Positions 1 through 64,000 of a stretch of DNA of 64,000 bases are shown here, piece by piece. Positions within the stretch are counted from its first letter, which is position 1. Each line of letters begins with the position of its first letter. The position numbers and the translations under genes are program-made. This stretch comes from Paenibacillus sp. FJAT-29882 (GTDB lineage Bacteria; Bacillota; Bacilli; Bacillales; DSM-1321): assembly GCF_001510645.1 (NCBI RefSeq), contig NZ_LMVB01000001.1, positions 453,854-517,853 on the forward strand, written 5' to 3'. Below the pieces are notes generated by a model. That model searched no databases, was not told where the DNA came from, and was given only the letters and a program-made list of their open reading frames with translations.

Positions 1-1572
1 TTAGCAGAATCCAGAATGGCGGAACAGAACCAGAGCCAAGAGCTTGGAGACCTAAAGCAATCTTATGAGGCACTCAATCACCAGTTGGCGGATGTAACAA
101 TGAAGGAACAAAGCCAACGACAAGAACTCGAAGAATTACTCCAGTCTTATCAAAATCAGGACCAAGAGCTAGGCGAACTAAAACAAACTTATCAGGAACT
201 GGACCAAGAGTTAGCCGAATCCAGAATGGCGGAACAGAACCAGAGCCAAGAGCTGGAAGAATTACAGCAATCATATGAAGCACTCAATCACCAGCTGGCA
301 GTTGTAATTTTGAAGGAACAAGGCCAACGACAAGGGCTGGAAGAATTACTCCAATCTAATCAACAATTGGACCAAGAGCTAGACGAACTAAAACAATTCT
401 TTAAAGAATTGAACCGAGAATTAACAGAATCCAGAATGGTGGAACAAGAGCAGCTACAAGAGCTTGAAGACGTAAGGCGATCATATGAAGCACTCAATCA
501 TCAGCTAGCGGATGCAACAATGAAGGAACAAAGCCAACGCCAAGAACTCGAAGAATTACAGCAGTCTTATCAAAATCAGGATCAAGAGCTAGGAGAACTA
601 AAACAAACCTATCAGGAACTGAACCAAGAGTTAGGAGAATCCAGAATGGCGGAACAGAACCAGATCCAAGAGCTAGAAGAATTACAGCAATCATATGAAG
701 CACTCAATCACCAGCTAGCAGATGCAACAATGAAGGAACAAAGCCAACGCCAAGAACTCGAAGAATTAAAGCAGTCTTATCAAAATCAGGACCAAGAGCT
801 AGGCGAACTAAAACAATCCTATCGAGAAATGAACCAAGAGTTAGTCGAATCCAGATTAGTGGAACAGAATCAGATCCAAAAGTTTGAAGAAGTAAGATAT
901 TCCTGTGAAATACAGAAAAATGAGCTAGAAACAACAAAAATGGCTGTACAGATCCAGAAAGAAGTGCTCGATCTATTTAGACAATCTTATGAAGCGAAAA
1001 ACCAAGAGCTTGCAGACTTCAAATTGGCTAAACGTGTAGAGCAACAAGAACTTGAAGAAGTAAAACAATCTTATCAAAATTTAAAGAAAGAACTCGAAGA
1101 AACTAAGTTGACGAAACAGGATCAGCACCAAGAGCTAGAAGGGTTAAGACAATCTTCCAAAAGGCAGAACCAAGAAATAGAAGAGCTAAAACAATCTTCT
1201 CAAAGGAAAAATCAAGAATTGGAAGGAATAAGACAATCTTTTGACATACAGAACCGGGAGCTAGCAACATTCCAGTTGACTGAAGCCAATCAAAAACAAA
1301 GAATTACAGAATTACTTCAATCTTATGGAGAACTGAAGCAAAAAAATGAGGCATTAATCGAGGCAAATAAAATCGAAACAGAGAAAATGATACATTGTGA
1401 TACTACAGAAAATCCAGTTCATACAACAATGAGAACGCCATTGAATTTAATGAGGACGTCTCAGCAGAAAAGTACTCAGCCAAATAATGTTCAGCAGCAG
1501 GTTCAACCGAGAAGAATGACTTTTCGGGAAATGCAATCGAGTCCTATGCTTCAACAGGAGAGAAACCAATAA
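1..1572 (+). CDS. Coiled-coil repeat protein, 5' end outside window
   Basis: The reading frame is open from base 1 and the first visible codons (LAESR) are already part of the repeat, so the real start lies upstream; the Met at base 16 is internal. The protein is almost entirely Gln/Glu/Leu-rich heptad repeat. A 70-residue unit (210 bp) runs four times from about base 16 to 855, followed by more degenerate 28- and 14-residue units built on QELEELKQSYQ. The last ~65 residues leave the repeat and form a basic, Gln/Pro/Met-rich tail (PRRMTFREM). No signal peptide, membrane segment or enzyme motif is visible in this part. It should form a long rod-like coiled coil. I do not recognise the family; filament-like or surface/spore-associated roles are possible but unsupported. 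It ends at a bidirectional terminator. Confidence 0.7.
   Translation, partial: LAESRMAEQNQSQELGDLKQSYEALNHQLADVTMKEQSQRQELEELLQSYQNQDQELGELKQTYQELDQELAESRMAEQNQSQELEELQQSYEALNHQLAVVILKEQGQRQGLEELLQSNQQLDQELDELKQFFKELNRELTESRMVEQEQLQELEDVRRSYEALNHQLADATMKEQSQRQELEELQQSYQNQDQELGELKQTYQELNQELGESRMAEQNQIQELEELQQSYEALNHQLADATMKEQSQRQELEELKQSYQNQDQELGELKQSYREMNQELVESRLVEQNQIQKFEEVRYSCEIQKNELETTKMAVQIQKEVLDLFRQSYEAKNQELADFKLAKRVEQQELEEVKQSYQNLKKELEETKLTKQDQHQELEGLRQSSKRQNQEIEELKQSSQRKNQELEGIRQSFDIQNRELATFQLTEANQKQRITELLQSYGELKQKNEALIEANKIETEKMIHCDTTENPVHTTMRTPLNLMRTSQQKSTQPNNVQQQVQPRRMTFREMQSSPMLQQERNQ
16..855 (+). repeat. Four tandem 210-bp in-frame repeats
   Basis: Units of 210 bp at about 16-225, 226-435, 436-645 and 646-855 encode the same 70 residues with a few substitutions each. 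Nucleotide identity between units is high, for example the recurring GAACAAAGCCAACG, so copy number could change by recombination. Each unit divides into 28 + 42 residues, that is, multiples of a 14-residue double heptad. Confidence 0.9.
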
Positions 1573-1592
1573 GTTTTTAAAATGAAATGAGT

Positions 1593-1630
1593 AAAACTCG
1601 CTATAACAAACCGTTATAGCGAGTTTACTT
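1593..1630. terminator. Bidirectional intrinsic terminator
   Basis: A 14-bp stem (AAACTCGCTATAAC / GTTATAGCGAGTTT) with a short loop lies between the convergent coiled-coil gene and the M29 aminopeptidase gene. T-rich stretches flank both sides. Confidence 0.75.
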
Positions 1631-1631
1631 A

Positions 1632-2747
1632 TTACTTCAAGTTTTCCGGATTTAACTTCTCAAGCTCTGGAATGACAAAGCGACCATCTTGACGGATTAA
1701 TACGTCATCAAAGTAGATGCTTCCGCCGCCATAATCAGGGCGTTGAATGTTCACTAAATCCCAGTGAATGTTGGAATGATTGCCATTATAAGCATCATCA
1801 TAGCATTGTCCTGGTGTGAAATGGAAGCTGCCGTCAATCTTTTCATCAAATAGGATGTCCTGCATCGGATGAAGGATGAATGGATTCACACCAATCGCGA
1901 ATTCTCCAACGAACCGAGCCCCTTCATCTGTATCGAAGATTTTGTTGATGCGCTCTGTATCATTCGCTGTTGCTTCAACAATTTTGCCATCTTTGAACGT
2001 CAATTTCACATTTTCGAACGTAAATCCTTGATAAGGTGATGGTGTATTGTAGGTAATCGTTCCATTTACTGAATCACGGACAGGAGCCGAATACACTTCA
2101 CCGTCAGGAATATTTAATTCTCCAGCGCATTTAATCGCTTTGATGTCTTTGATAGAAAACGTTAAGTCTGTACCAGGTCCAGTTAAGCGGACCTTGTCCG
2201 TACGATCCATGAGCTCAACAAGACTATCCATGGCCTCGCTCATTTTTCCGTAGTCTAGGTTACACACATTAAAGTAAAAGTCCTCAAATGCCTCCGTACT
2301 CATTTTCGCCAATTGAGCCATTGAGTTTGTCGGGTAACGAAGCACAACCCATTTTGTTTTCGGAACGCGGATTTCTCTATGTACTTTTTTACCAACTGTA
2401 TTACCATGAATCGCCATTTTTTCTGCAGGTACATCTGATTGCTCATTGATATTGTCACCTGCGCGCAGGCCGATATAGGCATCCATATTTTTCATAACAT
2501 TCGCTTCAAATTCAGCGATCATATCAAATTGTTCTTCTGTTGCGCCCATCAGTAAGGCGCGATCTACTTGATGGTCTTTTAAAGAAACAAATGGGTATCC
2601 GCCTGCTGCATATGCTTCATTAACCAGAGCATTGACGAGTTCACGTTGTAAACCGAAGTTTTCGATCAGGACTTTTTCCCCTTTTTGTAGCTTAACAGAG
2701 TAATTGATTAAATTTTTTGCTAGTTGTTCAATTCTAGGATCTTTCAT
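1632..2747 (-). CDS. M29-family aminopeptidase
   Basis: 371-residue cytosolic metallo-aminopeptidase of the M29 (AmpS / aminopeptidase T) family, which removes N-terminal residues from peptides using two metal ions. Family signatures are visible: the central GELNIPDGEVYSAP segment with candidate metal-binding glutamates, GFTFENVKLTFKDGKIV, and the C-terminal histidine/aspartate cluster around NGNHSNIHWDLV and the final GRFVIPEL. It is somewhat shorter than the ~410-residue AmpS of B. subtilis and fits the shorter subfamily common in Bacillaceae. The ATG is preceded by GGAGG at good spacing. It is a single gene; a dispersed repeat begins 24 bp upstream of its start, so its promoter may lie in or beyond that repeat. 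Confidence 0.88.
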   Translation of the reverse strand: MKDPRIEQLAKNLINYSVKLQKGEKVLIENFGLQRELVNALVNEAYAAGGYPFVSLKDHQVDRALLMGATEEQFDMIAEFEANVMKNMDAYIGLRAGDNINEQSDVPAEKMAIHGNTVGKKVHREIRVPKTKWVVLRYPTNSMAQLAKMSTEAFEDFYFNVCNLDYGKMSEAMDSLVELMDRTDKVRLTGPGTDLTFSIKDIKAIKCAGELNIPDGEVYSAPVRDSVNGTITYNTPSPYQGFTFENVKLTFKDGKIVEATANDTERINKIFDTDEGARFVGEFAIGVNPFILHPMQDILFDEKIDGSFHFTPGQCYDDAYNGNHSNIHWDLVNIQRPDYGGGSIYFDDVLIRQDGRFVIPELEKLNPENLK

Positions 2748-2770
2748 TGTATGGCCTCCATAAAAATAAG

Positions 2771-3016
2771 ATAAAGTGAAACTTCAATCAGTGGGGGGCT
2801 TTATCCCCCGCCGGTTGTTAGTCCCGTTTTAGAGTCGCTAATATCTCCGCTACGCTTTGATAAAGCCCGATTGGTTCAACTAAACCTTTGAAAACCACAA
2901 AGGTAAGTTTCACTTTATCTCACCAATCGGGCTTTTACGGGCAGTTATCCTCCACCTACGCTTCTTTGATTCCTCTAAGCCTTGAGGTGGGAGCCTGTCC
3001 GTTAATGCGGGATAAA
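2771..3016. repeat. Dispersed mosaic repeat, family 1 copy A
   Basis: Begins ATAAAGTGAAACTTCAATCA and ends GTTAATGCGGGATAAA, the two ends shared with the other family members here. Inside is a 14-bp stem AAAGCCCGATTGGT (2862-2875) / ACCAATCGGGCTTT (2922-2935), which encloses a second inverted AAGTTTCACTTTAT end (2905-2918). A CACCTAC...GAGGTGGG module follows. It has no coding potential. Confidence 0.8.
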
Positions 3017-3222
3017 GAGATAGGAATTCACTCAAATTGTTAGGGAAACGTAGATTTGTTGCGTACCTCCATAACATTATTATTGTAACCGATTTTCTGT
3101 ATTCTGTTGCATGTAATGGTTTGAGAGGAGAAATAATTTTCACTCGTGAAAAAATTTGTTATTCTAAGACTACGATGAGGAAGGAATATGTATCATAATT
3201 GTGGAAAATGTTTAGGGATGAT

Positions 3223-3247
3223 GTTTATCTCAGAACGGAAAGGGTAT
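3223..3247 (+). promoter_or_regulatory. SigmaB-type promoter for ytxG-ytxH
   Basis: GTTTAT, a 13-bp spacer, then GGGTAT match the general-stress SigmaB consensus (GTTTAA-N12-15-GGGTAT). It lies 61 bp upstream of the ytxG start. In B. subtilis the ytxGHJ cluster is a known general-stress operon, which supports the call. Confidence 0.7.
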
Positions 3248-3307
3248 TGATAAGAACAGACAAAATATGGTGTAAACATAAGTGAGACATTTTTCGGAGG
3301 TATTGAT

Positions 3308-3811
3308 ATGGAGATCATTTTATACTTGAGTGCTGCCGTTTTCGCAATTGCTTTTTTCATTTTAGTTATTTTTTTAGCCAAAACGTTAAAATCGCTGCAA
3401 TTTACACTTGATAGTGTGTCGAAAACACTAACGGGGCTAGAAAGCCAAATGCAAGGTGTGTCACTTGAGACGACGCAATTATTGCATAAAACAAACGCAC
3501 TCGCAGAAGATTTACAAAAGAAATCAGAAAACTTAAATACCGTGGTAGATGCAGTGAAGGATGTAGGAAGTTCCATCCAAAGCTTTAATACATCTGTTCA
3601 AAAAGTTTCACATAAGGTACAGCATGAAATCGAGAATAATCAAGATAAGATTTCCCAGATTGTTCAGTGGACAAATGTTGCGATGGAAATCCGCGATAAG
3701 TGGAAATCTAAGAAAAAGCAGACTGTGACAGCTGAGGAGCCATCTTACAGGCAAGAAGAGGATCTAGAATCAGACAAAATAGTCAAAAGACGTTTCTTAC
3801 GTTCTAGATAA
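3308..3811 (+). CDS. ytxG: YtxG, DUF948 membrane-anchored stress protein
   Basis: 167 residues. One N-terminal membrane segment (about residues 3-24, [20 protein letters not shown]) is followed by a long helical cytosolic region and a basic C-terminus (KRRFLRSR). This is the layout of the DUF948/YtxG family. GGAGG lies just before the ATG. It heads the ytxG-ytxH pair, with 50 bp between them, behind a SigmaB-like promoter. The molecular function of the family is not established; membership in the general-stress regulon is known from B. subtilis. Confidence 0.85.
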
Positions 3812-3861
3812 TACGTAAGAAAAAGAAAACAATTAAATACAAAGTTGAGAGGAGAATGAAC

Positions 3862-4440
3862 ATGGCACAAAAAGAATTCCCGGTTAAGGATTATACGAAG
3901 GATTACGAAAGGGCAAATGAAGAGCGTAATTCTGGTAACTCTTCAGGATTTATTGTTGGGGCTGTGGTTGGAGGCGTTATTGGTGCTTGCTGTGCCTTAT
4001 TCATGGCTCCTAAAACGGGGAAAGAATTGAGGAGCGACGTCACTGAACAAGCGAAATCAATAAGTCAGAAAACAGAAAAACTTCGTCGTGTTGCGATTGA
4101 AAAAGGCAACGGAATTGCCGAAACGGCTAAAGAAAAAAGCAGTTCTGTAACACAGCTTGTTAGTGATAAAGGTTCTGACTTATTGGATAAAGTATCAAGC
4201 TTAAAGCCTGGCGTTAAAATAGGAGAAGAATTAAGTAAAAAAGAAGGTATCGAAAGTTTAGCAGATGATAAAGGAAGTTTCGGTCATCGTTCAAAAATCA
4301 AAAGTGTTGAAGTGAAACATGTACCAGATGCAGAAAAGTCAACAGCTAAGGATCCTAAAAAGGGTAACAAAAGTGCGGCTCAACTGCTTGATGAGACTGA
4401 AAAGGCATTTGAAGAAACAGAAACGAAGTATAAACAGTAA
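3862..4440 (+). CDS. ytxH: YtxH-domain general stress protein
   Basis: 192 residues from the chosen start. An upstream in-frame ATG at 3856 is one base from GGAG and too close; the ATG at 3862 has 7-bp spacing and gives MAQKEFPVKDY. Residues ~30-55 form the glycine-rich hydrophobic YtxH signature (SGFIVGAVVGGVIGACCALF then MAPKTGKELR). A Lys/Glu/Ser-rich, probably helical tail follows, resembling hydrophilic stress proteins. Role unknown beyond stress induction. A strong hairpin separates it from ytxJ. Confidence 0.85.
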   Translation: MAQKEFPVKDYTKDYERANEERNSGNSSGFIVGAVVGGVIGACCALFMAPKTGKELRSDVTEQAKSISQKTEKLRRVAIEKGNGIAETAKEKSSSVTQLVSDKGSDLLDKVSSLKPGVKIGEELSKKEGIESLADDKGSFGHRSKIKSVEVKHVPDAEKSTAKDPKKGNKSAAQLLDETEKAFEETETKYKQ

Positions 4441-4448
4441 ATTTGTCA

Positions 4449-4492
4449 AAACTGGCGCTGAAATGATAGGCTAATTTCAGCGCCAGTTTTTT
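4449..4492 (+). terminator. Intrinsic terminator after ytxH
   Basis: The stem AAACTGGCGCTGAAAT / ATTTCAGCGCCAGTTT is followed by a T run. It lies between ytxH and ytxJ, so ytxJ expression depends on read-through or its own promoter. Confidence 0.85.
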
Positions 4493-4522
4493 TGTGATCA
4501 TACCTAAAAAGGAGTTGCTGAG

Positions 4523-4849
4523 ATGACATTAGTGAAAATTGAAACAGAAGAACAGTTTAATGAATTAGTTAAAGAGGATTCATTCCTTCTCTTTAAGCAT
4601 AGTTTAACGTGCCCTGTTAGCGCGGAGGCCTTTACAGAGTATCAAAGGTATATTGATGAGCACAATGATGTTAAGACAGCTTATTTAGCTGTTCAGGAAG
4701 CACGTCCGCTTTCTGCTTATATTGCGGAAACCTTCGATGTGAAACACCAATCACCACAAGCGATTTATTTTAAAGCTGGCAAGCCTGCTTGGAATGAGTC
4801 ACATTGGAGAATCACTGTGGATTCGCTGACAGAGGCAGCAAGGGATTAA
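4523..4849 (+). CDS. ytxJ: YtxJ, bacillithiol-linked monothiol redox protein
   Basis: 108-residue thioredoxin-fold protein of the YtxJ (DUF2847) family. The single candidate active Cys lies in HSLTCPVS (about residue 31), a monothiol form of the CPxS-type site; no second Cys follows, as expected for a monothiol bacilliredoxin-like protein. AAAGGAG precedes the ATG. The family is associated with bacillithiol redox control, so this gene suggests that the organism makes bacillithiol. It is the third gene of the ytxGHJ stress cluster. Confidence 0.85.
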   Translation: MTLVKIETEEQFNELVKEDSFLLFKHSLTCPVSAEAFTEYQRYIDEHNDVKTAYLAVQEARPLSAYIAETFDVKHQSPQAIYFKAGKPAWNESHWRITVDSLTEAARD

Positions 4850-4878
4850 AGTTAACCAGAAGATATTTTGTAATGAAT

Positions 4879-4955
4879 GGCCAGACCCACATCTCTTATA
4901 GATCGTTTAGATGACTTAATAAACGGTATATAGAGTGTAAGGTCTGACCTTTTTT
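4879..4955. terminator. Family 2 palindrome between convergent ytxJ and FtsA-like gene
   Basis: The arms GGCCAGACCCACATCT and GAGTGTAAGGTCTGACC flank an ATCGTTTA...TAAACGGT core and end in TTTTTTC. It lacks the outer GAGGCTGTCCC arms. It sits between two convergent genes and can serve both. Confidence 0.7.
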
Positions 4956-4957
4956 CT

Positions 4958-7120
4958 TTATTTCAGTGATGATGTCGGCCAAAGGATGTTTAGTTCATCT
5001 CCAGGAGCAAGCGTTTCGTTGAAGGTTGTTTCTTGATTGTTTTTTTGTAACAGAAATCCTCCATTTGTGTGTTCTGGCATGTCAATGTCAATATGCATGA
5101 ATACATCCTGAAAAATAAACGGCTCCATTTTATGTCGAACGAGGGTAATCATATCCCCCTGGTTGATGACATCTTCATTCGTTAGGGGCTGTCCATTACG
5201 ATAAAACTGAGCGAGCTTCTTAGTGAGCTGTAGTTTTTTTCCGTTGAATGCAACTGGGATCGAACATGTGAGCTGAACTTTCATCGCATATGCCAAGTCA
5301 GTAGTAAGTGGCCGGGACGACTGGATCATTTCAATCACATCACCATCTTCGTATGAACTTGCAGGATTTGTTAGAATACCATTTTTGACAATTTTGCCAC
5401 CGAATAAAGGGAGGGGAACTTCCTTTTCATTCACATTAACCGTAAATGGCTGTAAACTTCTCAACAGATGTTCTTGATTGGTCTTAGTAAAAAGTTCTAC
5501 TAGTGTTCCTGGCATCGTACATGTTATTTTATCATTGTCATGAAGGGATTCCTCTCCTGTAACAATCTGATCATTACGGCGTAGTTCGGCATGAATGATG
5601 TATGAAACGCCATGAATCGTGACCTGTTTACTTGGCAATCCATCTGAAAGGTCAATAATCGCCAATCTAGGTGACCGACCATCTTCCCCTTGCTGGACTG
5701 TGATTTTATCGCCATCTTGAACGATGTAATCTAATGAAACGTCCTTGTGGTTTATTGTTAGGATCGGTTTTGTCCCATGCTCGCCTGGGATCGTAATTAA
5801 TTGGCCGTTGAACTCAACCATCATGGCCATGCCAGGTCTTCCATACAATTTATTCAATTTTATCCCCGCAGTTAGCAGACAATCCCCTACTGTCATTTCT
5901 TTCATATCAAAGAGACGGATCGTTTGACCGTTCACGTTCACGCCCATATATTGAATCGGACTTTTATGAGCGGCTATAGCAATGCCGATTGGTGTAACGA
6001 GCTCAGGACCACGGTGTACATGATCGGCAATTGTGAGCTGTCCAATGGCTTCAATCCCTCGGATCGCGACACGATTTTTCGGAAGATTTAATTTGTCAGC
6101 CAGAATTTCAGGAAGCTTTGGGGTTAGACTGCCACCGCCAACTAGCATCACAGCCTTTGGTGACTTATTGTTATTTAAAGAAAAAATTTCCTCACAAATA
6201 GTGTCTGCCAATTTTTCAATGGAAGGCATGATACTTTCGATTACTTCAGTCCTTGGTATTTCCGTCTCAAACCCTAGAATATCGGTTACAGTTATCATAT
6301 CCTGATCAATCAACTGCCTCTTAGCGGTTTCTGCTAACGGAAAATCGAGTAGAAATGAGTCACTGATGGCTTCAGTAATTTCATCGCCAGCAATCGGTAC
6401 CATACCATAGGCAATTACGGTTCCTGAGTCTGTTAAGGCGATGTCAGAAGTCCCGGCTCCGATATCCACGAGCGCGACATTTAGTCGTCTCATCGACTGT
6501 GGGATCAGTACATTGATGGCAGCAATTGGCTCAAGCGTCAATGCTTGCATATGTAAATCTGCTCGTTTCAAAGCGGCAAGTAAACTTTCAACGACCACTT
6601 TTGGAAGGAAGGTTGCAATAATTTCCACAGAGGCTTGTTCGCCACTTTGATCGATTAAGCTTGTGATTTCTTGACCATCAAGTCGATAATATAAAACAGA
6701 GTATCCGACACAATAATAATGATGGCTTGAATTGGAGTTATTTTTTTCAGCCACAACGGCTTGCGCTATTTGAACGGCACTTAATTCAAGATGAAGAATA
6801 TCATCGTGCTGGAGCATCGGTTTTCCTTTAATATCAATGCTGATTGCGGCACGCTCTGTTTTAAGTGCACGTCCGGCTGCAGCCACCGATACACTGGTAA
6901 GTTTGCCGTGTTTCTTTTCCAATGTGTCTTTAATGGTTTGAATGACCTTTGAGACAGCGATCACATCGTGGATTTGTCCGTCGAGCATAGCTCGTTCACG
7001 ATGTTCCATTGAAACAATATCTGTTACTTCAAATGAATCAGCCGTTTTTTCTAAAATAATTCCTACAACGGAACGAGTACCAATATCAAGCGCGAATAGT
7101 TTTTCGTGCACAAAAAACAC
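4958..7120 (-). CDS. FtsA/PilM-like actin-fold ATPase with long C-terminal extension
   Basis: 720 residues. Residues 1 to ~360 carry the actin/FtsA-type ATPase fold: phosphate-1 motif ALDIGTRSVVG near the N-terminus, phosphate-2 VALVDIGAGTSDIAL near residue 218, and adenosine motif AVMLVGGGSLTPKLPEIL near residue 325. An SHS2-like region lies in between. The remaining ~350 residues repeat a small beta-rich module of the type 'DGDxI', 'NGQLITIPG', 'EVPLPLFGG', unlike classical FtsA (about 440 residues). It has no FtsA C-terminal membrane helix. It stands alone, not beside ftsZ. The family is annotated in Bacillaceae as cell division FtsA-domain protein; its function is not known to me. Confidence 0.7.
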   Translation of the reverse strand: MFFVHEKLFALDIGTRSVVGIILEKTADSFEVTDIVSMEHRERAMLDGQIHDVIAVSKVIQTIKDTLEKKHGKLTSVSVAAAGRALKTERAAISIDIKGKPMLQHDDILHLELSAVQIAQAVVAEKNNSNSSHHYYCVGYSVLYYRLDGQEITSLIDQSGEQASVEIIATFLPKVVVESLLAALKRADLHMQALTLEPIAAINVLIPQSMRRLNVALVDIGAGTSDIALTDSGTVIAYGMVPIAGDEITEAISDSFLLDFPLAETAKRQLIDQDMITVTDILGFETEIPRTEVIESIMPSIEKLADTICEEIFSLNNNKSPKAVMLVGGGSLTPKLPEILADKLNLPKNRVAIRGIEAIGQLTIADHVHRGPELVTPIGIAIAAHKSPIQYMGVNVNGQTIRLFDMKEMTVGDCLLTAGIKLNKLYGRPGMAMMVEFNGQLITIPGEHGTKPILTINHKDVSLDYIVQDGDKITVQQGEDGRSPRLAIIDLSDGLPSKQVTIHGVSYIIHAELRRNDQIVTGEESLHDNDKITCTMPGTLVELFTKTNQEHLLRSLQPFTVNVNEKEVPLPLFGGKIVKNGILTNPASSYEDGDVIEMIQSSRPLTTDLAYAMKVQLTCSIPVAFNGKKLQLTKKLAQFYRNGQPLTNEDVINQGDMITLVRHKMEPFIFQDVFMHIDIDMPEHTNGGFLLQKNNQETTFNETLAPGDELNILWPTSSLK

Positions 7121-7357
7121 CTTCTTTAGACTAAAATATACTTTAATGCTTAAAAGCGTTTAATTAATAAAGAAAAAAATAGTGACAATTCAAAAATTTT
7201 CATTTATAATAAATGAAATTATATAAAAACAGTAACATATTTTTTCAATTCATAACAGATTCCGGACGTGAATGATAAAAACTTGCCAGCCTCTCATAAA
7301 TCATGAAGCAGCTCTGTTTTTTTAATTGGTTAACCGGAAAGGAAAGGGTGGATTATT

Positions 7358-8437
7358 TTGAGTAATAATGATTTGGAACTTTTGCGTGAGAAATTAGATG
7401 ATGTGAATTTGGAGTTATTACATCTTATTAACAAACGTGCTGAACTTGTACAAGAAATTGGCCAAGTGAAAGAAAAACAAGGGATTAACCGATATGATCC
7501 GGTTCGTGAACGAAAAATGTTGGATTCAATTGAGGATCATAACCAAGGACCACTAGATCTTGCATCACTTAAACATATTTTCAAAGAAATCTTTAAAATG
7601 GGTCTAGGTTTACAAGAAGAGAATCAGAAGAAAGCATTGCTTGTATCTCGCCAGAAAAAAGCGGAAAATACAGTGGTTGACTTGAAGGGCGAGCTAGTTG
7701 GAAATGGTATTCCAAGCTTTGTGTTTGGTCCTTGTGCCGTTGAATCGTACGAACAAGTTGCTCAGGTTGCTGAAGTAGTCAAAGCAAAAGGGCTTAAACT
7801 ACTTCGCGGTGGTGCTTATAAACCTCGTACTTCTCCATATGATTTCCAAGGTCTTGGCCTTGAAGGATTAAAAATCTTGAAGCAAGTTGGTGACAAGTAC
7901 GACTTAGCTGTTATCAGTGAAATTGTCAGCGCGAATGATATTGAAACAGCGCTTGATTATGTTGATGTGATTCAAATCGGTGCACGAAATATGCAAAACT
8001 TTGACCTATTAAAAGCTGCTGGAAAGGTGAATAAACCGGTTCTTTTAAAACGCGGACTTGCTGCTACGATTGATGAGTTCATCCATGCAGCTGAATATAT
8101 CATGGCACAAGGGAATGGCAACATCATTCTTTGTGAGCGTGGAATTCGTACGTATGAAAGAGCAACGAGAAATACATTAGATATTTCAGCTGTTCCAATT
8201 TTAAAACAAGAAACGCATTTACCTGTCATGGTTGATGTTACACATTCAACTGGTCGCCGTGATCTATTGCTTCCAACTGCAAAAGCAGCTATAGCAATTG
8301 GTGCAGATGGGGTAATGGCAGAAGTTCACCCTGATCCAGCAGTCGCACTATCTGACTCTGCGCAGCAAATGGACTTCAAACAGTTTGATGAGTTTTATAA
8401 AGAAATTCAAAAAATGTTGACTAGAGTAACTGTATAA
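7358..8437 (+). CDS. aroA: Bifunctional chorismate mutase / DAHP synthase
   Basis: 359 residues, the usual length of the Bacillus AroA (AroG) fusion. Residues ~1-90 are an AroQ-type chorismate mutase ([20 protein letters not shown]). Residues ~105-359 are a type I-beta DAHP synthase with [39 protein letters not shown] and [11 protein letters not shown]. The enzyme condenses PEP and erythrose-4-phosphate, the first step of aromatic amino acid synthesis; the mutase domain allows feedback by chorismate/prephenate. The start is TTG, with AAAGGGTGG five bases upstream; no ATG fits. In B. subtilis it lies next to ccpA; here ~5 kb of accessory DNA separates the two. Confidence 0.95.
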
Positions 8438-8450
8438 ATTGATTTACTAA

Positions 8451-8570
8451 AGAGAGGCTGTCCCATAATAAAAGAGTTAGACACCACATCTCCTATACAT
8501 TGTTTAAAAGATACAATAAACGGTGTATAGAGTGGGAGGTCAGACGCTTTTGGGACAACCTCTCTTTTTT
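8451..8570 (+). terminator. Family 2 nested palindrome behind aroA
   Basis: The outer arms AGAGAGGCTGTCCCA / TGGGACAACCTCTCT enclose GTTAGACACCACATCTCC / GGAGGTCAGACGC and an inner ATTGTTTAAAAG...CAATAAACGGT core. The right outer arm runs into TTTTTT. It begins 13 bp after the aroA stop codon. Confidence 0.85.
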
Positions 8571-8650
8571 CTCGTGTCTTGAAAAAAAGGCGAGGACATT
8601 CGAACGTATTGTCGCTTTTTTGTTGATTGACAATAAAGTCGTTTAAAACA

Positions 8651-8842
8651 TAATAAAGTTGTTACATTTACAATAAAGTTATTTAAAAATGCCCATTAGG
8701 TTCTTCCACAATCGGGCCAAGGTGTAAAGGACGTAAGCGTAAAATAAATCCTCATCTGTTTTTTTGACAGTTAGGGATTATTTTACGCTTACTTTTCAAT
8801 GGAAGAATGCGGCTTTACTTCGTTTGAGAAAACAACTTTATT
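8651..8842. repeat. Nested palindromic element, MITE-like
   Basis: AATAAAGTTGTT at the left is mirrored by AACAACTTTATT at the right. Inside, TTCTTCCA mirrors TGGAAGAA, and innermost TAAGCGTAAAATAAATCC... mirrors ...GGGATTATTTTACGCTTA around a T-rich loop. No reading frame is visible. The flanking gap 8571-9163 otherwise shows only AT-rich DNA. Confidence 0.5.
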
Positions 8843-9163
8843 TTCACTGAACACCAGAAAATACCTTGATTTTTACATTTGATTGGTTTGTGCTCTATGA
8901 TAAATGTGACAAAAGACTTAGTTTTTAATATAATTTGGTAGTATAAATTTTCTGAAAAATGATAGAGATAGGTATGTTATTAATGAATCGGGTCTCGCAA
9001 ACATTGCGCATTTTTGTACGCTAAGCAAATGGACTGTTTTACGTAACTAAATCCTTCTGAAAAATGGTTTTTGGTCGTTTTAATGGAACTTTGATTCTGG
9101 AGTGAGTTTTGGTTCGTGGTTGGTTTTATTTTGCTGCCTAAAGGGAGGAATAAAATATATTAT

Positions 9164-11599
9164 ATGGAAATAATCTCAAGCACCTATCATCTACCCCTTG
9201 TTCTTCTTTCCATTATTATCGCTATTATTGATTCATTTGCTGCACTAGATCTAGGAATTCGAATAAATAAGGCAAAAGGTTTTGCACGATTCATATGGTT
9301 ATTTGGCGGAGCGTTTGCGATGGGGATGGGCATATGGTCCATGCATTTTATTGCCATGCTTGCATTCCATTTGTCGATCCCAGTCACGTACAATTTAACC
9401 TGGGTCATTGTTTCGATTATCCCTGCCATTATTTCATCTGGGTTAGCTTTACATATTGTTAGTAGACCTTCTCTAGGTACAGCATCAGTGATCCTTGGGT
9501 CCCTTTTTATAGCGACAGGAATTGTTTCAATGCATTACATAGGAATGGAAGCAATGGAGATGGGGGCGTCTATTGAATATAATCCCTTTTTATGGGTACT
9601 TTCCGTCATCATCGCTTTTTTTGCTTCATTAATAGCTCTATATCTATTGTTTGATGTAAGTCAGAACCCCAAAACACCAAGAATATGGTGGAGAAAAGCT
9701 GGCAGTGCCCTAATAATGGGGATCGCTATTTCGAGTATGCACTATACCGGAATGGCAGCTGCAAAGTTCAAACCTCATCATCATCAACTTAGCTTGTCAG
9801 GACCAACATTCGATAGTACCCTTTTAGCCTATTCTATTGGAATTGGCATGCTAATCATATTAGGAATGGTGTTCATTAGTACTTTTATTGAAAAACGATT
9901 TGAGTCTCAATCCATAGAGTCAGAAAGAAAGTTTCGCTCAGTAATAGAGTCTGCTAACGATGCCATTATTTTAGCCGATAGCAAGGGTGCTATTATTTCA
10001 TGGAACAAGGGAGCCCAATTCATTTTTGGATATCAGGATAAAGAAGTCTTGGGTAAAAAACTACAGATCATTATACCCGAACGATTCAGAGAAGCTCATC
10101 AAAAGGGGATGAAACGTTACCTTTCTACAGGTGAACCCCGTGTCATTGGAAAAACGGTCGAATTACAAGGACTCAGGAAAGATGGAGATGAATTTCCGAT
10201 AGAGCTCTCCCTTGCCACTTGGCAAGAGGAAGGAAATTTCTACTTCAGCAGCATTATTCGAGATATCACCGAACGAAAACAGGCTGAAGAAAAAATCAAC
10301 CAAATGGTTTATCGTGACCATTTGACAGGACTGCCCAATCGTCATTTGTTAAATGATCGCCTCACTCAAGCGCTTGATCAGGCAAATGAAAATAAGCATA
10401 TTATTGGTATTATGTTTATCGATTTGGATCGTTTTAAGTTCGTTAATGACACATTAGGACATGCTGTAGGTGATCACTTATTGATTGAGGTTGCCAAGCG
10501 TATTCAAGCCTGCGTGGGTAAAATGGATACAGTTTGCCGTCAAGGTGGAGATGAGTTTATTGTTCTCCTTCCTAATACTACATCTGAAGACGTTACTAAA
10601 AGTGCTCAGAAAATAGTAGATTTATTCAGTCACACAATTGTGCTAAATGAAGATGAGATGTTTGTGACACCATCAATTGGGATTGCTCTATATCCGTCCG
10701 ATGGTAGGGATATAGAGACTTTGATTAAAAATGCTGATACGGCCATGTACCGTGTAAAGGAGCAAGGGAAAAATAGCTTTCAGTTTTACACACCTGATAT
10801 GAACGAAATGGTTTCAAAAAAAATGCAGTTAGAGATTGGATTACGGAAAGCGTTGAAACGTGATGAATTTATGATTCATTACCAACCTCAAGTTGATGTA
10901 AATTCCGGGGAATTGATTGGTCTGGAAGCTCTTATCCGCTGGCAGCATCCTGAGTGGGGAACGATCTCTCCTGCTGATTTTATCCCTTTAGCGGAGGAAA
11001 CTGGATTAATCATACCAATAGGCGAGTGGGTACTTTATGAGGCGTGCCTTCAAAATAAATCTTGGCAGAATAAGGGGTTTCCACCTGTGAGAATAGCTGT
11101 TAATATTTCTTCCCGTCAATTCCAACAAAGTAATTTAGTTGGAATGGTCAGCAAAACGCTAAAGGAAACGGGACTTGATTCCAAGTATCTTGAGCTTGAG
11201 CTTACGGAAAGTATTATCCAAGATTCAAAGCATGCGATTTCCACAATGCATCAATTAAAAGAAATGGGGATTCATTTATCAATAGATGATTTTGGAACGG
11301 GTTACTCTTCTCTAAGCTATTTAAAAACTTTCCCCATCGATACTTTAAAGATTGATCAGACTTTCACCTCGAATATTTTTACTGATCTTAAGGATGCTTC
11401 CCTTGTTGATACTATTATTAATATGGCTCATAACCTAGATCTAAAAGTGATTGCCGAAGGTGTTGAGACGTTAGAACAACTTCATTTCCTTCAACAAAGA
11501 CAATGTAACGAAGCCCAAGGATACTTTTTTAGCCGACCTATTTCTGCTGAAGAAATGTCAACTGTATTTAAAGAACAATTCTTATCTAAGATTCAATGA
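9164..11599 (+). CDS. MHYT-PAS-GGDEF-EAL c-di-GMP turnover protein
   Basis: 811 residues from the chosen start. The N-terminus is an integral-membrane MHYT sensor with three signature repeats (SMHFIAM, SMHYIGM, SMHYTGM) over ~240 residues, proposed to bind a metal or diatomic gas. Next come a PAS domain (~residues 255-375, AIILADSKGAIISWNKGA), a GGDEF domain with intact GGDEF (CRQGGDEFIVLLP), and an EAL domain with intact LEALIRW and DDFGTGYSSL. Both catalytic motifs are complete, so cyclase and phosphodiesterase activity are both possible. It resembles B. subtilis YkoW. A GTG at 9116 is also open, but the ATG at 9164 follows AAGGGAGGA (spacing about 15, rather long) and places the first membrane helix at the N-terminus as usual. 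Confidence 0.88.
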   Translation: MEIISSTYHLPLVLLSIIIAIIDSFAALDLGIRINKAKGFARFIWLFGGAFAMGMGIWSMHFIAMLAFHLSIPVTYNLTWVIVSIIPAIISSGLALHIVSRPSLGTASVILGSLFIATGIVSMHYIGMEAMEMGASIEYNPFLWVLSVIIAFFASLIALYLLFDVSQNPKTPRIWWRKAGSALIMGIAISSMHYTGMAAAKFKPHHHQLSLSGPTFDSTLLAYSIGIGMLIILGMVFISTFIEKRFESQSIESERKFRSVIESANDAIILADSKGAIISWNKGAQFIFGYQDKEVLGKKLQIIIPERFREAHQKGMKRYLSTGEPRVIGKTVELQGLRKDGDEFPIELSLATWQEEGNFYFSSIIRDITERKQAEEKINQMVYRDHLTGLPNRHLLNDRLTQALDQANENKHIIGIMFIDLDRFKFVNDTLGHAVGDHLLIEVAKRIQACVGKMDTVCRQGGDEFIVLLPNTTSEDVTKSAQKIVDLFSHTIVLNEDEMFVTPSIGIALYPSDGRDIETLIKNADTAMYRVKEQGKNSFQFYTPDMNEMVSKKMQLEIGLRKALKRDEFMIHYQPQVDVNSGELIGLEALIRWQHPEWGTISPADFIPLAEETGLIIPIGEWVLYEACLQNKSWQNKGFPPVRIAVNISSRQFQQSNLVGMVSKTLKETGLDSKYLELELTESIIQDSKHAISTMHQLKEMGIHLSIDDFGTGYSSLSYLKTFPIDTLKIDQTFTSNIFTDLKDASLVDTIINMAHNLDLKVIAEGVETLEQLHFLQQRQCNEAQGYFFSRPISAEEMSTVFKEQFLSKIQ

Positions 11600-11620
11600 T
11601 GTATTAAAAATCTGAAAGAT

Positions 11621-11948
11621 CTAGCCCATGTTTACTTCTATAACTGTTGGATTCTTTAATTCAATAAGCGAATAATTTTGTTTTTCAGGAATAGCAGTTA
11701 ATGTTTCATCATAATAAAGTTGTTTAAGAACGACATCAGTAATAGAGTATATTTGCTTCTACGCTGTTTGAACGGATCTTCTAATATTTATAACAGAATC
11801 AATCCTAGCAGAATGGATGGATAGCGTGATATGGAAGAAAGTGATCATTGCCTGGAACAGTAGGAGATTGCATAGCGAGCGACTGAACCCATTCCATTGT
11901 CCTGTTTAGGGTTTTGATAGAATTTCGAACATCAGTATTCTGGCGTAA
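11621..11948 (-). pseudogene. Remnant of an unidentified gene
   Basis: On the minus strand, protein-like sequence can be read in two frames. The upstream part reads RNSIKTLNRTMEWVQSLAMQ, then a frame change gives SARIDSVINIRRSVQTA. After one in-frame stop it continues as YSITDVVLKQLYYDETLTAI and on to a TAG at 11621. The order of coherent peptides with a frameshift and an internal stop is what a decayed gene shows. No family recognised. The rest of the 11600-12067 gap shows nothing definite. Confidence 0.45.
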
Positions 11949-12067
11949 TCATTGTTAATGGCAAGATCATTATATTTATTATAATGTTTCGGACATGATC
12001 TAATCTATTGAAAAGGGATTAGGAAAAATAGAGTGTCCAATTTTCTTAGAAAAACAGGGGGATTTGA

Positions 12068-12976
12068 ATGATTGTACAACATGAAGAAGTAAATGACGGA
12101 TTGGTATTTAAGGCAATAGATTCTAATTTAGCAATTATTCGTTTTGATTTTAATCGCCATGTTGTTTATGTCAACGACATTTTTGCTCGAACTATGGGCT
12201 ACAAAAAAGAGGAAATGTATGGTTTGCATCACAGGAACTTTTGTTTTCGGGACTTTGTGAATAGTCCACAATATGAATCGTTTTGGCGAGAATTATTATC
12301 TGGTAAAAAGTTTCAAGATAAAATTGAGCGAATGGACGCAGAAGGAAACCGAGTGTGGCTGGAAGCAACATATATGCCTATATTAGGTGAAGATGACCGA
12401 ACTGTTATAGGTATTTTGAAAGTGGCAACGAATATAACAGAAAGGCAAAATATGATTTCGCAATTGGCGGATAGTTTACAGAAAATGGCGGAAGAATTGA
12501 GTGATAGTGCTGAAATGGGTATTCAACGTAGCAAAGAACTTCTTATCGGCATCAACAAAATTGCTGAAGTGTCTGTAGAGAACACGAATACTTTAAATGG
12601 CCTACAAAAGAAGGCGGATTCAATCAGAGGCATCGTAAAAACGATTCGTGATGTTGCGGCGCAGACTAATTTATTAGCGCTCAATGCAGCAATTGAGGCA
12701 GCGCATGCTGGTGAGTATGGTCGCGGGTTTGATGTAGTCGCTAAAGAAGTACGTAAGCTTTCCTCAAAAGTAGAACATTCTATAATAGAAGTGCGAGACA
12801 GTATTGAGGCTATCATCAAAGAAATCGAAAATATCACTAATGGTATATATCGTGTAGATAAAAATGTTGAAAAAAGCCAAATGAAAATTCAAGTAGCAAT
12901 GAAGGATTTCACACAAATTTCATCATCAGCCGAAGCGTTGGATGTACAGGCACAAGAGTTTACAAAAATTATTTAA
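12068..12976 (+). CDS. Soluble PAS-domain methyl-accepting chemotaxis protein
   Basis: 302 residues with no membrane segment or HAMP. Residues ~10-125 form a PAS domain ([20 protein letters not shown], then [29 protein letters not shown]). The rest is a short MCP signalling hairpin whose tip, [20 protein letters not shown], then [16 protein letters not shown], is intact for CheA/CheW contact. The layout matches small cytosolic chemoreceptors such as B. subtilis YfmS. GGGGG lies before the ATG. It sits in the same accessory insertion as the upstream c-di-GMP protein, suggesting linked motility/biofilm roles, which is inference. Confidence 0.85.
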
Positions 12977-13282
12977 TGCAGAACTTAAGATTTAAACGAC
13001 TTTATTGTTATATTTTTATAAAAAAAATCAATTCATAAGGTTTGTATGCAAATAATAGATAGATACGTTGCAGTAATGCGCTACTTATCGTATGATTAAA
13101 GGAATCTTTACTAAACACATCTAGTTATTAACTATTTTCTAGGAATGAATAGAGAGTTTTGTCGAAAAGTATGTTATAATTTGTATGTTTTTCTAATAAG
13201 ACGTTTATAGTGTACGGCATGAAATCTCATAATGTTTAAAAGATAGGGACAGTGCCTTTTTGACTTGGCATGTATACTTTTA

Positions 13283-13345
13283 ATAAAGTGAAACTACCAC
13301 TAGTGGGGTGTAGTTCCACACTGGTTGTTAGTTGAACAGGATAAA
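13283..13345. repeat. Family 1 repeat copy B, short
   Basis: Starts ATAAAGTGAAACTACCACTA, contains GTGGGGTGTAGTTCCACACTGG and GTTAGTT, and ends AACAGGATAAA. It is a degenerate 63-bp copy with both ends recognisable, upstream of ccpA. The remainder of 12977-13426 shows no gene. Confidence 0.55.
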
Positions 13346-13426
13346 GTAAGAAATTATAATTATTTCAATGAATTTAGGTATCTAGAATAAGTAAATGCAA
13401 AATGATAGTAGTGAAGGAGTGGTTTG

Positions 13427-14428
13427 GTGAATAATATTACAATTTATGATGTTGCGCGTGAAGCAAGTGTTTCTATGGCTACCGTATCTCGTGTTGTCAA
13501 CGGCAACCCAAATGTTAAACCAGCAACAAGGAAGAAAGTATCGGAAGTCATTGATCGATTGGGGTATCGTCCAAACGCTGTTGCTAGAGGACTAGCAAGT
13601 AAAAAAACAACAACGGTTGGTGTGATTATACCCGATATTTCAAGCATTTTCTATGCGGAATTGGCACGTGGGATTGAGGATATTGCCACGATGTACAAGT
13701 ATAATATCATCTTGAGTAACTCTGATGAAAATCAAGATAAAGAGTTACGTTTATTGAATACGATGCTTGGGAAACAAGTGGATGGAATTGTATTCATGGG
13801 ATCTAACATTACGGAGACTCATATTTCAGAGTTCCAAAAGTCACCTGTTCCGATCGTGCTTGCGGGAACGGTTGAGGATACGAAGCAAATTCCATCTGTT
13901 AATATCGACTATGAAGCTGCAGCATTTGATGCAGTATCGACATTTACAGGGAAAGGGCATACTCAAATTGCTTTTGTTGGCGGTAACCTTGAAGATCCAA
14001 TTACCAAAAAGAAGTTAGATGGCTATAAGCGTGGATTAGAAGCTGCTAATATTTCGTATAACGAAGAATGGATTGTCGAAGGGGATTATACCTATGATTC
14101 AGGAATTGAATCATTAGACAAGCTACTTGAATCTCAATCTAAACCGACTGCGATTATTGCTGGTACAGATGAGATGGCACTTGGAATTGTTCATGGCGCG
14201 CAAGATAAAGGCTACAATGTCCCGGAAGATTTCCAAGTTATCAGTTTTGATAATACACGTCTGACTTTAATGGTGCGTCCGCATGTCACAACTGTTGTCC
14301 AGCCACTTTATGATATCGGGGCTGTTTCAATGAGATTGCTGACGAAATTGATGAACAAAGAAACAGTCGAAGGACAAGAGGCTGTTATTCTTCCTCATCG
14401 AATTGAAGAAAGACAATCAACAAAATAA
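13427..14428 (+). CDS. ccpA: Catabolite control protein A
   Basis: 333-residue LacI-family regulator. The N-terminal helix-turn-helix ([20 protein letters not shown]) and hinge ([20 protein letters not shown]) match CcpA almost exactly; a periplasmic-binding-like core follows, ending IEERQSTK. With HPr-Ser46-P it binds cre sites to repress or activate carbon genes, including acsA and ackA seen in this window. The start is taken as GTG at 13427, 7 bp after GGAG and matching the CcpA N-terminus; the TTG at 13424 is only 4 bp from the ribosome site. A family 2 palindrome terminates it. motPS, which follows ccpA in B. subtilis, is absent. Confidence 0.95.
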
Positions 14429-14436
14429 GAAGATTT

Positions 14437-14543
14437 GGGGCTGTCTCAAAAGCTATTGTTAGACCTCGTAATCCACATAGCATACTGGTAAATATGCTGT
14501 GTGGATTACGAGGTTAGGGCTTTAATGAGACAGCCTCTTTTTT
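14437..14543 (+). terminator. Family 2 nested palindrome behind ccpA
   Basis: The outer arms GGGGCTGTCTCA / TGAGACAGCCTC enclose a near-perfect inner stem CCTCGTAATCCACA / TGTGGATTACGAGG and the core CATACTGGTAAATATG, ending in TTTTTT. It starts 9 bp after the ccpA stop. The inner core differs from other members, but the outer arms are the same. Confidence 0.8.
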
Positions 14544-14555
14544 CTGTGGAAAAGG

Positions 14556-14642
14556 GGCGGGGCTTCGCAAAATCAGTTCCGCACTGCCACCTTCATAAGG
14601 CGATACTGTTTTTAGAACCTGAACCTTTTTGTTGGACTTTAG
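14556..14642 (-). pseudogene. Short coding-like remnant, SPYEGG copy 1
   Basis: On the minus strand it reads NKKVQVLKTVSPYEGGSAEL then ILRSPAPFP. A second copy at 51661-51748 reads KKVQVLKITSPYEGGFAVLI, then stop, then SPVPYP. Several differences fall in third codon positions, as if it were once translated. No ribosome site or full gene is visible here, so it is taken as a gene fragment of unknown family. Confidence 0.35.
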
Positions 14643-14687
14643 AGAAGACGCTCATAGGTATTTTGTGCTGTTTAGGCGTATGAATTC

Positions 14688-15857
14688 CTATGGTGAAGCC
14701 GATTTGTTTGCCCGAATGGGATATAATGCTTTTGAAACGGTTTGTGCATTTGTCTCTGTTATTTCCTCTCGTCTAGGTATCGGTTTATAGATACCTTCTG
14801 GATCCTCCCAAGTAGCTGGGAGTGTGACAGATGTCTCTGTTTGCCAACGTTTAATCCAATTTTGTGGCAATGGTCCTGAATTTTTATTATTATCGGTCAT
14901 CTCCAACCAAATAAATGACCAAGCTCTCGGTACGACCCGCCAAATATCATAGCCGCCACCCCCCACAGCAATCCAGCGCCCCCCGCAATATTGATGGGCG
15001 AGTTCATGGGCAAGCTTAGGAATTTCTTTGAAAATCCGCATGGTGGCTGATAAATGTGTTAAAGGATCGTAATAATGTGAATCTGCACCATTTTGAGTAA
15101 GGATTACATCAGGCCTGAAATACTCAATAATTTCTTTAAAAGAAGTTCGGTAGGCATCAAGCCAAGAATCATCTTCTGTAAACGCATCAACAGGAATATT
15201 GAACGTGAAACAATAGCCATTCCCTTGTCCGCGTTCATGAATATTTCCAGTACCGGGAAATAAATAACGCCCTGTTTCATGAATCGATAGCGTACAGACA
15301 TCTGGATCATCATAGAAGGCCCATTGCACGCCATCACCATGATGGGCGTCAGTATCAATGTATAAAACGCGCGCATGATATTTTTGCTGCAAATATTTAA
15401 TGGCTACAGAGCTGTCATTATAGATGCAAAACCCAGCAGCTTTTCCCCGAAAACCGTGATGTAGACCACCACTTAGATTTAAAGCGTGCTTGGCTTGTCC
15501 TGTCATGACATAATCACAAGCTTGCAGGGTGCCGCCGACCAATAACGCGCTTGCTTCATGCATATGTTTGAAAATAGGCGTGTCCTCGGTGCCGAGGCCA
15601 AAATTCTCCGCTTTTTCCAAAGAGAGCTTTCCAAGGCCGGCAAGTTTGACTGCGTTTACATATTTGGGGTCGTGAATCAATTGAAGCTCTTCGTCTGTCG
15701 CTATTCTTGGTTTAATGATATCTTCCTCAGCTATTGCTTCATGCGCTCGTAATAAATCAAGGGTGAGCTCTAGCCGCTTTTGGTTGAAAGGGTGATGATC
15801 ATGGAATTTGTATGTTAATAGCTCATCTGAATAAATGAATATGGCATCTTTTTTCAT
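14688..15857 (-). CDS. acuC: AcuC, acetoin-locus protein deacetylase
   Basis: 389-residue class I histone-deacetylase-family enzyme. Visible motifs: LSGGLHHGFRGKAAGFCIYN, the metal/catalytic segment DTDAHHGDGVQWAFYDDPDV, LSIHETGRYLFPGTG, QNGADSHYYDPL and VGGGGYDIWRVVPRAW. In B. subtilis AcuC removes the acetyl group that AcuA puts on the active-site Lys of AcsA and so reactivates it. Length matches B. subtilis AcuC (387). It is the third gene of an acuA-(acuB)-acuC minus-strand operon divergent from acsA. The ATG follows AAAAGGAGCTAATC, inside the end of the collapsed acuB frame. Confidence 0.95.
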   Translation of the reverse strand: MKKDAIFIYSDELLTYKFHDHHPFNQKRLELTLDLLRAHEAIAEEDIIKPRIATDEELQLIHDPKYVNAVKLAGLGKLSLEKAENFGLGTEDTPIFKHMHEASALLVGGTLQACDYVMTGQAKHALNLSGGLHHGFRGKAAGFCIYNDSSVAIKYLQQKYHARVLYIDTDAHHGDGVQWAFYDDPDVCTLSIHETGRYLFPGTGNIHERGQGNGYCFTFNIPVDAFTEDDSWLDAYRTSFKEIIEYFRPDVILTQNGADSHYYDPLTHLSATMRIFKEIPKLAHELAHQYCGGRWIAVGGGGYDIWRVVPRAWSFIWLEMTDNNKNSGPLPQNWIKRWQTETSVTLPATWEDPEGIYKPIPRREEITETNAQTVSKALYPIRANKSASP

Positions 15858-16065
15858 GATTAGCTCCTTTTTGCAGTGGGCCGTAAAACCTGATTACTTT
15901 CCCGAAAATGGCTAATACTTCATACAGTACGCCAACATTGTTCAGATCTTTTCCTTCAAATCGAGAACGAGGTAGGCGTATGTGTGATAGCAACAAGTCA
16001 GGCCATAGTATGATGAGGATCTTAGTAAGATTGATGATATCCTGTTTCTTGATTTGTGCAATCAT
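15823..16065 (-). pseudogene. acuB: Collapsed acuB
   Basis: An open frame of 80 codons sits exactly where acuB belongs. It keeps AGGAGG and ATG, the AcuB-type N-terminus (MIAQIKKQDIINLTK), a fragment like HIRxLPxxxFEGK from the first CBS domain, and VLYEVLAIFGK, like the start of the C-terminal ACT-type domain. It ends near VIRFYGPLQKGANHEK. Functional AcuB has ~214 residues with two CBS domains and an ACT-like region; about 130 residues are missing in several blocks. The frame runs 35 bp into acuC in another phase. I read it as a decayed gene held open by chance or by translational coupling to acuC. The domain matches are from memory, not an alignment. Confidence 0.65.
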
Positions 16066-16096
16066 CCTTTCAATTCCTCCTAAATGTACATAAACA

Positions 16097-16729
16097 TTAA
16101 TACATGAAACGATTCATAAATCTCAGCCGATCAAATTTCTGAACGGACTCAAGGGGAATGTGTTTGCCAATTCGCGCCATTAAGCAATTAGCTGGATGTG
16201 AGCTTATTTCAGGATCATCTGTTGCATAATAAACAAGCCCACCAGCGTTCATCATTTTTTCCATCACTTTTCGGTACTCCCACACATTCAAGCCTGTTCC
16301 TTTTAAATCCCAATGCCAATAATATTCCGTCGTTATAATGATATAATTTTCCATGCTTTCATCCATCATGGATGCTCGTATTAAATTTTTTCCGACAGAA
16401 GCTCCACGGAAATCGGGGATGACTTCAATGGCTCCAAGTTCAAGCAAATCCGGCATTTCAATCTCAGACCATCGCTCCAGCGGGTCTGGATATAAGTAGG
16501 TCACATAGCCGACGACTATGTTCTCACTTCGGGCAATGATAATCCGGCCTTCAGGAAGATCCGCAATTTCAATTAAAGCTTGATGTTGCTGTATTGCGGG
16601 ACGAAATGCAACTAAGTCCTTGTGGAATTCATAAGATTGTAGTTCAGTTGCTGTTATCGGCCCTTCGATAATTAATGTCTGTTGCATCGTTGTAACTTCT
16701 ATCCTGTTATACGTCTTGTTGTGTTCCAC
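16097..16729 (-). CDS. acuA: AcuA, AcsA acetyltransferase
   Basis: 210-residue GNAT-family acetyltransferase, identical in length to B. subtilis AcuA. It carries TYLYPDPLERWSE, the acetyl-CoA loop LGAIEVIPDFRGASVGKNLI, YYWHWDLKG and SSHPANCLMARIGK. It acetylates the C-terminal Lys of acetyl-CoA synthetase and turns it off. A longer frame exists upstream (to 16768), but the GTG at 16729 follows AGGTGG and gives VEHNKTY, matching the known N-terminus. Transcribed away from acsA, so enzyme and regulator share one control region. Confidence 0.95.
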   Translation of the reverse strand: MEHNKTYNRIEVTTMQQTLIIEGPITATELQSYEFHKDLVAFRPAIQQHQALIEIADLPEGRIIIARSENIVVGYVTYLYPDPLERWSEIEMPDLLELGAIEVIPDFRGASVGKNLIRASMMDESMENYIIITTEYYWHWDLKGTGLNVWEYRKVMEKMMNAGGLVYYATDDPEISSHPANCLMARIGKHIPLESVQKFDRLRFMNRFMY

Positions 16730-16791
16730 ATTTTCACCACCTAAAAAACTGTTACTTTCATTATACATAAAACAATAGAATATTAAAAAAA

Positions 16792-16820
16792 TTGTGAAAA
16801 AAGGTTAATTATATTATAAT
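16792..16820 (+). promoter_or_regulatory. SigmaA promoter of acsA
   Basis: -35 TTGTGA (16792-16797), a 17-bp spacer, and -10 TATAAT (16815-16820), 36 bp before the acsA start codon. Confidence 0.75.
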
Positions 16821-16855
16821 CAGTCTAGAAAGTATGCAAAGGGGGATGAATATTT

Positions 16856-18574
16856 ATGAAATTGGAAGCGTTACCATCAGTAAAAGGGGATTATAATCTA
16901 GAAGATTATGAGAATACTTACAAGCATTTCGACTGGTCTGAAGTCGAGAAGGAATTTACTTGGTCTAAAACAGGAAAGGTAAATCTTGCATATGAAGCAA
17001 TCGATCGCCACGCTGAGTCATTCCGGAAAAATAAAGTGGCCCTCTATTACAAAGATGATCAACGTGCCGAAAAGTATACATTTAAGGAAATGAAAGAATG
17101 GTCAAATAAAGCAGCGAACGTAATTAAGGAGTATGGGAATATCAGTAAAGGCGATCGTGTGTTTATTTTTATGCCACGTTCACCAGAGCTTTATTTTGCG
17201 GTGCTCGGCGCGATCAAAACAGGTGCAATTGTCGGTCCGCTCTTTGAAGCTTTTATGGAGGGCGCTGTTCGGGATCGTTTGACTGATAGTGGAGCTAAAG
17301 TGTTAATTACAACGCAGGCTTTACTATCGCGCGTTCCTGTAGATGAGCTTCCCGATTTAAAACATATTTTTATTGTTGGAGAAAATATTGAAGAAACCGA
17401 AACGCAGTATGATTTTATGAAAAAAGTAGCAGAAGCAGATAAGAACTTCGCGATTGAATGGGTGGACCGGACGGATGGAGTGATTCTTCATTATACATCT
17501 GGTTCGACGGGGAACCCAAAAGGTGTCCTGCACGTACATAATGCCATGATACAGCACTATCAAACTGCTAAATGGGTACTGGATTTGCAAGAAGAGGATG
17601 TATATTGGTGCACCGCAGATCCTGGCTGGATAACAGGGACTTCTTATGGCATATTTGGGCCGTGGCTAACGGGAACGTCGAATGTGGTAGTAGGCGGTCG
17701 TTTTAAGCCAGAAGCCTGGTATAAAACGATTGAAGATTATGGGGTAACGGTTTGGTATAGTGCTCCAACTGCATTCCGCATGCTGATGGGTGCGGGAGAT
17801 GAAGCTGTGAAGCAATACGATTTACGTTCATTGCGCCATGTTCTAAGTGTGGGTGAGCCGTTGAATCCTGAGGTTGTCCGGTGGGGGATGAAGGTCTTTA
17901 ATAAGCGAATTCATGATACCTGGTGGATGACAGAAACAGGCGCACAATTAATTTGTAATTATCCGAGCATGCTCATTAAACCAGGTTCCATGGGTAAACC
18001 GATTCCTGGGGTTCAGGCTGCGATTGTCGATGATCAGGGAAATGTGCTACCCCCGCATCGAATGGGGAATCTAGCGATTAAGAAGGGCTGGCCGTCTATG
18101 ATGCAGACGATTTGGAATAATGAGCAAAAATATGAATCTTACTTTATGCCGGGAGACTGGTATGTGTCAGGAGATTCTGCGTATATGGATGAAGAAGGAT
18201 ATTTCTGGTTCCAAGGGCGTGTCGATGATGTGATCATGACGTCAGGCGAACGTGTAGGACCATTTGAAGTAGAGAGCAAGCTTGTGGAGCATCCAGCCAT
18301 TGCAGAAGCAGGTGTCATCGGTAAGCCAGATCCAGTACGCGGGGAAATTATTAAAGCGTTCATCGCGCTTCGAGATGGATATGAGCCTACACAAGAGTTA
18401 ATCGAAGAAATTCGAACATTTGTCAAGCAAGGACTAGCAGCTCATGCGGCTCCAAGGGAAATTGAATTCCGTGAAAAATTACCAAAAACACGAAGCGGAA
18501 AAATTATGCGCCGTGTGCTTAAAGCATGGGAGCTTGATTTACCAACAGGAGATTTGTCTTCAATGGAAGATTAA
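16856..18574 (+). CDS. acsA: Acetyl-CoA synthetase
   Basis: 572-residue AMP-forming acetyl-CoA synthetase, the B. subtilis AcsA length. The ATP-binding motif YTSGSTGNPKGVLH lies near residue 213, WWMTETGAQ near 358, and YFWFQGRVDDVIMTSGERVG in the C-terminal part. The regulated lysine in KTRSGKIMRR is residue 549, the site acetylated by AcuA and freed by AcuC in B. subtilis. It converts acetate, ATP and CoA to acetyl-CoA. AAAGGGGG precedes the ATG. A cre overlaps the first codons, so CcpA should block transcription during glucose use. Confidence 0.96.
   Translation: MKLEALPSVKGDYNLEDYENTYKHFDWSEVEKEFTWSKTGKVNLAYEAIDRHAESFRKNKVALYYKDDQRAEKYTFKEMKEWSNKAANVIKEYGNISKGDRVFIFMPRSPELYFAVLGAIKTGAIVGPLFEAFMEGAVRDRLTDSGAKVLITTQALLSRVPVDELPDLKHIFIVGENIEETETQYDFMKKVAEADKNFAIEWVDRTDGVILHYTSGSTGNPKGVLHVHNAMIQHYQTAKWVLDLQEEDVYWCTADPGWITGTSYGIFGPWLTGTSNVVVGGRFKPEAWYKTIEDYGVTVWYSAPTAFRMLMGAGDEAVKQYDLRSLRHVLSVGEPLNPEVVRWGMKVFNKRIHDTWWMTETGAQLICNYPSMLIKPGSMGKPIPGVQAAIVDDQGNVLPPHRMGNLAIKKGWPSMMQTIWNNEQKYESYFMPGDWYVSGDSAYMDEEGYFWFQGRVDDVIMTSGERVGPFEVESKLVEHPAIAEAGVIGKPDPVRGEIIKAFIALRDGYEPTQELIEEIRTFVKQGLAAHAAPREIEFREKLPKTRSGKIMRRVLKAWELDLPTGDLSSMED
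16863..16876. promoter_or_regulatory. CcpA cre inside acsA codons 3-7
   Basis: TGGAAGCGTTACCA matches the cre consensus TGWAANCGNTNWCA at 13 of 14 positions. B. subtilis acsA has a cre at the equivalent place. It lies about 43 bp after the -10 box, a position suited to roadblock repression. Confidence 0.75.
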
Positions 18575-18588
18575 CAATATGTAAAATA

Positions 18589-18632
18589 AAAAGATCCTCT
18601 AAGGCATTTTGTGAGTGCTTAAGAGGATTTTT
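18589..18632 (+). terminator. acsA terminator
   Basis: The stem GATCCTCTAAGGCA.../...TGCTTAAGAGGATT is followed by TTTTTTA, 15 bp after the acsA stop. Confidence 0.8.
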
Positions 18633-18911
18633 TTATCCCGGTTTAACAGGCTGTAAAACCCCCACCTCAATTTTTGTGAGAGAATCAAGAAATAAATAGG
18701 TGGGGGATGAAAAAAAACCCACTGATGGAAGTTTCACTTTATCTGGTTTAACTGACTGTAATACACTAAAGAAATCTACACCACGCTATATTGTCGCACT
18801 TTTGCAATCGCCATCATTTTGAAGTGTATCCTCGCTTAACAAGGTATTAGTGGCGGTAGAGCGGGACTAGTGAACAGTGGGGGAAAACGACTGATGGAAG
18901 GTTCACATTAT
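18632..18911. repeat. Family 1 repeat copy C, two tandem members
   Basis: The first member (18632-18741) begins TTTATCCCGGTTTAACAGGC and ends GATGGAAGTTTCACTTTAT, with an inner CCCCCACCTC / AGGTGGGGG stem. The second (18742-18911) begins CTGGTTTAACTGACTGTAAT and ends GATGGAAGGTTCACATTAT, more diverged. Together they fill most of the acsA-tcyP gap. Confidence 0.75.
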
Positions 18912-18990
18912 TTCAAAAAAATTATTTAAGCAAAGTACTAGTAATCTAATGTAAATCGTATTATAGTAATGAAAGATCAAAACCAACTTA

Positions 18991-19006
18991 TCTTATACGA
19001 ATAAGA
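18991..19006. promoter_or_regulatory. Perfect inverted repeat at the tcyP promoter
   Basis: TCTTAT-ACGA-ATAAGA ends three bases before a TATAAT -10 box (19010-19015), so a protein bound here would cover the spacer. Cystine uptake genes in Bacillus are controlled by CymR and YtlI-type factors, but the sequence does not clearly match a motif I can name. Confidence 0.4.
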
Positions 19007-19033
19007 AACTATAATGGTTCAGGAGGAGTATAC

Positions 19034-20422
19034 ATGTTAGGATATGTACTATTGAATATTGCTATTATGCTAGTATTAGTAGCTGTTTTATTTTATATGC
19101 AAAAGAAGCATATGTCATTTACGGTAAGAGTGTTTACCGGATTAGGTTTGGGGGTTGTATTTGGATTCGTTCTACAACTTTTCTCAAGCCCAGATTCTGA
19201 AGTCATTGCTTCTTCGGTTGGCTGGTTCAGCATTATCGGTAGCGGGTATGTGAAATTCCTGCAAATGATTGTGATGCCACTTGTCTTCATTTCGATTATT
19301 TCAGCGTTTACAAAGTTAAAGCTTACTAATAATATTGGGAAAGTCAGCACATTAATTTTAGGCATTCTAATCGGTACAACGGCTATTGCGGCGGCAATCG
19401 GAATTGGATCTGCTACAGTATTCAATTTAGAAGCTGTACAAATTGAGCAAGGTCAAGCAGAGATGGATCGTGGTCTTCAACTGGAAGAGAAATTTGGGGC
19501 TTCACTCGAAGGGAAAACAATGCCACAGCAAATTCTTGAATTTTTCCCTGCTAATCCGTTCCTTGATTTAACGGGTGCTCGCTCGACTTCAACGATCGCG
19601 GTTGTTATCTTCGCCGCATTTCTAGGTTTTGCTTTTCTGGGAGTGAAAAGGAAGCAACCAGAGCATGCAGAAATGTTTGCGAAAATCGTGGATGTCTTTT
19701 ATTCATTAATTATGCGTGTCGTTACTTTAATCCTACGATTAACACCATACGGCATCTTGGCGATTATGACAAACACGGTTGCTACAAGTGATCTTGATGC
19801 TATTTACAAGCTTGGTAAATTCGTCATTGCCTCTTATGTTGCGTTAATCATTATGTTCTTGATTCACTTGTTGATGCTATCTTTAAGTGGATTAAGTCCA
19901 GTAAAATACTTGAAAAAGGCATTTCCGGTACTAACGTTTGCCTTCACATCTAGATCAAGTGCAGGCGCATTGCCGTTAAATATTAAAACGCAGAAACAAT
20001 TAGGGGTTTCTGATGGGATCGCAAACTTTGCTGGTTCGTTCGGACTATCGATTGGTCAAAACGGTTGTGCCGGCGTTTATCCGGCGATGCTAGCTGTAAT
20101 GGTCGCACCTACTGTTGGGATTAATCCATTATCACCTTCGTTTATTGTGACACTGATACTAGTTGTTGCCATCAGTTCGTTTGGCGTCGCTGGGGTTGGT
20201 GGCGGAGCAACTTTTGCCGCATTGATTGTCTTATCGGCGATGGATCTTCCAGTTGCACTTGCTGGTGTGCTTATTTCAGTTGAACCGTTAATTGATATGG
20301 GACGTACAGCACTGAATGTAAGTGGAAGTATGACCGCTGGTGTGCTTACTAGTAAAGTAACTGGTGATTTGGATAAAGATGTTTACTTTAATGAGTCTAC
20401 ATCGATTGAAGTAGAGGCGTAA
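19034..20422 (+). CDS. tcyP: TcyP, L-cystine symporter
   Basis: 462-residue dicarboxylate/amino acid:cation symporter family membrane protein with 8 or more hydrophobic segments. Family motifs are visible: FLQMIVMPLVFISIIS, AFTSRSSAGALPLNI and the C-terminal transport core VSGSMTAGVLTSKVTG. Length and sequence closely match B. subtilis TcyP (463), a high-affinity cystine importer. AGGAGGAG precedes the ATG. A hairpin with T run follows. In B. subtilis tcyP is not located here, so its presence between acsA and tyrS is a lineage-specific arrangement. Confidence 0.9.
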   Translation: MLGYVLLNIAIMLVLVAVLFYMQKKHMSFTVRVFTGLGLGVVFGFVLQLFSSPDSEVIASSVGWFSIIGSGYVKFLQMIVMPLVFISIISAFTKLKLTNNIGKVSTLILGILIGTTAIAAAIGIGSATVFNLEAVQIEQGQAEMDRGLQLEEKFGASLEGKTMPQQILEFFPANPFLDLTGARSTSTIAVVIFAAFLGFAFLGVKRKQPEHAEMFAKIVDVFYSLIMRVVTLILRLTPYGILAIMTNTVATSDLDAIYKLGKFVIASYVALIIMFLIHLLMLSLSGLSPVKYLKKAFPVLTFAFTSRSSAGALPLNIKTQKQLGVSDGIANFAGSFGLSIGQNGCAGVYPAMLAVMVAPTVGINPLSPSFIVTLILVVAISSFGVAGVGGGATFAALIVLSAMDLPVALAGVLISVEPLIDMGRTALNVSGSMTAGVLTSKVTGDLDKDVYFNESTSIEVEA

Positions 20423-20432
20423 GAAAGGTAGA

Positions 20433-20466
20433 AGAATGTCGACAGTGTTGTCGGCATTCTTTTTTC
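20433..20466 (+). terminator. tcyP terminator
   Basis: AGAATGTCGACA-GTGT-TGTCGGCATTCT stem followed by TTTTTTC, 10 bp after the stop. Confidence 0.85.
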
Positions 20467-20511
20467 TTTTTGAACAATCTCTTGAAGCGTGAATTTACAA
20501 CAAACCTGAAA

Positions 20512-20553
20512 AAAACGAGGTTGCCCCTTTTTACGGGACAGCCTCGTTTTTTG
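20512..20553. terminator. Terminator of the PBP gene, family 2-like arms
   Basis: AAAAAACGAGGTTGCCCC / GGGACAGCCTCGTTTTTT is symmetric, with A and T runs on both sides, just beyond the PBP stop at 20555. The GAGG(C/T)TG(C/T)CCC arms recall the outer arms of family 2 without its core. Confidence 0.8.
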
Positions 20554-20554
20554 T

Positions 20555-23452
20555 TTATACTCCCTGATTTTCAGGATTGGCTGGTTGCTCTGTAGGTGTC
20601 TCTGGGGTAGTACCCTCAGGGATTGTTTCTACTGGTTTTTCAACCGGTTTTTCTTCTGGCTTCGCTTCTTGATTTGTTTGCTCTTTGCTAGTGTCTACTG
20701 TTTCACTTGGAATCTCCTGCTTTTTCACTTCTTGTTTAGTAACTGCGTTAGAAGGAGGTGATTCTTTACCAACGATATCAACTGCTGTCACATAATACGT
20801 TCCGTTTTGAATGCTGAATGCTAGGCTTTCGTTGGAACGAATACTGGCCACTCTTTGACCATTACTATAGATTCTGTATCCGACAACATCTCTTTCAGGA
20901 TGAGAATTCCAATTAATACTGCTTCCATTTAATGCAAGTGTTGGTGCAGCAGGCGCCTTACCGTTATCAGAAAGTGTTGAACCGGTGACAATCATATTCC
21001 CGGTAGTATTATATTTAGATAGTAAATCGTTTATATTTTTAATGTACTTTCCACCGATTTTATCGAGATACTCAGGATTCAGCATGTAGCCGCCACTTGT
21101 AAATTCGCTTGGTGTCTGAGAATGTGCCAAGTAGCGACCACCACCAGCATAGACATATTGCCCATTAATAAAGCTATGATCTACTTTTGTTGGGACATAT
21201 TTTACATTGAATAGATCCGTTTCGACCAATCCGGCATTTGAACAAGCATCAGATGGAAGTAAACCTGATATTGAACAGAAGGAACGAGTCACAACACCTG
21301 CTGGTTTTTCAAATTTGCCTTTAGGTCCAATGAGATCAGGATTTACACTGTAAGCTGAGTTGACTAAACTTGCCCATAGCTTAATATTTCGTTGGCTATA
21401 CGTAAGTCCTTTATATCTATTATCAATTCTCTTTGGTGTATCATAACCAATCCATGTTCCAAATGTTACGTTCGGGTTTGTAGCAACGAACCAAGCATCT
21501 TCTGTATTGTTCGTCGTTCCTGTTTTTCCAGCCCAGTCAGATGAGAAAGATAACCTTCCATTTAAGTACCGTGCTGTTCCATTTGATATGACATCTCGCA
21601 TAATATCTAGTGTAAGATAAGCGGTTTGCGGTGAAAAGACTTCTACCGGAGCCGCTTCGTGTTGATAAATGACTGTGCCATCTTTCGCTTCGATTTTGTC
21701 GATCATGTAGGCGTCGATGAATTGTCCGTCATTAGCAAATGTTGTAAATGCATTCACATTTTCTTCAACCGTTACCCCATTTGTAGGTGTTCCTAACGCT
21801 AAGGAAGGGATTGAATAGTCGATATCAATTAACGAGGTAAAGCCCATTTTATCAAGATAGGTTGCAGGGCGTTGATTTAAGATGCCCATATAATAGCTTA
21901 CTGCAGGAATATTGTAGGAGTTAACGAGTGCCTGCCGGGCGTTTGTTAATCCAGTATACCCTTCTCCGGCATTTTTCGGTTGCCAGCCACCAATTGAAAT
22001 AGGTACATTAATTCCGACAGATCCAGGTGAGATATATCCTAGTTCAAATGCAGGTGCATATACTAGAAGCGGCTTCATCGTCGATCCATTTGGTCTTTTG
22101 GCTGATGTTGCATGGTTGGTCTGCTCTCGATCAAAATTGCGACCGCCGACGAAAGAAAGAATCTTTCCTGTTTTGTTTTCAATGAGAATGGCTCCTGTTT
22201 CGACTGGTTCCTGAACAGTAACTTTTTCACCCGATTCAGGGTCGGTCACTTCTTGGGGCTTATCTCTGCCATAATATTCATAGTTTTTAACGACTTTTTG
22301 CATCTTATCATACATATCTTTGTTGATGGTTGAATGGACTTTGTAATTATTCTGTTTCAGTTCTCTTCTTGCTAGTGTTGTATATTGTTCTTTTAAATCA
22401 TTATCTTTTTCTAAATCCGCTTTTTCATATCCGGATTGCTCTGCAAGAATTTTCGACAGAACCTCGATTGCTCGTTCTTCAAGTTCTACGACCAGCCAAG
22501 GATATACTTTGGAAGGTGCTGTTTTCGGTCCGATAAAGTCTTTCGTAATATCATAATTCAGAGCATCTTTGTATTCTTGTTCAGTAAGATAATTTCCATC
22601 ACGCATTCTTTTAAGTACAGTTTTCATTCTAACTAATCCTGGCTCAATACCTTCTGGACTTTTCAACTCAGCTTTTTGCGTATAAGGCGTATAACGAAAA
22701 GGACTTTGAGCTAGACCGGCGATAAATGCTGCCTGTGGAATGGAAAGGTCTTTTGCGTCGATTCCAAATATACCTTTAGCTGCCGATTGGACACCCGCGA
22801 TATTCTGGCCGGAGGAATTCCTGCCAAAGGTTGATACGTTTAGGTATGTTTGCAGAATTTCATCTTTATCTAAGAAATTTTCCACTCGAAGTGCGAGTAA
22901 GATTTCTTTCGCTTTTCTATCAAAGGATACTTCATTCGTTAATATTTGGTTTTTGATCAATTGCTGTGTTAATGTACTTCCACCGGATTGAACGGGTGCA
23001 TTTGTCATTTCTTGAAAAATGGCGCGCATAACGGCTTTAGGTACGACACCTTCATGCTCATTAAAGTATTCATCCTCTGTTGCAATGATGGCGTTTAGCA
23101 AGTGTGGTGACATTTCATCAATGGTTATTTCTTCGCGCTCAAGATCGGACTTTAACTTCCCGAGAAAAATGTTATCAGCAAAATATAAGTCTGATGCTTC
23201 TTCATAATTATAAATATCTTTTTTGAGTTCATCTTTTGTGCGAATCGGCTCATCTTTGACTAAAGCGGCAAAATAACCTGCACCTACACCGCCAGCAAAG
23301 GAAAATCCTAAAACAAGGACTATAATAAACAAAAGCAGGATATTCCAAACTACATGATATGTAACTCTGGAGTATTTTTGCGTTGTTTTACTACGGAAGA
23401 AATTGGTGAATTTCAACCAAAATGATATAGGCTCATTTTCATTATTTTTCAT
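20555..23452 (-). CDS. Class A penicillin-binding protein (PBP1A type) with FN3 domain
   Basis: 965-residue bifunctional peptidoglycan synthase. It has a cytoplasmic N-terminus, one membrane helix (~residues 35-60), then a GT51 glycosyltransferase with catalytic Glu in ATEDEYFNEHEG (about residue 126) and GGSTLTQQLIKNQ. The transpeptidase carries GSTMKP (active Ser, ~455), VNSYN and GKTGTT (~644). After it come an FN3-type module (~830-905, SSINWNSHPERDVVGYRIYS) and a ~60-residue Glu/Pro/Thr tail that probably spans the wall. It makes and cross-links glycan strands. It is longer than B. subtilis PonA (914) and sits between tcyP and tyrS as a single gene. Confidence 0.93.
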   Translation of the reverse strand: MKNNENEPISFWLKFTNFFRSKTTQKYSRVTYHVVWNILLLFIIVLVLGFSFAGGVGAGYFAALVKDEPIRTKDELKKDIYNYEEASDLYFADNIFLGKLKSDLEREEITIDEMSPHLLNAIIATEDEYFNEHEGVVPKAVMRAIFQEMTNAPVQSGGSTLTQQLIKNQILTNEVSFDRKAKEILLALRVENFLDKDEILQTYLNVSTFGRNSSGQNIAGVQSAAKGIFGIDAKDLSIPQAAFIAGLAQSPFRYTPYTQKAELKSPEGIEPGLVRMKTVLKRMRDGNYLTEQEYKDALNYDITKDFIGPKTAPSKVYPWLVVELEERAIEVLSKILAEQSGYEKADLEKDNDLKEQYTTLARRELKQNNYKVHSTINKDMYDKMQKVVKNYEYYGRDKPQEVTDPESGEKVTVQEPVETGAILIENKTGKILSFVGGRNFDREQTNHATSAKRPNGSTMKPLLVYAPAFELGYISPGSVGINVPISIGGWQPKNAGEGYTGLTNARQALVNSYNIPAVSYYMGILNQRPATYLDKMGFTSLIDIDYSIPSLALGTPTNGVTVEENVNAFTTFANDGQFIDAYMIDKIEAKDGTVIYQHEAAPVEVFSPQTAYLTLDIMRDVISNGTARYLNGRLSFSSDWAGKTGTTNNTEDAWFVATNPNVTFGTWIGYDTPKRIDNRYKGLTYSQRNIKLWASLVNSAYSVNPDLIGPKGKFEKPAGVVTRSFCSISGLLPSDACSNAGLVETDLFNVKYVPTKVDHSFINGQYVYAGGGRYLAHSQTPSEFTSGGYMLNPEYLDKIGGKYIKNINDLLSKYNTTGNMIVTGSTLSDNGKAPAAPTLALNGSSINWNSHPERDVVGYRIYSNGQRVASIRSNESLAFSIQNGTYYVTAVDIVGKESPPSNAVTKQEVKKQEIPSETVDTSKEQTNQEAKPEEKPVEKPVETIPEGTTPETPTEQPANPENQGV

Positions 23453-23592
23453 CTATCATACCCCCTGAAATCAGATACATTATAGCATATATCCGTATTT
23501 AGAAGGGGGATTTTCAAGTATTTCTATAGGTTGTTGAACTTGACATAGCATTTAATATATGATAAAAAATCATTAACTAGAATTTTATTAGG

Positions 23593-23832
23593 AAAGCAAT
23601 GAGAGGACTAAAGTAGTCAAACTATCCCTGTTTTAGAGAGCCGGTGGAAGGTGTGAATCGGTACACATAGTTTAGATGAATTACTTCCTTGAGCATTTGC
23701 TGTGAACGTTAAGTAGCAGTAAACGGTAGACCGCCGTTAACGGTTTTAAGACGGAGGATGAAGTATGTCCTCAAGTTGGGTGGTACCGCGAATATATTCG
23801 TCCCTTCATTTATGAAGGGGCGTTTTTATTTG
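23593..23832 (+). ncRNA. Tyr T-box leader of tyrS
   Basis: T-box riboswitch that reads uncharged tRNA-Tyr. Stem I contains GAGAGCCGGTGG and the specifier TAC (23682-23684) in GAATTACTTCCTTGAG. The T-box sequence GGGTGGTACCGCG (23778-23790) pairs with the tRNA acceptor end. The terminator (CGTCCCTTCATTTATGAAGGGGCG, described by its arms CCCCTTCAT pairing at 23799-23825) and a T run follow. When tRNA-Tyr is uncharged the antiterminator forms and tyrS is expressed. Confidence 0.93.
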
Positions 23833-23843
23833 TCATTTTTTGA

Positions 23844-25118
<1,275 letters not shown>

Positions 25119-25125
25119 TAGCTAA

Positions 25126-25195
25126 AGGGTCAGGCCCCACACTCTATACACCGTTATTCCGGTTTAATAGTAGATGTAGGGTTCTGACCTTTTTG
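25126..25195 (+). terminator. Family 2 palindrome behind tyrS
   Basis: The inner arms AGGGTCAGGCCCCACACTCT / AGATGTAGGGTTCTGACCT surround CACCGTTAT...GTTTAATAG and end in TTTTTG. The outer GAGGCTGTCCC arms are missing. It starts 8 bp after the stop. The following 25196-25362 holds variants of GGCTTAAAAATTAGAAAA and no gene. Confidence 0.75.
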
Positions 25196-25362
25196 TTAGG
25201 AGGCACAGTCATATTAGATCGATCGAGTAGGATTCAGGTTTGGCTTAAAAATTAGAAAATTGGCTTGAAAAGTGCACATGTTGGATTAAAAATCAGAAAA
25301 GCGTCTCGTAAAGTCCACATTTTAGTCCGCCAATTTCAGGTTCCAGCTCGGAATAAAACTTT

Positions 25363-26031
25363 CTAAGACAGATGTTTCAATGCCTCACGCTTGCTCAGCG
25401 GTTTTAATTGGTTTTGAGCGACAAATAATTGAACACTAGAAGCGTTCGTTTTGGCGTATTCCCGTAATACCCAGCCGATCGCTTTTTGTACAAAAAATTC
25501 ATTGCTGTGTGCTTGGCGTAGAATGTAGTTATGCAGCCGTTTTTCATTCATATTCTCTTTATAGTAGAGTTGATAAAGAATCGCAGATCTTTGTAACCAA
25601 ATATAATCATCGTCAATCCATTGATCAGGGTATGAGGAAACAAGTTCGGGGTATTGTAAAAACATATAGCCAAAGATATGAGGGGATAGGACATCGATCG
25701 TATCCCACCAAGATTTACTTTTGAGTAAACTGACTAGCCACGGCATGTCAGCGGGAGTAAGGTCTTTTTTAGTTTTTTCCAAGATATCAAGGGCTGCTTT
25801 TTGGTATTCTCGTTCTGGTTTTTCCCATAACGTAAGAATAACCGTTTCAAGGTTCTCTTTCGACGGTAATCCGTATTCTTGCAAAAATTGCTTAGTCAAT
25901 TTTCTTCGAATGGGCGTTCGAATCCCTAAAAAATCAAATTGATTTCTCATATATTTTTTAGACCACATTGCATATTCTGTCTCGGCGTGTTCAGAATATA
26001 ATTTTTCTAATTTTTGAATATAAAAATCCAT
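25363..26031 (-). CDS. AlkD-like DNA alkylation repair protein
   Basis: 222 residues of HEAT-like helical repeats, the AlkD family of DNA glycosylases that remove positively charged alkylated bases. The signature KSKSWWDTIDVLSPHIFG supplies the Trp and Asp expected at the active site, and FFVQKAIGWVLREYAK near the C-terminus gives the second conserved region. An earlier in-frame ATG (26043) lies within the ribosome-binding sequence ATGGAGGAGCTT, so the ATG at 26031 (MDFYIQKL) is preferred. It is a single gene upstream of rpsD on the same strand, separated by the rpsD terminator. Confidence 0.85.
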   Translation of the reverse strand: MDFYIQKLEKLYSEHAETEYAMWSKKYMRNQFDFLGIRTPIRRKLTKQFLQEYGLPSKENLETVILTLWEKPEREYQKAALDILEKTKKDLTPADMPWLVSLLKSKSWWDTIDVLSPHIFGYMFLQYPELVSSYPDQWIDDDYIWLQRSAILYQLYYKENMNEKRLHNYILRQAHSNEFFVQKAIGWVLREYAKTNASSVQLFVAQNQLKPLSKREALKHLS

Positions 26032-26092
26032 AAGCTCCTCCATGATATGTCAGATTTGACTAATGACGTTTCTACTAAAACAGGAATGATGT

Positions 26093-26126
26093 ATAAAAAA
26101 ACCCCCATCCAAGGATGAGGGCCGAA
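26093..26126 (-). terminator. rpsD terminator
   Basis: On the minus strand GGCCCTCATCC-TTGG-ATGGGGGTTTTTTT, a GC-rich stem with T run, directly after the rpsD stop. Confidence 0.85.
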
Positions 26127-26137
26127 AACAAAATCGA

Positions 26138-26740
26138 TTAACGAGAGTAGAACTCAACGATAAGTGCTTCGTTAATTTCAGCAGGAACTTCAGAACGTTC
26201 TGGTAAACGAGTGAAAGTACCTTCTAATTTGTCAGCATCAAAAGTCAAGAAATCAGGAACGAAGTTATTTACTTCGATTGATTCTTTGATTGTGCTTAGG
26301 TTACGTGATTTTTCACGAACAGAGATTGTTTGTCCAGGTAACACTTTGAATGATGGAATATCAACGCGTTTTCCATCAACAAGGATGTGACCATGGTTTA
26401 CAAGTTGGCGTGATCCACGACGAGTACGAGCTAAACCAAGACGATAAACAACGTTATCAAGGCGAGATTCAAGAAGAATCATGAAGTTTTCACCGTGTAC
26501 ACCTTGTAGTTTACCTGCACGGTCGAATAATGAGCGGAATTGACGCTCAGTAACTCCGTACATGTGGCGAAGTTTTTGTTTTTCTTGTAATTGCAATCCG
26601 TATTCGGAAAGTTTTTTGCGTTGGTTTGGACCATGTTGTCCAGGAGCGTAAGGACGCTTCTCTAATTCTTTACCAGTACCTGTAAGGGAAATTCCAAGAC
26701 GACGGGATAATTTCCAGCTTGGGCCAGTATAACGAGCCAT
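26138..26740 (-). CDS. rpsD: 30S ribosomal protein S4
   Basis: 200-residue primary 16S rRNA-binding protein. It has the N-terminal [20 protein letters not shown] and the S4 RNA-binding domain (~90-155, [20 protein letters not shown] then [17 protein letters not shown]). Unlike zinc-binding S4 forms, no N-terminal Cys cluster is present. It is monocistronic, as in B. subtilis, with GAAGGAGGAG before the ATG, an S4 leader RNA and its own promoter. Confidence 0.98.
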
Positions 26741-26749
26741 AGTATGACT

Positions 26750-26925
26750 CCTCCTTCAAATGTTTTTATTTGGGTAAAATAAAAACCGTTGCGATTCACG
26801 ATTATGGTCATTTTGTTTTCATGTATCTTCGCCCTAGCAGCTGAGGGTTACGGGGTACACCTCTATAAAGAGGAACAAAATGAGACCGTAAAAGCACTCA
26901 CATAGGCTGCACTATTTTACACAAG
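26750..26925 (-). ncRNA. S4 autoregulatory leader of rpsD
   Basis: The untranslated leader contains structured blocks on the minus strand: GTTCCTCTTTATAGAGGTGT, then CCCCGTAACCCTCAGCTGCT, then AGGGCGAAGATACATG. This agrees with the known Bacillus S4 leader, where excess S4 represses its own mRNA. Boundaries are approximate. Confidence 0.65.
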
Positions 26926-26929
26926 TAAT

Positions 26930-26958
26930 AGTATATAATTTAAAAGAAATATAGTCAA
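26930..26958 (-). promoter_or_regulatory. rpsD promoter
   Basis: Minus strand -35 TTGACT (26953-26958), exactly 17 bp, then -10 TATACT (26930-26935). A strong SigmaA match. Confidence 0.85.
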
Positions 26959-27042
26959 GTGTATTTACGTGTAGTTAGTGATGTACAAAATAAATCATCA
27001 TGGTAAAATTACTTTAAAATAAGAATGTTTTAGCTTGAACAA

Positions 27043-27097
27043 TTTACCCCGCATTAATGGGTAGTAAACCCCCCACTGATTGAAGTTTCACTTTATA
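27043..27097. repeat. Family 1 repeat copy D, minimal 55-bp form
   Basis: TTTACCCCGCATTAATGGG at one end, CCCCCCACTGATTGAAG in the middle, AAGTTTCACTTTATA at the other end. It shows that the two ends alone can exist as a unit. Confidence 0.75.
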
Positions 27098-27293
27098 GGC
27101 ATAATGAATCAGGTCTAAAAACATGCGCTTTACGTTTAGTTAATAGAAATTTCTAAAAAATTATAAAGATATTTTATACATACAAGTATATAATGAATAA
27201 TATAGAAAAAAACGGAAAACTAATAGTTCTATTTTACTGTGTGTTAATGAGTTTTTAAAGCTTCAGCATTACTTGTATAGGGATGAGATAAAG

Positions 27294-29147
27294 ATGAGAA
27301 GTATGACTCAGTTACTATATGAATTAAAATCGTTATTAATTAATCAAATGGATGATTCAAAGGGAAGAATGGAAGACACTTCTTTTCTTGAAAAATTTGT
27401 GCTTGAGATATGCGACGCTTTTTACGCTGAAGAAGTTACCTACTTTAAGCTAGACTATAGTCTCAAGTATTTACATATTGAGGCTTCTACCGAGCGTGAT
27501 CAGGAGCGAAAGTATATCCCGATAGGAAGCATTGAAGTATTTAATAACTGTGAACCGTATTCTTATAAAGATTTTCAAATAGAAGCATTAAAGGGTTTCC
27601 ATCTGTATTTGCCACTAAAACGCGAAAATGGATTAGTGGGACTGCTTGCATTAAAAGAAAGGGTTCCTGGTTCTTTTGAAAAGATCACTTCCGAAGAAGG
27701 CGAGGCGTTTTTAAGAGAAGTGATGAAAATCTTAAATACGGCGATACATATTTCAGAGATTACGAGTGAAAGAAGGCGTTATAAACAGCTGTTTCGCGTG
27801 ACTGAAAAATTTCATTCATCCATGAGTATGGATGCGGTACTCGGCGAAATTATCTCAACACTACAAGAAATGTATCCGTCTTTCACCTATTTTCTTCTGC
27901 TTTCCCATGATAATGCAAACCACGAAAACCTTCCGATAAAGGATCTCGGCTATGATGGTGAGAATGTGGCAGTTATGCAAGCGTATGTTACAGGAACTGT
28001 TCAAATCGAAGACGAGCTGGCTGCACGAAAAACAAATCTATATGCACCGCTGAAAGGAAAACAAGGCGTGTATGGAATTCTTCAAGTCATTGCTCCAAAT
28101 GCTCGTATGTTTCCAGAGGAGGAAGTCGAATTTATTTCTTTATTAGCCAATACCGCTGGTGGCGCTCTTGAGAATGCACAGCTGTACCAGCAATCTCGCC
28201 GTTTAATATCTGATTTGCAGCTTATTAATGAAACATCCCATAGATTGAATTTAAATCTGCGTCTAAGTGAAACGATGGAGTTCATGAAAAATCAAATTAC
28301 CGATTCCTTCCATGCGGATGAAGTGGGGTTTGTGTATATTCTACCCGATGGAACGGCTAATTTCTTGACGGGCAGCACAGAATTTTTTCATTCTGATCAA
28401 ATGGGATTATACGTCGATTTCTTGAAGGAAAAGATTTGTTCCACTACGGAATCCCTGTTCATTAGCGATTTACAGCTGAAAATCCCTAACAAAGATGTGA
28501 AGTATCATTCGATGATGGCTGTTCCGATGATGGAAAGTGATCAAGTACACGGATTCGCACTTGTTTTACATAAAGATCCCTATTATTTTTCTTTTGAAAC
28601 ATTCAAACTGCTGCAATCATTGATTCACCATACGAGCCTTGCCTTGGCGAATTCGATGCTGCGCGAAGAACTGGAGAAAATGGTCATTACCGATCATTTA
28701 ACAGGTTTGTATTCACGGAGTTATTTAGATGAGAAAATGTTGGAGTCGATGGAAAAAGATCAAAGAGGAACATTTATTTTGGTGGATATCGATGATTTTA
28801 AAAAAGTGAATGATACCCACGGTCACCAAATAGGTGATGATATTCTCATTCAGGTTTCCGTAATCATCCAATCGAGCATGCGAGAAACGGATATTGGGGC
28901 AAGATGGGGTGGCGAGGAGTTGGCAATCTATCTGCCGAATGTTTCCATACACATTGGACAAGGGATTGCACAGCGAATTCAGGAGAAGGTAAGCGAACAA
29001 ACGGACCCGAAAGTGACCATATCATGTGGGGTCTCCTATTGGACGAATGGACACAACGATCACGTCAAAGCCCTGTTTAAGCGTGCGGATGATGCTTTGT
29101 ATGTTGCTAAGAATACAGGGAAAAATAAAGTGCTCGTTCAAGACTAG
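27294..29147 (+). CDS. dgcP: DgcP/YtrP-type diguanylate cyclase with GAF domains
   Basis: 617 residues from the chosen ATG. About 450 residues hold two or three GAF-like sensor domains (for example ERRRYKQLFRVTEKFHSSMS and LISDLQLINETSHRLNLNLR). A GGDEF domain follows: DHLTGLYSRSYLDEKM, FILVDIDDFKKVNDTHGHQIG, and active-site RWGGEELAIYLP. GGEEL is a functional variant, so c-di-GMP synthesis is expected. No membrane segment. It lies next to ytsP and rpsD as B. subtilis ytrP (dgcP) does. A TTG at 27273 is also in frame, but GATGAG spaced to the ATG at 27294 looks better; a further ATG exists at 27303. Confidence 0.88.
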   Translation: MRSMTQLLYELKSLLINQMDDSKGRMEDTSFLEKFVLEICDAFYAEEVTYFKLDYSLKYLHIEASTERDQERKYIPIGSIEVFNNCEPYSYKDFQIEALKGFHLYLPLKRENGLVGLLALKERVPGSFEKITSEEGEAFLREVMKILNTAIHISEITSERRRYKQLFRVTEKFHSSMSMDAVLGEIISTLQEMYPSFTYFLLLSHDNANHENLPIKDLGYDGENVAVMQAYVTGTVQIEDELAARKTNLYAPLKGKQGVYGILQVIAPNARMFPEEEVEFISLLANTAGGALENAQLYQQSRRLISDLQLINETSHRLNLNLRLSETMEFMKNQITDSFHADEVGFVYILPDGTANFLTGSTEFFHSDQMGLYVDFLKEKICSTTESLFISDLQLKIPNKDVKYHSMMAVPMMESDQVHGFALVLHKDPYYFSFETFKLLQSLIHHTSLALANSMLREELEKMVITDHLTGLYSRSYLDEKMLESMEKDQRGTFILVDIDDFKKVNDTHGHQIGDDILIQVSVIIQSSMRETDIGARWGGEELAIYLPNVSIHIGQGIAQRIQEKVSEQTDPKVTISCGVSYWTNGHNDHVKALFKRADDALYVAKNTGKNKVLVQD

Positions 29148-29178
29148 TCCTTATAATAGTACCCGCTTTTGGATGTCC

Positions 29179-29226
29179 AAAAGGGTCTGGCCTCACACTT
29201 TTTACAGTGTGAGGCCAGACCCTTTT
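29179..29226. terminator. Perfect 21-bp-stem hairpin, family 2 short form
   Basis: AAAAGGGTCTGGCCTCACAC(T) pairs perfectly with (A)GTGTGAGGCCAGACCCTTTT around a 6-base loop. It lies between convergent dgcP and the fRMsr gene and can terminate both. It contains only the GGGTCTGGCC arm of family 2. Confidence 0.85.
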
Positions 29227-29274
29227 GTTTTGAGATAATCTCAGATATTTTTCAATAGTCTTGCAATTTTTAAA

Positions 29275-29754
29275 TTACAAATACTTCACTAATGTATGCG
29301 TGAATTTCTCTAGCAATTCTTCGTCTATAGCATCGAAGCGATTCGTAATCGGACTATCTATATCAAGGACGCCGATTAATTCGTCGCCTTTTATGAGTGG
29401 GATGACAATTTCTGAACGGGAAGCGGCATCACATGCAATATGCCCTGGGAATTGATGAACATCTTCTACACGATACGTTTTACGTTCAGCAGCAGCAGAC
29501 CCACAAACACCTCTACCAAATGGTATGCGAATACAGGCTGGTAAACCTTGGAAAGGTCCGAGTACTAATCCATCATTTTCCGCTAAATAGAAACCGACCC
29601 AGTTTACTTCATCTAAAAGCTGGTTAAGAAGAGCGCAAGCGTTACTAAGGTTCGCGATTCGATTGGGCTCCCCTTCAACAAGTGCGATTAGTTGTTTCTC
29701 AGCAAGCAAGTAATTCTCTTGCTTACTCCCTGTATATTGTTCGACATTAAACAT
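29275..29754 (-). CDS. ytsP: Free methionine-(R)-sulfoxide reductase, GAF type
   Basis: 159-residue single GAF domain. The three family cysteines are present in ACIRIPFGRGVCG and HIACDAASRSEIVIPL, with IGVLDIDSP following, which marks it as fRMsr rather than a general GAF sensor. It reduces free Met-R-sulfoxide with thioredoxin. Two earlier in-frame start codons exist; AGGGGGA lies 7 bp before the ATG at 29754 (MFNVEQYTG), which is chosen. In B. subtilis ytsP neighbours ytrP and refZ as here. Confidence 0.9.
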   Translation of the reverse strand: MFNVEQYTGSKQENYLLAEKQLIALVEGEPNRIANLSNACALLNQLLDEVNWVGFYLAENDGLVLGPFQGLPACIRIPFGRGVCGSAAAERKTYRVEDVHQFPGHIACDAASRSEIVIPLIKGDELIGVLDIDSPITNRFDAIDEELLEKFTHTLVKYL

Positions 29755-29902
29755 AAACATTCCCCCTGCTTCATGATAAAAATACAACCTTCAACATTAT
29801 TGCAAGATACCCTGTGGAAGTTGTCGAGAAGTTCTAACAGGATATTGCAAGTATTTCGAGAATAACTTATTTTAAGACTTGAAATTAGAGGAGGACTTCA
29901 AA

Positions 29903-30541
29903 ATGAACCGCCAAACTCAAACGAAGGAAGCAATTCTTGAATCCGCTCTATATTTATTTCACTTGAAAGGCTATCATGCGACCTCCATACGGGACATTGC
30001 ACATAAAGCCAAGGTTAATTCCGCTAATATTGCTTATTATTTCAAAAACAAACAAGGATTGCTAGAATATTGTTTTACTACATATTTAGAAGACTATATT
30101 CAGCTGTTAGAGAAAAAACTTGTCCAGCTTGACCGGATTGGCACCCAAAACGGCTTACTGGCCCTTCTTACAGATGTCTTTGAATTTCAACGTAAAAACT
30201 TCTTAGCTGCGAGCTTTATTTATGGAGAATCAGCACTAGACTCTAATCTTAATCGAGAAGTTTTATCAACTTATTACATGAAAGAAAACTCTTATTTTCA
30301 ATTCGTTTTAGAAAAAGGCGTACAAGAAGGCGTGTTCCGTAAAATTCCGCCAGCTATTTTTACGTTGCAAATAAAAGGACTCCTTTCAGCCCCAATTATA
30401 CATGCCCACTATGCAAGAGAGGTCCTGCATGTATATACGCAGGAAAAATATTATACCGATAAATATCGTGATGAAGTCTGCTTGTTTTTAGTACAAAGCC
30501 TGTTTGTCAAACGCGAAATGCCAGTAGAATTACTAGTTTAA
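29903..30541 (+). CDS. refZ: RefZ, TetR-family regulator of FtsZ positioning
   Basis: 212 residues; B. subtilis RefZ (YttP) has 210. The N-terminal TetR helix-turn-helix reads KEAILESALYLFHLKGYHAT then SIRDIAHKAKVNSANIAYYF. The C-terminal part lacks an obvious ligand signature. In B. subtilis RefZ binds sites near the origin and affects Z-ring placement when sporulation begins. AGGAGGACTTCAAA gives the ATG at 29903; a longer frame from 29879 lacks a ribosome site. An imperfect palindrome TGTTAGAACTTCTCGACA (minus-strand reading, about 29821-29838) upstream could be its own operator. Confidence 0.88.
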   Translation: MNRQTQTKEAILESALYLFHLKGYHATSIRDIAHKAKVNSANIAYYFKNKQGLLEYCFTTYLEDYIQLLEKKLVQLDRIGTQNGLLALLTDVFEFQRKNFLAASFIYGESALDSNLNREVLSTYYMKENSYFQFVLEKGVQEGVFRKIPPAIFTLQIKGLLSAPIIHAHYAREVLHVYTQEKYYTDKYRDEVCLFLVQSLFVKREMPVELLV

Positions 30542-30546
30542 CGTTT

Positions 30547-31353
30547 CTATTTAGAAAAAGCTTCTGCCAAGCAAGAGTTGAACCCTTGACCTAGATCTTT
30601 GGCTTGATGGGCATCAGACCCGAAACGTAAAGGAATGCCGAGCTGCAGGGCATATTTTACAAATCGCTCTGGCGGATAAGGCTCTAGACAAAGCGGTTTA
30701 ATAGCACCAGCACCGTTATAATCCAGTTCATACCCTTGCCTACTTATTTTGTCTAGAATGGAATATAACTTCTGATCATAATTTTCTTTCGGTGAAAAAC
30801 GCTGCTGAAACTTATGAACAAGTGTAATATGTCCAATACGCTTGGGCTTGAAGTTCCCTAAATCAGCAGCAATACTTTTCTCTAATGTATCGTAATAAGA
30901 TGAATAAACGGCATCTACAGACCCTACTCTTTTGGCGATACTATTAAACATTTCGTCACTAAAGTCGATGCAATGCCACTCATTTTCATCACGAATAAAA
31001 TGAACCGATAGGATACTATCATCTAAATATTTACCAACTTTATTAAGGAATTTCTTAGTTTCTGCCTCAAATCCTTCGATATAATCTACTTCTAGCCCTG
31101 TCTTAATCCTGATTTTTTCCTTGTATCTCTCTTTTAATAAAGCGAGTTCTCGAAAATAGTCTAGTAAATGACCACGTTCCATCCCACTATCACGGTCTGG
31201 TGTAGGATCAATGAACCCTTCTGGCAAAGGAGCATGCTCTGTGAATGTCAAATCCTCGATTCCTAGCGTTATGGCTCGTTCGATATAATCTTCAAATGAG
31301 TCGCTTGAACCGTGAGGACAGTACGGACTGTGAACATGACTGTCAATTTTCAT
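30547..31353 (-). CDS. hisJ: Histidinol-phosphatase, PHP family
   Basis: 268 residues, the same length as B. subtilis HisJ/HisK (268). PHP-type metal ligands are visible: DSHVHSPYCPHGSSDSFEDY at the N-terminus, FTEHAP, TGLEVDYIEG, SVHFI and RFGSDAHQAKDLGQG near the end. It dephosphorylates histidinol phosphate in histidine synthesis. The ATG at 31353 follows GGGGGGA by 5 bp. It converges on refZ with only 5 bp between stop codons, so no terminator fits between the two. Confidence 0.92.
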   Translation of the reverse strand: MKIDSHVHSPYCPHGSSDSFEDYIERAITLGIEDLTFTEHAPLPEGFIDPTPDRDSGMERGHLLDYFRELALLKERYKEKIRIKTGLEVDYIEGFEAETKKFLNKVGKYLDDSILSVHFIRDENEWHCIDFSDEMFNSIAKRVGSVDAVYSSYYDTLEKSIAADLGNFKPKRIGHITLVHKFQQRFSPKENYDQKLYSILDKISRQGYELDYNGAGAIKPLCLEPYPPERFVKYALQLGIPLRFGSDAHQAKDLGQGFNSCLAEAFSK

Positions 31354-31518
31354 CAAAATCCCCCCATAAATTCAATTTCAAGCACAATTCTGTAAAAAAA
31401 ATATATTTATTAGTCAAAAATTATTGCTAACATGGTATCATAAAAGCATTGAATTGAACATGTAAACATTTATATAGATTGTTGCTGACTTGTGAGGTTT
31501 AGAATTGGGGGGCATATG

Positions 31519-33213
31519 ATGGAGTACATACTAGGTATAATTATACTAGTTATTACGTTAATAATATGGGGATATTTTTTGAAAAAGAAGCATTTTAAAG
31601 AAATTGACCAGCTTGAGGCTTGGAAAATGGAAATTATGAACCGCCCAATATTGGATGAGCTTTCTAAAGTAAAGCAATTAAATATGACTGGTGAAACAGA
31701 AGAAATGTTTGAACGATGGCGTAATGAATGGGACGCCATTATCACAGTCTACATGCCGGATGTTGAAGAATTATTGTTCGATGCAGATGATTATGTCGAC
31801 AAATATCGTCTCGGTAAATCCAAAGAAGTTCAGCAAATGATCTCGACTAAGCTTACGAACATTGAAACGGCGATCGAAAAGATTCTTCGTGAGCTAAATG
31901 AATTGGTCGGTAGTGAAGAGAAAAACAGGATTGAGATCGAAGAGATTAAAGAAGGCTACCGTACTATTAAGAAAAACTTGCTGGTTCATCGCCATACATT
32001 TGCCAAAGCGGCAGATCCACTTGAGAACACGCTCGATGAAATAGTGGTGGTTCTTAAGCAATATGAAGAAGCGACAGAAAATGGAAATTATTTAAATGCG
32101 CGAGAACTTGTTTTATCGATAAAAAATCAACTTGTTACAATTCAAACAAAAATGGAAATCATTCCTCAATTGCTACTAGATGGTCATTCTTCACTTCCAA
32201 CATCCCTTTTGGAGTTGAAAGATGGCTTCACGGAGATGAGGGAACAGGGATATTCTTTAGAGCATATTGAATTTGAGACAGAGATTTTGAGGCTTGAAAC
32301 CGAGCTTGAACATTATAATAATCAACTTGATCTTGCGGAAACTGAGACTGCTGAAAAAGGAATAAATGAAATTTATGATAGTGTGAACCTTCTGTATGAT
32401 TTACTTGAAAAAGAAGTGCTTTCCAAACAGTATCTAATAAAAAATGAGGATCTTTTGAAGGATAGCCTTGAAGCATTTGCATATGAGAATGATAAATTAA
32501 AAGCTGAGACAGTCGTTGTACGACATAGCTATCATGTAACGGAAAGTGAACTAAGTGCTCAGAAGAAATTAGAAAAGCAAATTGATAAATTGGTAAAAAG
32601 GTTCCAATTACTTTCCTTGGAAATTGCAGATAATACGATGATCAGTTCTGTTTTAAGTGAAGAAATGCAGGGAATTGAAGCGATTCTAAACGAGCTGAAG
32701 GTGGAGCATGAAGCCTTTGCTGAGAAACTTCATGCATTGAGAAAAGATGAATTGCAAGCACGTGGGGTATTACAAGACCTGAGAAAGAAAATGGGAGATA
32801 CTAGCAGGACGATCTCGCAAAGTAATATTCCAGGTCTGCCTGAAAAGTATCGGAATTTGTTAGCGGAAGCAAAAGAAAGCATTGAAGATGTTCAGAGTAA
32901 ACTAGAGGAAAAGCCTCTAGATATGGGCTCTGTACACATTTTTCTTGAAAAAGCGATTGCTTCTGTCACAAGTTTATACGAAAACACAGAAGTGCTGATA
33001 GAGGAAATGCTTTTTGCAGAGAAAGTGATCCAATACGGAAACCGATATCGCAGTAGATACCCTGCTGTTGCTGAGGCTTTAAGAACTGCTGAACAGTACT
33101 TTATGGAATATGAATATGAGCGGGCATTAGAAGTTGCAGCATCAGCCATTGAAAAAGTCGAACCAGGATACTTAGATAAAATCGAGGCGGATATGGAAGA
33201 AGTACTTTCATAA
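31519..33213 (+). CDS. ezrA: EzrA, septation ring regulator
   Basis: 564 residues (B. subtilis EzrA 562). There is one N-terminal membrane helix (YILGIIILVITLIIWGYFLK), then a long cytosolic array of helical, spectrin-like bundles rich in Glu/Lys/Leu. It negatively regulates FtsZ ring formation away from mid-cell and brings PBP1 to the septum. The ATG at 31519 is 6 bp after GGGGGG; the ATG at 31516 is too close. Same gene order as B. subtilis hisJ-ezrA-nifZ-thiI. Confidence 0.95.
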   Translation: MEYILGIIILVITLIIWGYFLKKKHFKEIDQLEAWKMEIMNRPILDELSKVKQLNMTGETEEMFERWRNEWDAIITVYMPDVEELLFDADDYVDKYRLGKSKEVQQMISTKLTNIETAIEKILRELNELVGSEEKNRIEIEEIKEGYRTIKKNLLVHRHTFAKAADPLENTLDEIVVVLKQYEEATENGNYLNARELVLSIKNQLVTIQTKMEIIPQLLLDGHSSLPTSLLELKDGFTEMREQGYSLEHIEFETEILRLETELEHYNNQLDLAETETAEKGINEIYDSVNLLYDLLEKEVLSKQYLIKNEDLLKDSLEAFAYENDKLKAETVVVRHSYHVTESELSAQKKLEKQIDKLVKRFQLLSLEIADNTMISSVLSEEMQGIEAILNELKVEHEAFAEKLHALRKDELQARGVLQDLRKKMGDTSRTISQSNIPGLPEKYRNLLAEAKESIEDVQSKLEEKPLDMGSVHIFLEKAIASVTSLYENTEVLIEEMLFAEKVIQYGNRYRSRYPAVAEALRTAEQYFMEYEYERALEVAASAIEKVEPGYLDKIEADMEEVLS

Positions 33214-33230
33214 TACGAAAAAATGAATTA

Positions 33231-33355
33231 AGAGGATGTCCTAAAGGGGTCTGACTCAGCACTCACCATACAGTTGATCGTGTTACTGACACTTCATTTA
33301 AACTGTATGTAGTAGCTACAGTCTGACCCTTCACTTATGGGACAGCCTCTTTTTG
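33231..33355 (+). terminator. Family 2 nested palindrome behind ezrA
   Basis: The outer arms AGAGGATGTCCTAAA / TTATGGGACAGCCTCT enclose GGGGTCTGACTCAGC / ACAGTCTGACCC and the core ACCATACAGTTG...AACTGTATGTAG, ending in TTTTTG. It lies 17 bp after the stop. Confidence 0.8.
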
Positions 33356-33379
33356 CGTAATCCAAAAGTAAAAGAGGAT

Positions 33380-33571
33380 GTTCAAAAAGTCCGGTGAAAA
33401 AGCTTGCGAATTGCACCAAAGCTCATGAAAGACCTTCTGTTAAAATCGCGCACGTCATGACGAGCAACACAGAAGTCAGCACATCCTGTGCAAGTCCGGT
33501 TACTGTATACGCGAAAGGTTGAGACGATCGCACCTCGAACTTCTCGGCTCTTTTTATCCTCCTTTTTGAAC
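33380..33571. repeat. GTTCAAAAAG-ended element, long copy (192 bp)
   Basis: Begins GTTCAAAAAGTCCGGTGAAA and ends TTTTTATCCTCCTTTTTGAAC, so its 10-bp ends are inverted. The inside includes GACCTTCTGTTAAAATCGCG and CGAACTTCTCGGCTC. A 70-bp internally deleted copy lies inverted at 46327-46396. No reading frame. Confidence 0.75.
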
Positions 33572-33890
33572 TCGTACTAAAAGACTGATTTTGGCAAAAT
33601 GAATCTTTTTCAATAATCGTGATTTATGGTAAAATGATGTGTTGTTAATAATCAAATGAAAGAACAAGAAGCTACACGATGCTTTTATATAAATGAAATC
33701 TTGAACAAAATTTAGTGCCAAAAGAAAGTAGTCTATAGCCCCTCTGAGTCTTACGATAGGTCAGGATGGTGTTCCCACATGATGTGGCTCTCTCCTCTTT
33801 CAAGGTGCTCGCGCTTTTGTTCTTGTCTTAGGCAACTATACGAAATTATTTATGTGGATAACTTAATTTGTTTGTCCGCATCCAGCTCCA

Positions 33891-33992
33891 GCGCCTAACC
33901 CCTCGAGGTCAAAAGCCAAACAAGTTAGATGGAGAGAAAATCACCCTCCATCTATCTTGTTCGTCTTTTGCTTTTCGGGGTTGATCAAGGCG
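33891..33992. repeat. Long hairpin upstream of nifZ
   Basis: GCGCCTAACCCC...AAAAGCCAAACAAGTTAGAT on the left pairs with ATCTATCTTGTTCGTCTTTT...GGGGTTGATCAAGGCGC on the right around AGAGAAAATCACCCT. The CGCTTGCGCTTTTGTTCTT that follows also occurs in a related form at 33801. The rest of the 33572-33890 stretch has no recognisable gene or RNA. Confidence 0.6.
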
Positions 33993-34022
33993 CTTGCGCT
34001 TTTGTTCTTAGGAGGGAAACAT

Positions 34023-35162
34023 ATGATTTATTTTGATAATAGTGCTACGACAAAGCCATATCCGGAAGTCCTCGATTCCTTTATAAAGGTGTCTACAGAA
34101 TACTTCGGCAACCCATCTTCCTTACATGGTCTAGGTGCTAAAGCTGAAAGCCTGTTAACTCAAGCAAGGAGGCAGGTAGCTGACCTTCTTCACGTGAAAA
34201 GCGCGGAGATTTATTTTACCTCTGGGGGAACGGAAGGAAATAACTTAGCAGTTAAAGGGATAGCCCATGCTTATTCTAAAAGAGGTAAGCATATTATCAC
34301 CACTGTTATGGAGCATGCTTCTATTAAAGAAACGTGTCAATTACTTGAAGAAGAAGGGTTTGATATCACCTATTTACAAGTCGATTCAAATGGGTTTGTT
34401 TCTGTGGAAGACTTGAAAAATGCTTTACGAACGGATACGATTTTAGTGTCCGTCATGTCCGTTAACAATGAGGTCGGTTCAATCCAGCCGATCGTAGAAA
34501 TCGGTCACTTATTAAAAGAATATCCACAAGTGCTCTTTCATGTCGATCATGTGCAAGGTATTGGGAAGGTTCCATTAGATATAGCTACTGCTGGGATTGA
34601 TTTATGTACAATTTCTGGTCATAAATTTCATGGCTTAAAAGGTACAGGTGTATTATACGTTAGAGATGGCATTAGGGTTTCACCGCTCTTCACTGGAGGC
34701 AATCAGGAGGCGAAGCTAAGGAGTGGCACTGAAAACGTTGCTGGGTTCGTAGCCTTAGCTAGAGCATTACGACTCACTTTACAAAAAAGCGCGCAGGATT
34801 ATGGGAAGCTAATAGAAATTAGAGATATGTTATTGAATGGATTGAACGAAATAACGGGTGTGAAAATAAACAGTCCATTACATGGTGCACCCCATATCAT
34901 CAATTTTTCCATTCCAGGCATTAAATCGGAAGTATTTATCCATGCGCTTGAAGAGAAAGAAATATATGTTTCAACGACAAGTGCCTGTTCGTCTAAGAAA
35001 AAGTCAATCAGTGATACGGTATTGGCCATGTTTCATGATCAGAAAAGGGCGGATAGTGTTATTAGAATTAGCACTTCATATGAAAACGAACTTTATGAAG
35101 TGGAGTTCGTACTTCAGGAAATTAAGAACACACTTTTAAAACTACAAAAGGTAATGAGGTAA
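34023..35162 (+). CDS. nifZ: Cysteine desulfurase
   Basis: 379-residue PLP enzyme of the NifS/IscS family. SGHKFHGLKG contains the PLP lysine, HVDHVQGIGKVPLD is the cofactor-binding segment, and STTSACSSKKKS carries the persulfide-forming Cys. It takes sulfur from cysteine and passes it to ThiI, encoded 5 bp downstream; the pair is the same in B. subtilis. AGGAGGGAAACAT gives the ATG at 34023; the open frame further upstream runs through a repeat hairpin and is not coding. Confidence 0.93.
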   Translation: MIYFDNSATTKPYPEVLDSFIKVSTEYFGNPSSLHGLGAKAESLLTQARRQVADLLHVKSAEIYFTSGGTEGNNLAVKGIAHAYSKRGKHIITTVMEHASIKETCQLLEEEGFDITYLQVDSNGFVSVEDLKNALRTDTILVSVMSVNNEVGSIQPIVEIGHLLKEYPQVLFHVDHVQGIGKVPLDIATAGIDLCTISGHKFHGLKGTGVLYVRDGIRVSPLFTGGNQEAKLRSGTENVAGFVALARALRLTLQKSAQDYGKLIEIRDMLLNGLNEITGVKINSPLHGAPHIINFSIPGIKSEVFIHALEEKEIYVSTTSACSSKKKSISDTVLAMFHDQKRADSVIRISTSYENELYEVEFVLQEIKNTLLKLQKVMR

Positions 35163-35167
35163 AATAA

Positions 35168-36382
35168 ATGAAATTTGATCATATTATCATTCGTTATGGT
35201 GAGATTTCAACAAAGAAACGTAATCGAAAAAGCTTTGTTGATAAACTCAAAAATCATATTCGTTGGGCATTAAGAGATTTTAAAGCGGCCAAACTGACCG
35301 CAAGTCGGGAACGGATGTACATTATATTAAATGGCGAAGATCATCAGAAGATCATTGAACAAATAAAAGGGGTATATGGCATTCAGTCATTAAGCCCAGC
35401 TTTAAAAATAGGCCGTGATATCGAAGAAATTAAAACGGCTGCTTTATATTATATCGACCAGTTATCGGGAGAAATTGAAACGTTTAAAGTTTCGACAAAG
35501 CGTTCGGATAAAGATTTTCCATATGATACGAATGAAATGAACCATCTTCTTGGTGGACATTTGTTACGGAATAAAGATGGAATTTTAAAGGTGGATGTGA
35601 AAAATCCAGATTTAGATTTACGTGTAGAAGTACGCAAGGAAGCAGTCTATTTATCAGGCGAGAATATTCATGGTGCAGGTGGTCTTCCATTTGGCTCAAG
35701 CGGAAAGGCGATGCTCATGCTTTCAGGCGGAATAGATAGCCCGGTTGCAGGCTTCCTTTCCATGAAGCGTGGTCTTGAAATTGAATGTATTCATTTCTAT
35801 AGCCCGCCATTCACGAGTGAACGTTCCAAACAGAAGGTCATGGACTTAGCTGAAAAACTCGCATTAGTAAACGGAAGCATGAAAGTTCATATTGTTCCGT
35901 TTACAGAAATTCAAATGCTGATCCAAAAACAAATACCAGAGAACTATACAATGACGAGCACACGTCGTTTAATGCTGCGCATAGCTGATGCGATCAGAGA
36001 AAAAGAAGAAGCACTGGCAATTATAACCGGGGAAAGTCTTGGACAGGTAGCAAGTCAGACGATGAATAGCATGTTTGCGATCAATGAAGTAATCTCAACG
36101 CCTGTATTGCGTCCACTTATCGCCATGGACAAATTAGAAATTATTGAGCTTGCGAAGCAATATGATACATTTGAAATATCGAATCAACCATACGAAGATT
36201 GCTGTACGGTATTTACACCGGCAAGTCCTAAGACAAAGCCAAAGCTCGAAAAGGTTCAGTATTATGAAAGCTTTGTTGACTTTGATAAGCTGATTGCAGA
36301 TGCTGTGGAACAGACTGAAATCCAAAAAATTCGCTTTGGTGAAAAAGCTACTGGAGAAGGGCAATTAGAAGACTTGTTCTAG
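35168..36382 (+). CDS. thiI: ThiI, tRNA 4-thiouridine synthase
   Basis: 404 residues (B. subtilis 401). N-terminal ferredoxin-like and THUMP domains (~1-165) bind tRNA. The PP-loop ATP pyrophosphatase motif SGGIDSPVAGF lies near residue 186, and ITGESLGQVASQT and YEDCCTVF further on. As in Bacillus, it lacks the C-terminal rhodanese domain of the E. coli enzyme, so sulfur must come directly from the neighbouring desulfurase. It makes s4U8 in tRNA. Cotranscribed with nifZ. Confidence 0.95.
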   Translation: MKFDHIIIRYGEISTKKRNRKSFVDKLKNHIRWALRDFKAAKLTASRERMYIILNGEDHQKIIEQIKGVYGIQSLSPALKIGRDIEEIKTAALYYIDQLSGEIETFKVSTKRSDKDFPYDTNEMNHLLGGHLLRNKDGILKVDVKNPDLDLRVEVRKEAVYLSGENIHGAGGLPFGSSGKAMLMLSGGIDSPVAGFLSMKRGLEIECIHFYSPPFTSERSKQKVMDLAEKLALVNGSMKVHIVPFTEIQMLIQKQIPENYTMTSTRRLMLRIADAIREKEEALAIITGESLGQVASQTMNSMFAINEVISTPVLRPLIAMDKLEIIELAKQYDTFEISNQPYEDCCTVFTPASPKTKPKLEKVQYYESFVDFDKLIADAVEQTEIQKIRFGEKATGEGQLEDLF

Positions 36383-36472
36383 ACTGGAAACTCTGACTAT
36401 AATTACCAAGAAATCAACGAATGAAGCCATGTGTTTTTACACATTCTATACTTACAAGGAGGTGAAAAACAC

Positions 36473-36673
36473 ATGGCAAACAACAACTCAAATCAACTTG
36501 TCGTACCTGGTGTACAACAAGCTCTAGATCAAATGAAATTTGAAATCGCATCTGAATTCGGTGTGCAGCTTGGCGGTGAAACAACTTCACGTGCTAACGG
36601 TTCAGTTGGCGGTGAAATCACAAAACGTCTAGTTCAAATGGCTGAACAACAATTAGGCGGGTACCAAAAATAA
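36473..36673 (+). CDS. sspA: Alpha/beta-type small acid-soluble spore protein
   Basis: 66 residues. It contains [20 protein letters not shown], which includes the GPR cleavage region (E-[IF]-ASEFG), and the C-terminal [20 protein letters not shown], both typical of SASPs that coat spore DNA. A strong AAGGAGGTG ribosome site precedes the ATG. A GAATGAA and CATTCTA pair about 16 bp apart upstream (36419-36448) could be a SigmaG promoter, weakly supported. It is followed by its own terminator. Confidence 0.97.
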
Positions 36674-36693
36674 TTTCATAAAAATGGCTGCAG

Positions 36694-36722
36694 GAAGCGG
36701 GCGATTTCGCCCGCTTTCTTTC
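36694..36722 (+). terminator. sspA terminator
   Basis: GAAGCGGGCGATTTCGCCCGCTTTC, a GC-rich stem with TTTC run. The following 36723-36990 is AT-rich and shows only a Fur-like TGATAATGAGAATTA at 36867. Confidence 0.85.
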
Positions 36723-36990
36723 ATTTGTTTTCATTCCATCTTATTTTCTGATAAGATAAGAAAAATATTTATTATTTTACATACTTATAAAACTGTATAA
36801 TGTATCTTGAGGTTTTGTATAAAGATAAAAGGGACAAAACTTTGTTAACTTGAACAGGATTACCAATGATAATGAGAATTAAACTAAATTTTGTGTGAAA
36901 ATCTATAAAATTGTGCCGCAACATAAGAAAGTTGGTTTCCATGTTTTAAATAGTTAATGTTGTTTCTTGTAAAAAGGAAGGAGAAATACA

Positions 36991-38571
36991 ATGAGAAGAG
37001 AAGATTTGATTGCTCCAGAGAAGTATAATCTTGTTAGTGAAATGGAAAGATTCGCAAAAGACAAGAACCGTTTAGCCTTAAAATGGGAATCTGAGGATGG
37101 AGTAAAGAAAGAAGTTACATACGATGCTTTAATGAAACGAGTTAACAAAATCGGTCATGTTTTAAAAGATGCAGGGTTGGAAAAAGGAGATATTGCCCTC
37201 ATCATCATTCCAAGGCTAATTGAGGCATATGAAGTATATCTAGCAGCACTTAAGATTGGGATCGTGGTTATCCCATGTTCAGAAATGTTAAGGCCAAAGG
37301 ATATTGAATACCGAGTAAGGCATGCTGAGGTGAAGGGAGTCATTTGCTATCATCAATTTTGCGATCAGGTAAATGCAGTTAAAGACACAGAGCAGCTTGT
37401 GAAATTATCGGTTGGTCAGGAAGTCCCAGGATGGCTCTATTTGGAGGAGAAAATACAATCATCCAGTGATGTGCTTGCACTTGCTGATACGAAAAGTTCA
37501 GACATGGCTTTTCTTTCCTATACATCTGGTACGACCAGCAATCCTAAAGGTGTAGTACATACTCATGGCTGGGCATATGCACATTTAAAAACAGCAGCCG
37601 CAAACTGGCTAGGTGTTCGTGAAGGTGATACAGTGTGGGCGACTGCGGCCCCTGGTTGGCAAAAGTGGATTTGGAGTCCTTTTCTTGCTGTACTAGGATC
37701 TGGTGCTACTGGCCTTGTGTATCATGGCAAATTTGAAGCAAAGAAATACTTGCAACTACTTGAGGATTACAAAGTGAATGCTCTATGTTGTACGCCAACG
37801 GAATATCGATTAATGGCAAAAGTGGATAATTTGGCAGACTATAGTCTTACCGAACTACACAGCGCGGTATCGGCAGGCGAGCCATTGAATCGGGAAGTAA
37901 TTGATATATTCGAAAAGTACTTCAATATTCAAGTACGAGATGGATACGGCCAGACAGAAAATACGCTGTTAGTCGGGATTTCCATAGGAATGGAACTGAA
38001 ACCTGGCTCAATGGGGAAACCGACACCTGGTAATCGAGTTGAAATCATTGATGAAGATGGAGTACCTTGTCAAGTCGGTCAAGTCGGAGATATTGCTGTA
38101 CATATCGAAACCCCAGCTTTGTTCAAAAGTTATTATCGCGACCCTGAACGTACCGCTATGCAATTTCGTGGCGAGTATTATGTAACGGGGGATAAAGCAA
38201 GAAAAGATGAAGACGGCTATTTTTGGTTTGAGGGGCGCGGGGATGATATGATTATCAGCTCTGGCTATACGATTGGACCATTTGAAGTTGAAGATGCACT
38301 CATTAAGCATGCTTATGTGAAAGAATGTGCTGTAGTAGCAAGTCCGGATGAAGTAAGAGGACATGTCGTCAAGGCATATATCGTGCTTCAGGAACATGTC
38401 GATGAAAATGAACCACAGTTGGTGAAAACACTTCAAGAGCATGTGAAAAAAGTGACAGCACCTTATAAATATCCGCGGAAAATTGAATTTATTAAAGAAC
38501 TGCCAAAAACGACTTCGGGGAAAATCCGCCGAGTAGATTTGCGCAATTTGGATGAGAATCATACGGGTTAA
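36991..38571 (+). CDS. ytcI: Acyl-CoA synthetase, medium/branched-chain type
   Basis: 526-residue AMP-forming acyl-CoA synthetase, similar in length to B. subtilis YtcI (529), which sits near sspA. ATP motif YTSGTTSNPKGVVHTHG near residue 178; DGYGQTENTLL near 320; GDKARKDEDGYFWFEGRGDD; C-terminal Lys in PKTTSGKIRRVDLR. It most resembles the MbcS group active on medium and branched-chain acids, but the substrate cannot be read from sequence. AAGGAAGGAG precedes the ATG. Its C-terminal SGK lysine could be a target of AcuA-type acetylation, by inference. Confidence 0.87.
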   Translation: MRREDLIAPEKYNLVSEMERFAKDKNRLALKWESEDGVKKEVTYDALMKRVNKIGHVLKDAGLEKGDIALIIIPRLIEAYEVYLAALKIGIVVIPCSEMLRPKDIEYRVRHAEVKGVICYHQFCDQVNAVKDTEQLVKLSVGQEVPGWLYLEEKIQSSSDVLALADTKSSDMAFLSYTSGTTSNPKGVVHTHGWAYAHLKTAAANWLGVREGDTVWATAAPGWQKWIWSPFLAVLGSGATGLVYHGKFEAKKYLQLLEDYKVNALCCTPTEYRLMAKVDNLADYSLTELHSAVSAGEPLNREVIDIFEKYFNIQVRDGYGQTENTLLVGISIGMELKPGSMGKPTPGNRVEIIDEDGVPCQVGQVGDIAVHIETPALFKSYYRDPERTAMQFRGEYYVTGDKARKDEDGYFWFEGRGDDMIISSGYTIGPFEVEDALIKHAYVKECAVVASPDEVRGHVVKAYIVLQEHVDENEPQLVKTLQEHVKKVTAPYKYPRKIEFIKELPKTTSGKIRRVDLRNLDENHTG

Positions 38572-38575
38572 ATAA

Positions 38576-38704
38576 AGAGAGGCTGTTTCACAAACGAATT
38601 AGCCCCTACATCTACTATCATCGTTTATACGTGTACAGGACATATCGGATAAACGGTGTATAGGGTGTGAGGACCAGTTCTTTTGTTTAGACAACCTCTT
38701 TTAT
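38576..38704 (+). terminator. Family 2 nested palindrome behind ytcI
   Basis: The outer arms AAGAGAGGCTGT / AGACAACCTCTT enclose CCCCTACATCTACTATCATC and its mirror GGTGTATAGGGTGTGAGG, ending in TTTTATTA. It starts 5 bp after the stop and lies before the convergent small gene. Confidence 0.8.
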
Positions 38705-38718
38705 TAAATGTTTGCTGA

Positions 38719-38913
38719 TTATCTTTTTAAAGAAAATAACTTTAACAATGGATGCTTTTTCTTATCCACAATCTTTAACTCATTCATGACAAGATGATCT
38801 TCGTGTTCGGCTATCCATTTCTTAAGCGCTTCTTTATCCTGACAATGGGTTAAGTATGTCTGACCGCCTTTACCAACGGCGTTAATTACATATCTGTTGG
38901 AAATATTCCCCAT
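38719..38913 (-). CDS. Small basic hypothetical protein
   Basis: 64 residues, MGNISNRYVINAVGKGGQTY at the N-terminus and a lysine-rich end (KKKHPLLKLFSLKR). AGGAGAG lies before the ATG at good spacing, and the frame ends just before a terminator palindrome, so translation is likely. No signal peptide or membrane segment. I do not recognise the family. The following 38914-39080 shows nothing. Confidence 0.6.
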   Translation of the reverse strand: MGNISNRYVINAVGKGGQTYLTHCQDKEALKKWIAEHEDHLVMNELKIVDKKKHPLLKLFSLKR

Positions 38914-39080
38914 ATTTACTCTCCTACATATTCATAATGAAATTCCAACTCACAACAAGGTCTTGTGATCATATATAGTATACAATCTATTAATCTAAAT
39001 AAATGCATTTCTTTTAGTTAATTAATTACAAATTTCGACAATGTAAAGATTACTAGCATTGTAGTCTGAATTACCCCATC

Positions 39081-39443
39081 TTAAAGGCTCTTCTCTAAGT
39101 CTTTATCCATAATAAAAACCTCGATTCTCTCCCCAGTTTTTGTACTAATATCACTATGAGAGGAAAGAACTTTACAACCAGTATAATGTTCGACAATTTT
39201 TTCATAATCTTCGCTGTACATTTCACGAAGCAGCTCCCGCATTTGTTTGACAAGTTTTTTCCCAGAATTTCGATTGACAAGATGCTTTTCTTCTACCGTT
39301 AGAACACCTTTGAATCGGGTAATCAACATGTCATTAATGATATATGTTTTGGCTTCCTGTGGACCTCTGCCGATCAACTCACGCTGGAACTTGATAAATG
39401 CAGCACTAATTTCAGCCTCTAGTTTCTTTTTGGAATTTGACAT
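39081..39443 (-). CDS. DUF2294 family protein
   Basis: 120 residues. The segments AEISAAFIKFQRELIGRGPQ, EAKTYIINDMLITRFKGVLT, VEEKHLVNRNSGKKLVKQMR and LSSHSDISTKTGERIEVFIM make it a clear DUF2294 member, a family of small Bacillaceae proteins without assigned function. Start taken at ATG 39443, which follows TTGGAGGCATT; the longer frame upstream lacks a ribosome site. Single gene. Confidence 0.85.
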   Translation of the reverse strand: MSNSKKKLEAEISAAFIKFQRELIGRGPQEAKTYIINDMLITRFKGVLTVEEKHLVNRNSGKKLVKQMRELLREMYSEDYEKIVEHYTGCKVLSSHSDISTKTGERIEVFIMDKDLEKSL

Positions 39444-39698
39444 AATGCCTCCAATTACCTTTCTGAGATTTATTGGGTTATCATAATGTCCAAAGTAAGG
39501 TCTTGTCAATGCAAAAATAAAATCTTTATAAAACTTTAAAATCAGGTGAAATACGTAGAATTACTACGTGAAATAGAGTTATTGTGTGAATATTCGATTA
39601 ATCATCCTGTATTTGGATGAATTTGAACATATCTAGTACTTTTGATGAGTTTACAATGATTACACAGCGGGCGTACAATAATTCTCATAAATAACAAA

Positions 39699-39870
39699 TT
39701 TGATATCGGCCCAATCTTAATTAATTGAGAACGGAGGACCCACTAATTTGGGATTAATTCTGCTTTTGCAGAAAGGATGAGATACTCTTTCGCCATCCTA
39801 CCCGAAAGCTTTCTTCGCAGGCTTAGCGAAGGAGTTCATAAGACTACCTAATTTAAGGGGGCTTTTTTGT
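39699..39870 (+). ncRNA. c-di-AMP riboswitch (ydaO/yuaA type)
   Basis: Conserved blocks appear in the expected order: ATTGAGAACGGAGGACCCAC, TTTGGGATTAATTC, AGGATGAGATACTCTTTCGC, CCATCCTACCCGAAAGCTTT, then CTTCGCAGGCTTAGCGAAGG, and lastly GGGGGCTTTTTT as likely terminator end. In B. subtilis this class controls ktrAB and other K+ uptake genes and shuts them off when c-di-AMP is high. Here ktrD starts about 410 bp further on, with repeats in between. Ends approximate. Confidence 0.8.
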
Positions 39871-39993
39871 TGTGAGTGAAGCAAGAAAGCAGCCTAATGA
39901 ACAATCTGTAGGTCTTTTTAATATATGTAAATATGAAAAAGTTTCTTGGATGATAGAACGCAAAGAGAGTGGATAACTTGCTGGGCGTTAAGT

Positions 39994-40131
39994 AGACCAA
40001 TGAGTACTTTTTCTCCAATCAACATGTTGTTTTGGCAAGCATTCAATACCATTGTGTGAATCGTTTGGTTTACCGCTGGAATCTTGAATGATAGTGCATG
40101 ACTGCATTATGGAGAAAAGTACCATTGGTCT
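39994..40131. repeat. Palindromic element between riboswitch and ktrD
   Basis: AGACCAATGAGTACTTTTTC(TCCA) pairs with (TGGA)GAAAAGTACCATTGGTCT, and an inner GCAAGCATTCAA pairs loosely with TTGAATGATAGTGC. The right arm is followed by TTTTTGG, so as RNA it could end transcription. Confidence 0.6.
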
Positions 40132-40162
40132 TTTTGGTGTTTAATCTGCTTTTCCCTTTTTG

Positions 40163-40216
40163 ATAAATTGAAACTTCGTTCAGTGGGGGACTTGACTCTC
40201 CGTTAATGCGGGATAA
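40163..40216. repeat. Family 1 repeat copy E, minimal 54-bp form
   Basis: ATAAATTGAAACTTCGTTCA at the left, GTGGGGGACTTGACTCTCC in the middle, GTTAATGCGGGATAAA at the right: both family ends with almost nothing between. Confidence 0.75.
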
Positions 40217-40282
40217 ATAATTTTATGACGCTGCAGAATGGAATGATGCTCTATTCAATATTTTAATAAGTGGGAGATCATT

Positions 40283-41620
40283 ATGACAAAAATAACAGAT
40301 TTTCTAACCCCGCCAAAAATTCTTGTATTGGGCTTTGCGGCCGTAATTTTAATAGGTGCATTCTTACTCACACTTCCCTTCTCAACAGAAGATGGAGTCG
40401 GTCTCTCGTTCTTGAATGTTTTATTTACCGCAACATCTGCTACATGTGTGACAGGGCTTGTCGTTGTAGATACAGGAAGCACATTTAGCAGTTTTGGCGA
40501 GATTGTCATATTACTGCTCATTCAAATCGGCGGATTAGGGTTTATGATAGTTGCAACTTTTTTCTTTTTTCTTTTAGGCAAAAGAATATCACTGAAAGAA
40601 AGATTATTACTTCGAGAAGCGTTAAACCAATTATCGATGGAGGGCATTGTCAGGTTAGTAAAAAGAGTGTTGATTTTTACAGGAGCGATCGAGCTTGTCG
40701 GTGCTATTATTTTATCGATCCGTTTTTCTTTTGATATGCCGATTGGTCGAGCGATTTACTTTGGCATTTTTCATTCAATCTCCAATTTTAATAATGCAGG
40801 TTTTGATTTACTGGGAGGATTTCGGAGTTTGACCCCGTACGCAGAAGATCCAACGGTCGTGCTAACCGTTTGTGCGCTTATCACATTAGGGGGAATTGGT
40901 TTTATCGTAATGAATGAACTTTATGAATATCATGATACAAAACGCTTATCTGTGCATACGAAATTGGTATTACTGACTAGTCTAATTTTAACTGTAGGTG
41001 GGGCCATCATAATCTTCATTTTTGAATATGGCAATGATAAAACATTAGAGCCTTTATCCTATCTTGGAAAAGGATTAGCAGCCTTGTTTCAATCGGTGAC
41101 AGCGAGAACAGATGGAGCTAATACATTGAATATTTCAGACTTAACACAACCAACATTATTTCTGACGATTATCCTGATGTTTATTGGCGCTTCTCCGGGT
41201 TCAACAGGTGGCGGAATTAAAACGACTACCTTTGCTACTTTACTTGGAACCGTCTTTTCACAAATTAAAGGAAAAGAAGATGTCGTCTTCTTTCATAAAC
41301 GCATTGTTTTTGACACGATATTTAAAGCGCTTACTGTAACGGTAAGTGGATTATTCCTTGTTATTACCATGACCATGCTACTGAGTATCACGGAAAAAGG
41401 CCATGATTTTATGATGTATCTATTTGAAGCGACTTCAGCGTTCGGCACAGTAGGTCTATCGATGGGATTAACCCCAGAACTATCACCTATTGGTCGTGTA
41501 CTCATTATATTGACGATGTTCGCAGGAAGATTAGGTCCTTTAACGATTGCTTTTGCCATTGCTATGAGGCGTAAACCGGATGCATTTCGTCATCCAAAGG
41601 GGAAAATAATGATCGGTTAA
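40283..41620 (+). CDS. ktrD: KtrD-type K+ channel subunit
   Basis: 445-residue membrane protein of the Trk/Ktr/HKT family, four pore repeats. Selectivity-filter regions ATSATCVTGLVVVDTG, SISNFNNAGFDL, SVTARTDGANTL and ATSAFGTVGLSMGLTPE are visible, with the intramembrane loop GASPGSTGGGIKTTTFA. The N-terminal STEDGxGLxFL and C-terminal RKPDAFRHPKGKIMIG fit B. subtilis KtrD rather than KtrB. It imports K+ with Na+ and needs a KtrA/KtrC ring, encoded 26 bp downstream. B. subtilis ktrC and ktrD are unlinked; here they form an operon behind a c-di-AMP riboswitch. GTGGGAG is the ribosome site. Confidence 0.93.
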   Translation: MTKITDFLTPPKILVLGFAAVILIGAFLLTLPFSTEDGVGLSFLNVLFTATSATCVTGLVVVDTGSTFSSFGEIVILLLIQIGGLGFMIVATFFFFLLGKRISLKERLLLREALNQLSMEGIVRLVKRVLIFTGAIELVGAIILSIRFSFDMPIGRAIYFGIFHSISNFNNAGFDLLGGFRSLTPYAEDPTVVLTVCALITLGGIGFIVMNELYEYHDTKRLSVHTKLVLLTSLILTVGGAIIIFIFEYGNDKTLEPLSYLGKGLAALFQSVTARTDGANTLNISDLTQPTLFLTIILMFIGASPGSTGGGIKTTTFATLLGTVFSQIKGKEDVVFFHKRIVFDTIFKALTVTVSGLFLVITMTMLLSITEKGHDFMMYLFEATSAFGTVGLSMGLTPELSPIGRVLIILTMFAGRLGPLTIAFAIAMRRKPDAFRHPKGKIMIG

Positions 41621-41646
41621 TGAAAAATAGGGAGTGTAAATAAGAT

Positions 41647-42312
41647 ATGGTCAAACGACAATATGCGGTTATTGGTTTGGGGAGATTTGGCATGAGTGTA
41701 GCTCGAAAATTACATGAGGCTGGGCAGGATGTCTTGGGAATTGATTGTAATGAGGAACGAGTCGAAGATGCTGAATTAGCCGTTACTCATGCAGTCGTGG
41801 CAGATACTACAGAGGAAAAGGCGCTTATTTCAATAGGGATTCGTAATTTTGATTGTGTAATTGTCGCAATTGGGAATGACATGCAGTCGAGTATTTTAAC
41901 CGTTATGCTTTTAAAAGAATTTGGAGTGAAAAAAGTCATAGCGAAAGCTCTAGGCAAGCACCATGGCCGGGTTTTAGAGAAAATAGGGGCTGATTGGATC
42001 ATTTATCCTGAAAGAGACATGGGGGAACGAGTTGCCAATCAGCTCCTATCACCGAATATGTTGAACTACATTGAACTGTCAAAAGAATTCAATATCGAGG
42101 AAATCATCATTCCACTTAGAATGGCGGAAAAAAGTTTACGAGATCTTGATATTCGTGCCAAATACAATGTAAGTGTCATTGCCATTGTTAGAGAAGGAGA
42201 AATAATCGTATCTCCACCCTCAGATCAGATTATTCATACAGGAGATTTATTAGTGGTAATTGGGAACAGAGAGGACTTAGCTAAATTTTCAAATATAGAA
42301 TCATCATTGTAG
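41647..42312 (+). CDS. ktrC: KtrC-type K+ uptake regulatory subunit
   Basis: 221 residues. The N-terminal Rossmann RCK_N domain starts YAVIGLGRFGMSVARKLHEA (GxGxxG binds ATP/ADP). The C-terminal RCK_C domain (~135-220, IRAKYNVSVIAIVREGEII) is the part that binds c-di-AMP in KtrA/KtrC proteins. It forms the cytosolic octameric ring that gates KtrD. GGGAG lies about 12 bp before the ATG, a long spacing. Closer to KtrC than KtrA by the IRAKY region. Confidence 0.9.
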   Translation: MVKRQYAVIGLGRFGMSVARKLHEAGQDVLGIDCNEERVEDAELAVTHAVVADTTEEKALISIGIRNFDCVIVAIGNDMQSSILTVMLLKEFGVKKVIAKALGKHHGRVLEKIGADWIIYPERDMGERVANQLLSPNMLNYIELSKEFNIEEIIIPLRMAEKSLRDLDIRAKYNVSVIAIVREGEIIVSPPSDQIIHTGDLLVVIGNREDLAKFSNIESSL

Positions 42313-42405
42313 CTAAAATGCGACTATGAACAACAGCTACTTCTAAGCGGATGCACAAGACTGACCAGACTTGGATTATTAGAATATGCTATTTTGATAA
42401 AGTCT

Positions 42406-42480
42406 CGTGGGGGTGCCTCAAAAAGAAGCGTCAGACCTTTAGAGGCCTACTCTATGCCCCTAATACGTTTTCTTGTGGAA
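42406..42480. repeat. Degenerate family 2 fragment
   Basis: GGGGGTGCCTCAAAAAG, GCGTCAGACC and CTACTCTATGCCCCTAATACG resemble one half of the family 2 palindrome; the mirror half is missing. No T run follows. Confidence 0.45.
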
Positions 42481-42554
42481 TACTCTGGGTTTGGTGATAC
42501 ACTTTAGGAAGAAAGCAATGTGGTTAAATAGAGCAAGTGTGTGGGGGGCAAACA

Positions 42555-44156
42555 ATGGGGACGCTTTGGTATAACGGAAGCATTTATACGATGCAAACAG
42601 AATATGATCAAGTAGAGGCGATTTTTACTGAAAATGGCTCAATCATTGAGGTTGGCGAGGCTTCAGCACTTCGAGACACATATCGATACACCATTACGAA
42701 TGAAGTCGATTTGCAAGGTCAAATGCTTATTCCAGGACTTGTGGATAGCCATCTGCACTTGATTGGACATGGTGAAAAGCTAATGAGGCTGGATCTTTCG
42801 ATGATGAAGAGCAGAGATGAAATCCTACAGGCCTTACTTAAAAAATGTGCACAAACACCTGCTGGAGAATGGATTATTGCAGAAGGTTGGAATGAAAATG
42901 AATGGCCAGATTCTACACTTATATTGCGAGATGAGTTGGATCAACTATCCAATGAACATCCAATCGTTTTAAAAAGGGCTTGCCGTCATGCTGTCGTTGT
43001 GAATTCCTCGGCTTTGACAGGTAGTGGCATCAAGGAAAATATCGAGCAGCCGTTTGGCGGAGTGATCGGGCGGTATAAGGATGCCCGCTTAAGCGGTATG
43101 TTTAAAGAAGCCCCTGCATTGAAACTGATCATGAATCATGTACCAGGAATTACGGAGGAATATGTGAGGCGTGCGTTGTCTGCTTCGATTCGTGATTGCC
43201 ATAGACTTGGCTTAACTGGGGGGCATTCGGAAGATTTACATTATTACAATGGATTTTTGCCAACTTATCAAGCATTTGTTTCAGTTATTGAGGAAGCGAA
43301 ATTGCCATTCCGTGTCAACCTGCTCGTTCATAATGAAGTGGTTGATGACATGAAAGAGGCTGGGTATGGATACCGGAGTAAACAAGGGTTGATTGAATTA
43401 GATGCGATGAAACTATTTGCAGACGGATCACTTGGCGGCAATACGGCATTATTAAGCCATCCGTATCGTGACCGTCCGGATACGCAAGGTGTGGCGATTT
43501 ATACAGAAAAGGAACTGCATGATCTTGTTCAAAAAGCAAGGAATTATGAGATGCCAATCGCTGTACATGCAATTGGTGATCTTGCATTCGAAATGGTACT
43601 GGATGCCATTTGCGCTTACCCACCGAAGCCTGGCTGGAGAGATCGGCTTATTCATGCACAAATTATGAGAAAAGATTTATTAGATCGTGCCAAAGATTTA
43701 CCGGTGATTTTCGATATTCAACCTGGCTTTGTCCCTTCTGATTTTCCATGGGTTATTGATAAAATAGGAAAAGAGCATATGGAATATAACTATGCATGGA
43801 AAACATTCATTGAAGAAGGCATTCATTGTGCAGGCGGTTCAGATGCGCCGATTGAACCGGTCAATCCGTTGCTAGGTATTCATGCTGCTGTGACAAGAAG
43901 AAAGCCGTTTGGTCCAGACCAAACGATTTACAATGAAAAGGAATGTCTATCGCTATTTGAGGCGCTCTCCTTATATACGACTGGGAGTGCTTATGCGATT
44001 GGGCAAGAAGGATCGCGTGGCAAGATTGCTCCGGGATATGTGGCTGATTTCACAGTTTTTGAAAAAGATTTGTACGCCGTCCATCCTGATGAATGGCTTG
44101 AAATACAAGCAGGCATGACAGTTGTCAACGAACAGATTGTCTATGCGAAAAAATAA
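42555..44156 (+). CDS. ytcJ: YtcJ-type amidohydrolase
   Basis: 533-residue amidohydrolase_3 family enzyme (B. subtilis YtcJ 529). Metal site motif VDSHLHLIGHG near residue 65, then LFADGSLGGNTALLS, VHAIGDLAFEMVLDAI, LIHAQIMRKD and AGGSDAPIEPVNPLLGIHAA. The family hydrolyses amide or formamide bonds; the substrate is not known. GGGGGG lies before the ATG at 42555; an earlier in-frame start at 42537 has no good ribosome site. No operon partner. Confidence 0.88.
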   Translation: MGTLWYNGSIYTMQTEYDQVEAIFTENGSIIEVGEASALRDTYRYTITNEVDLQGQMLIPGLVDSHLHLIGHGEKLMRLDLSMMKSRDEILQALLKKCAQTPAGEWIIAEGWNENEWPDSTLILRDELDQLSNEHPIVLKRACRHAVVVNSSALTGSGIKENIEQPFGGVIGRYKDARLSGMFKEAPALKLIMNHVPGITEEYVRRALSASIRDCHRLGLTGGHSEDLHYYNGFLPTYQAFVSVIEEAKLPFRVNLLVHNEVVDDMKEAGYGYRSKQGLIELDAMKLFADGSLGGNTALLSHPYRDRPDTQGVAIYTEKELHDLVQKARNYEMPIAVHAIGDLAFEMVLDAICAYPPKPGWRDRLIHAQIMRKDLLDRAKDLPVIFDIQPGFVPSDFPWVIDKIGKEHMEYNYAWKTFIEEGIHCAGGSDAPIEPVNPLLGIHAAVTRRKPFGPDQTIYNEKECLSLFEALSLYTTGSAYAIGQEGSRGKIAPGYVADFTVFEKDLYAVHPDEWLEIQAGMTVVNEQIVYAKK

Positions 44157-44239
44157 TCATAGAAGAAGTAGAAACTTGCATGTATAATAAATATATTTCG
44201 TAATCTGAAATAGTATAATAGAAAGAAGGCATGCAGGTC

Positions 44240-45169
44240 ATGAAATTGGAAAGTCAAAGAGAAGGTGCCTTTTTTGCGGCATTATCTTATTTAATATGGG
44301 GCATCATTCCGATGTATTGGAAGATGATACAAGATGTGTCTGCTGGAGAAATCCTTGCTCATCGGATTATTTGGTCGTTTGCTTTTATGGTCGTTCTTTT
44401 ATTGGTTTCGAGAAAATGGAAGAACTTTGTCAGTTTTCTAAAAGAGATTGTTCAGAATCGAAAAATCCTGTTCTCGCTTTTTCTTGCTTCGATTTTGGTC
44501 AGCATTAACTGGGGAACGTTCATCTGGGCTGTGAATGCAGGGAGGATTATGGAAACTAGCCTTGGTTATTATATCAATCCACTAGTTAGTGTGCTGCTTG
44601 GGGTCATTGTCTTAAAAGAAAAACTAAGTAAGCAACAGGTCTTTGCCTTTTCGCTTGCAGGTGCAGGTGTACTTATTCTCGGTATTTACTTTGGCTCAAT
44701 CCCATGGATTTCACTCATTTTGGCTGTAACATTTGGACTGTATGGTCTAGCAAAAAAAATGATAAAGGCCGACTCAGCTATGGGGCTCACATTAGAAACC
44801 TTAATGGTTACTCCATTTGCGTTAGGATATATCATTTATATTCTGTCTACATCAGGTTCAGCGTTCTTTACAACATCTCATACAGCTTTACTATTAATGG
44901 GAGGGGGCGTTGTCACAGCGCTACCACTATTGTTTTTTGCAAAAGGAGCACAAAAAGTTCCGCTATCTATGCTCGGGATTTTGCAATACATTGGTCCAAC
45001 CTTATCATTGATACTTAGCGTATTTGTCTACCATGAGTCATTTACGAAAGTCCACTTACTTGCATTCATCTTTATCTGGAGCGCACTAGTCATCTATACT
45101 CTCTCGATTACAAAAAATAGAGTCATAGGTAGCAATAACGTGAAAAAACAAGTAAGACGTGGTGCTTAA
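44240..45169 (+). CDS. RarD-family EamA transporter
   Basis: 309 residues with ten hydrophobic segments, two EamA repeats. FAALSYLIWGIIPMYWKMIQ and NWGTFIWAVNAGRIMETSLG are typical of RarD (B. subtilis YojE-like) proteins, which were linked to chloramphenicol sensitivity; the substrate is unknown. ATG at 44231 overlaps the ribosome site GAAGGC, so 44240 (MKLESQREG) is preferred. Single gene with a family 2 terminator. Confidence 0.85.
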   Translation: MKLESQREGAFFAALSYLIWGIIPMYWKMIQDVSAGEILAHRIIWSFAFMVVLLLVSRKWKNFVSFLKEIVQNRKILFSLFLASILVSINWGTFIWAVNAGRIMETSLGYYINPLVSVLLGVIVLKEKLSKQQVFAFSLAGAGVLILGIYFGSIPWISLILAVTFGLYGLAKKMIKADSAMGLTLETLMVTPFALGYIIYILSTSGSAFFTTSHTALLLMGGGVVTALPLLFFAKGAQKVPLSMLGILQYIGPTLSLILSVFVYHESFTKVHLLAFIFIWSALVIYTLSITKNRVIGSNNVKKQVRRGA

Positions 45170-45183
45170 TCTTTATTAAAACC

Positions 45184-45308
45184 AGAGGATGTCCCAAAAG
45201 CAAAGGGTCAGACCCCGCAACAACTAAATACAGTATAGGATAAGTGAATGAACCACTACATACTGATTTAGAGTGCGAGGTCAGACCCTTTTAGGACATC
45301 CTCTTTAT
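45184..45308 (+). terminator. Family 2 nested palindrome, variant core
   Basis: The outer arms AGAGGATGTCCCAAAAG / CTTTTAGGACATCCTCT enclose AGGGTCAGACCCC / GAGGTCAGACCCT and a core CAACAACTAAATACAGTATA...CATACTGATTTAGAG. The copy at 49365 has the same core in the opposite orientation. Lies 14 bp after the stop. Confidence 0.85.
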
Positions 45309-45312
45309 TTAG

Positions 45313-45397
45313 TTATCCCGCATTAACGGGCAGTAAAACGGGACTAACAATCAGTAGGGGATGAAGAAAACCCCTACTGATTGAAGTTTCACTTTAT
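45313..45397. repeat. Family 1 repeat copy F
   Basis: TTATCCCGCATTAACGGGCA, GGGACTAACAATCAGTAGGGG / CCCCTACTGATTGAAG (hairpin), ending GTTTCACTTTAT. Its right end contains the TAA stop of the NAD kinase gene (45394-45396). Confidence 0.85.
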
Positions 45398-46194
45398 AAA
45401 AATGTTCTTTTTACTTTTTCCCAAAATGAGTTGTCTTTTAGTTTGATCGTTTTAATCGATTTTCCGCTTAGATTTACTTGAATTTTCTCAATATCGCGGA
45501 TGCTTAGTGCTTCATTGTCGAGACCAATCGTTGGGTAATCGTTTTCATTCTGTGGCATTCTGACGGATAATGTTCGTTCAGGTCCAAGAATAAAAGAGGA
45601 TCCGAGCGTTCGATAAGTATTGTTGTTGATCGAAGCAAGCTCGCTCACTTGAAAGCATGGTAAAGTTGGGTCCACAACCGCGCCTTTCACTGATTTGTTG
45701 TAGGCAGTACTTCCAGTTGGCGTAGCAATCACGATTCCATCGCCTCGGAACGTTTCAAAATGGATTGAATCAATAAAGAGATCCAGCACGAATGTTTTTA
45801 TAATCGCAGAACGAATGCTTAGTTCATTGAGCGCAAAGAAAGAGGGCTGATTATCCAATTTAATTTCAATCGTTGGATAGCGCCGTACTTCAATTTGATC
45901 TGTTTCTGTTGATTCAATCATTTTGTTGGTATCTTCTAAATGAAAATCACAATACATATTTAAGTTCCCGGTTGTAGAAATCCCCGCATATAAGCAATCC
46001 TCTCGGAAACCCGTTTTTCTGACTGCTTGAAGAAATGTCCCATCATCCCCAATACTAACGATAATGTTCGCGTGTTTAAAATCAGGTACGATATTATACC
46101 CATTGCGTTGTGCTAAATCCCGTAATGGCTGTACTTTAGCAAGAGTATCTTCAGATTGTGCATGAAAGAAATACAAATTACGACGATTATCCAT
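45394..46194 (-). CDS. nadK2: NAD kinase, second paralogue type
   Basis: 266 residues (B. subtilis PpnKB/YtdI 267). The diacylglycerol-kinase-like nucleotide motif VSIGDDGTFLQAVRK lies near residue 50, FALNELSIRSA near 120, and the glycine-rich IVIATPTGSTAYNKSVKGAV near 150. It phosphorylates NAD to NADP. Start at ATG 46194 after GGAGG; a longer frame to 46311 has no ribosome site. The stop codon TAA lies inside the end of a family 1 repeat. Confidence 0.92.
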   Translation of the reverse strand: MDNRRNLYFFHAQSEDTLAKVQPLRDLAQRNGYNIVPDFKHANIIVSIGDDGTFLQAVRKTGFREDCLYAGISTTGNLNMYCDFHLEDTNKMIESTETDQIEVRRYPTIEIKLDNQPSFFALNELSIRSAIIKTFVLDLFIDSIHFETFRGDGIVIATPTGSTAYNKSVKGAVVDPTLPCFQVSELASINNNTYRTLGSSFILGPERTLSVRMPQNENDYPTIGLDNEALSIRDIEKIQVNLSGKSIKTIKLKDNSFWEKVKRTFL

Positions 46195-46326
46195 AGTAAA
46201 AACCTCCAACAGTATTGAAATTATTTTCCAAAAAAGTAGATTGTTTGTTACAATATTAGGGTGTTTCCTTAGTTTATCATGAGATGAAACATTTTGAAAA
46301 TTCAAACGCATAAACTAGTAGTGCGT

Positions 46327-46396
46327 GTTCAAAAAGGAGGATAAAAGATCCGAGAAGTTCTGCGAGCGCATCTCGAGAGAACCGGACTTTTTGAAC
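46327..46396. repeat. GTTCAAAAAG-ended element, short copy (70 bp)
   Basis: GTTCAAAAAGGAGGATAAAA at the left, GTCCGG(T)...AAAAAGTC reversed at the right ending CTTTTTGAAC. Compared with 33380-33571 it is inverted and lacks about 120 internal bases. It lies 40 bp upstream of sppA. Confidence 0.75.
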
Positions 46397-46435
46397 AACC
46401 TCTATTAAGTACAGAGTAGAGAGAGGATGAAGATA

Positions 46436-47440
46436 ATGAATGGAAAGCGTTGGGCTGCTTTGGGGATTGCGGTAGTGTTATTTGGTTTCTCAATCGGTTT
46501 CAATTTCTTGACCACAGCCATGTTCGTTGATGTTGATAAGCTGTTTAATGATTTTCTTGGATCAGATGGTGAATTTATGACAGAAGTGATTGAACAAGGT
46601 ACAGGCTTTGACGAAATTGCTGTACTTGATATCGAAGGAGTTATTCAAGATACAGGAAATTCCGGCTCATTGTTAGGTACAACCGGTTACAATCACAGAG
46701 CCTTTATGGACAAATTGGATATGGTGAATGAAACCCCAGCAATAAAAGGAATGATTTTGCGTGTCAATTCACCAGGCGGCGGTGTTGTTGAAAGTGCCGA
46801 GATCCGTGACAAAATTTTAGAGATCCAAAAAAGTGGAGTGAAAGTTTACGTTTCAATGGGATCTATGGCCGCATCTGGCGGATATTATGTGTCAGCGCCA
46901 GCGGATAAGATTTTTGCAAGTCCTGAAACATTAACGGGTTCATTAGGCGTTATTATGCAAAGTGTGAACTACGGAAAATTGGCAGAGAAATATGGCGTTG
47001 ATTTCGTAACGATTAAAAGTGGACCATACAAAGATATTATGAGCCCAACACGAGAGATGACAAATGAGGAAAGAAATATCCTACAATCATTAATTGATAA
47101 TTCATATAATCAATTTGTGAAAATTATTTCTGAAGGCCGGGGTATGTCAGATGCCCAAGTCCGAAAATTAGCGGACGGCCGAATCTATGATGGTCGCCAG
47201 GCACTGGATGCAAAGTTAATTGATGGTCTCGGCACATTAGATGATACAATTTCAGCGATGCAAAAAGATTTGAAATTGAAAAATGCCTCGGTGATTAGGT
47301 ACACAGATCAAGCAGGCTTTGGAACTCTTTTCAATATGGGCGCAAGAAAGCTAATGGGGAATGACCTTGAGAAAGAGGGTCTGGTTGAATTGCTTTCGAG
47401 AACGAATTCTCCGCGATTGATGTACCTATATTCACAATGA
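46436..47440 (+). CDS. sppA: SppA, signal peptide peptidase
   Basis: 334 residues (B. subtilis SppA 335), S49 family. One N-terminal membrane helix (~5-28) anchors it with the catalytic domain outside. LRVNSPGGGVVESAEI, GSMAASGGYYVSAPADKIFA with the nucleophile Ser, and TIKSGPYKDIMSPTR with the general-base Lys are present. It degrades cleaved signal peptides and protects against lantibiotics in B. subtilis. The ATG at 46436 is 9 bp from GAGAGG; the ATG at 46427 is adjacent to it and rejected. It is paired with yteJ, 13 bp downstream, as in B. subtilis. Confidence 0.93.
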   Translation: MNGKRWAALGIAVVLFGFSIGFNFLTTAMFVDVDKLFNDFLGSDGEFMTEVIEQGTGFDEIAVLDIEGVIQDTGNSGSLLGTTGYNHRAFMDKLDMVNETPAIKGMILRVNSPGGGVVESAEIRDKILEIQKSGVKVYVSMGSMAASGGYYVSAPADKIFASPETLTGSLGVIMQSVNYGKLAEKYGVDFVTIKSGPYKDIMSPTREMTNEERNILQSLIDNSYNQFVKIISEGRGMSDAQVRKLADGRIYDGRQALDAKLIDGLGTLDDTISAMQKDLKLKNASVIRYTDQAGFGTLFNMGARKLMGNDLEKEGLVELLSRTNSPRLMYLYSQ

Positions 47441-47453
47441 GGAGGCGAGAAGA

Positions 47454-48020
47454 ATGAATGAGGATAAACAGACAAATAATGATGTAAATCTTGATAAAGA
47501 GTACGAATCAAATTCTCGCCAACTTGATTTAGATGAAACGTTACGGGAGAAAGAGTTGATTTTGACAAATCAAGTAGCAGGTTTCGATCAGGAAGGCCGC
47601 TCTTTAGTGGCCTATGCTGGATTTTGGATGAGGTTTTGGGCCTATTTAGCCGATTTATTAGTCATTGGTAGTTTAAATCGAATTCTGATTAGCCCTCTTT
47701 CCATGGCCATTACCGGGAATGTTTTTGACAGCTCCTTCTTTTCTATTCAAGCAATTGGCACAACAATCGTTTTCTATTTGTATTTCGTGCTGATGACTCG
47801 ATTCTTTGGAAAAACATTAGGGAAAATGATATTCGGCTTGAGAGTTGTTAGTCTAAAAGAAGAAAGGATCTCTTGGGGGACATTGTTTTTTAGAGAATTC
47901 ATTGGCCGATTTATTGCCAAGTTTCTTTTTGCAGGCTATATCATTGTCGGATTCCTCCCGAAAAAGCAAGGACTTCATGACATTTTTGCCGACACAACAG
48001 TTATATTAGATCGAAAGTAA
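47454..48020 (+). CDS. yteJ: YteJ, RDD-domain membrane protein
   Basis: 188 residues. The N-terminal ~60 residues are acidic and soluble (DEDKQTNNDVNLDKEYES-like). Then comes an RDD domain with three membrane segments: WMRFWAYLADLLVIGSLNRI holds the defining Arg-Asp positions, and FFGKTLGKMIFGLRVVSLKE follows. In B. subtilis SppA and YteJ act together; YteJ inhibits SppA. Cotranscribed with sppA and preceded by GGAGGCG. Confidence 0.9.
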   Translation: MNEDKQTNNDVNLDKEYESNSRQLDLDETLREKELILTNQVAGFDQEGRSLVAYAGFWMRFWAYLADLLVIGSLNRILISPLSMAITGNVFDSSFFSIQAIGTTIVFYLYFVLMTRFFGKTLGKMIFGLRVVSLKEERISWGTLFFREFIGRFIAKFLFAGYIIVGFLPKKQGLHDIFADTTVILDRK

Positions 48021-48175
48021 CGAGAAAAGCGGAAGGCGCCTGTAGCTAGACAATAAGAAACGCGGAGGGTGCCCGTTAATCGGCGATAAATAAAAATAAA
48101 CCTGTGGGATTTTATCCTGCAGGTTTATTTTTTTGCATATACGACCACAATGAGAAGTTGAAAGGGTGTGAACCT

Positions 48176-48850
48176 ATGAAGTGGTTTATCTTAGTAATCG
48201 CAATCTTGCTATTTATATTCATTCTTATTTTTATGACAAAAATAAAAATCCACATTACATACTCCCATATACAGAAAGATGACCACTTTCGCCTGAAGTT
48301 ACGTGCCTGGGGCGGGATTATCCGTTATACGATAAAGATTCCAGTTATTAAAGTAGCTGAAGATTCCGCAGCCATTGTTTATAAAGAAGAAAAAGGCATC
48401 GATGCAAATAACGCTGGACAAGAGGCTGTAAAAGATTTCACAGCTGAAGAAATGCTTAATAGTCTTGAAAATATGAAGAAGTTAATTAAACATGTATTTG
48501 GCTTCCATATACTAGTCCGTAAATTTCTACGTAAAGTGAAGGTTAAAACATTTCAATGGCATAGTCTAATCGGCACAGGAGATGCCGTATTAACCGGCAT
48601 CTGCGTTGGTGGATCATATGCTATGAAAGGATCGATTATCGGGCTGTTAAGCAACTACATGAGATTTAAAAAAATGCCGAATTACACGATCACTCCTGAT
48701 TATGCGAAACCAGCAGCGAGTACCTCGTTTTTTTGCATAGTTGAGTTTCGAATCGGACATGCTATTGTGGCAGGAATCAAAATATTCCGCTACTGGAAAG
48801 GTGGAAAGGTAAAATTTTCTTCCGAACAAGTAGCAAAAGATTCAAACTAG
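48176..48850 (+). CDS. ytfI: YtfI, DUF2953 protein
   Basis: 224 residues. One N-terminal membrane helix (KWFILVIAILLFIFILIFMT), then a domain with FRLKLRAWGGIIRYTIKIP and FQWHSLIGTGDAVLTGICVG typical of DUF2953. The ATG at 48176 follows GAAAGGGTG; a GTG further upstream (48104) lies in a repeat-like hairpin. Paired with ytfJ 27 bp downstream; the pair is conserved in sporulating Bacillus, so a sporulation role is likely but not shown. Confidence 0.88.
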   Translation: MKWFILVIAILLFIFILIFMTKIKIHITYSHIQKDDHFRLKLRAWGGIIRYTIKIPVIKVAEDSAAIVYKEEKGIDANNAGQEAVKDFTAEEMLNSLENMKKLIKHVFGFHILVRKFLRKVKVKTFQWHSLIGTGDAVLTGICVGGSYAMKGSIIGLLSNYMRFKKMPNYTITPDYAKPAASTSFFCIVEFRIGHAIVAGIKIFRYWKGGKVKFSSEQVAKDSN

Positions 48851-48877
48851 AAATTGATGTAGAGTGGAGGAAATAAG

Positions 48878-49315
48878 ATGTCAGATCATCCGATTCAAGG
48901 CTTGATGACAGCCGCAATGGAAAATCTTAAAGCAATGGTAGACGTAAATACAATTATCGGTGATCCAGTTGAGACGCCGGATGGCAGTGTTATTCTAACA
49001 GTGTCAAAGGTTGGCTTCGGCTTTGCAACAGGCGGAAGTGAGTTTATGATGGATGGTGGCCAGAAAGGCGATTCTGGAGGTAGTCAACCGTTTGGCGGTG
49101 GAAGTGGCGGCGGTGTTTCCATTACACCTATTGCTTTTCTCATCGTTGGTTCACATGGAGTGAAAATGCTACACCTTGATCAAGGTACACATTTACTTGA
49201 AAAGGTTCTCGATTTAGCTCCAGCTGTTTGCGAAAAAATTCAATCGATGCTGTCCAAAAATGAACAGAGCAACCCAAAAAGCCCCCCGCAAAAATTAGAT
49301 GATTTAGGTATTTAA
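48878..49315 (+). CDS. ytfJ: YtfJ, GerW-family sporulation protein
   Basis: 145 residues. LMTAAMENLKAMVDVNTIIG, then DPVETPDGSVILTVSKVGFG, a glycine-rich stretch (GGSQPFGGGSGGG) and PIAFLIVGSHGVKML match the GerW/YtfJ family. In related bacilli it is needed for germination enzyme function in spores. AGTGGAGGAA precedes the ATG. Followed by a family 2 palindrome. Confidence 0.93.
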   Translation: MSDHPIQGLMTAAMENLKAMVDVNTIIGDPVETPDGSVILTVSKVGFGFATGGSEFMMDGGQKGDSGGSQPFGGGSGGGVSITPIAFLIVGSHGVKMLHLDQGTHLLEKVLDLAPAVCEKIQSMLSKNEQSNPKSPPQKLDDLGI

Positions 49316-49364
49316 CGAATGGCTAGTTGCCATTAAACAAGAGTAAAAGAATATTTGGATTGTA

Positions 49365-49483
49365 GGCGTGTCTCATAAGGGTCTGACCTCGTGCTCTAAA
49401 TCAGTATGTCGTGCTTCATACACGTATCTCACACTGTATTTAGTTGTTGCGGGGTCTGGCCCTTTGCATTTTGGACATCCCTA
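49365..49483 (+). terminator. Family 2 nested palindrome behind ytfJ
   Basis: Outer GGCGTGTCTCATAAGGGTCT mirrored by GGGGTCTGGCCCTTTGCATT; the core CTCTAAATCAGTATG...CACTGTATTTAGTTG is the reverse orientation of the 45184 copy. The outer right arm is degenerate (TTTTGGACATCCC). Confidence 0.75.
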
Positions 49484-49574
49484 TATGTGATCGTAATGTT
49501 AAACAATTGCAAAATAAGGTGGAACAATCTATCATTAAACAGTAGTACATAAAGCTTAAAGGGAGGAATTATTA

Positions 49575-50075
49575 ATGGCAACTGTTACATTTAAGAACAA
49601 CCCGATCACACTTGTAGGTGAAGAAGTGAAGGTAGGCGATCAAGCACCTAACTTTACCGTATTAGCAAATGATCTTTCAGAAGTAAAAGCTAGTGATCTT
49701 AATGGTTCTGTCCGTATTATTAGTGTAATTCCTTCCATCGATACTGGTGTTTGTGATGCACAAACAAGACGCTTTAACGAAGAAGCTTCGAAAGTGGCTG
49801 GAGTAAAAGTGTTAACAATCAGTGTAGATCTTCCGTTTGCACAAGGTCGCTGGTGTGCATCAAATGGTCTTGAGAATGTTCATACATACTCCGATCACAG
49901 AGACCTTTCATTTGGTACTGCATTTGGTGTTGTTATGAAAGAACTTCGTTTGCTTGCTCGTGCTGTATTCGTTATTGATAGCAATAATCAAGTAACATAT
50001 GTTGAATATGTGAGTGAAGGTACTTCACATCCCGACTACCTTGCCGCAATTGAAGCAGCTAAAGCAGCAAAATAA
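49575..50075 (+). CDS. tpx: Thiol peroxidase
   Basis: 166-residue 2-Cys peroxiredoxin of the Tpx class. The peroxidatic Cys is in [15 protein letters not shown] (about residue 60), the resolving Cys in [11 protein letters not shown] (about 94), the usual Tpx spacing. It reduces H2O2 and alkyl peroxides with thioredoxin. AAGGGAGG ribosome site. tpx-ytxK-ackA order as in B. subtilis. Confidence 0.96.
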
Positions 50076-50195
50076 TGTCTCAGAAAGGGTCTGACCTTAC
50101 ACTCTATACACCGTTTATTGCGTCATGCTCGCATTTTAAACGATAGATAGTAGATGTGGGGTCTGACCCTTTCATTATAATTCAGCCTCTTGTTT
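50076..50195 (+). terminator. Family 2 nested palindrome behind tpx
   Basis: TGTCTCAGAAAGGGTCTGACC / GGGGTCTGACCCTTTCAT with core ACTCTATACACCGTTTATTG...AAACGATAGATAGTAGATG and end CAGCCTCTTGTTTT. It begins at the tpx stop codon itself. The rest of the gap to 50418 shows no gene. Confidence 0.85.
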
Positions 50196-50418
50196 TGACA
50201 TTCCCCATTGATGAACCCCATTTCTATATTAAACGGCTAGTTATATGATAATATTGATTTTTGTCTCTTTTTTTAAAATGCGTTCTCATGCAAATGAGCC
50301 AAGAATCGAATTCTAAAATAATATTGTTGAAAAGCTATGTAAAAAAGCCATGGCGCTTGTGTCTCTAGTTCAAGAGTTTTAGAATAATACACGAGAATGA
50401 AACAGGAGGAAGTATACT

Positions 50419-51417
50419 TTGAAATTTGCCCCGATAGAAGAATTATTCCATATTTTTGATGAAACAGCTCAAATATTACAAGAAGAGCTATCATGTACGT
50501 ATTTAGATGCCCTTGGTGAAACCGGCGAAAATTTATTTCACGGCAAAGTATTACAGGAAGAAATTAGTGAGTTATCACAAAAAAGATTAATGAAACACTA
50601 TCAAGAATTTACGCTCGATAAGAATCAGAAAGAAGAAATTCGGAAAGCCTATCAATTAGCCATTCTAAAGGGCATGAAAGAAAATATCCAGCCGAACCAT
50701 CAAATGACGCCTGATGCTGTGGGGATATTTGTCAGTTATTTAATCGGGAAGTTCACGAATGAACAAGCTACATTGTCGATGTTAGACCCAGCTGTTGGCA
50801 CGGGGAATTTACTATACACCATCCTCAATTATCTTACAGACAAAAACATCGCTTCCTATGGAGTTGATGTGGATGAAACGCTGATCAGACTTGCATATGC
50901 AGGAGCGAATCTACAAGAACATGAAGTTCAGTTCTTTAACCAAGATAGCCTAGAGCCGCTATTTATTGACCCAGCGGATGTAGTGGTGAGTGATTTGCCA
51001 ATAGGCTATTATCCAAATGATGTGCGAGCTAGTGAGTATATGCTTGCTGCTGACAAAGGGCATTCATATGCGCATCATCTCTTTATTGAGCAAAGTATTA
51101 TGCATTTGAAGGATGGGGGATACACATTCTTTATCGTTCCGAATAATCTCTTTTTATCGGAAGAAGCCCCTAAATTAAATGAGTTTTTAAAAAAACACAC
51201 GCATATTCAAGGGCTTGTACAATTGCCTCTTTCCATGTTTAAAAACGAGCAATCAGCGAAAAGTATTTTGATTTTACAGAAGCATAAAGAAGGACTACAT
51301 GCACCAAAAGAAGCCTTGCTAGTCCAACTGCCAAAATTATCCGACGCTGTTGCGACAAAATCCATCATGGACCAAATTGATACGTGGTTTCGTCAAGAAA
51401 AACAAACGGCAAAATAA
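50419..51417 (+). CDS. ytxK: YtxK, class I methyltransferase-like protein
   Basis: 332 residues. A helical N-terminal part is followed by a DNA N6-adenine-methyltransferase-like domain (~95-300): LDPAVGTGNLLYTILNYL is the SAM motif I and GVDVDETLIRLAYAGANLQ motif II. The catalytic motif IV, usually (N/D/S)PP(Y/F), reads SDLPIGYYP here, so DNA methylation activity is uncertain. No target recognition domain or restriction partner. Start TTG at 50419, 9 bp after AGGAGGA. Sits between tpx and ackA as in B. subtilis; function unknown. Confidence 0.87.
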   Translation: MKFAPIEELFHIFDETAQILQEELSCTYLDALGETGENLFHGKVLQEEISELSQKRLMKHYQEFTLDKNQKEEIRKAYQLAILKGMKENIQPNHQMTPDAVGIFVSYLIGKFTNEQATLSMLDPAVGTGNLLYTILNYLTDKNIASYGVDVDETLIRLAYAGANLQEHEVQFFNQDSLEPLFIDPADVVVSDLPIGYYPNDVRASEYMLAADKGHSYAHHLFIEQSIMHLKDGGYTFFIVPNNLFLSEEAPKLNEFLKKHTHIQGLVQLPLSMFKNEQSAKSILILQKHKEGLHAPKEALLVQLPKLSDAVATKSIMDQIDTWFRQEKQTAK

Positions 51418-51423
51418 AAGAAT

Positions 51424-51557
51424 AAGCGAGTATGTTTAAAACGAGTTTTGATGTCAAGCAAGTAGCTGGTTTAGGTCAAATGTTCTTCACCCAAACAGTC
51501 CATACATGACTTTTTGGGTGGGGAGCATTTGCTTGTAGGACTCCCGCACTCGCTACA
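51424..51557. repeat. Structured palindromic stretch behind ytxK
   Basis: AGCGAGTATG...CCCGCACTCGCT brackets an inner CACCCAAACAGTCCATACAT / GACTTTTTGGGTGGG and TCAAGCAAGTAGC...GCTTGTAGG pairs. An AAGGTGCTTGCGCTTTTCT end follows, like those near 33801 and 33989. May be a terminator or repeat. Confidence 0.45.
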
Positions 51558-51660
51558 GAACGTACGACCTTAGTCTAAGTTCCAAAAAAGGTGCTTGCGC
51601 TTTTCTAATTACTGGCGAGGAAATACGTATATTTCCTCGTTTGTTTTGTATAAAGGATAT

Positions 51661-51748
51661 GGGACGGGACTTCACATAATCAGCACAGCAAAGCCACCTT
51701 CATAAGGTGAGGTAATTTTTAGAACCTGAACCTTTTTCATCGTTTTAG
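51661..51748 (-). pseudogene. Short coding-like remnant, SPYEGG copy 2
   Basis: Minus strand reads MKKVQVLKITSPYEGGFAVL then IM and a stop. The partner copy is at 14556-14642; the similarity continues past this stop (SPVPYP versus SPAPFP). No convincing ribosome site. Possibly a fragment of an old gene family. Confidence 0.35.
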
Positions 51749-51808
51749 TAGGGATCAGCTGCTCATAGCTGTTTTTATAGAAAAATCTGAATACATTTTC
51801 TTCTTTAT

Positions 51809-51822
51809 TGTAAGCGCTCTAT
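51809..51822. promoter_or_regulatory. Probable cre upstream of ackA
   Basis: TGTAAGCGCTCTAT matches TGWAANCGNTNWCA at 12 of 14 positions, about 105 bp before the ackA start. In B. subtilis CcpA activates ackA through an upstream cre. Confidence 0.6.
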
Positions 51823-51926
51823 GGATGGCTCGCTCTTGAAAGCTCCTTGATTCAATGCTTAAATGAGAAAAGAAGCATTTGTTCTTAAGTGATCATTGTA
51901 AATACGTGTAGAAAAGAGGCTTTATA

Positions 51927-53117
51927 ATGTCTAAAGTTATTGCGATAAATGCAGGCAGTTCTTCATTGAAATTTCAATTATTTGACATGCCAAGTGAGGA
52001 AGTTATCACGAAAGGTCTTGTGGAAAGAATCGGATTAAAGGATTCAGTCTTTGTTATTTCAGTGAATGATGAGAAAATCACTGAAACATTGGATATCCCG
52101 AACCATGAAGTGGCTGTAAAATTATTATTAGAAAAACTAATTAATTATAAAATCATCTCTTCTTATGATGAAATTGATGGTGTCGGACACCGAGTTGTCC
52201 ATGGTGGAGAAATTTTTACAGATTCTGTATTAATTACAGATGAAGTATTAGCTCAAATTGAAGCACTTTCTGATTTAGCGCCGCTTCATAATCCAGCTAA
52301 CATTACTGGAATTCGTGCATTCCGACAAACGCTTCCAAATGTGCCGGCTGTTGCCGTTTTCGATACGGCATTTCATCAAACAATGCCTGCAAGCTCTTAT
52401 TTATACAGTTTGCCAAATGAATATTATAAAGAATACGGCATTCGAAAATATGGATTCCACGGGACTTCGCATAAATATGTGACAGAACGTGCAGCAGAAA
52501 TGCTTGGGCGTCCAGTTGAACAACTGCGCTTAATCTCTTGCCATTTAGGAAATGGTGCAAGTATTGCTGCTATTAAAGGTGGAAAATCGATTGATACCTC
52601 AATGGGATTCACACCGCTTGCAGGAGTAACGATGGGGACGCGTTCTGGAAATATTGACCCTGCTCTCATTCCTTATATCATGGAGAAAACAGGGAAAACA
52701 GCGGATGAAGTTCTTGATGTTCTGAATAAGGAAAGTGGAATGCTTGCTATTTCAGGTTTTTCAAGTGATTTACGTGATATCCAAATTGAAGCTGAAAAAG
52801 GCAATGAACGTGCAGAATTGGCACTTGAAGTCTTTGCTGGCAGAATCCATAAATATATCGGTTCATATGCAGCAAGAATGAGTGGTGTGGATGCAATCAT
52901 CTTTACGGCAGGTATTGGTGAGAACAGTTCAATGATGCGTGAAAGAGTCCTACATGGTCTTGAATTTATGGGGATATATTGGGATCCTGCTTTAAACCAA
53001 ACACACGGAGAAGAAGCATTCCTTAACTACCCGCACTCTCCTGTTAAGGTAATGGTTATCCCTACCAATGAAGAAGTCATGATCGCCCGTGATGTGCAAC
53101 GCATCGCGAAAAAATAA
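51927..53117 (+). CDS. ackA: Acetate kinase
   Basis: 396 residues (B. subtilis 395). [16 protein letters not shown] at the N-terminus, [51 protein letters not shown] and FTAGIGENS are all typical ASKHA-fold acetokinase motifs. It interconverts acetyl phosphate + ADP and acetate + ATP in overflow metabolism, opposite in sense to AcsA. AAAAGAGGC is a modest ribosome site before the ATG. Confidence 0.97.
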
Positions 53118-53390
53118 GTGATATTTACAATTGAATACTGAAAATTGAGTGGTCAGAATAACCACGACCATTTTTCTACCCAAACCTTCTTTTATGCTTA
53201 TTTAATTAAGTATGAAAGGAGGTCTTTTTGTGTTTGTTTCCTTAGGGTATTTTTAGATTTATAATCGGAAAGAATGAAAAAGAAAACCATAAAAAAGGAG
53301 TCGCTACGTTTTAACTTACCCCTTCTTTTATCTAATAAGCGGGAATAAAATGGGAGAGTGATGCTATTTTTAGTAACAAAATCATCTCTC

Positions 53391-53420
53391 TTTACATAGG
53401 GTAGGGGGGTATGGTATTAT
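53391..53420 (+). promoter_or_regulatory. CsoR-controlled promoter of csoR-copZ
   Basis: -35 TTTACA (53391), -10 TATTAT (53415), spacer 18 bp. The spacer holds ATAGGGTAGGGGGGTATGG, a CsoR-type GC-rich operator. Copper-bound CsoR would leave it and open the promoter. Confidence 0.7.
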
Positions 53421-53440
53421 GTGTTTAAGGAGGGGAAGAG

Positions 53441-53788
53441 ATGGAAAATGAAATGCAAGAAAATGGTCATCTAATTGAAGATGAATGTTGCGTGACCCCA
53501 ACTCATGCTAGAAAAAGTCATCATTCTGATACAGTAAAAAAGAATTTAACCACCCGGTTAAATCGCATAGAAGGTCAAGTTCGCGGGATTAAAGGGCTAA
53601 TTGAGAAGGATACGTATTGTGATGACGTCATTACCCAGATCGCCGCCACTCAAAGTGCCCTTAATAGTGTGGCGAAAATTTTATTAGAAGGCCATCTAAA
53701 AACTTGTGTAATCGACCGGCTTAATGAGGGTGATGCGGAAGTGATCGATGAGGTCTTAGTAACTATACAAAAATTAATGAAAAAGTAA
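53441..53788 (+). CDS. csoR: CsoR, copper-sensing repressor
   Basis: 115 residues of the CsoR/RcnR (DUF156) family. LNRIEGQVRGIKGLIEKDTY then CDDVITQIAATQSALNSVAK contains the first Cu(I)-ligand Cys; LLEGHLKTCVIDRL contains the His and second Cys, giving the Cys-His-Cys site. The N-terminal extension holds an extra CC pair and histidines (ECCVTPTHARKSHH). It represses the cop genes until Cu(I) binds. copZ follows after 17 bp. Confidence 0.94.
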   Translation: MENEMQENGHLIEDECCVTPTHARKSHHSDTVKKNLTTRLNRIEGQVRGIKGLIEKDTYCDDVITQIAATQSALNSVAKILLEGHLKTCVIDRLNEGDAEVIDEVLVTIQKLMKK

Positions 53789-53805
53789 AGGAGAAGTGAA
53801 TAAAG

Positions 53806-54012
53806 ATGGAAAACGTAACATTGAATGTAAGTGGAATGTCATGTGGTCACTGTGTGAATGCTGTTGAGGGAAATGTAGGAAAGCTTGATGGTGTTGCTGA
53901 AGTAAAAGTCCAGTTAGAAACAGGAAAAGTAGATGTTGCATTTGATCATGAAAAAGTAACGCTTGAAAAAATCAAAGAAACAATCGATGATCAAGGATAT
54001 GATGTTGAATAA
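53806..54012 (+). CDS. copZ: CopZ, copper chaperone
   Basis: 68-residue heavy-metal-associated domain. MSCGHCVNAVEGNVGKLDGV contains the Cu(I)-binding CxxC. It carries copper to the N-terminal domains of CopA. AGGAGAAG ribosome site. Followed by its own hairpin terminator before copA. Confidence 0.96.
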   Translation: MENVTLNVSGMSCGHCVNAVEGNVGKLDGVAEVKVQLETGKVDVAFDHEKVTLEKIKETIDDQGYDVE

Positions 54013-54018
54013 ATTATC

Positions 54019-54047
54019 AAAGTGCTTTTATAGCACTTCTTTTTTAC
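54019..54047 (+). terminator. copZ terminator
   Basis: AAAGTGCTTTTATAGCACTT stem followed by CTTTTTT. It separates csoR-copZ from copA. Confidence 0.8.
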
Positions 54048-54054
54048 AATATAT

Positions 54055-54073
54055 TATACCCCTAGGTGGTATA
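54055..54073. promoter_or_regulatory. CsoR operator upstream of copA
   Basis: TATACCCCTAGGTGGTATA, a near-perfect inverted repeat of CsoR-operator type, 17 bp before the copA start. copA therefore appears to have its own copper-controlled promoter. Confidence 0.8.
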
Positions 54074-54089
54074 AAGAGGTGAGAATCAA

Positions 54090-56507
54090 ATGAAAAACCC
54101 ATTACAATTAAAAGAAACCAGTATGCAGATTACCGGGATGACCTGTGCTGCTTGTGCAATAAGAATTGAAAAAGGGTTAAAGAAAATAGACGGTGTAAAA
54201 GAGGCCAATGTTAATTTGGCTCTTGAAAAATCAGTCATAAGGTATGATGCAGAAAAGGTGAGTGCACAAGATTTTGAAAAGAAAATACAAGATCTCGGTT
54301 ATGATGTAGTAAAAGAGAAAAAAGAGTTTGCTATCACTGGAATGACCTGTGCTGCTTGTGCAACTAGAATCGAAAAAGGATTAAATAAAATGGATGGCGT
54401 ATCCATGGCGAATGTTAACCTGGCACTTGAAAATGCGACCGTTGAATACGATCCCTCCCAGGCTTCCCAAGGTGATATTATTCAGCGTGTGGAAAAGCTA
54501 GGATACGGGGCGATGATCAAGGACAACAACAAGGATGCTGTAGACTATCGCCAGAAAGAAATCCAAAAACAACAGAGAAAATTTATCGTCTCCGTTATTT
54601 TGTCAATCCCGTTGTTATGGGCGATGGTCAGCCACTTCAGTTTTACATCGTTCATTTACCTGCCGGATTTTCTCATGAATCCTTGGGTACAAATGGCGCT
54701 CGCAACACCCGTCCAATTTATTATTGGTAAGCAGTTCTATATAGGTGCTTATAAGGCCTTGCGCAATAAAAGTGCCAATATGGATGTATTAGTCGCAATG
54801 GGTACATCAGCCGCTTATTTTTACAGTGTCTATCAGGCAATCATCTCGATTGGGAACCCCCATACAGCACAACTATACTTTGAAACCAGTTCCATACTCA
54901 TCACGCTAATCCTTTTAGGGAAGCTTTTCGAGGCAAAAGCAAAAGGACGTTCTTCTGAAGCGATTAAAAAACTAATGGGACTGCAAGCGAAAACAGCTTT
55001 AGTGTTAAGAAATGGAGAAGAACTTGAGATACCACTTGAAGAAGTGATTGTAGGAGATACGCTTTTGGTGAAACCTGGTGAAAAGATCCCAGTAGATGGA
55101 GAAGTAATCGAGGGAAACTCGGCTGTCGATGAATCGATGTTAACCGGGGAAAGTATTCCCGTAGATAAAAGCCTGGGAGATCCTGTGATTGGTTCAACAT
55201 TGAATAAGAATGGCTTTCTAAAAATGAAAGCCACAAAGATTGGAAGGGATACAGCACTTTCACAAATCATTAAAGTCGTAGAAGATGCACAAGGATCGAA
55301 AGCGCCAATTCAAAGACTTGCCGACCAAATTTCAGGTATTTTTGTGCCAATTGTTGTTGGCATCGCCGTTTTAACCTTTCTCGTTTGGATAATCTGGGTC
55401 AATCCAGGAGAGGTTACACCAGCCCTTGAAGCGTTAATTGCCGTTCTTGTTATCGCTTGTCCGTGTGCACTTGGACTTGCGACCCCTACTTCGATTATGG
55501 CTGGGTCTGGTCGTGCTGCAGAGTTCGGTATTCTATTCAAAGGCGGGGAACATCTTGAAACGACTCATCATATTGATACGGTTATTTTAGATAAAACAGG
55601 GACCGTTACAAATGGTAAACCAGAATTGACCGATATTATCGTCGAAAATGGAGTAGCTGAACAGCAATTTCTATCTTTAATTGGCGCAGCTGAAAAACAA
55701 TCGGAACATCCACTGGCCGAAGCAATTGTTCAAGGAATTCAAACAAGAGAGATAGCACTTGGCATCGTTCAGCAATTCGAAGCAGTCCCAGGTTATGGAG
55801 TAAAAGCGATCGTTGATCAAAAAGAAATCCTAGTAGGGACCCGGAAGCTTATGAATCAACATCAAGTGGATGTTCAACAAGCGCTATCGATGATGGAAGA
55901 ATTAGAAGGAACAGGGAAAACGGCCATGCTTGCTAGCATTGATGGCCAATATGCAGGCATGATTGCGGTCGCTGACACGATTAAAGATACTTCTAAAAAA
56001 GCCATCAAACGGCTCAAAGAGATGGATATTGCAGTCATTATGATAACAGGTGATAATCAACGTACAGCAGCGGCGATTGGTAAACAAGTGGGGATCGACC
56101 AGGTTATTGCCGAAGTACTTCCAGAAGGGAAAGCGGAAGAAGTGAAAAAACTGCAGGCTGCAGGCAATAAGGTGGCCATGGTTGGAGATGGAATTAATGA
56201 TGCTCCTGCTCTTGCACTTGCGGATATTGGTATGGCGATTGGAACAGGAACAGACGTAGCCATGGAAGCAGCAGATATTACCTTGATTCGCGGAGATTTG
56301 AATAGCATCGCAGACGCCATTCTTATGAGCCGGAAAACGATGAGGAATATTAAACAAAATCTGTTCTGGGCTTTTGCTTACAACACTCTCGGCATCCCGA
56401 TTGCAGCAATCGGACTATTGGCCCCTTGGTTAGCAGGTGCCGCTATGGCATTCAGCTCTGTGTCGGTCGTCTTAAATGCACTCCGTCTACAAAGAGTAAA
56501 ACTTTAA
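54090..56507 (+). CDS. copA: CopA, Cu(I)-exporting P1B-type ATPase
   Basis: 805 residues (B. subtilis CopA 803). Two N-terminal HMA domains each carry GMTCAACA(I/T)RIEKGL (CxxC near residues 20 and 89). Then come membrane helices, the actuator TGE in [12 protein letters not shown], the transport motif [10 protein letters not shown] (near 459), the phosphorylated Asp in DKTGTVTNG (near 502), the SEHPLAEAI histidine and [14 protein letters not shown]. It pumps Cu(I) out of the cytosol, receiving it from CopZ. Confidence 0.97.
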
Positions 56508-56530
56508 AAAATGTTCATTTGATTCACTTT

Positions 56531-56567
56531 AAAGAGGCATTGGTACTCATATCAATGCCTCTAATCG
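56531..56567 (+). terminator. copA terminator
   Basis: AGAGGCATTGGTA / TATCAATGCCTCT stem, 24 bp after the stop, with only a weak T run. Confidence 0.6.
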
Positions 56568-56718
56568 TGTGCTCGTCATGGTTGGCTCTCCGGTACAAAT
56601 CCCAGAACATTGAAGGTCGTAATAGGCATTATGCGACCTGAACTTTGATTAGATATCCTCTGTTTGCATTCTAGTCATGTAATCCTCTGTGTTATACTAA
56701 TAGGAAGAATCAGCCAAT

Positions 56719-57160
56719 ATAAAGTGAAACTTTAATCAGTGGGGGGCTTTATCCCACTGATTGTTAGTCCCGTTCTAGTGTCGCTAATACCTCCACTTCG
56801 CTTCGGTAAAGCGACACTACGAACCTGTTCAATGAACTCAGACTAAGTACGCCGCATCCTGCGGCAACGTCTGAGTGACCCACATCCTGTGGGCCTCAAC
56901 TAAACCTTTGAAGACCACAAAGGTAAGTTTCACTGTATCTCACCAATCGGGCTTTTACATAAAAAGTGAGGCGACTGCCCAGCCCCGACAAGCATAAGCT
57001 GGAATACGGCGTGGCGTAGTTTGCCACAGAGTATTACAGCTTATGACCTCAGATGGGTTAGGAGCCGCAACTAGATTGGGCAGTTATCGCCCAACTACGC
57101 GCTACTTCGATTCCTCTAAGATATGAGGTGGGTGGTTACTGCCCGTTAATGCGGGATAAA
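56719..57160. repeat. Family 1 repeat copy G, longest mosaic
   Basis: Starts ATAAAGTGAAACTTTAATCA, with hairpin AATCAGTGGGGG...CCCACTGATT. An inner block holds AACCTTTGAAGACCACAAAG and GTAAGTTTCACTGTATCTCA, shared with copies A and H. Inserted blocks follow (ACGCCGCATCCTGCGGCAACG; TAAGCTGGAATACGGCG...). It ends GCCCGTTAATGCGGGATAAA. It lies 23 bp before the EcsC-family gene. Confidence 0.8.
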
Positions 57161-57183
57161 AGGCTTTTTAGGAGGGTTAGGAA

Positions 57184-58026
57184 ATGGGCATGACAAATCG
57201 GGAAATTCAAGTCTGGAATGAAATAGGCGAATGGGAGCAAAAGCTTTATCAATACGAGCCGACAGATTTAACAGTGATGTATGATAAATGGCTTGAACAA
57301 AGCTTTTCCTTGCTTCCTGAAGATGTTCGGACACGTTTTTTTGCGAAAATGGATACAATGCTCTTTCATTTACATGCATTGGTGCAAAGTTCGCAGATTC
57401 AGATGGATGCTAGAGACAGAATTTTAGAAGCAGCGCGGGTTTATAATCCTGAAGTCGAAAAGATTGCTGATATGAACCTTTTACCCATTGATCAATTGAA
57501 TTACATAGCGACACAGCAAATCGCGAGACATAGACTGTATTCATTTGCCCAAGGCGGAGCAAGTGGGTCAGGCGGTCTTATTCTGTTAGGAAGCGATATT
57601 CCAGCGATGACGTTCATTAATGTTCGTGTTGTTCAGTTGACAGCCATAACGTACGGCTTTGAAGTGAATACTCCGTTTGAAATGATGATGGCCCTCAAGG
57701 TTTTTCATATTGGCAATATGCCGAGACGCCTTCAAGGGGCTGCATGGCAGGAATTAATTAATGAAACACATCAAGATGGTGAAGAATATTTTTACGAAGG
57801 AAGCGAGGATTTAACAAACATTACTTGGATGGAGCAACCTTTAAAGCAATTGCTGAAGGCCGGAGCGATTACCATGTTTCGAAAAAAACAGATCCAAGGT
57901 GTTCCACTGCTTAGCATGCTAATTGGGGCGGGCTCTAATTACCGAATGACACGGCAAGTGAGTGAATTCGCGCAAAAATATTATCAATATCGTTATTTGC
58001 AGAAAAAGAGAGTAGTCAATGAATAA
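57184..58026 (+). CDS. EcsC-family protein
   Basis: 280 residues. LPIDQLNYIATQQIARHRLY, SFAQGGASGSGGLILLGSDI, PAMTFINVRVVQLTAITYGF and the C-terminal GVPLLSMLIGAGSNYRMTRQ mark the EcsC family, named after the third gene of the B. subtilis ecs operon. Moderately hydrophobic glycine-rich segments may associate with the membrane. No ecsAB ABC transporter genes are nearby, so this is a stand-alone paralogue; function unknown. GGAGGGTTAGGAA gives the ATG. The dispersed repeat upstream leaves only ~20 bp of unique leader. Confidence 0.85.
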   Translation: MGMTNREIQVWNEIGEWEQKLYQYEPTDLTVMYDKWLEQSFSLLPEDVRTRFFAKMDTMLFHLHALVQSSQIQMDARDRILEAARVYNPEVEKIADMNLLPIDQLNYIATQQIARHRLYSFAQGGASGSGGLILLGSDIPAMTFINVRVVQLTAITYGFEVNTPFEMMMALKVFHIGNMPRRLQGAAWQELINETHQDGEEYFYEGSEDLTNITWMEQPLKQLLKAGAITMFRKKQIQGVPLLSMLIGAGSNYRMTRQVSEFAQKYYQYRYLQKKRVVNE

Positions 58027-58171
58027 AAGCTACTGGAGACCGTAACTTAAAACTTACTTAACAAGGACACGTTGCTTATTTGAGCTTTGTGTCTTTTTTT
58101 GCTTATGTAGCAAGCTAATTTGAAAGGAAAGAAATCTTCAGAAGAATCGGTGTTTAATCTCTAAATTGTGC

Positions 58172-58200
58172 TTGCAATCTTTTTTTAAAACTGGTAAAGT
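58172..58200 (+). promoter_or_regulatory. argGH promoter
   Basis: -35 TTGCAA (58172), 17 bp, -10 TAAAGT (58195), upstream of the ARG box. Confidence 0.65.
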
Positions 58201-58231
58201 ACTAATTAAGAGATGTATAAAAATAATAAAT

Positions 58232-58249
58232 TATGAATTTTTATTCACA
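58232..58249. promoter_or_regulatory. ARG box (AhrC/ArgR operator)
   Basis: TATGAATTTTTATTCACA fits the ARG-box consensus TNTGAATWWWWATTCANW at every position. A weaker box may lie directly upstream at 58212-58229. Arginine-bound AhrC would repress argGH. Confidence 0.85.
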
Positions 58250-58270
58250 TAAAAAGGGGACGATACAATC

Positions 58271-59482
58271 ATGTCAAATCAAAAAGTAGTGTTAGCATAT
58301 TCCGGAGGTCTAGATACTTCTGTAGCGATAAAATGGTTGCAAGGTCAAGGATACGATGTTGTAGCATGTTGTTTAGATGTTGGAGAAGGAAAAGACTTGG
58401 ATTTTATTAAAGAAAAAGCACTTCAAGTAGGCGCTATTAAATCCTATGTAATCGATGCGAAAGACGAGTTTGCGGATGATTACGCACTTGCAGCACTTCA
58501 AGCACACACGTTATACGAAGGGAAATATCCACTTGTTTCTGCACTTTCTCGTCCGTTGATTTCGAAAAAGCTTGTAGAAGTGGCAGAGATGGAAAACGCT
58601 GTTGCAGTGGCACATGGTTGTACGGGAAAAGGAAATGACCAAGTCCGCTTTGAAGTATCGATCCAAGCATTGAATCCAAATCTTACGGTTCTTGCTCCAG
58701 TGCGTGAATGGAAATGGTCTCGTGAAGAAGAAATCCAATATGCGATTGAAAATGATATTCCAATTCCAATCAACTTAGACAGCCCATACTCCATCGACCA
58801 AAACCTATGGGGAAGAAGCAATGAATGTGGCATACTAGAAGATCCATGGGCCGCTCCACCAGAAGGTGCATATGATCTAACGGCAAGACTTGAAGATACT
58901 CCAGATACACCTGAAGTAATTGAAATTGGTTTTGAACAAGGTGTTCCCGTTACACTGAATGATAAACAGTATAAACTAGCAGACTTAATTGTTGAATTGA
59001 ATACATTAGCTGGTAAACATGGTGTTGGCCGAATCGACCATGTTGAAAATAGATTAGTAGGAATTAAATCACGTGAAGTGTATGAAGCACCTGCTGCGAT
59101 GACATTAATTACCGCACATAAAGAACTTGAAGACATTACTTTAGTTAAAGAAGTTGCTCATTTCAAACCAGTGATTGAGAAAAAGTTGACTGAGCTTATT
59201 TATGAAGGACTATGGTTCTCACCTCTTCAAAGCGCACTATCAGCATTTTTAAAAGACACACAAAAAACGGTAACAGGTACAGTGCGTGTGAAACTATTCA
59301 AAGGCCATGCGATTGTAGAAGGTAGAAAATCCGAGTACTCTCTTTATGATGAAAAATTGGCAACTTATACGAAGGACGATGAATTTGACCATGATGCAGC
59401 TGTCGGCTTCATTAAGCTTTGGGGTCTACCAACAAAAGTTAGCAGTATCGTAACCAACCAAAACAAGAAGGTGACTGTGTGA
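58271..59482 (+). CDS. argG: Argininosuccinate synthase
   Basis: 403 residues (B. subtilis 403). The N-type ATP pyrophosphatase loop [17 protein letters not shown] is at the N-terminus, then [14 protein letters not shown] and [16 protein letters not shown]. It joins citrulline and aspartate using ATP. Its stop overlaps the argH start by 4 bp. Controlled by an ARG box. Confidence 0.97.
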
Positions 59483-60852
59483 GTAAGTTATGGGGAGGCA
59501 GATTTACGAAGTCTGCTGAAGAATGGGTAGATGAGTTTGGCGCATCGATCTCGTTTGACCAAGAACTCGTACTTGAAGATATTCAAGGCAGCCTTGCTCA
59601 TGTGGCGATGTTGAAGAAAAGCAGTATTTTACCTGGAGAAGATGCAGACCTGATTACGTCAGGGCTGCTTACTCTTCAAGAAAAAGCAAAAAAAGGCGAG
59701 CTAACTTTTAAGGTAGAGATGGAGGATATTCATCTTAACCTAGAAAGCATGCTCATTTCTGAAATTGGTCCAGTAGGTGGGAAGCTGCATACAGGTCGAA
59801 GTCGGAATGACCAAGTGGCGACAGATATGCATTTGTATCTGCGCAACCAAACAGATGATGTTTTGGGCTTAATTGCGGCCTTGCAAACAGCTCTACTTGA
59901 GCAGGCTGAGAGCCATGTTGAAACATTAATTCCTGGATATACCCATTTACAACGTGCACAGCCGATTTCATTTGCCCATCATGTTATGGCTTATTTCTGG
60001 ATGTTGCAGCGTGACAAAGAGCGATTTACGGAAAGTTTGAAACGAATTAATGTTTCTCCGCTTGGAGCAGGAGCGTTAGCTGGGACAACCTTTCCAATCG
60101 ATCGAGCGTATAGTGCTGAGTTACTTGGATTTGACGCAATCTATGAAAATAGCTTGGACGCCGTGAGTGACCGGGATTTTGTGCTTGAATTTCTTAGTAA
60201 CAGTAGCACATTAATGATGCATCTTTCCCGTTTTAGCGAAGAAATCATTCTTTGGTCTAGTCAAGAGTTTCAATTTATTGAGTTAGATGATGCCTTTTCA
60301 ACGGGAAGCAGCATTATGCCTCAGAAAAAAAATCCCGATATGGCTGAGCTGATTCGTGGGAAAACAGGGCGTGTGTATGGCAATCTTACAGGTCTTTTAA
60401 CCGTTTTGAAAGGACTGCCGCTTGCTTATAACAAAGATATGCAAGAAGATAAAGAAGGCATTTTTGATACGGTGAAAACGGTCATCGGCTCTTTGAAAAT
60501 TTTCGAAGGCATGATTTCCACGATGAAAGTAAATGCCCATGTCATGGAGAAGGCAACGAAAAACGACTTCTCTAATGCAACGGAATTAGCGGATTATTTA
60601 GCAGCGAAAGGGATGCCTTTCAGAGAAGCGCATGAAGTGGTCGGTAAACTAGTGCTATCATGTGTGAACCAAGGTTGCTATCTTGCGGATTTAACTTTGG
60701 AACAGTTCAAAGAAGCGTCAGATTTGTTCAATGAAGATATCTATCAAGCTCTTAACCCGTATGAAGCAGTAAAGCGCCGTAACAGCGCCGGCGGAACAGG
60801 ATTTGAGCAAGTTAAACTAGCGATTCAAAAAGGGAAAGAGCTAGTGAAGTAA
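59479..60852 (+). CDS. argH: Argininosuccinate lyase
   Basis: 457 residues. [58 protein letters not shown] ([12 protein letters not shown]) and the superfamily signature [12 protein letters not shown] with the catalytic Ser. It splits argininosuccinate into arginine and fumarate. Start is GTG within GTGA overlapping the argG stop, with AAGGTGACTG as ribosome site; translation is coupled to argG. Followed by a family 2 palindrome. Confidence 0.97.
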
Positions 60853-60857
60853 AAAAA

Positions 60858-60968
60858 ACGGGTCAGACCTCACACTCTATATACCGTTTATTGACTCATT
60901 TACGAGTCGTATAAACGATATATAGTTGATGTGGGGTCTGACCCTTTTGTTATGGGACAGCCTCTTTC
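60858..60968 (+). terminator. Family 2 nested palindrome behind argH
   Basis: CGGGTCAGACCTCACACTCT / TGATGTGGGGTCTGACCC with core ATATACCGTTTATTGACTCA / CGAGTCGTATAAACGATATA, then GGGACAGCCTCTTTC. The left outer arm is missing. Located between convergent argH and the stress protein gene, 5 bp after the argH stop. Confidence 0.8.
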
Positions 60969-60978
60969 ATCATTCTAC

Positions 60979-61419
60979 TTAATCGGTACGAACGATAAGA
61001 ACATCACAATTCGCATTGCGGACGATGTTTTCAGAAACGCTACCTATTAGGAAGCGTTCTACTGCATTCAGTCCAGTGGCTCCGCAGACGATGAGGTCGA
61101 TATGATGTTTTATAGCGATATCTTTAGGGATGATCGTTTTCGGTGAGCCGTATTCAATGATTGTTGCCACTTCTTTGACACCGGCTTTTTCCGCCATTTC
61201 TTTATAGCCACTCAAAAGTTCAGATGCGTAGTCTTCAACGCTGTCTCCGATCGGGCTATTAAAGGCTTCAGTTGACGGGAAATTCCGAGCATCCACGATA
61301 TGGGTTAGCACGAGTGCTGCATCGTTACGAAGAGCGATTTCACTACCTTTTTGCAAAGCCCATTCTGCTTCTTTAGAACCATCTACCGCAACTAGAATTT
61401 TTTTATACGTCATTGTCAT
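60979..61419 (-). CDS. Universal stress protein family
   Basis: 146-residue UspA-fold protein. KKILVAVDGSKEAEWALQKG at the N-terminus and the ATP-binding G-2x-G-9x-G-S motif in GATGLNAVERFLIGSVSENI place it in the ATP-binding subclass. Start at ATG 61419 after GGGGGAG; two upstream Met codons lie before or within the ribosome site. A dispersed repeat lies upstream. Exact role unknown. Confidence 0.9.
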   Translation of the reverse strand: MTMTYKKILVAVDGSKEAEWALQKGSEIALRNDAALVLTHIVDARNFPSTEAFNSPIGDSVEDYASELLSGYKEMAEKAGVKEVATIIEYGSPKTIIPKDIAIKHHIDLIVCGATGLNAVERFLIGSVSENIVRNANCDVLIVRTD

Positions 61420-61485
61420 ATTAATCTCCCCCTTCATCAAATTGCCTGACGAACTTTACGATCAAAATCGAATGAATAAGAAACT

Positions 61486-61735
61486 TTATCCCGGTTTAAC
61501 AGGCTGTAATACCCCCACCTCAAATTTTTGTGAAAGAATCAAGAAATAAATAGGTGGGGATAAACAGCCTGTAAATCCCCGATTGGTGAGATACAGTGAA
61601 ACTTACCTTTGTGGTTTTCAAAGGTTTAGTTGAACCAATCGGGTTCGTAGTGTCGCTTTATCGAAGATTTAGCGACAGTAGAACGGGACTAACCATCAGA
61701 GGGGGATGCCCCCCTCTGATGGAAGTTTCACTTTA
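61486..61735. repeat. Family 1 repeat copy H
   Basis: Starts TTTATCCCGGTTTAACAGGC. It has a CCCCCACCTC...AGGTGGGG stem and a CCCGATTGGTGAGATACAGTG...GAACCAATCGGG stem, shared with copy A in the other orientation. It ends in hairpin CCATCAGAGGGGG / CCCCCTCTGATGG and AAGTTTCACTTTA. Its right end contains the TAA stop of the M24 peptidase gene (61733-61735). Confidence 0.85.
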
Positions 61736-62830
61736 CTTAATGATTTGCAGCGTTTTCGGATATTTGGTTAACACTTCTGCGCCATTTTCAGTTACATAAA
61801 TATCGTCTTCAATTCGAACACCGGCAACATTTGGTACGTAAATACCAGGTTCGATTGTATAGACCATGCCTGATTTCAAAAGAAGCGGGTTTGTTTCAGT
61901 CAAGGAAGGAAATTCGTGTACACTGATTCCTAAGCCATGACCAAGACGATGCGGGAAATAATCTCCATATCCTTTGTCACGAATGATGTTACGAGCCGTT
62001 AAATCGATTTCGGCACAAGAAACACCAGGCTTACTTGCTGCAATCGCTGCTTCCTCTGCTTTTAGAACTGTTTCATAAATTTCCCGTTGCTTGTCTGAAA
62101 TGTCTCCATATGCAACAGTTCGGGTAATATCGGAGCAATAGCCTTCGTAGACAACACCTAAGTCAAATAGGACAAAATCACCGCGCTTAACTTTCGTAGC
62201 TCCAGGTGTTCCATGTGGAGACGCTGCATTGGCACCTGTTAGTACCATGGTTGAAAATGACATATTTTGTACGCCTGCTTTTTTCATTTCATATTCAATC
62301 GCAGCTAAGATTTCCATTTCTGTTTTGCCTTCTTTAATCTCTGATACCCCAATTTCGATCGCGTAATCAGCAAGACGGCATGCTTCTCGTATTTTTTTCA
62401 TTTCATCTTCTGTTTTAACCATTCGAAGCTCACGCAATTTCTCTTCAGCGGCTACTAGTTCAGGAACAGAGAAGATCATTTGGACTTTTTCTAGTCGTTC
62501 CACATTTAAATGTTCTTTTTCAATGGCCAGTCTTTTTACATTCACAGAACGACGGCCTACCGCAAGTTTGATTTCTTCCCAAGGATCTTCAATATCCGTG
62601 TAGCCAATAATTTCCCCTGCCCAACCTGAACGCTTCGCATCTTCAGTTTCCATCTTAGGGCAAACAAGGATTGGTTCAGCCTCTTGGAAAACAGCTAATG
62701 CAAGCAGTCTTTCGTGAGGGTCGCTCAAGAAGCCGCTCAAATAAAACACATTATCTGGTGCCGTAATCAAAGCAGCATCCAGTCCACTTGTTTGTAACCA
62801 TTGTGTTAATTCAGTTAATTTTGTATTCAT
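61733..62830 (-). CDS. M24-family Xaa-Pro dipeptidase/aminopeptidase
   Basis: 365 residues. A creatinase-like N-terminal domain is followed by a pita-bread catalytic domain. Metal ligands: the two Asp in VLFDLGVVYEGYCSDITRTV, His in HRLGHGLGISVHEFP, Glu in YTIEPGIYVPNVAG and Glu in VRIEDDIYVTENG. It cleaves bonds before proline in peptides. B. subtilis has YkvY and YqhT of the same family; which orthologue this is cannot be decided here. GGAGGC precedes the ATG. Its stop codon falls in the end of a dispersed repeat. Confidence 0.9.
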   Translation of the reverse strand: MNTKLTELTQWLQTSGLDAALITAPDNVFYLSGFLSDPHERLLALAVFQEAEPILVCPKMETEDAKRSGWAGEIIGYTDIEDPWEEIKLAVGRRSVNVKRLAIEKEHLNVERLEKVQMIFSVPELVAAEEKLRELRMVKTEDEMKKIREACRLADYAIEIGVSEIKEGKTEMEILAAIEYEMKKAGVQNMSFSTMVLTGANAASPHGTPGATKVKRGDFVLFDLGVVYEGYCSDITRTVAYGDISDKQREIYETVLKAEEAAIAASKPGVSCAEIDLTARNIIRDKGYGDYFPHRLGHGLGISVHEFPSLTETNPLLLKSGMVYTIEPGIYVPNVAGVRIEDDIYVTENGAEVLTKYPKTLQIIK

Positions 62831-63059
62831 CTTTTTATTGCCTCCAGTAGTAAGATCATATTAAATCCTATTCATAAACCTTATCAATAAAAAAAAGCAA
62901 AGTAAACTATTTTGGAATAGGAAAAGTCGTTTGGAAAATGAGGTTTACGATCTTGAAAGAAGGGCATCTATTAAAGAATAGTCATTTTTAAAAAGGTGAA
63001 AGGGACTTGGGAGCGAAATTAGAATAGTCGATAAAATAGGTATGAAGGGAGTTTTTATT

Positions 63060-63743
63060 TTGAAAGTATCTTTTCACGGACATTCAGTAGTGAAGATCGA
63101 AACGAACGGGACGACGATTTTGTTTGACCCTTTTATTAATGGAAACGGACAGACCGATTTAAAAGTAGAGGATGTCCATCCGGATGTCATCATTTTGACA
63201 CATGGGCATGGGGATCATCTTGGTGATACAGTGGAGCTAGCCAAAAAACACGATGCACTTGTGATTGGCTCAGCTGAGATGGCCTATTACCTCGGCACAC
63301 AAGGTGTCGAACGGACACATGGCATGAATATTGGCGGGGCTTATGAGTTTGAATTTGGTCAAGTAAAGTTGACAACTGCCTTTCATAGCAATAGCTTTAT
63401 CACGAATGACGGACAGATTATATATCTTGGTATGCCTAGTGGCGTCTTGTTTACAGCAGAAGGAAAAACGGTTTATCACGCTGGAGACACTGCGTTGTTT
63501 TCCGACATGAAGTTGATTGGTGAACGTCATCCAATTGATCTTGCCCTTTTGCCCATTGGTGATAATTTTACAATGGGGCCTGAAGATGCAGCACTGGCGG
63601 CCGAATACTTACAGGCGAAACAAGTTGTGCCGATTCACTATAATACGTTTCCGCCCATCAAGCAGGATCCGCAGAAGTTTCTCGATTTACTAAATGCAGG
63701 CAATGGAAAAGTGCTTGAACCGGGAGATTATATCGAGCTTTAA
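63060..63743 (+). CDS. ytkL: YtkL, UPF0173 metal-dependent hydrolase
   Basis: 227 residues, exactly the B. subtilis YtkL length from the chosen start. A metallo-beta-lactamase fold with [10 protein letters not shown] (HxHxDH), [18 protein letters not shown] and [11 protein letters not shown] giving all metal ligands. The substrate is unknown. Start is TTG at 63060, 8 bp after AAGGGAG; an ATG at 63042 lies inside the ribosome site. 11 bp after the stop lies an isolated family 1 end. Confidence 0.92.
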
Positions 63744-63754
63744 TTCCTTCAAAC

Positions 63755-63770
63755 AAAGTTTCACTTTATA
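63755..63770. repeat. Family 1 solo end
   Basis: AAAGTTTCACTTTATA, the conserved end without the rest of the element, right after ytkL. Confidence 0.5.
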
Positions 63771-63869
63771 ATTTTTGGGATGAGACATTTGGTTTTAGAA
63801 CTTCCCTTCCTTCTTTTTCGAGCTTGCCTTGCATACAATGTAGGTAAGGAACAGGGGGGAGGAATTTTC

Positions 63870-64000
63870 ATGAAACAAAGATTATTGCTTTGTTTGCTTT
63901 TATGTGGTGTTATGCTGTACTATGCGGTACCAAGACTCTCGCTACAAGCTGGCGGATTGGAGTCACTGTTTGCTGGTGCTTGGTTGCTGTTTGCTTTGTT
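63870..64000 (+). CDS. Small hydrophobic protein, 3' end outside window
   Basis: Open frame running off the window: MKQRLLLCLLLCGVMLYYAV then PRLSLQAGGLESLFAGAWLL. GGGGGGAGGAA precedes the ATG at good spacing. At least two membrane segments begin. No family recognised from 43 residues. Confidence 0.7.
   Translation, partial: MKQRLLLCLLLCGVMLYYAVPRLSLQAGGLESLFAGAWLLFAL

Follow-up and report, generated by a model that had tools for sequence, protein, structure and literature searches.

A mobile, non-coding repeat resembling bcr1 inserts at ATAAA sites in Paenibacillus sp. FJAT-29882 and is spread widely in the Bacillota

We confirm a dispersed repeat in the genome of Paenibacillus sp. FJAT-29882, here termed family 1, as a genuine element that is both non-coding and mobile. 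On balance we consider it probable that family 1 is a non-autonomous element of the bcr1 kind, moved as a folded single strand by an enzyme acting in trans. The repeat was examined in a window, the 64,000-nucleotide stretch of DNA analyzed here, in the rest of the genome, and in related genomes.

Within the window, all nine places at which an earlier note had seen the repeat from the sequence alone do hold it: seven intergenic copies, a tandem pair and a solo end. Boundaries were set for each copy, and the coordinates given previously were nearly right, except that the copy placed at 61486 begins one base sooner, at 61485. The size span also held, from minimal elements of 54 bp (27043-27096, minus strand) and 55 bp (40163-40217, plus strand, with the end ATAAATTGAAACTT) to a composite of 442 bp (56719-57160, plus strand). 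The 55-bp copy has a c-di-AMP riboswitch on one side and a TrkH-family gene on the other, and was too degenerate to be detected by R1, a model built from the copies. An 86-bp element occupies 45312-45397 on the minus strand (left-end hairpin 45338-45397; R1 63.1 bits, E 2.2e-12). The tandem pair, also on the minus strand, consists of a 111-bp first copy (18632-18742) and a degenerate second copy (18738-18911), with the TTTAT at 18738-18742 common to both. Two descriptions in the note needed small corrections: the 13283 copy is without GTTAATGCGGG and represents a single-hairpin form (63 bp, 13283-13345, plus strand, ATAAA at either end), and no hairpin accompanies the end placed at 63755. The latter is an exact match to the bare 14-base left end (63756-63769, minus strand), was missed by R1, and is probably a remnant. 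The R1 score of the single-hairpin copy (E 2.2e-11) is not independent, because the alignment from which R1 was built includes this copy.

All three long copies contain a second, inverted left-end hairpin: at 2874-2918 (minus strand; R1 42.5 bits, E 2.1e-7) in the 246-bp element at 2771-3016 (plus strand), at 56895-56938 (minus strand; 29.1 bits, E 3.5e-4) in the 442-bp copy, and at 61591-61635 (plus strand; 37.2 bits, E 3.9e-6) in the 252-bp composite at 61485-61736 (minus strand; left-end hairpin E 3.8e-8). The 442-bp copy also holds a Bacillaceae-1 RNA (RF01690) module (56827-56893, plus strand; 81.3 bits, E 1.9e-13). Inner blocks do vary between copies: some have the RF01690 block or the inverted second hairpin 1 and others do not, so nothing but the ends is required. 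Comparison of these ends (A and B) bore out that they are not inverted copies of each other. When 2 mismatches were tolerated in end A and 3 in end B, the window yielded 8 A-B pairings, or 7 elements after nested ones were dropped; 20 first-order Markov controls yielded 0. No transposase was found in the window in a scan that covered 47 of its 57 ORFs of at least 100 aa, all but 10 that overlap longer ones.

Genome-wide, there are 173 occurrences of the 14-base first end and 0 of its reversed control. We called 107 elements in a 1.657-Mb portion of this genome; single ends there outnumber those of the reversed control (A, 214 versus 61; B, 168 versus 43), but the control counts mean that a small number of these calls could be false. 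Sizes peak at 50-59 bp and 150-159 bp, further forms being the composites of up to 442 bp and copies with lineage-specific right ends, and 56 of 57 called copies are intergenic with respect to predicted genes. ATAAA is present at both ends of 110 of 177 stringently called copies, and at one end only in 50 others. Between end sequences of ATAAA-GTGAAAC and CGGG-ATAAA, a copy runs from ATAAA through hairpin 1 (foot GTGAAACT / AGTTGAAC) to hairpin 2, whose 5’ foot is AATC or TTATCC and whose 3’ end is ...GATAAA; adjacent copies in tandem arrays have an ATAAA in common. The hairpins are subterminal and there are no terminal inverted repeats, an anatomy that is alike in AT-rich and GC-rich genomes.

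Compensatory changes back the two hairpins of the ~150-bp form. Across 48 copies, 20 of 42 pairs had changed on both sides (81 cells), compared with shuffle means of 9.3 pairs and 19.7 cells and with maxima of 15 pairs and 32 cells in 200 shuffles of the same 42 pairs. The corresponding values for hairpin 1 were 9 pairs and 27 cells versus 3.2 and 5.5, which 0 of 500 shuffles equaled or exceeded.

Comparison of orthologous gaps with close relatives identified empty sites, so the element is mobile; these sites also exclude the case that the earlier note had raised against its own reading, copies at the same positions in all relatives. The 114 pairwise tests comprised 19 empty, 43 occupied and 16 unclear sites, and 36 without alignment. 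Occupied sites have ATAAA at both ends, and empty sites keep about one ATAAA or a close variant, the residue being 5 bases at 11 of the 19 and 4-6 bases at 17 of the 19. Four window copies have empty sites in relatives: the 2771 and 27043 sites are empty in G009, with one ATAAA remaining at the former, the 56719 site is empty in both G009 and G029, and the whole tandem pair is absent in G009. A like copy is found at the same place as the 13283 copy in G009 and G029. Empty sites indicate that the 53-55-bp deletion form and the ~63-bp single-hairpin form have themselves inserted; the site of a 63-bp single-hairpin copy at 596712, for example, is empty in G009.

Beyond the 5-mer, the target flanks showed no strong base preference. 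The right 5-mer varies more than the left (33 versus 17, p=0.03), mainly at its fifth base (20 versus 5), and at 653391 the right 5-mer, ATAGA, is that of the empty site in G009; the end asymmetry consists of one borderline test and this one site. At G029 327788, G029 378274 and G000 596712, the empty 5-mer is not ATAAA, yet both element ends are. Left 5-mers that are near-variants of ATAAA were identical to their right partner in 1 of 23 instances.

Searches of further genomes revealed a wide spread in the phylum: within the order, 36 of 397 genomes are carriers, and in other classes 22 of 288. Within the genus, 6 of 36 genomes have the strict pattern, four of them with 23-62 matches. One convincing record and four weak matches were found among 72,556 plasmid records and no copies among 50,697 phage records; IMG/VR prophage contigs do carry copies. 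The right end differs in G353 and G334 (GTTAGACTGCGATAAA), and among 10 copies from each, the first 70 bases were identical in 0 of 45 pairs per genome, so recent movement there is unsupported. By eye, 28 sites in G011, among the matches listed, had no visible two-arm pattern.

Six of seven matches to RF01690 (‘Bacillaceae-1 RNA’) lay inside family-1 elements, in the same orientation. RF01690 is filed as an sRNA, and here it is one optional inner block of family 1. In the passages of PMC2864571 that concern it, Bacillaceae-1 is a row in a table of candidate structured RNAs, and no mobile element is named. Our data suggest that most of what is catalogued as this RNA family belongs to a mobile element.

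Family 1 looks like bcr1 of the Bacillus cereus group in a comparison based on published features. The 2004 abstract on bcr1 reportedly gives TTTAT at both ends and a presence that varies between strains. In the literature passages on it, bcr1 (Bacillus cereus repeat 1, group A of bcr1-bcr18) has a TTTAT motif, is MITE-like and 147 bp long with a 167-bp model, and is mostly chromosomal, although plasmid copies are also mentioned; it is described as occurring in the B. cereus group only, and those passages report no bcr1 outside it. The passages of PMC2229807 and PMC10969869 that were examined do not mention bcr1. The main form of family 1 matches bcr1 in size, in TTTAT (the reverse complement of ATAAA), in its many intergenic copies and in its MITE-like character. 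Mobility is a common feature, family 1 being present or absent at orthologous sites, as is a mostly chromosomal location. Unlike bcr1 as published, family 1 extends beyond Peribacillus-like genomes to many further genera and to other classes, a difference in distribution and not in anatomy; it also has 54- and 63-bp forms, composites that reach 442 bp, and right ends specific to particular lineages. The review PMC3733652 groups Bcr1 with MITEs to which it ascribes inverted repeats, and family-1 copies have none. R1, which was built without the IMG/VR copies, finds bcr1-like copies in IMG/VR contigs (six loci at E <1e-8, two at 0.03). The end sequence itself had no match in the literature searched. 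We conclude that bcr1, which the earlier note did not name, is a closer match than REP/RAYT.

The note had instead likened the repeat to REP elements or IS200/IS605-derived units mobilized by a Y1 transposase. Its description of a hairpin-bearing, non-autonomous unit without terminal inverted repeats stands; REP/RAYT membership and a Y1 gene with these ends are not supported. IS200/IS605 derivatives likewise have subterminal hairpins, no inverted repeats and a short fixed target; they also show a modest lagging-strand bias, which family 1 may share. REP and REPIN sequences are short dispersed hairpin units too, and REPIN doublets have a second inverted hairpin, as do the long family-1 copies. 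The BOX elements of Streptococcus pneumoniae are modular like family 1, their ends being fixed and their inner blocks optional. REP/RAYT repeats carry a GTAG or CGTC tag (PMC3733652, title) and flank their cognate RAYT, whereas family 1 has ATAAA ends, no such tag, and is not the repeat that flanks the RAYT of the genome.

The orientation of copies followed GC skew in 75 of 116 copies from named genomes (p=0.002) and 67 of 107 from the FJAT-29882 genome (p=0.012); the pooled bias (142/223, p=5e-5), ~64%, is not separable from that of the local gene majority (74/116, p=0.004), and where skew and gene majority conflict the count is 9 of 17. By segment, the counts were 18/26 (G000), 13/24 (G029) and 4/7 (G009). 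No bias was seen relative to co-directional flanking genes (29/53). Together, the anatomy, the weak strand bias and the end asymmetry fit IS200/IS605-like movement, and the Y1 link is only partly supported.

Could family 1 be a true REP/RAYT or IS200/IS605 member that is moved by a PF01797 Y1 transposase, encoded either in its present host or in a former one? The end hairpins without inverted repeats would fit, and a Y1 gene is commoner in carriers of the order (32/36) than in non-carriers (261/361; Fisher p=0.03), with at least one Y1 match in each of the four high-copy Peribacillus-like genomes. Against this, a RAYT/TnpA-Y1 gene flanked by the same ends, which the note had proposed to look for, was not found: in 0 of 42 Y1 loci (20 + 12 + 10) did A and B ends of matching orientation bracket the gene. 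The only Y1 gene of the FJAT-29882 genome, a RAYT, is flanked by another repeat (GGGGTCAGACCC). Some Y1 loci hold a lone end-like word, and L236 has an ordinary 54-bp copy ~2 kb off; the 2-mismatch A-like words beside the IS200-type genes L243 and L244 of G003 seem to be there by chance, within or at the edge of the tnpA reading frame. Nor did we find an autonomous copy, as A and B ends 0.6-5 kb apart (1 case in one set, 7 in the 1.657 Mb) enclosed no transposase-like genes when translations were inspected by eye. Several carriers, some of them high-copy, lack a Y1 match: G353 (52 matches), G334 (22) and G160 (2) when E values up to 10 are admitted, and G527 (at least 18 model matches), G696 (9), G117 (3) and G550 (2) with the cutoff set at 0.001. 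The gene may have been lost after an old burst; even so, a Y1 enzyme of this kind seems to us rather unlikely.

Double-stranded movement by a tyrosine or serine site-specific recombinase, with ATAAA as the crossover core, would equally leave one core in empty and two in occupied sites. We think it unlikely, given that targets have no conserved arms beside ATAAA and that no recombinase or transposase was recognized by eye among the 40 largest clusters of 951 neighboring proteins. The 5-base net residue would also equal a 5-bp target duplication, as made by an ordinary MITE whose DDE transposase prefers ATAAA, and Bcr1 has been placed among MITEs (PMC3733652); the ends that are not inverted repeats, and left and right 5-mers that do not co-vary (1/23), make this quite improbable. 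A DDE transposase with matching terminal inverted repeats was the other outcome that the note had named against its reading; the search for one covered the window ORFs, and the ends argue against it. Stable conserved hairpins, the intergenic position of 56 of 57 copies and the filing of RF01690 as an sRNA might suggest a fixed, immobile regulatory RNA or terminator repeat, which the empty sites in close relatives and the patchy bursts in the genus (6/36 genomes, four at 23-62 matches) render scarcely credible. A mobile element may still have taken on regulatory functions later.

In the reading that we favor, an enzyme in trans would excise and insert family 1 as a folded single strand, in the manner of IS200/IS605. 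The active strand would be the one read TTTAT|CCCGC...GAAGTTTCAC|TTTAT, and would tend toward the putative lagging-strand template. On this strand, the TTTAT on the 5’ side would correspond to the host target, and that on the 3’ side to element sequence. A genome can hold many copies without a PF01797 Y1 transposase of its own. We also offer, tentatively, a bolder proposal that is possible but less than probable: bcr1 may be the best-known branch of phylum-wide folded units that insert at ATAAA via neither a known Y1 nor a DDE enzyme, in which the TTAT/ATC foot of hairpin 2 pairs with the 3’ GATAAA and picks the target, and RF01690 is cargo.

These findings bear on the biology of bcr1 and its kin. 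Ends of ~27 bp on each side show how little suffices, and pairs of donor and empty sites are ready for a mobility test. Whatever moves bcr1, the enzyme must be accounted for in genomes with many copies and no Y1 gene. An element that had been called special to one species group now appears ancient, or widely transferred, across the Bacillota.

Both ends of the dispersed repeat family 1 and all nine places listed for it in the earlier note were confirmed in the window sequence, where end A (the 14-base left end) paired with end B (the right end) eight times, compared with none in 20 Markov controls. Exact end A occurs 173 times in the 5.3-Mb source genome (G000), and its reversed control does not occur there. 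The 107 elements called in 1.657 Mb (31%) of this genome, which we infer to be a member of a Peribacillus-like genus, showed size peaks at 50-59 bp (n = 30) and 150-159 bp (n = 15). In tandem arrays, such as the four copies with a period of 150 at C1:2596008-2596612, adjoining copies have a 5-mer in common.

We compared orthologous gaps between G000 and its close relatives G009 and G029, which are syntenic across the stretches read (length-weighted identities of 86 and 88%, matches >800 bp). This comparison, one of the checks proposed in the earlier note, revealed empty sites, at which a short ATAAA-like residue was left. Among 114 pairwise tests of A-B elements, in which two nested pairs were entered separately, 19 gave an empty site, 43 an occupied site and 16 an unclear one; in the other 36 the flanks could not be aligned. 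The 19 empty sites represent 14 distinct elements; the residue was exactly five bases in 11 of them and 4-6 bases in 17, and read ATAAA or a near variant. G009 lacks window copies 2771, 18632 (as a tandem pair), 27043 and 56719 at the corresponding sites, and G029 likewise lacks 56719. Empty-site tests showed that 54-bp copies (window 27043; G029 169527 and 378274) were inserted, as were 63-bp single-hairpin copies (596712, and 653391 with a poorer right-flank alignment). Family 1, its short forms included, therefore moves.

Other features were seen in the window. A 55-bp element (40163-40217) is interposed between a c-di-AMP riboswitch (39698-39838) and a TrkH-family transporter gene, all within 39698-40283, and near 39918 a split match gives G009 about 120 extra bases. 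A T-box leader (23590-23808) precedes a tyrosyl-tRNA synthetase-like gene (23862-25118). Window 1-1627 and upstream sequence (G000:C1 about 449260-455480) form a long run of internal near-repeats that matches G009 in many registers at about 64-77% identity; the ORF in the window part has a weak EzrA match.

Two hairpins were predicted in 48 copies of 120-165 bp, with changes on both sides in 20 of 42 pairs (shuffle mean 9.3, maximum 15). For the left hairpin, aligned in 27 copies drawn from Bacilli as well as other classes, 95.5% of cells were paired and 9 of 19 pairs had double changes, a level reached in 0 of 500 shuffles; these rows were picked by pattern, so that their sequence conservation partly reflects how they were selected, and shuffles do not control relatedness. 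Base pairing is possible between the 5' foot of the right hairpin (ATC; TTATCC in other classes) and the GATAAA at the right end. The three long window copies include an additional, inverted left-end hairpin, and some long copies contain a Bacillaceae-1 RNA (RF01690) block. Scanning the window and 21 of 60 syntenic loci (484 kb) gave seven RF01690 matches: four inside elements with both ends, two inside elements with degenerate ends, and one outside family 1 (window 33424-33492, 41.6 bits). Words like GGGGTCTGACTC and GTCTGACCC near the last recall the RAYT-linked repeat of the source genome. Our literature search, which included passages of PMC2864571, found no tie between RF01690 and family-1-type elements.

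The 5-mer is present once in an empty site and twice when the site is occupied, and its flanks show no strong base preference, which fits cut-and-join insertion at a fixed short site. Left and right 5-mers do not covary, the left matching its right partner in only 1 of 23 cases, and this speaks against ordinary target duplication. The right 5-mer was more variable than the left (33 versus 17, p = 0.03; fifth base, 20 versus 5), and at one site it was identical to the empty-site sequence. The leading strand is G-rich, and on this basis the TTTATCCCGC... strand was assigned to the putative lagging-strand template in 142 of 223 cases (p = 5e-5), a bias inseparable from the local gene majority and not seen when the G029 (13/24) and G009 (4/7) segments are taken singly. 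Together, the 5-mer behavior, right-end variability and strand bias suggest that cut-and-join would proceed by single-strand movement resembling that of IS200/IS605, in which the TTTATCCCGC... strand would be the active one and the target would lie at its 5' side.

The earlier note had tentatively linked the family to a Y1 transposase; however, no Y1 gene was bracketed by family-1 ends at any of 42 Y1 loci. The sole Y1 match of the source genome (C15:133492-133818, in locus C15:131992-135318) is a RAYT-type gene flanked on each side by a different repeat, GGGGTCAGACCCCATTTCCC, and words like it occur near Y1 genes of some relatives (loci L236, L240 and L252). Y1 genes were weakly associated with carriage (32/36 carriers versus 261/361 others, p = 0.03). 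None was detected in genomes G353, G334 and G160 at E up to 10, or in G527, G696, G117 and G550 at E up to 0.001. Because no two fetched copies within G334, or within G353, were identical over their first 70 bases, the Y1 gene may have been lost after an old burst.

A strict left-end pattern was present in 6 of the 36 genus genomes, four of which had 23-62 matches. Across the order it was present in 36 of 397 genomes (23 of 135 genera), and among named genomes in at least 112 stretches. A looser pattern, applied to a sample of 299 genomes from the phylum, matched eight, including six from outside the class, and its control matched none. R1, a model of the left-end hairpin, matched 25 of these 299 when E values up to 0.001 were accepted. 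Three of the 25 belong to the order and 22 (of 288 sampled) to other classes; the seven class genomes outside the order gave no match. Among the 22, 17 are independent (G466, G495, G499, G514 and G527 supplied rows to R1) and three (G446, G462 and G591) gave weak matches. Three of the 22 had at least 18 matches each. Fetched other-class copies, including the GC-rich G527 copies, mostly follow the same plan. A 54-bp element with perfect ends on a 4.6-kb contig labelled Modestobacter sp. is probably contamination from a Bacillus relative. A contig labelled Paenibacillus sp. FSL R5-0490 is equal in length (113042) to one of G353, a genome assigned to the same order as the window, and the label may be wrong.

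Family 1 agrees in size and motif with bcr1, an element reported as restricted to the Bacillus cereus group, and R1 also picks up bcr1-like copies in IMG/VR contigs. We therefore regard family 1 as bcr1-like rather than proven bcr1. Wide spread beyond the B. cereus group, short mobile forms and many copies carried without a Y1 gene were absent from the literature searched, and thus all three apparently are new features of such elements.
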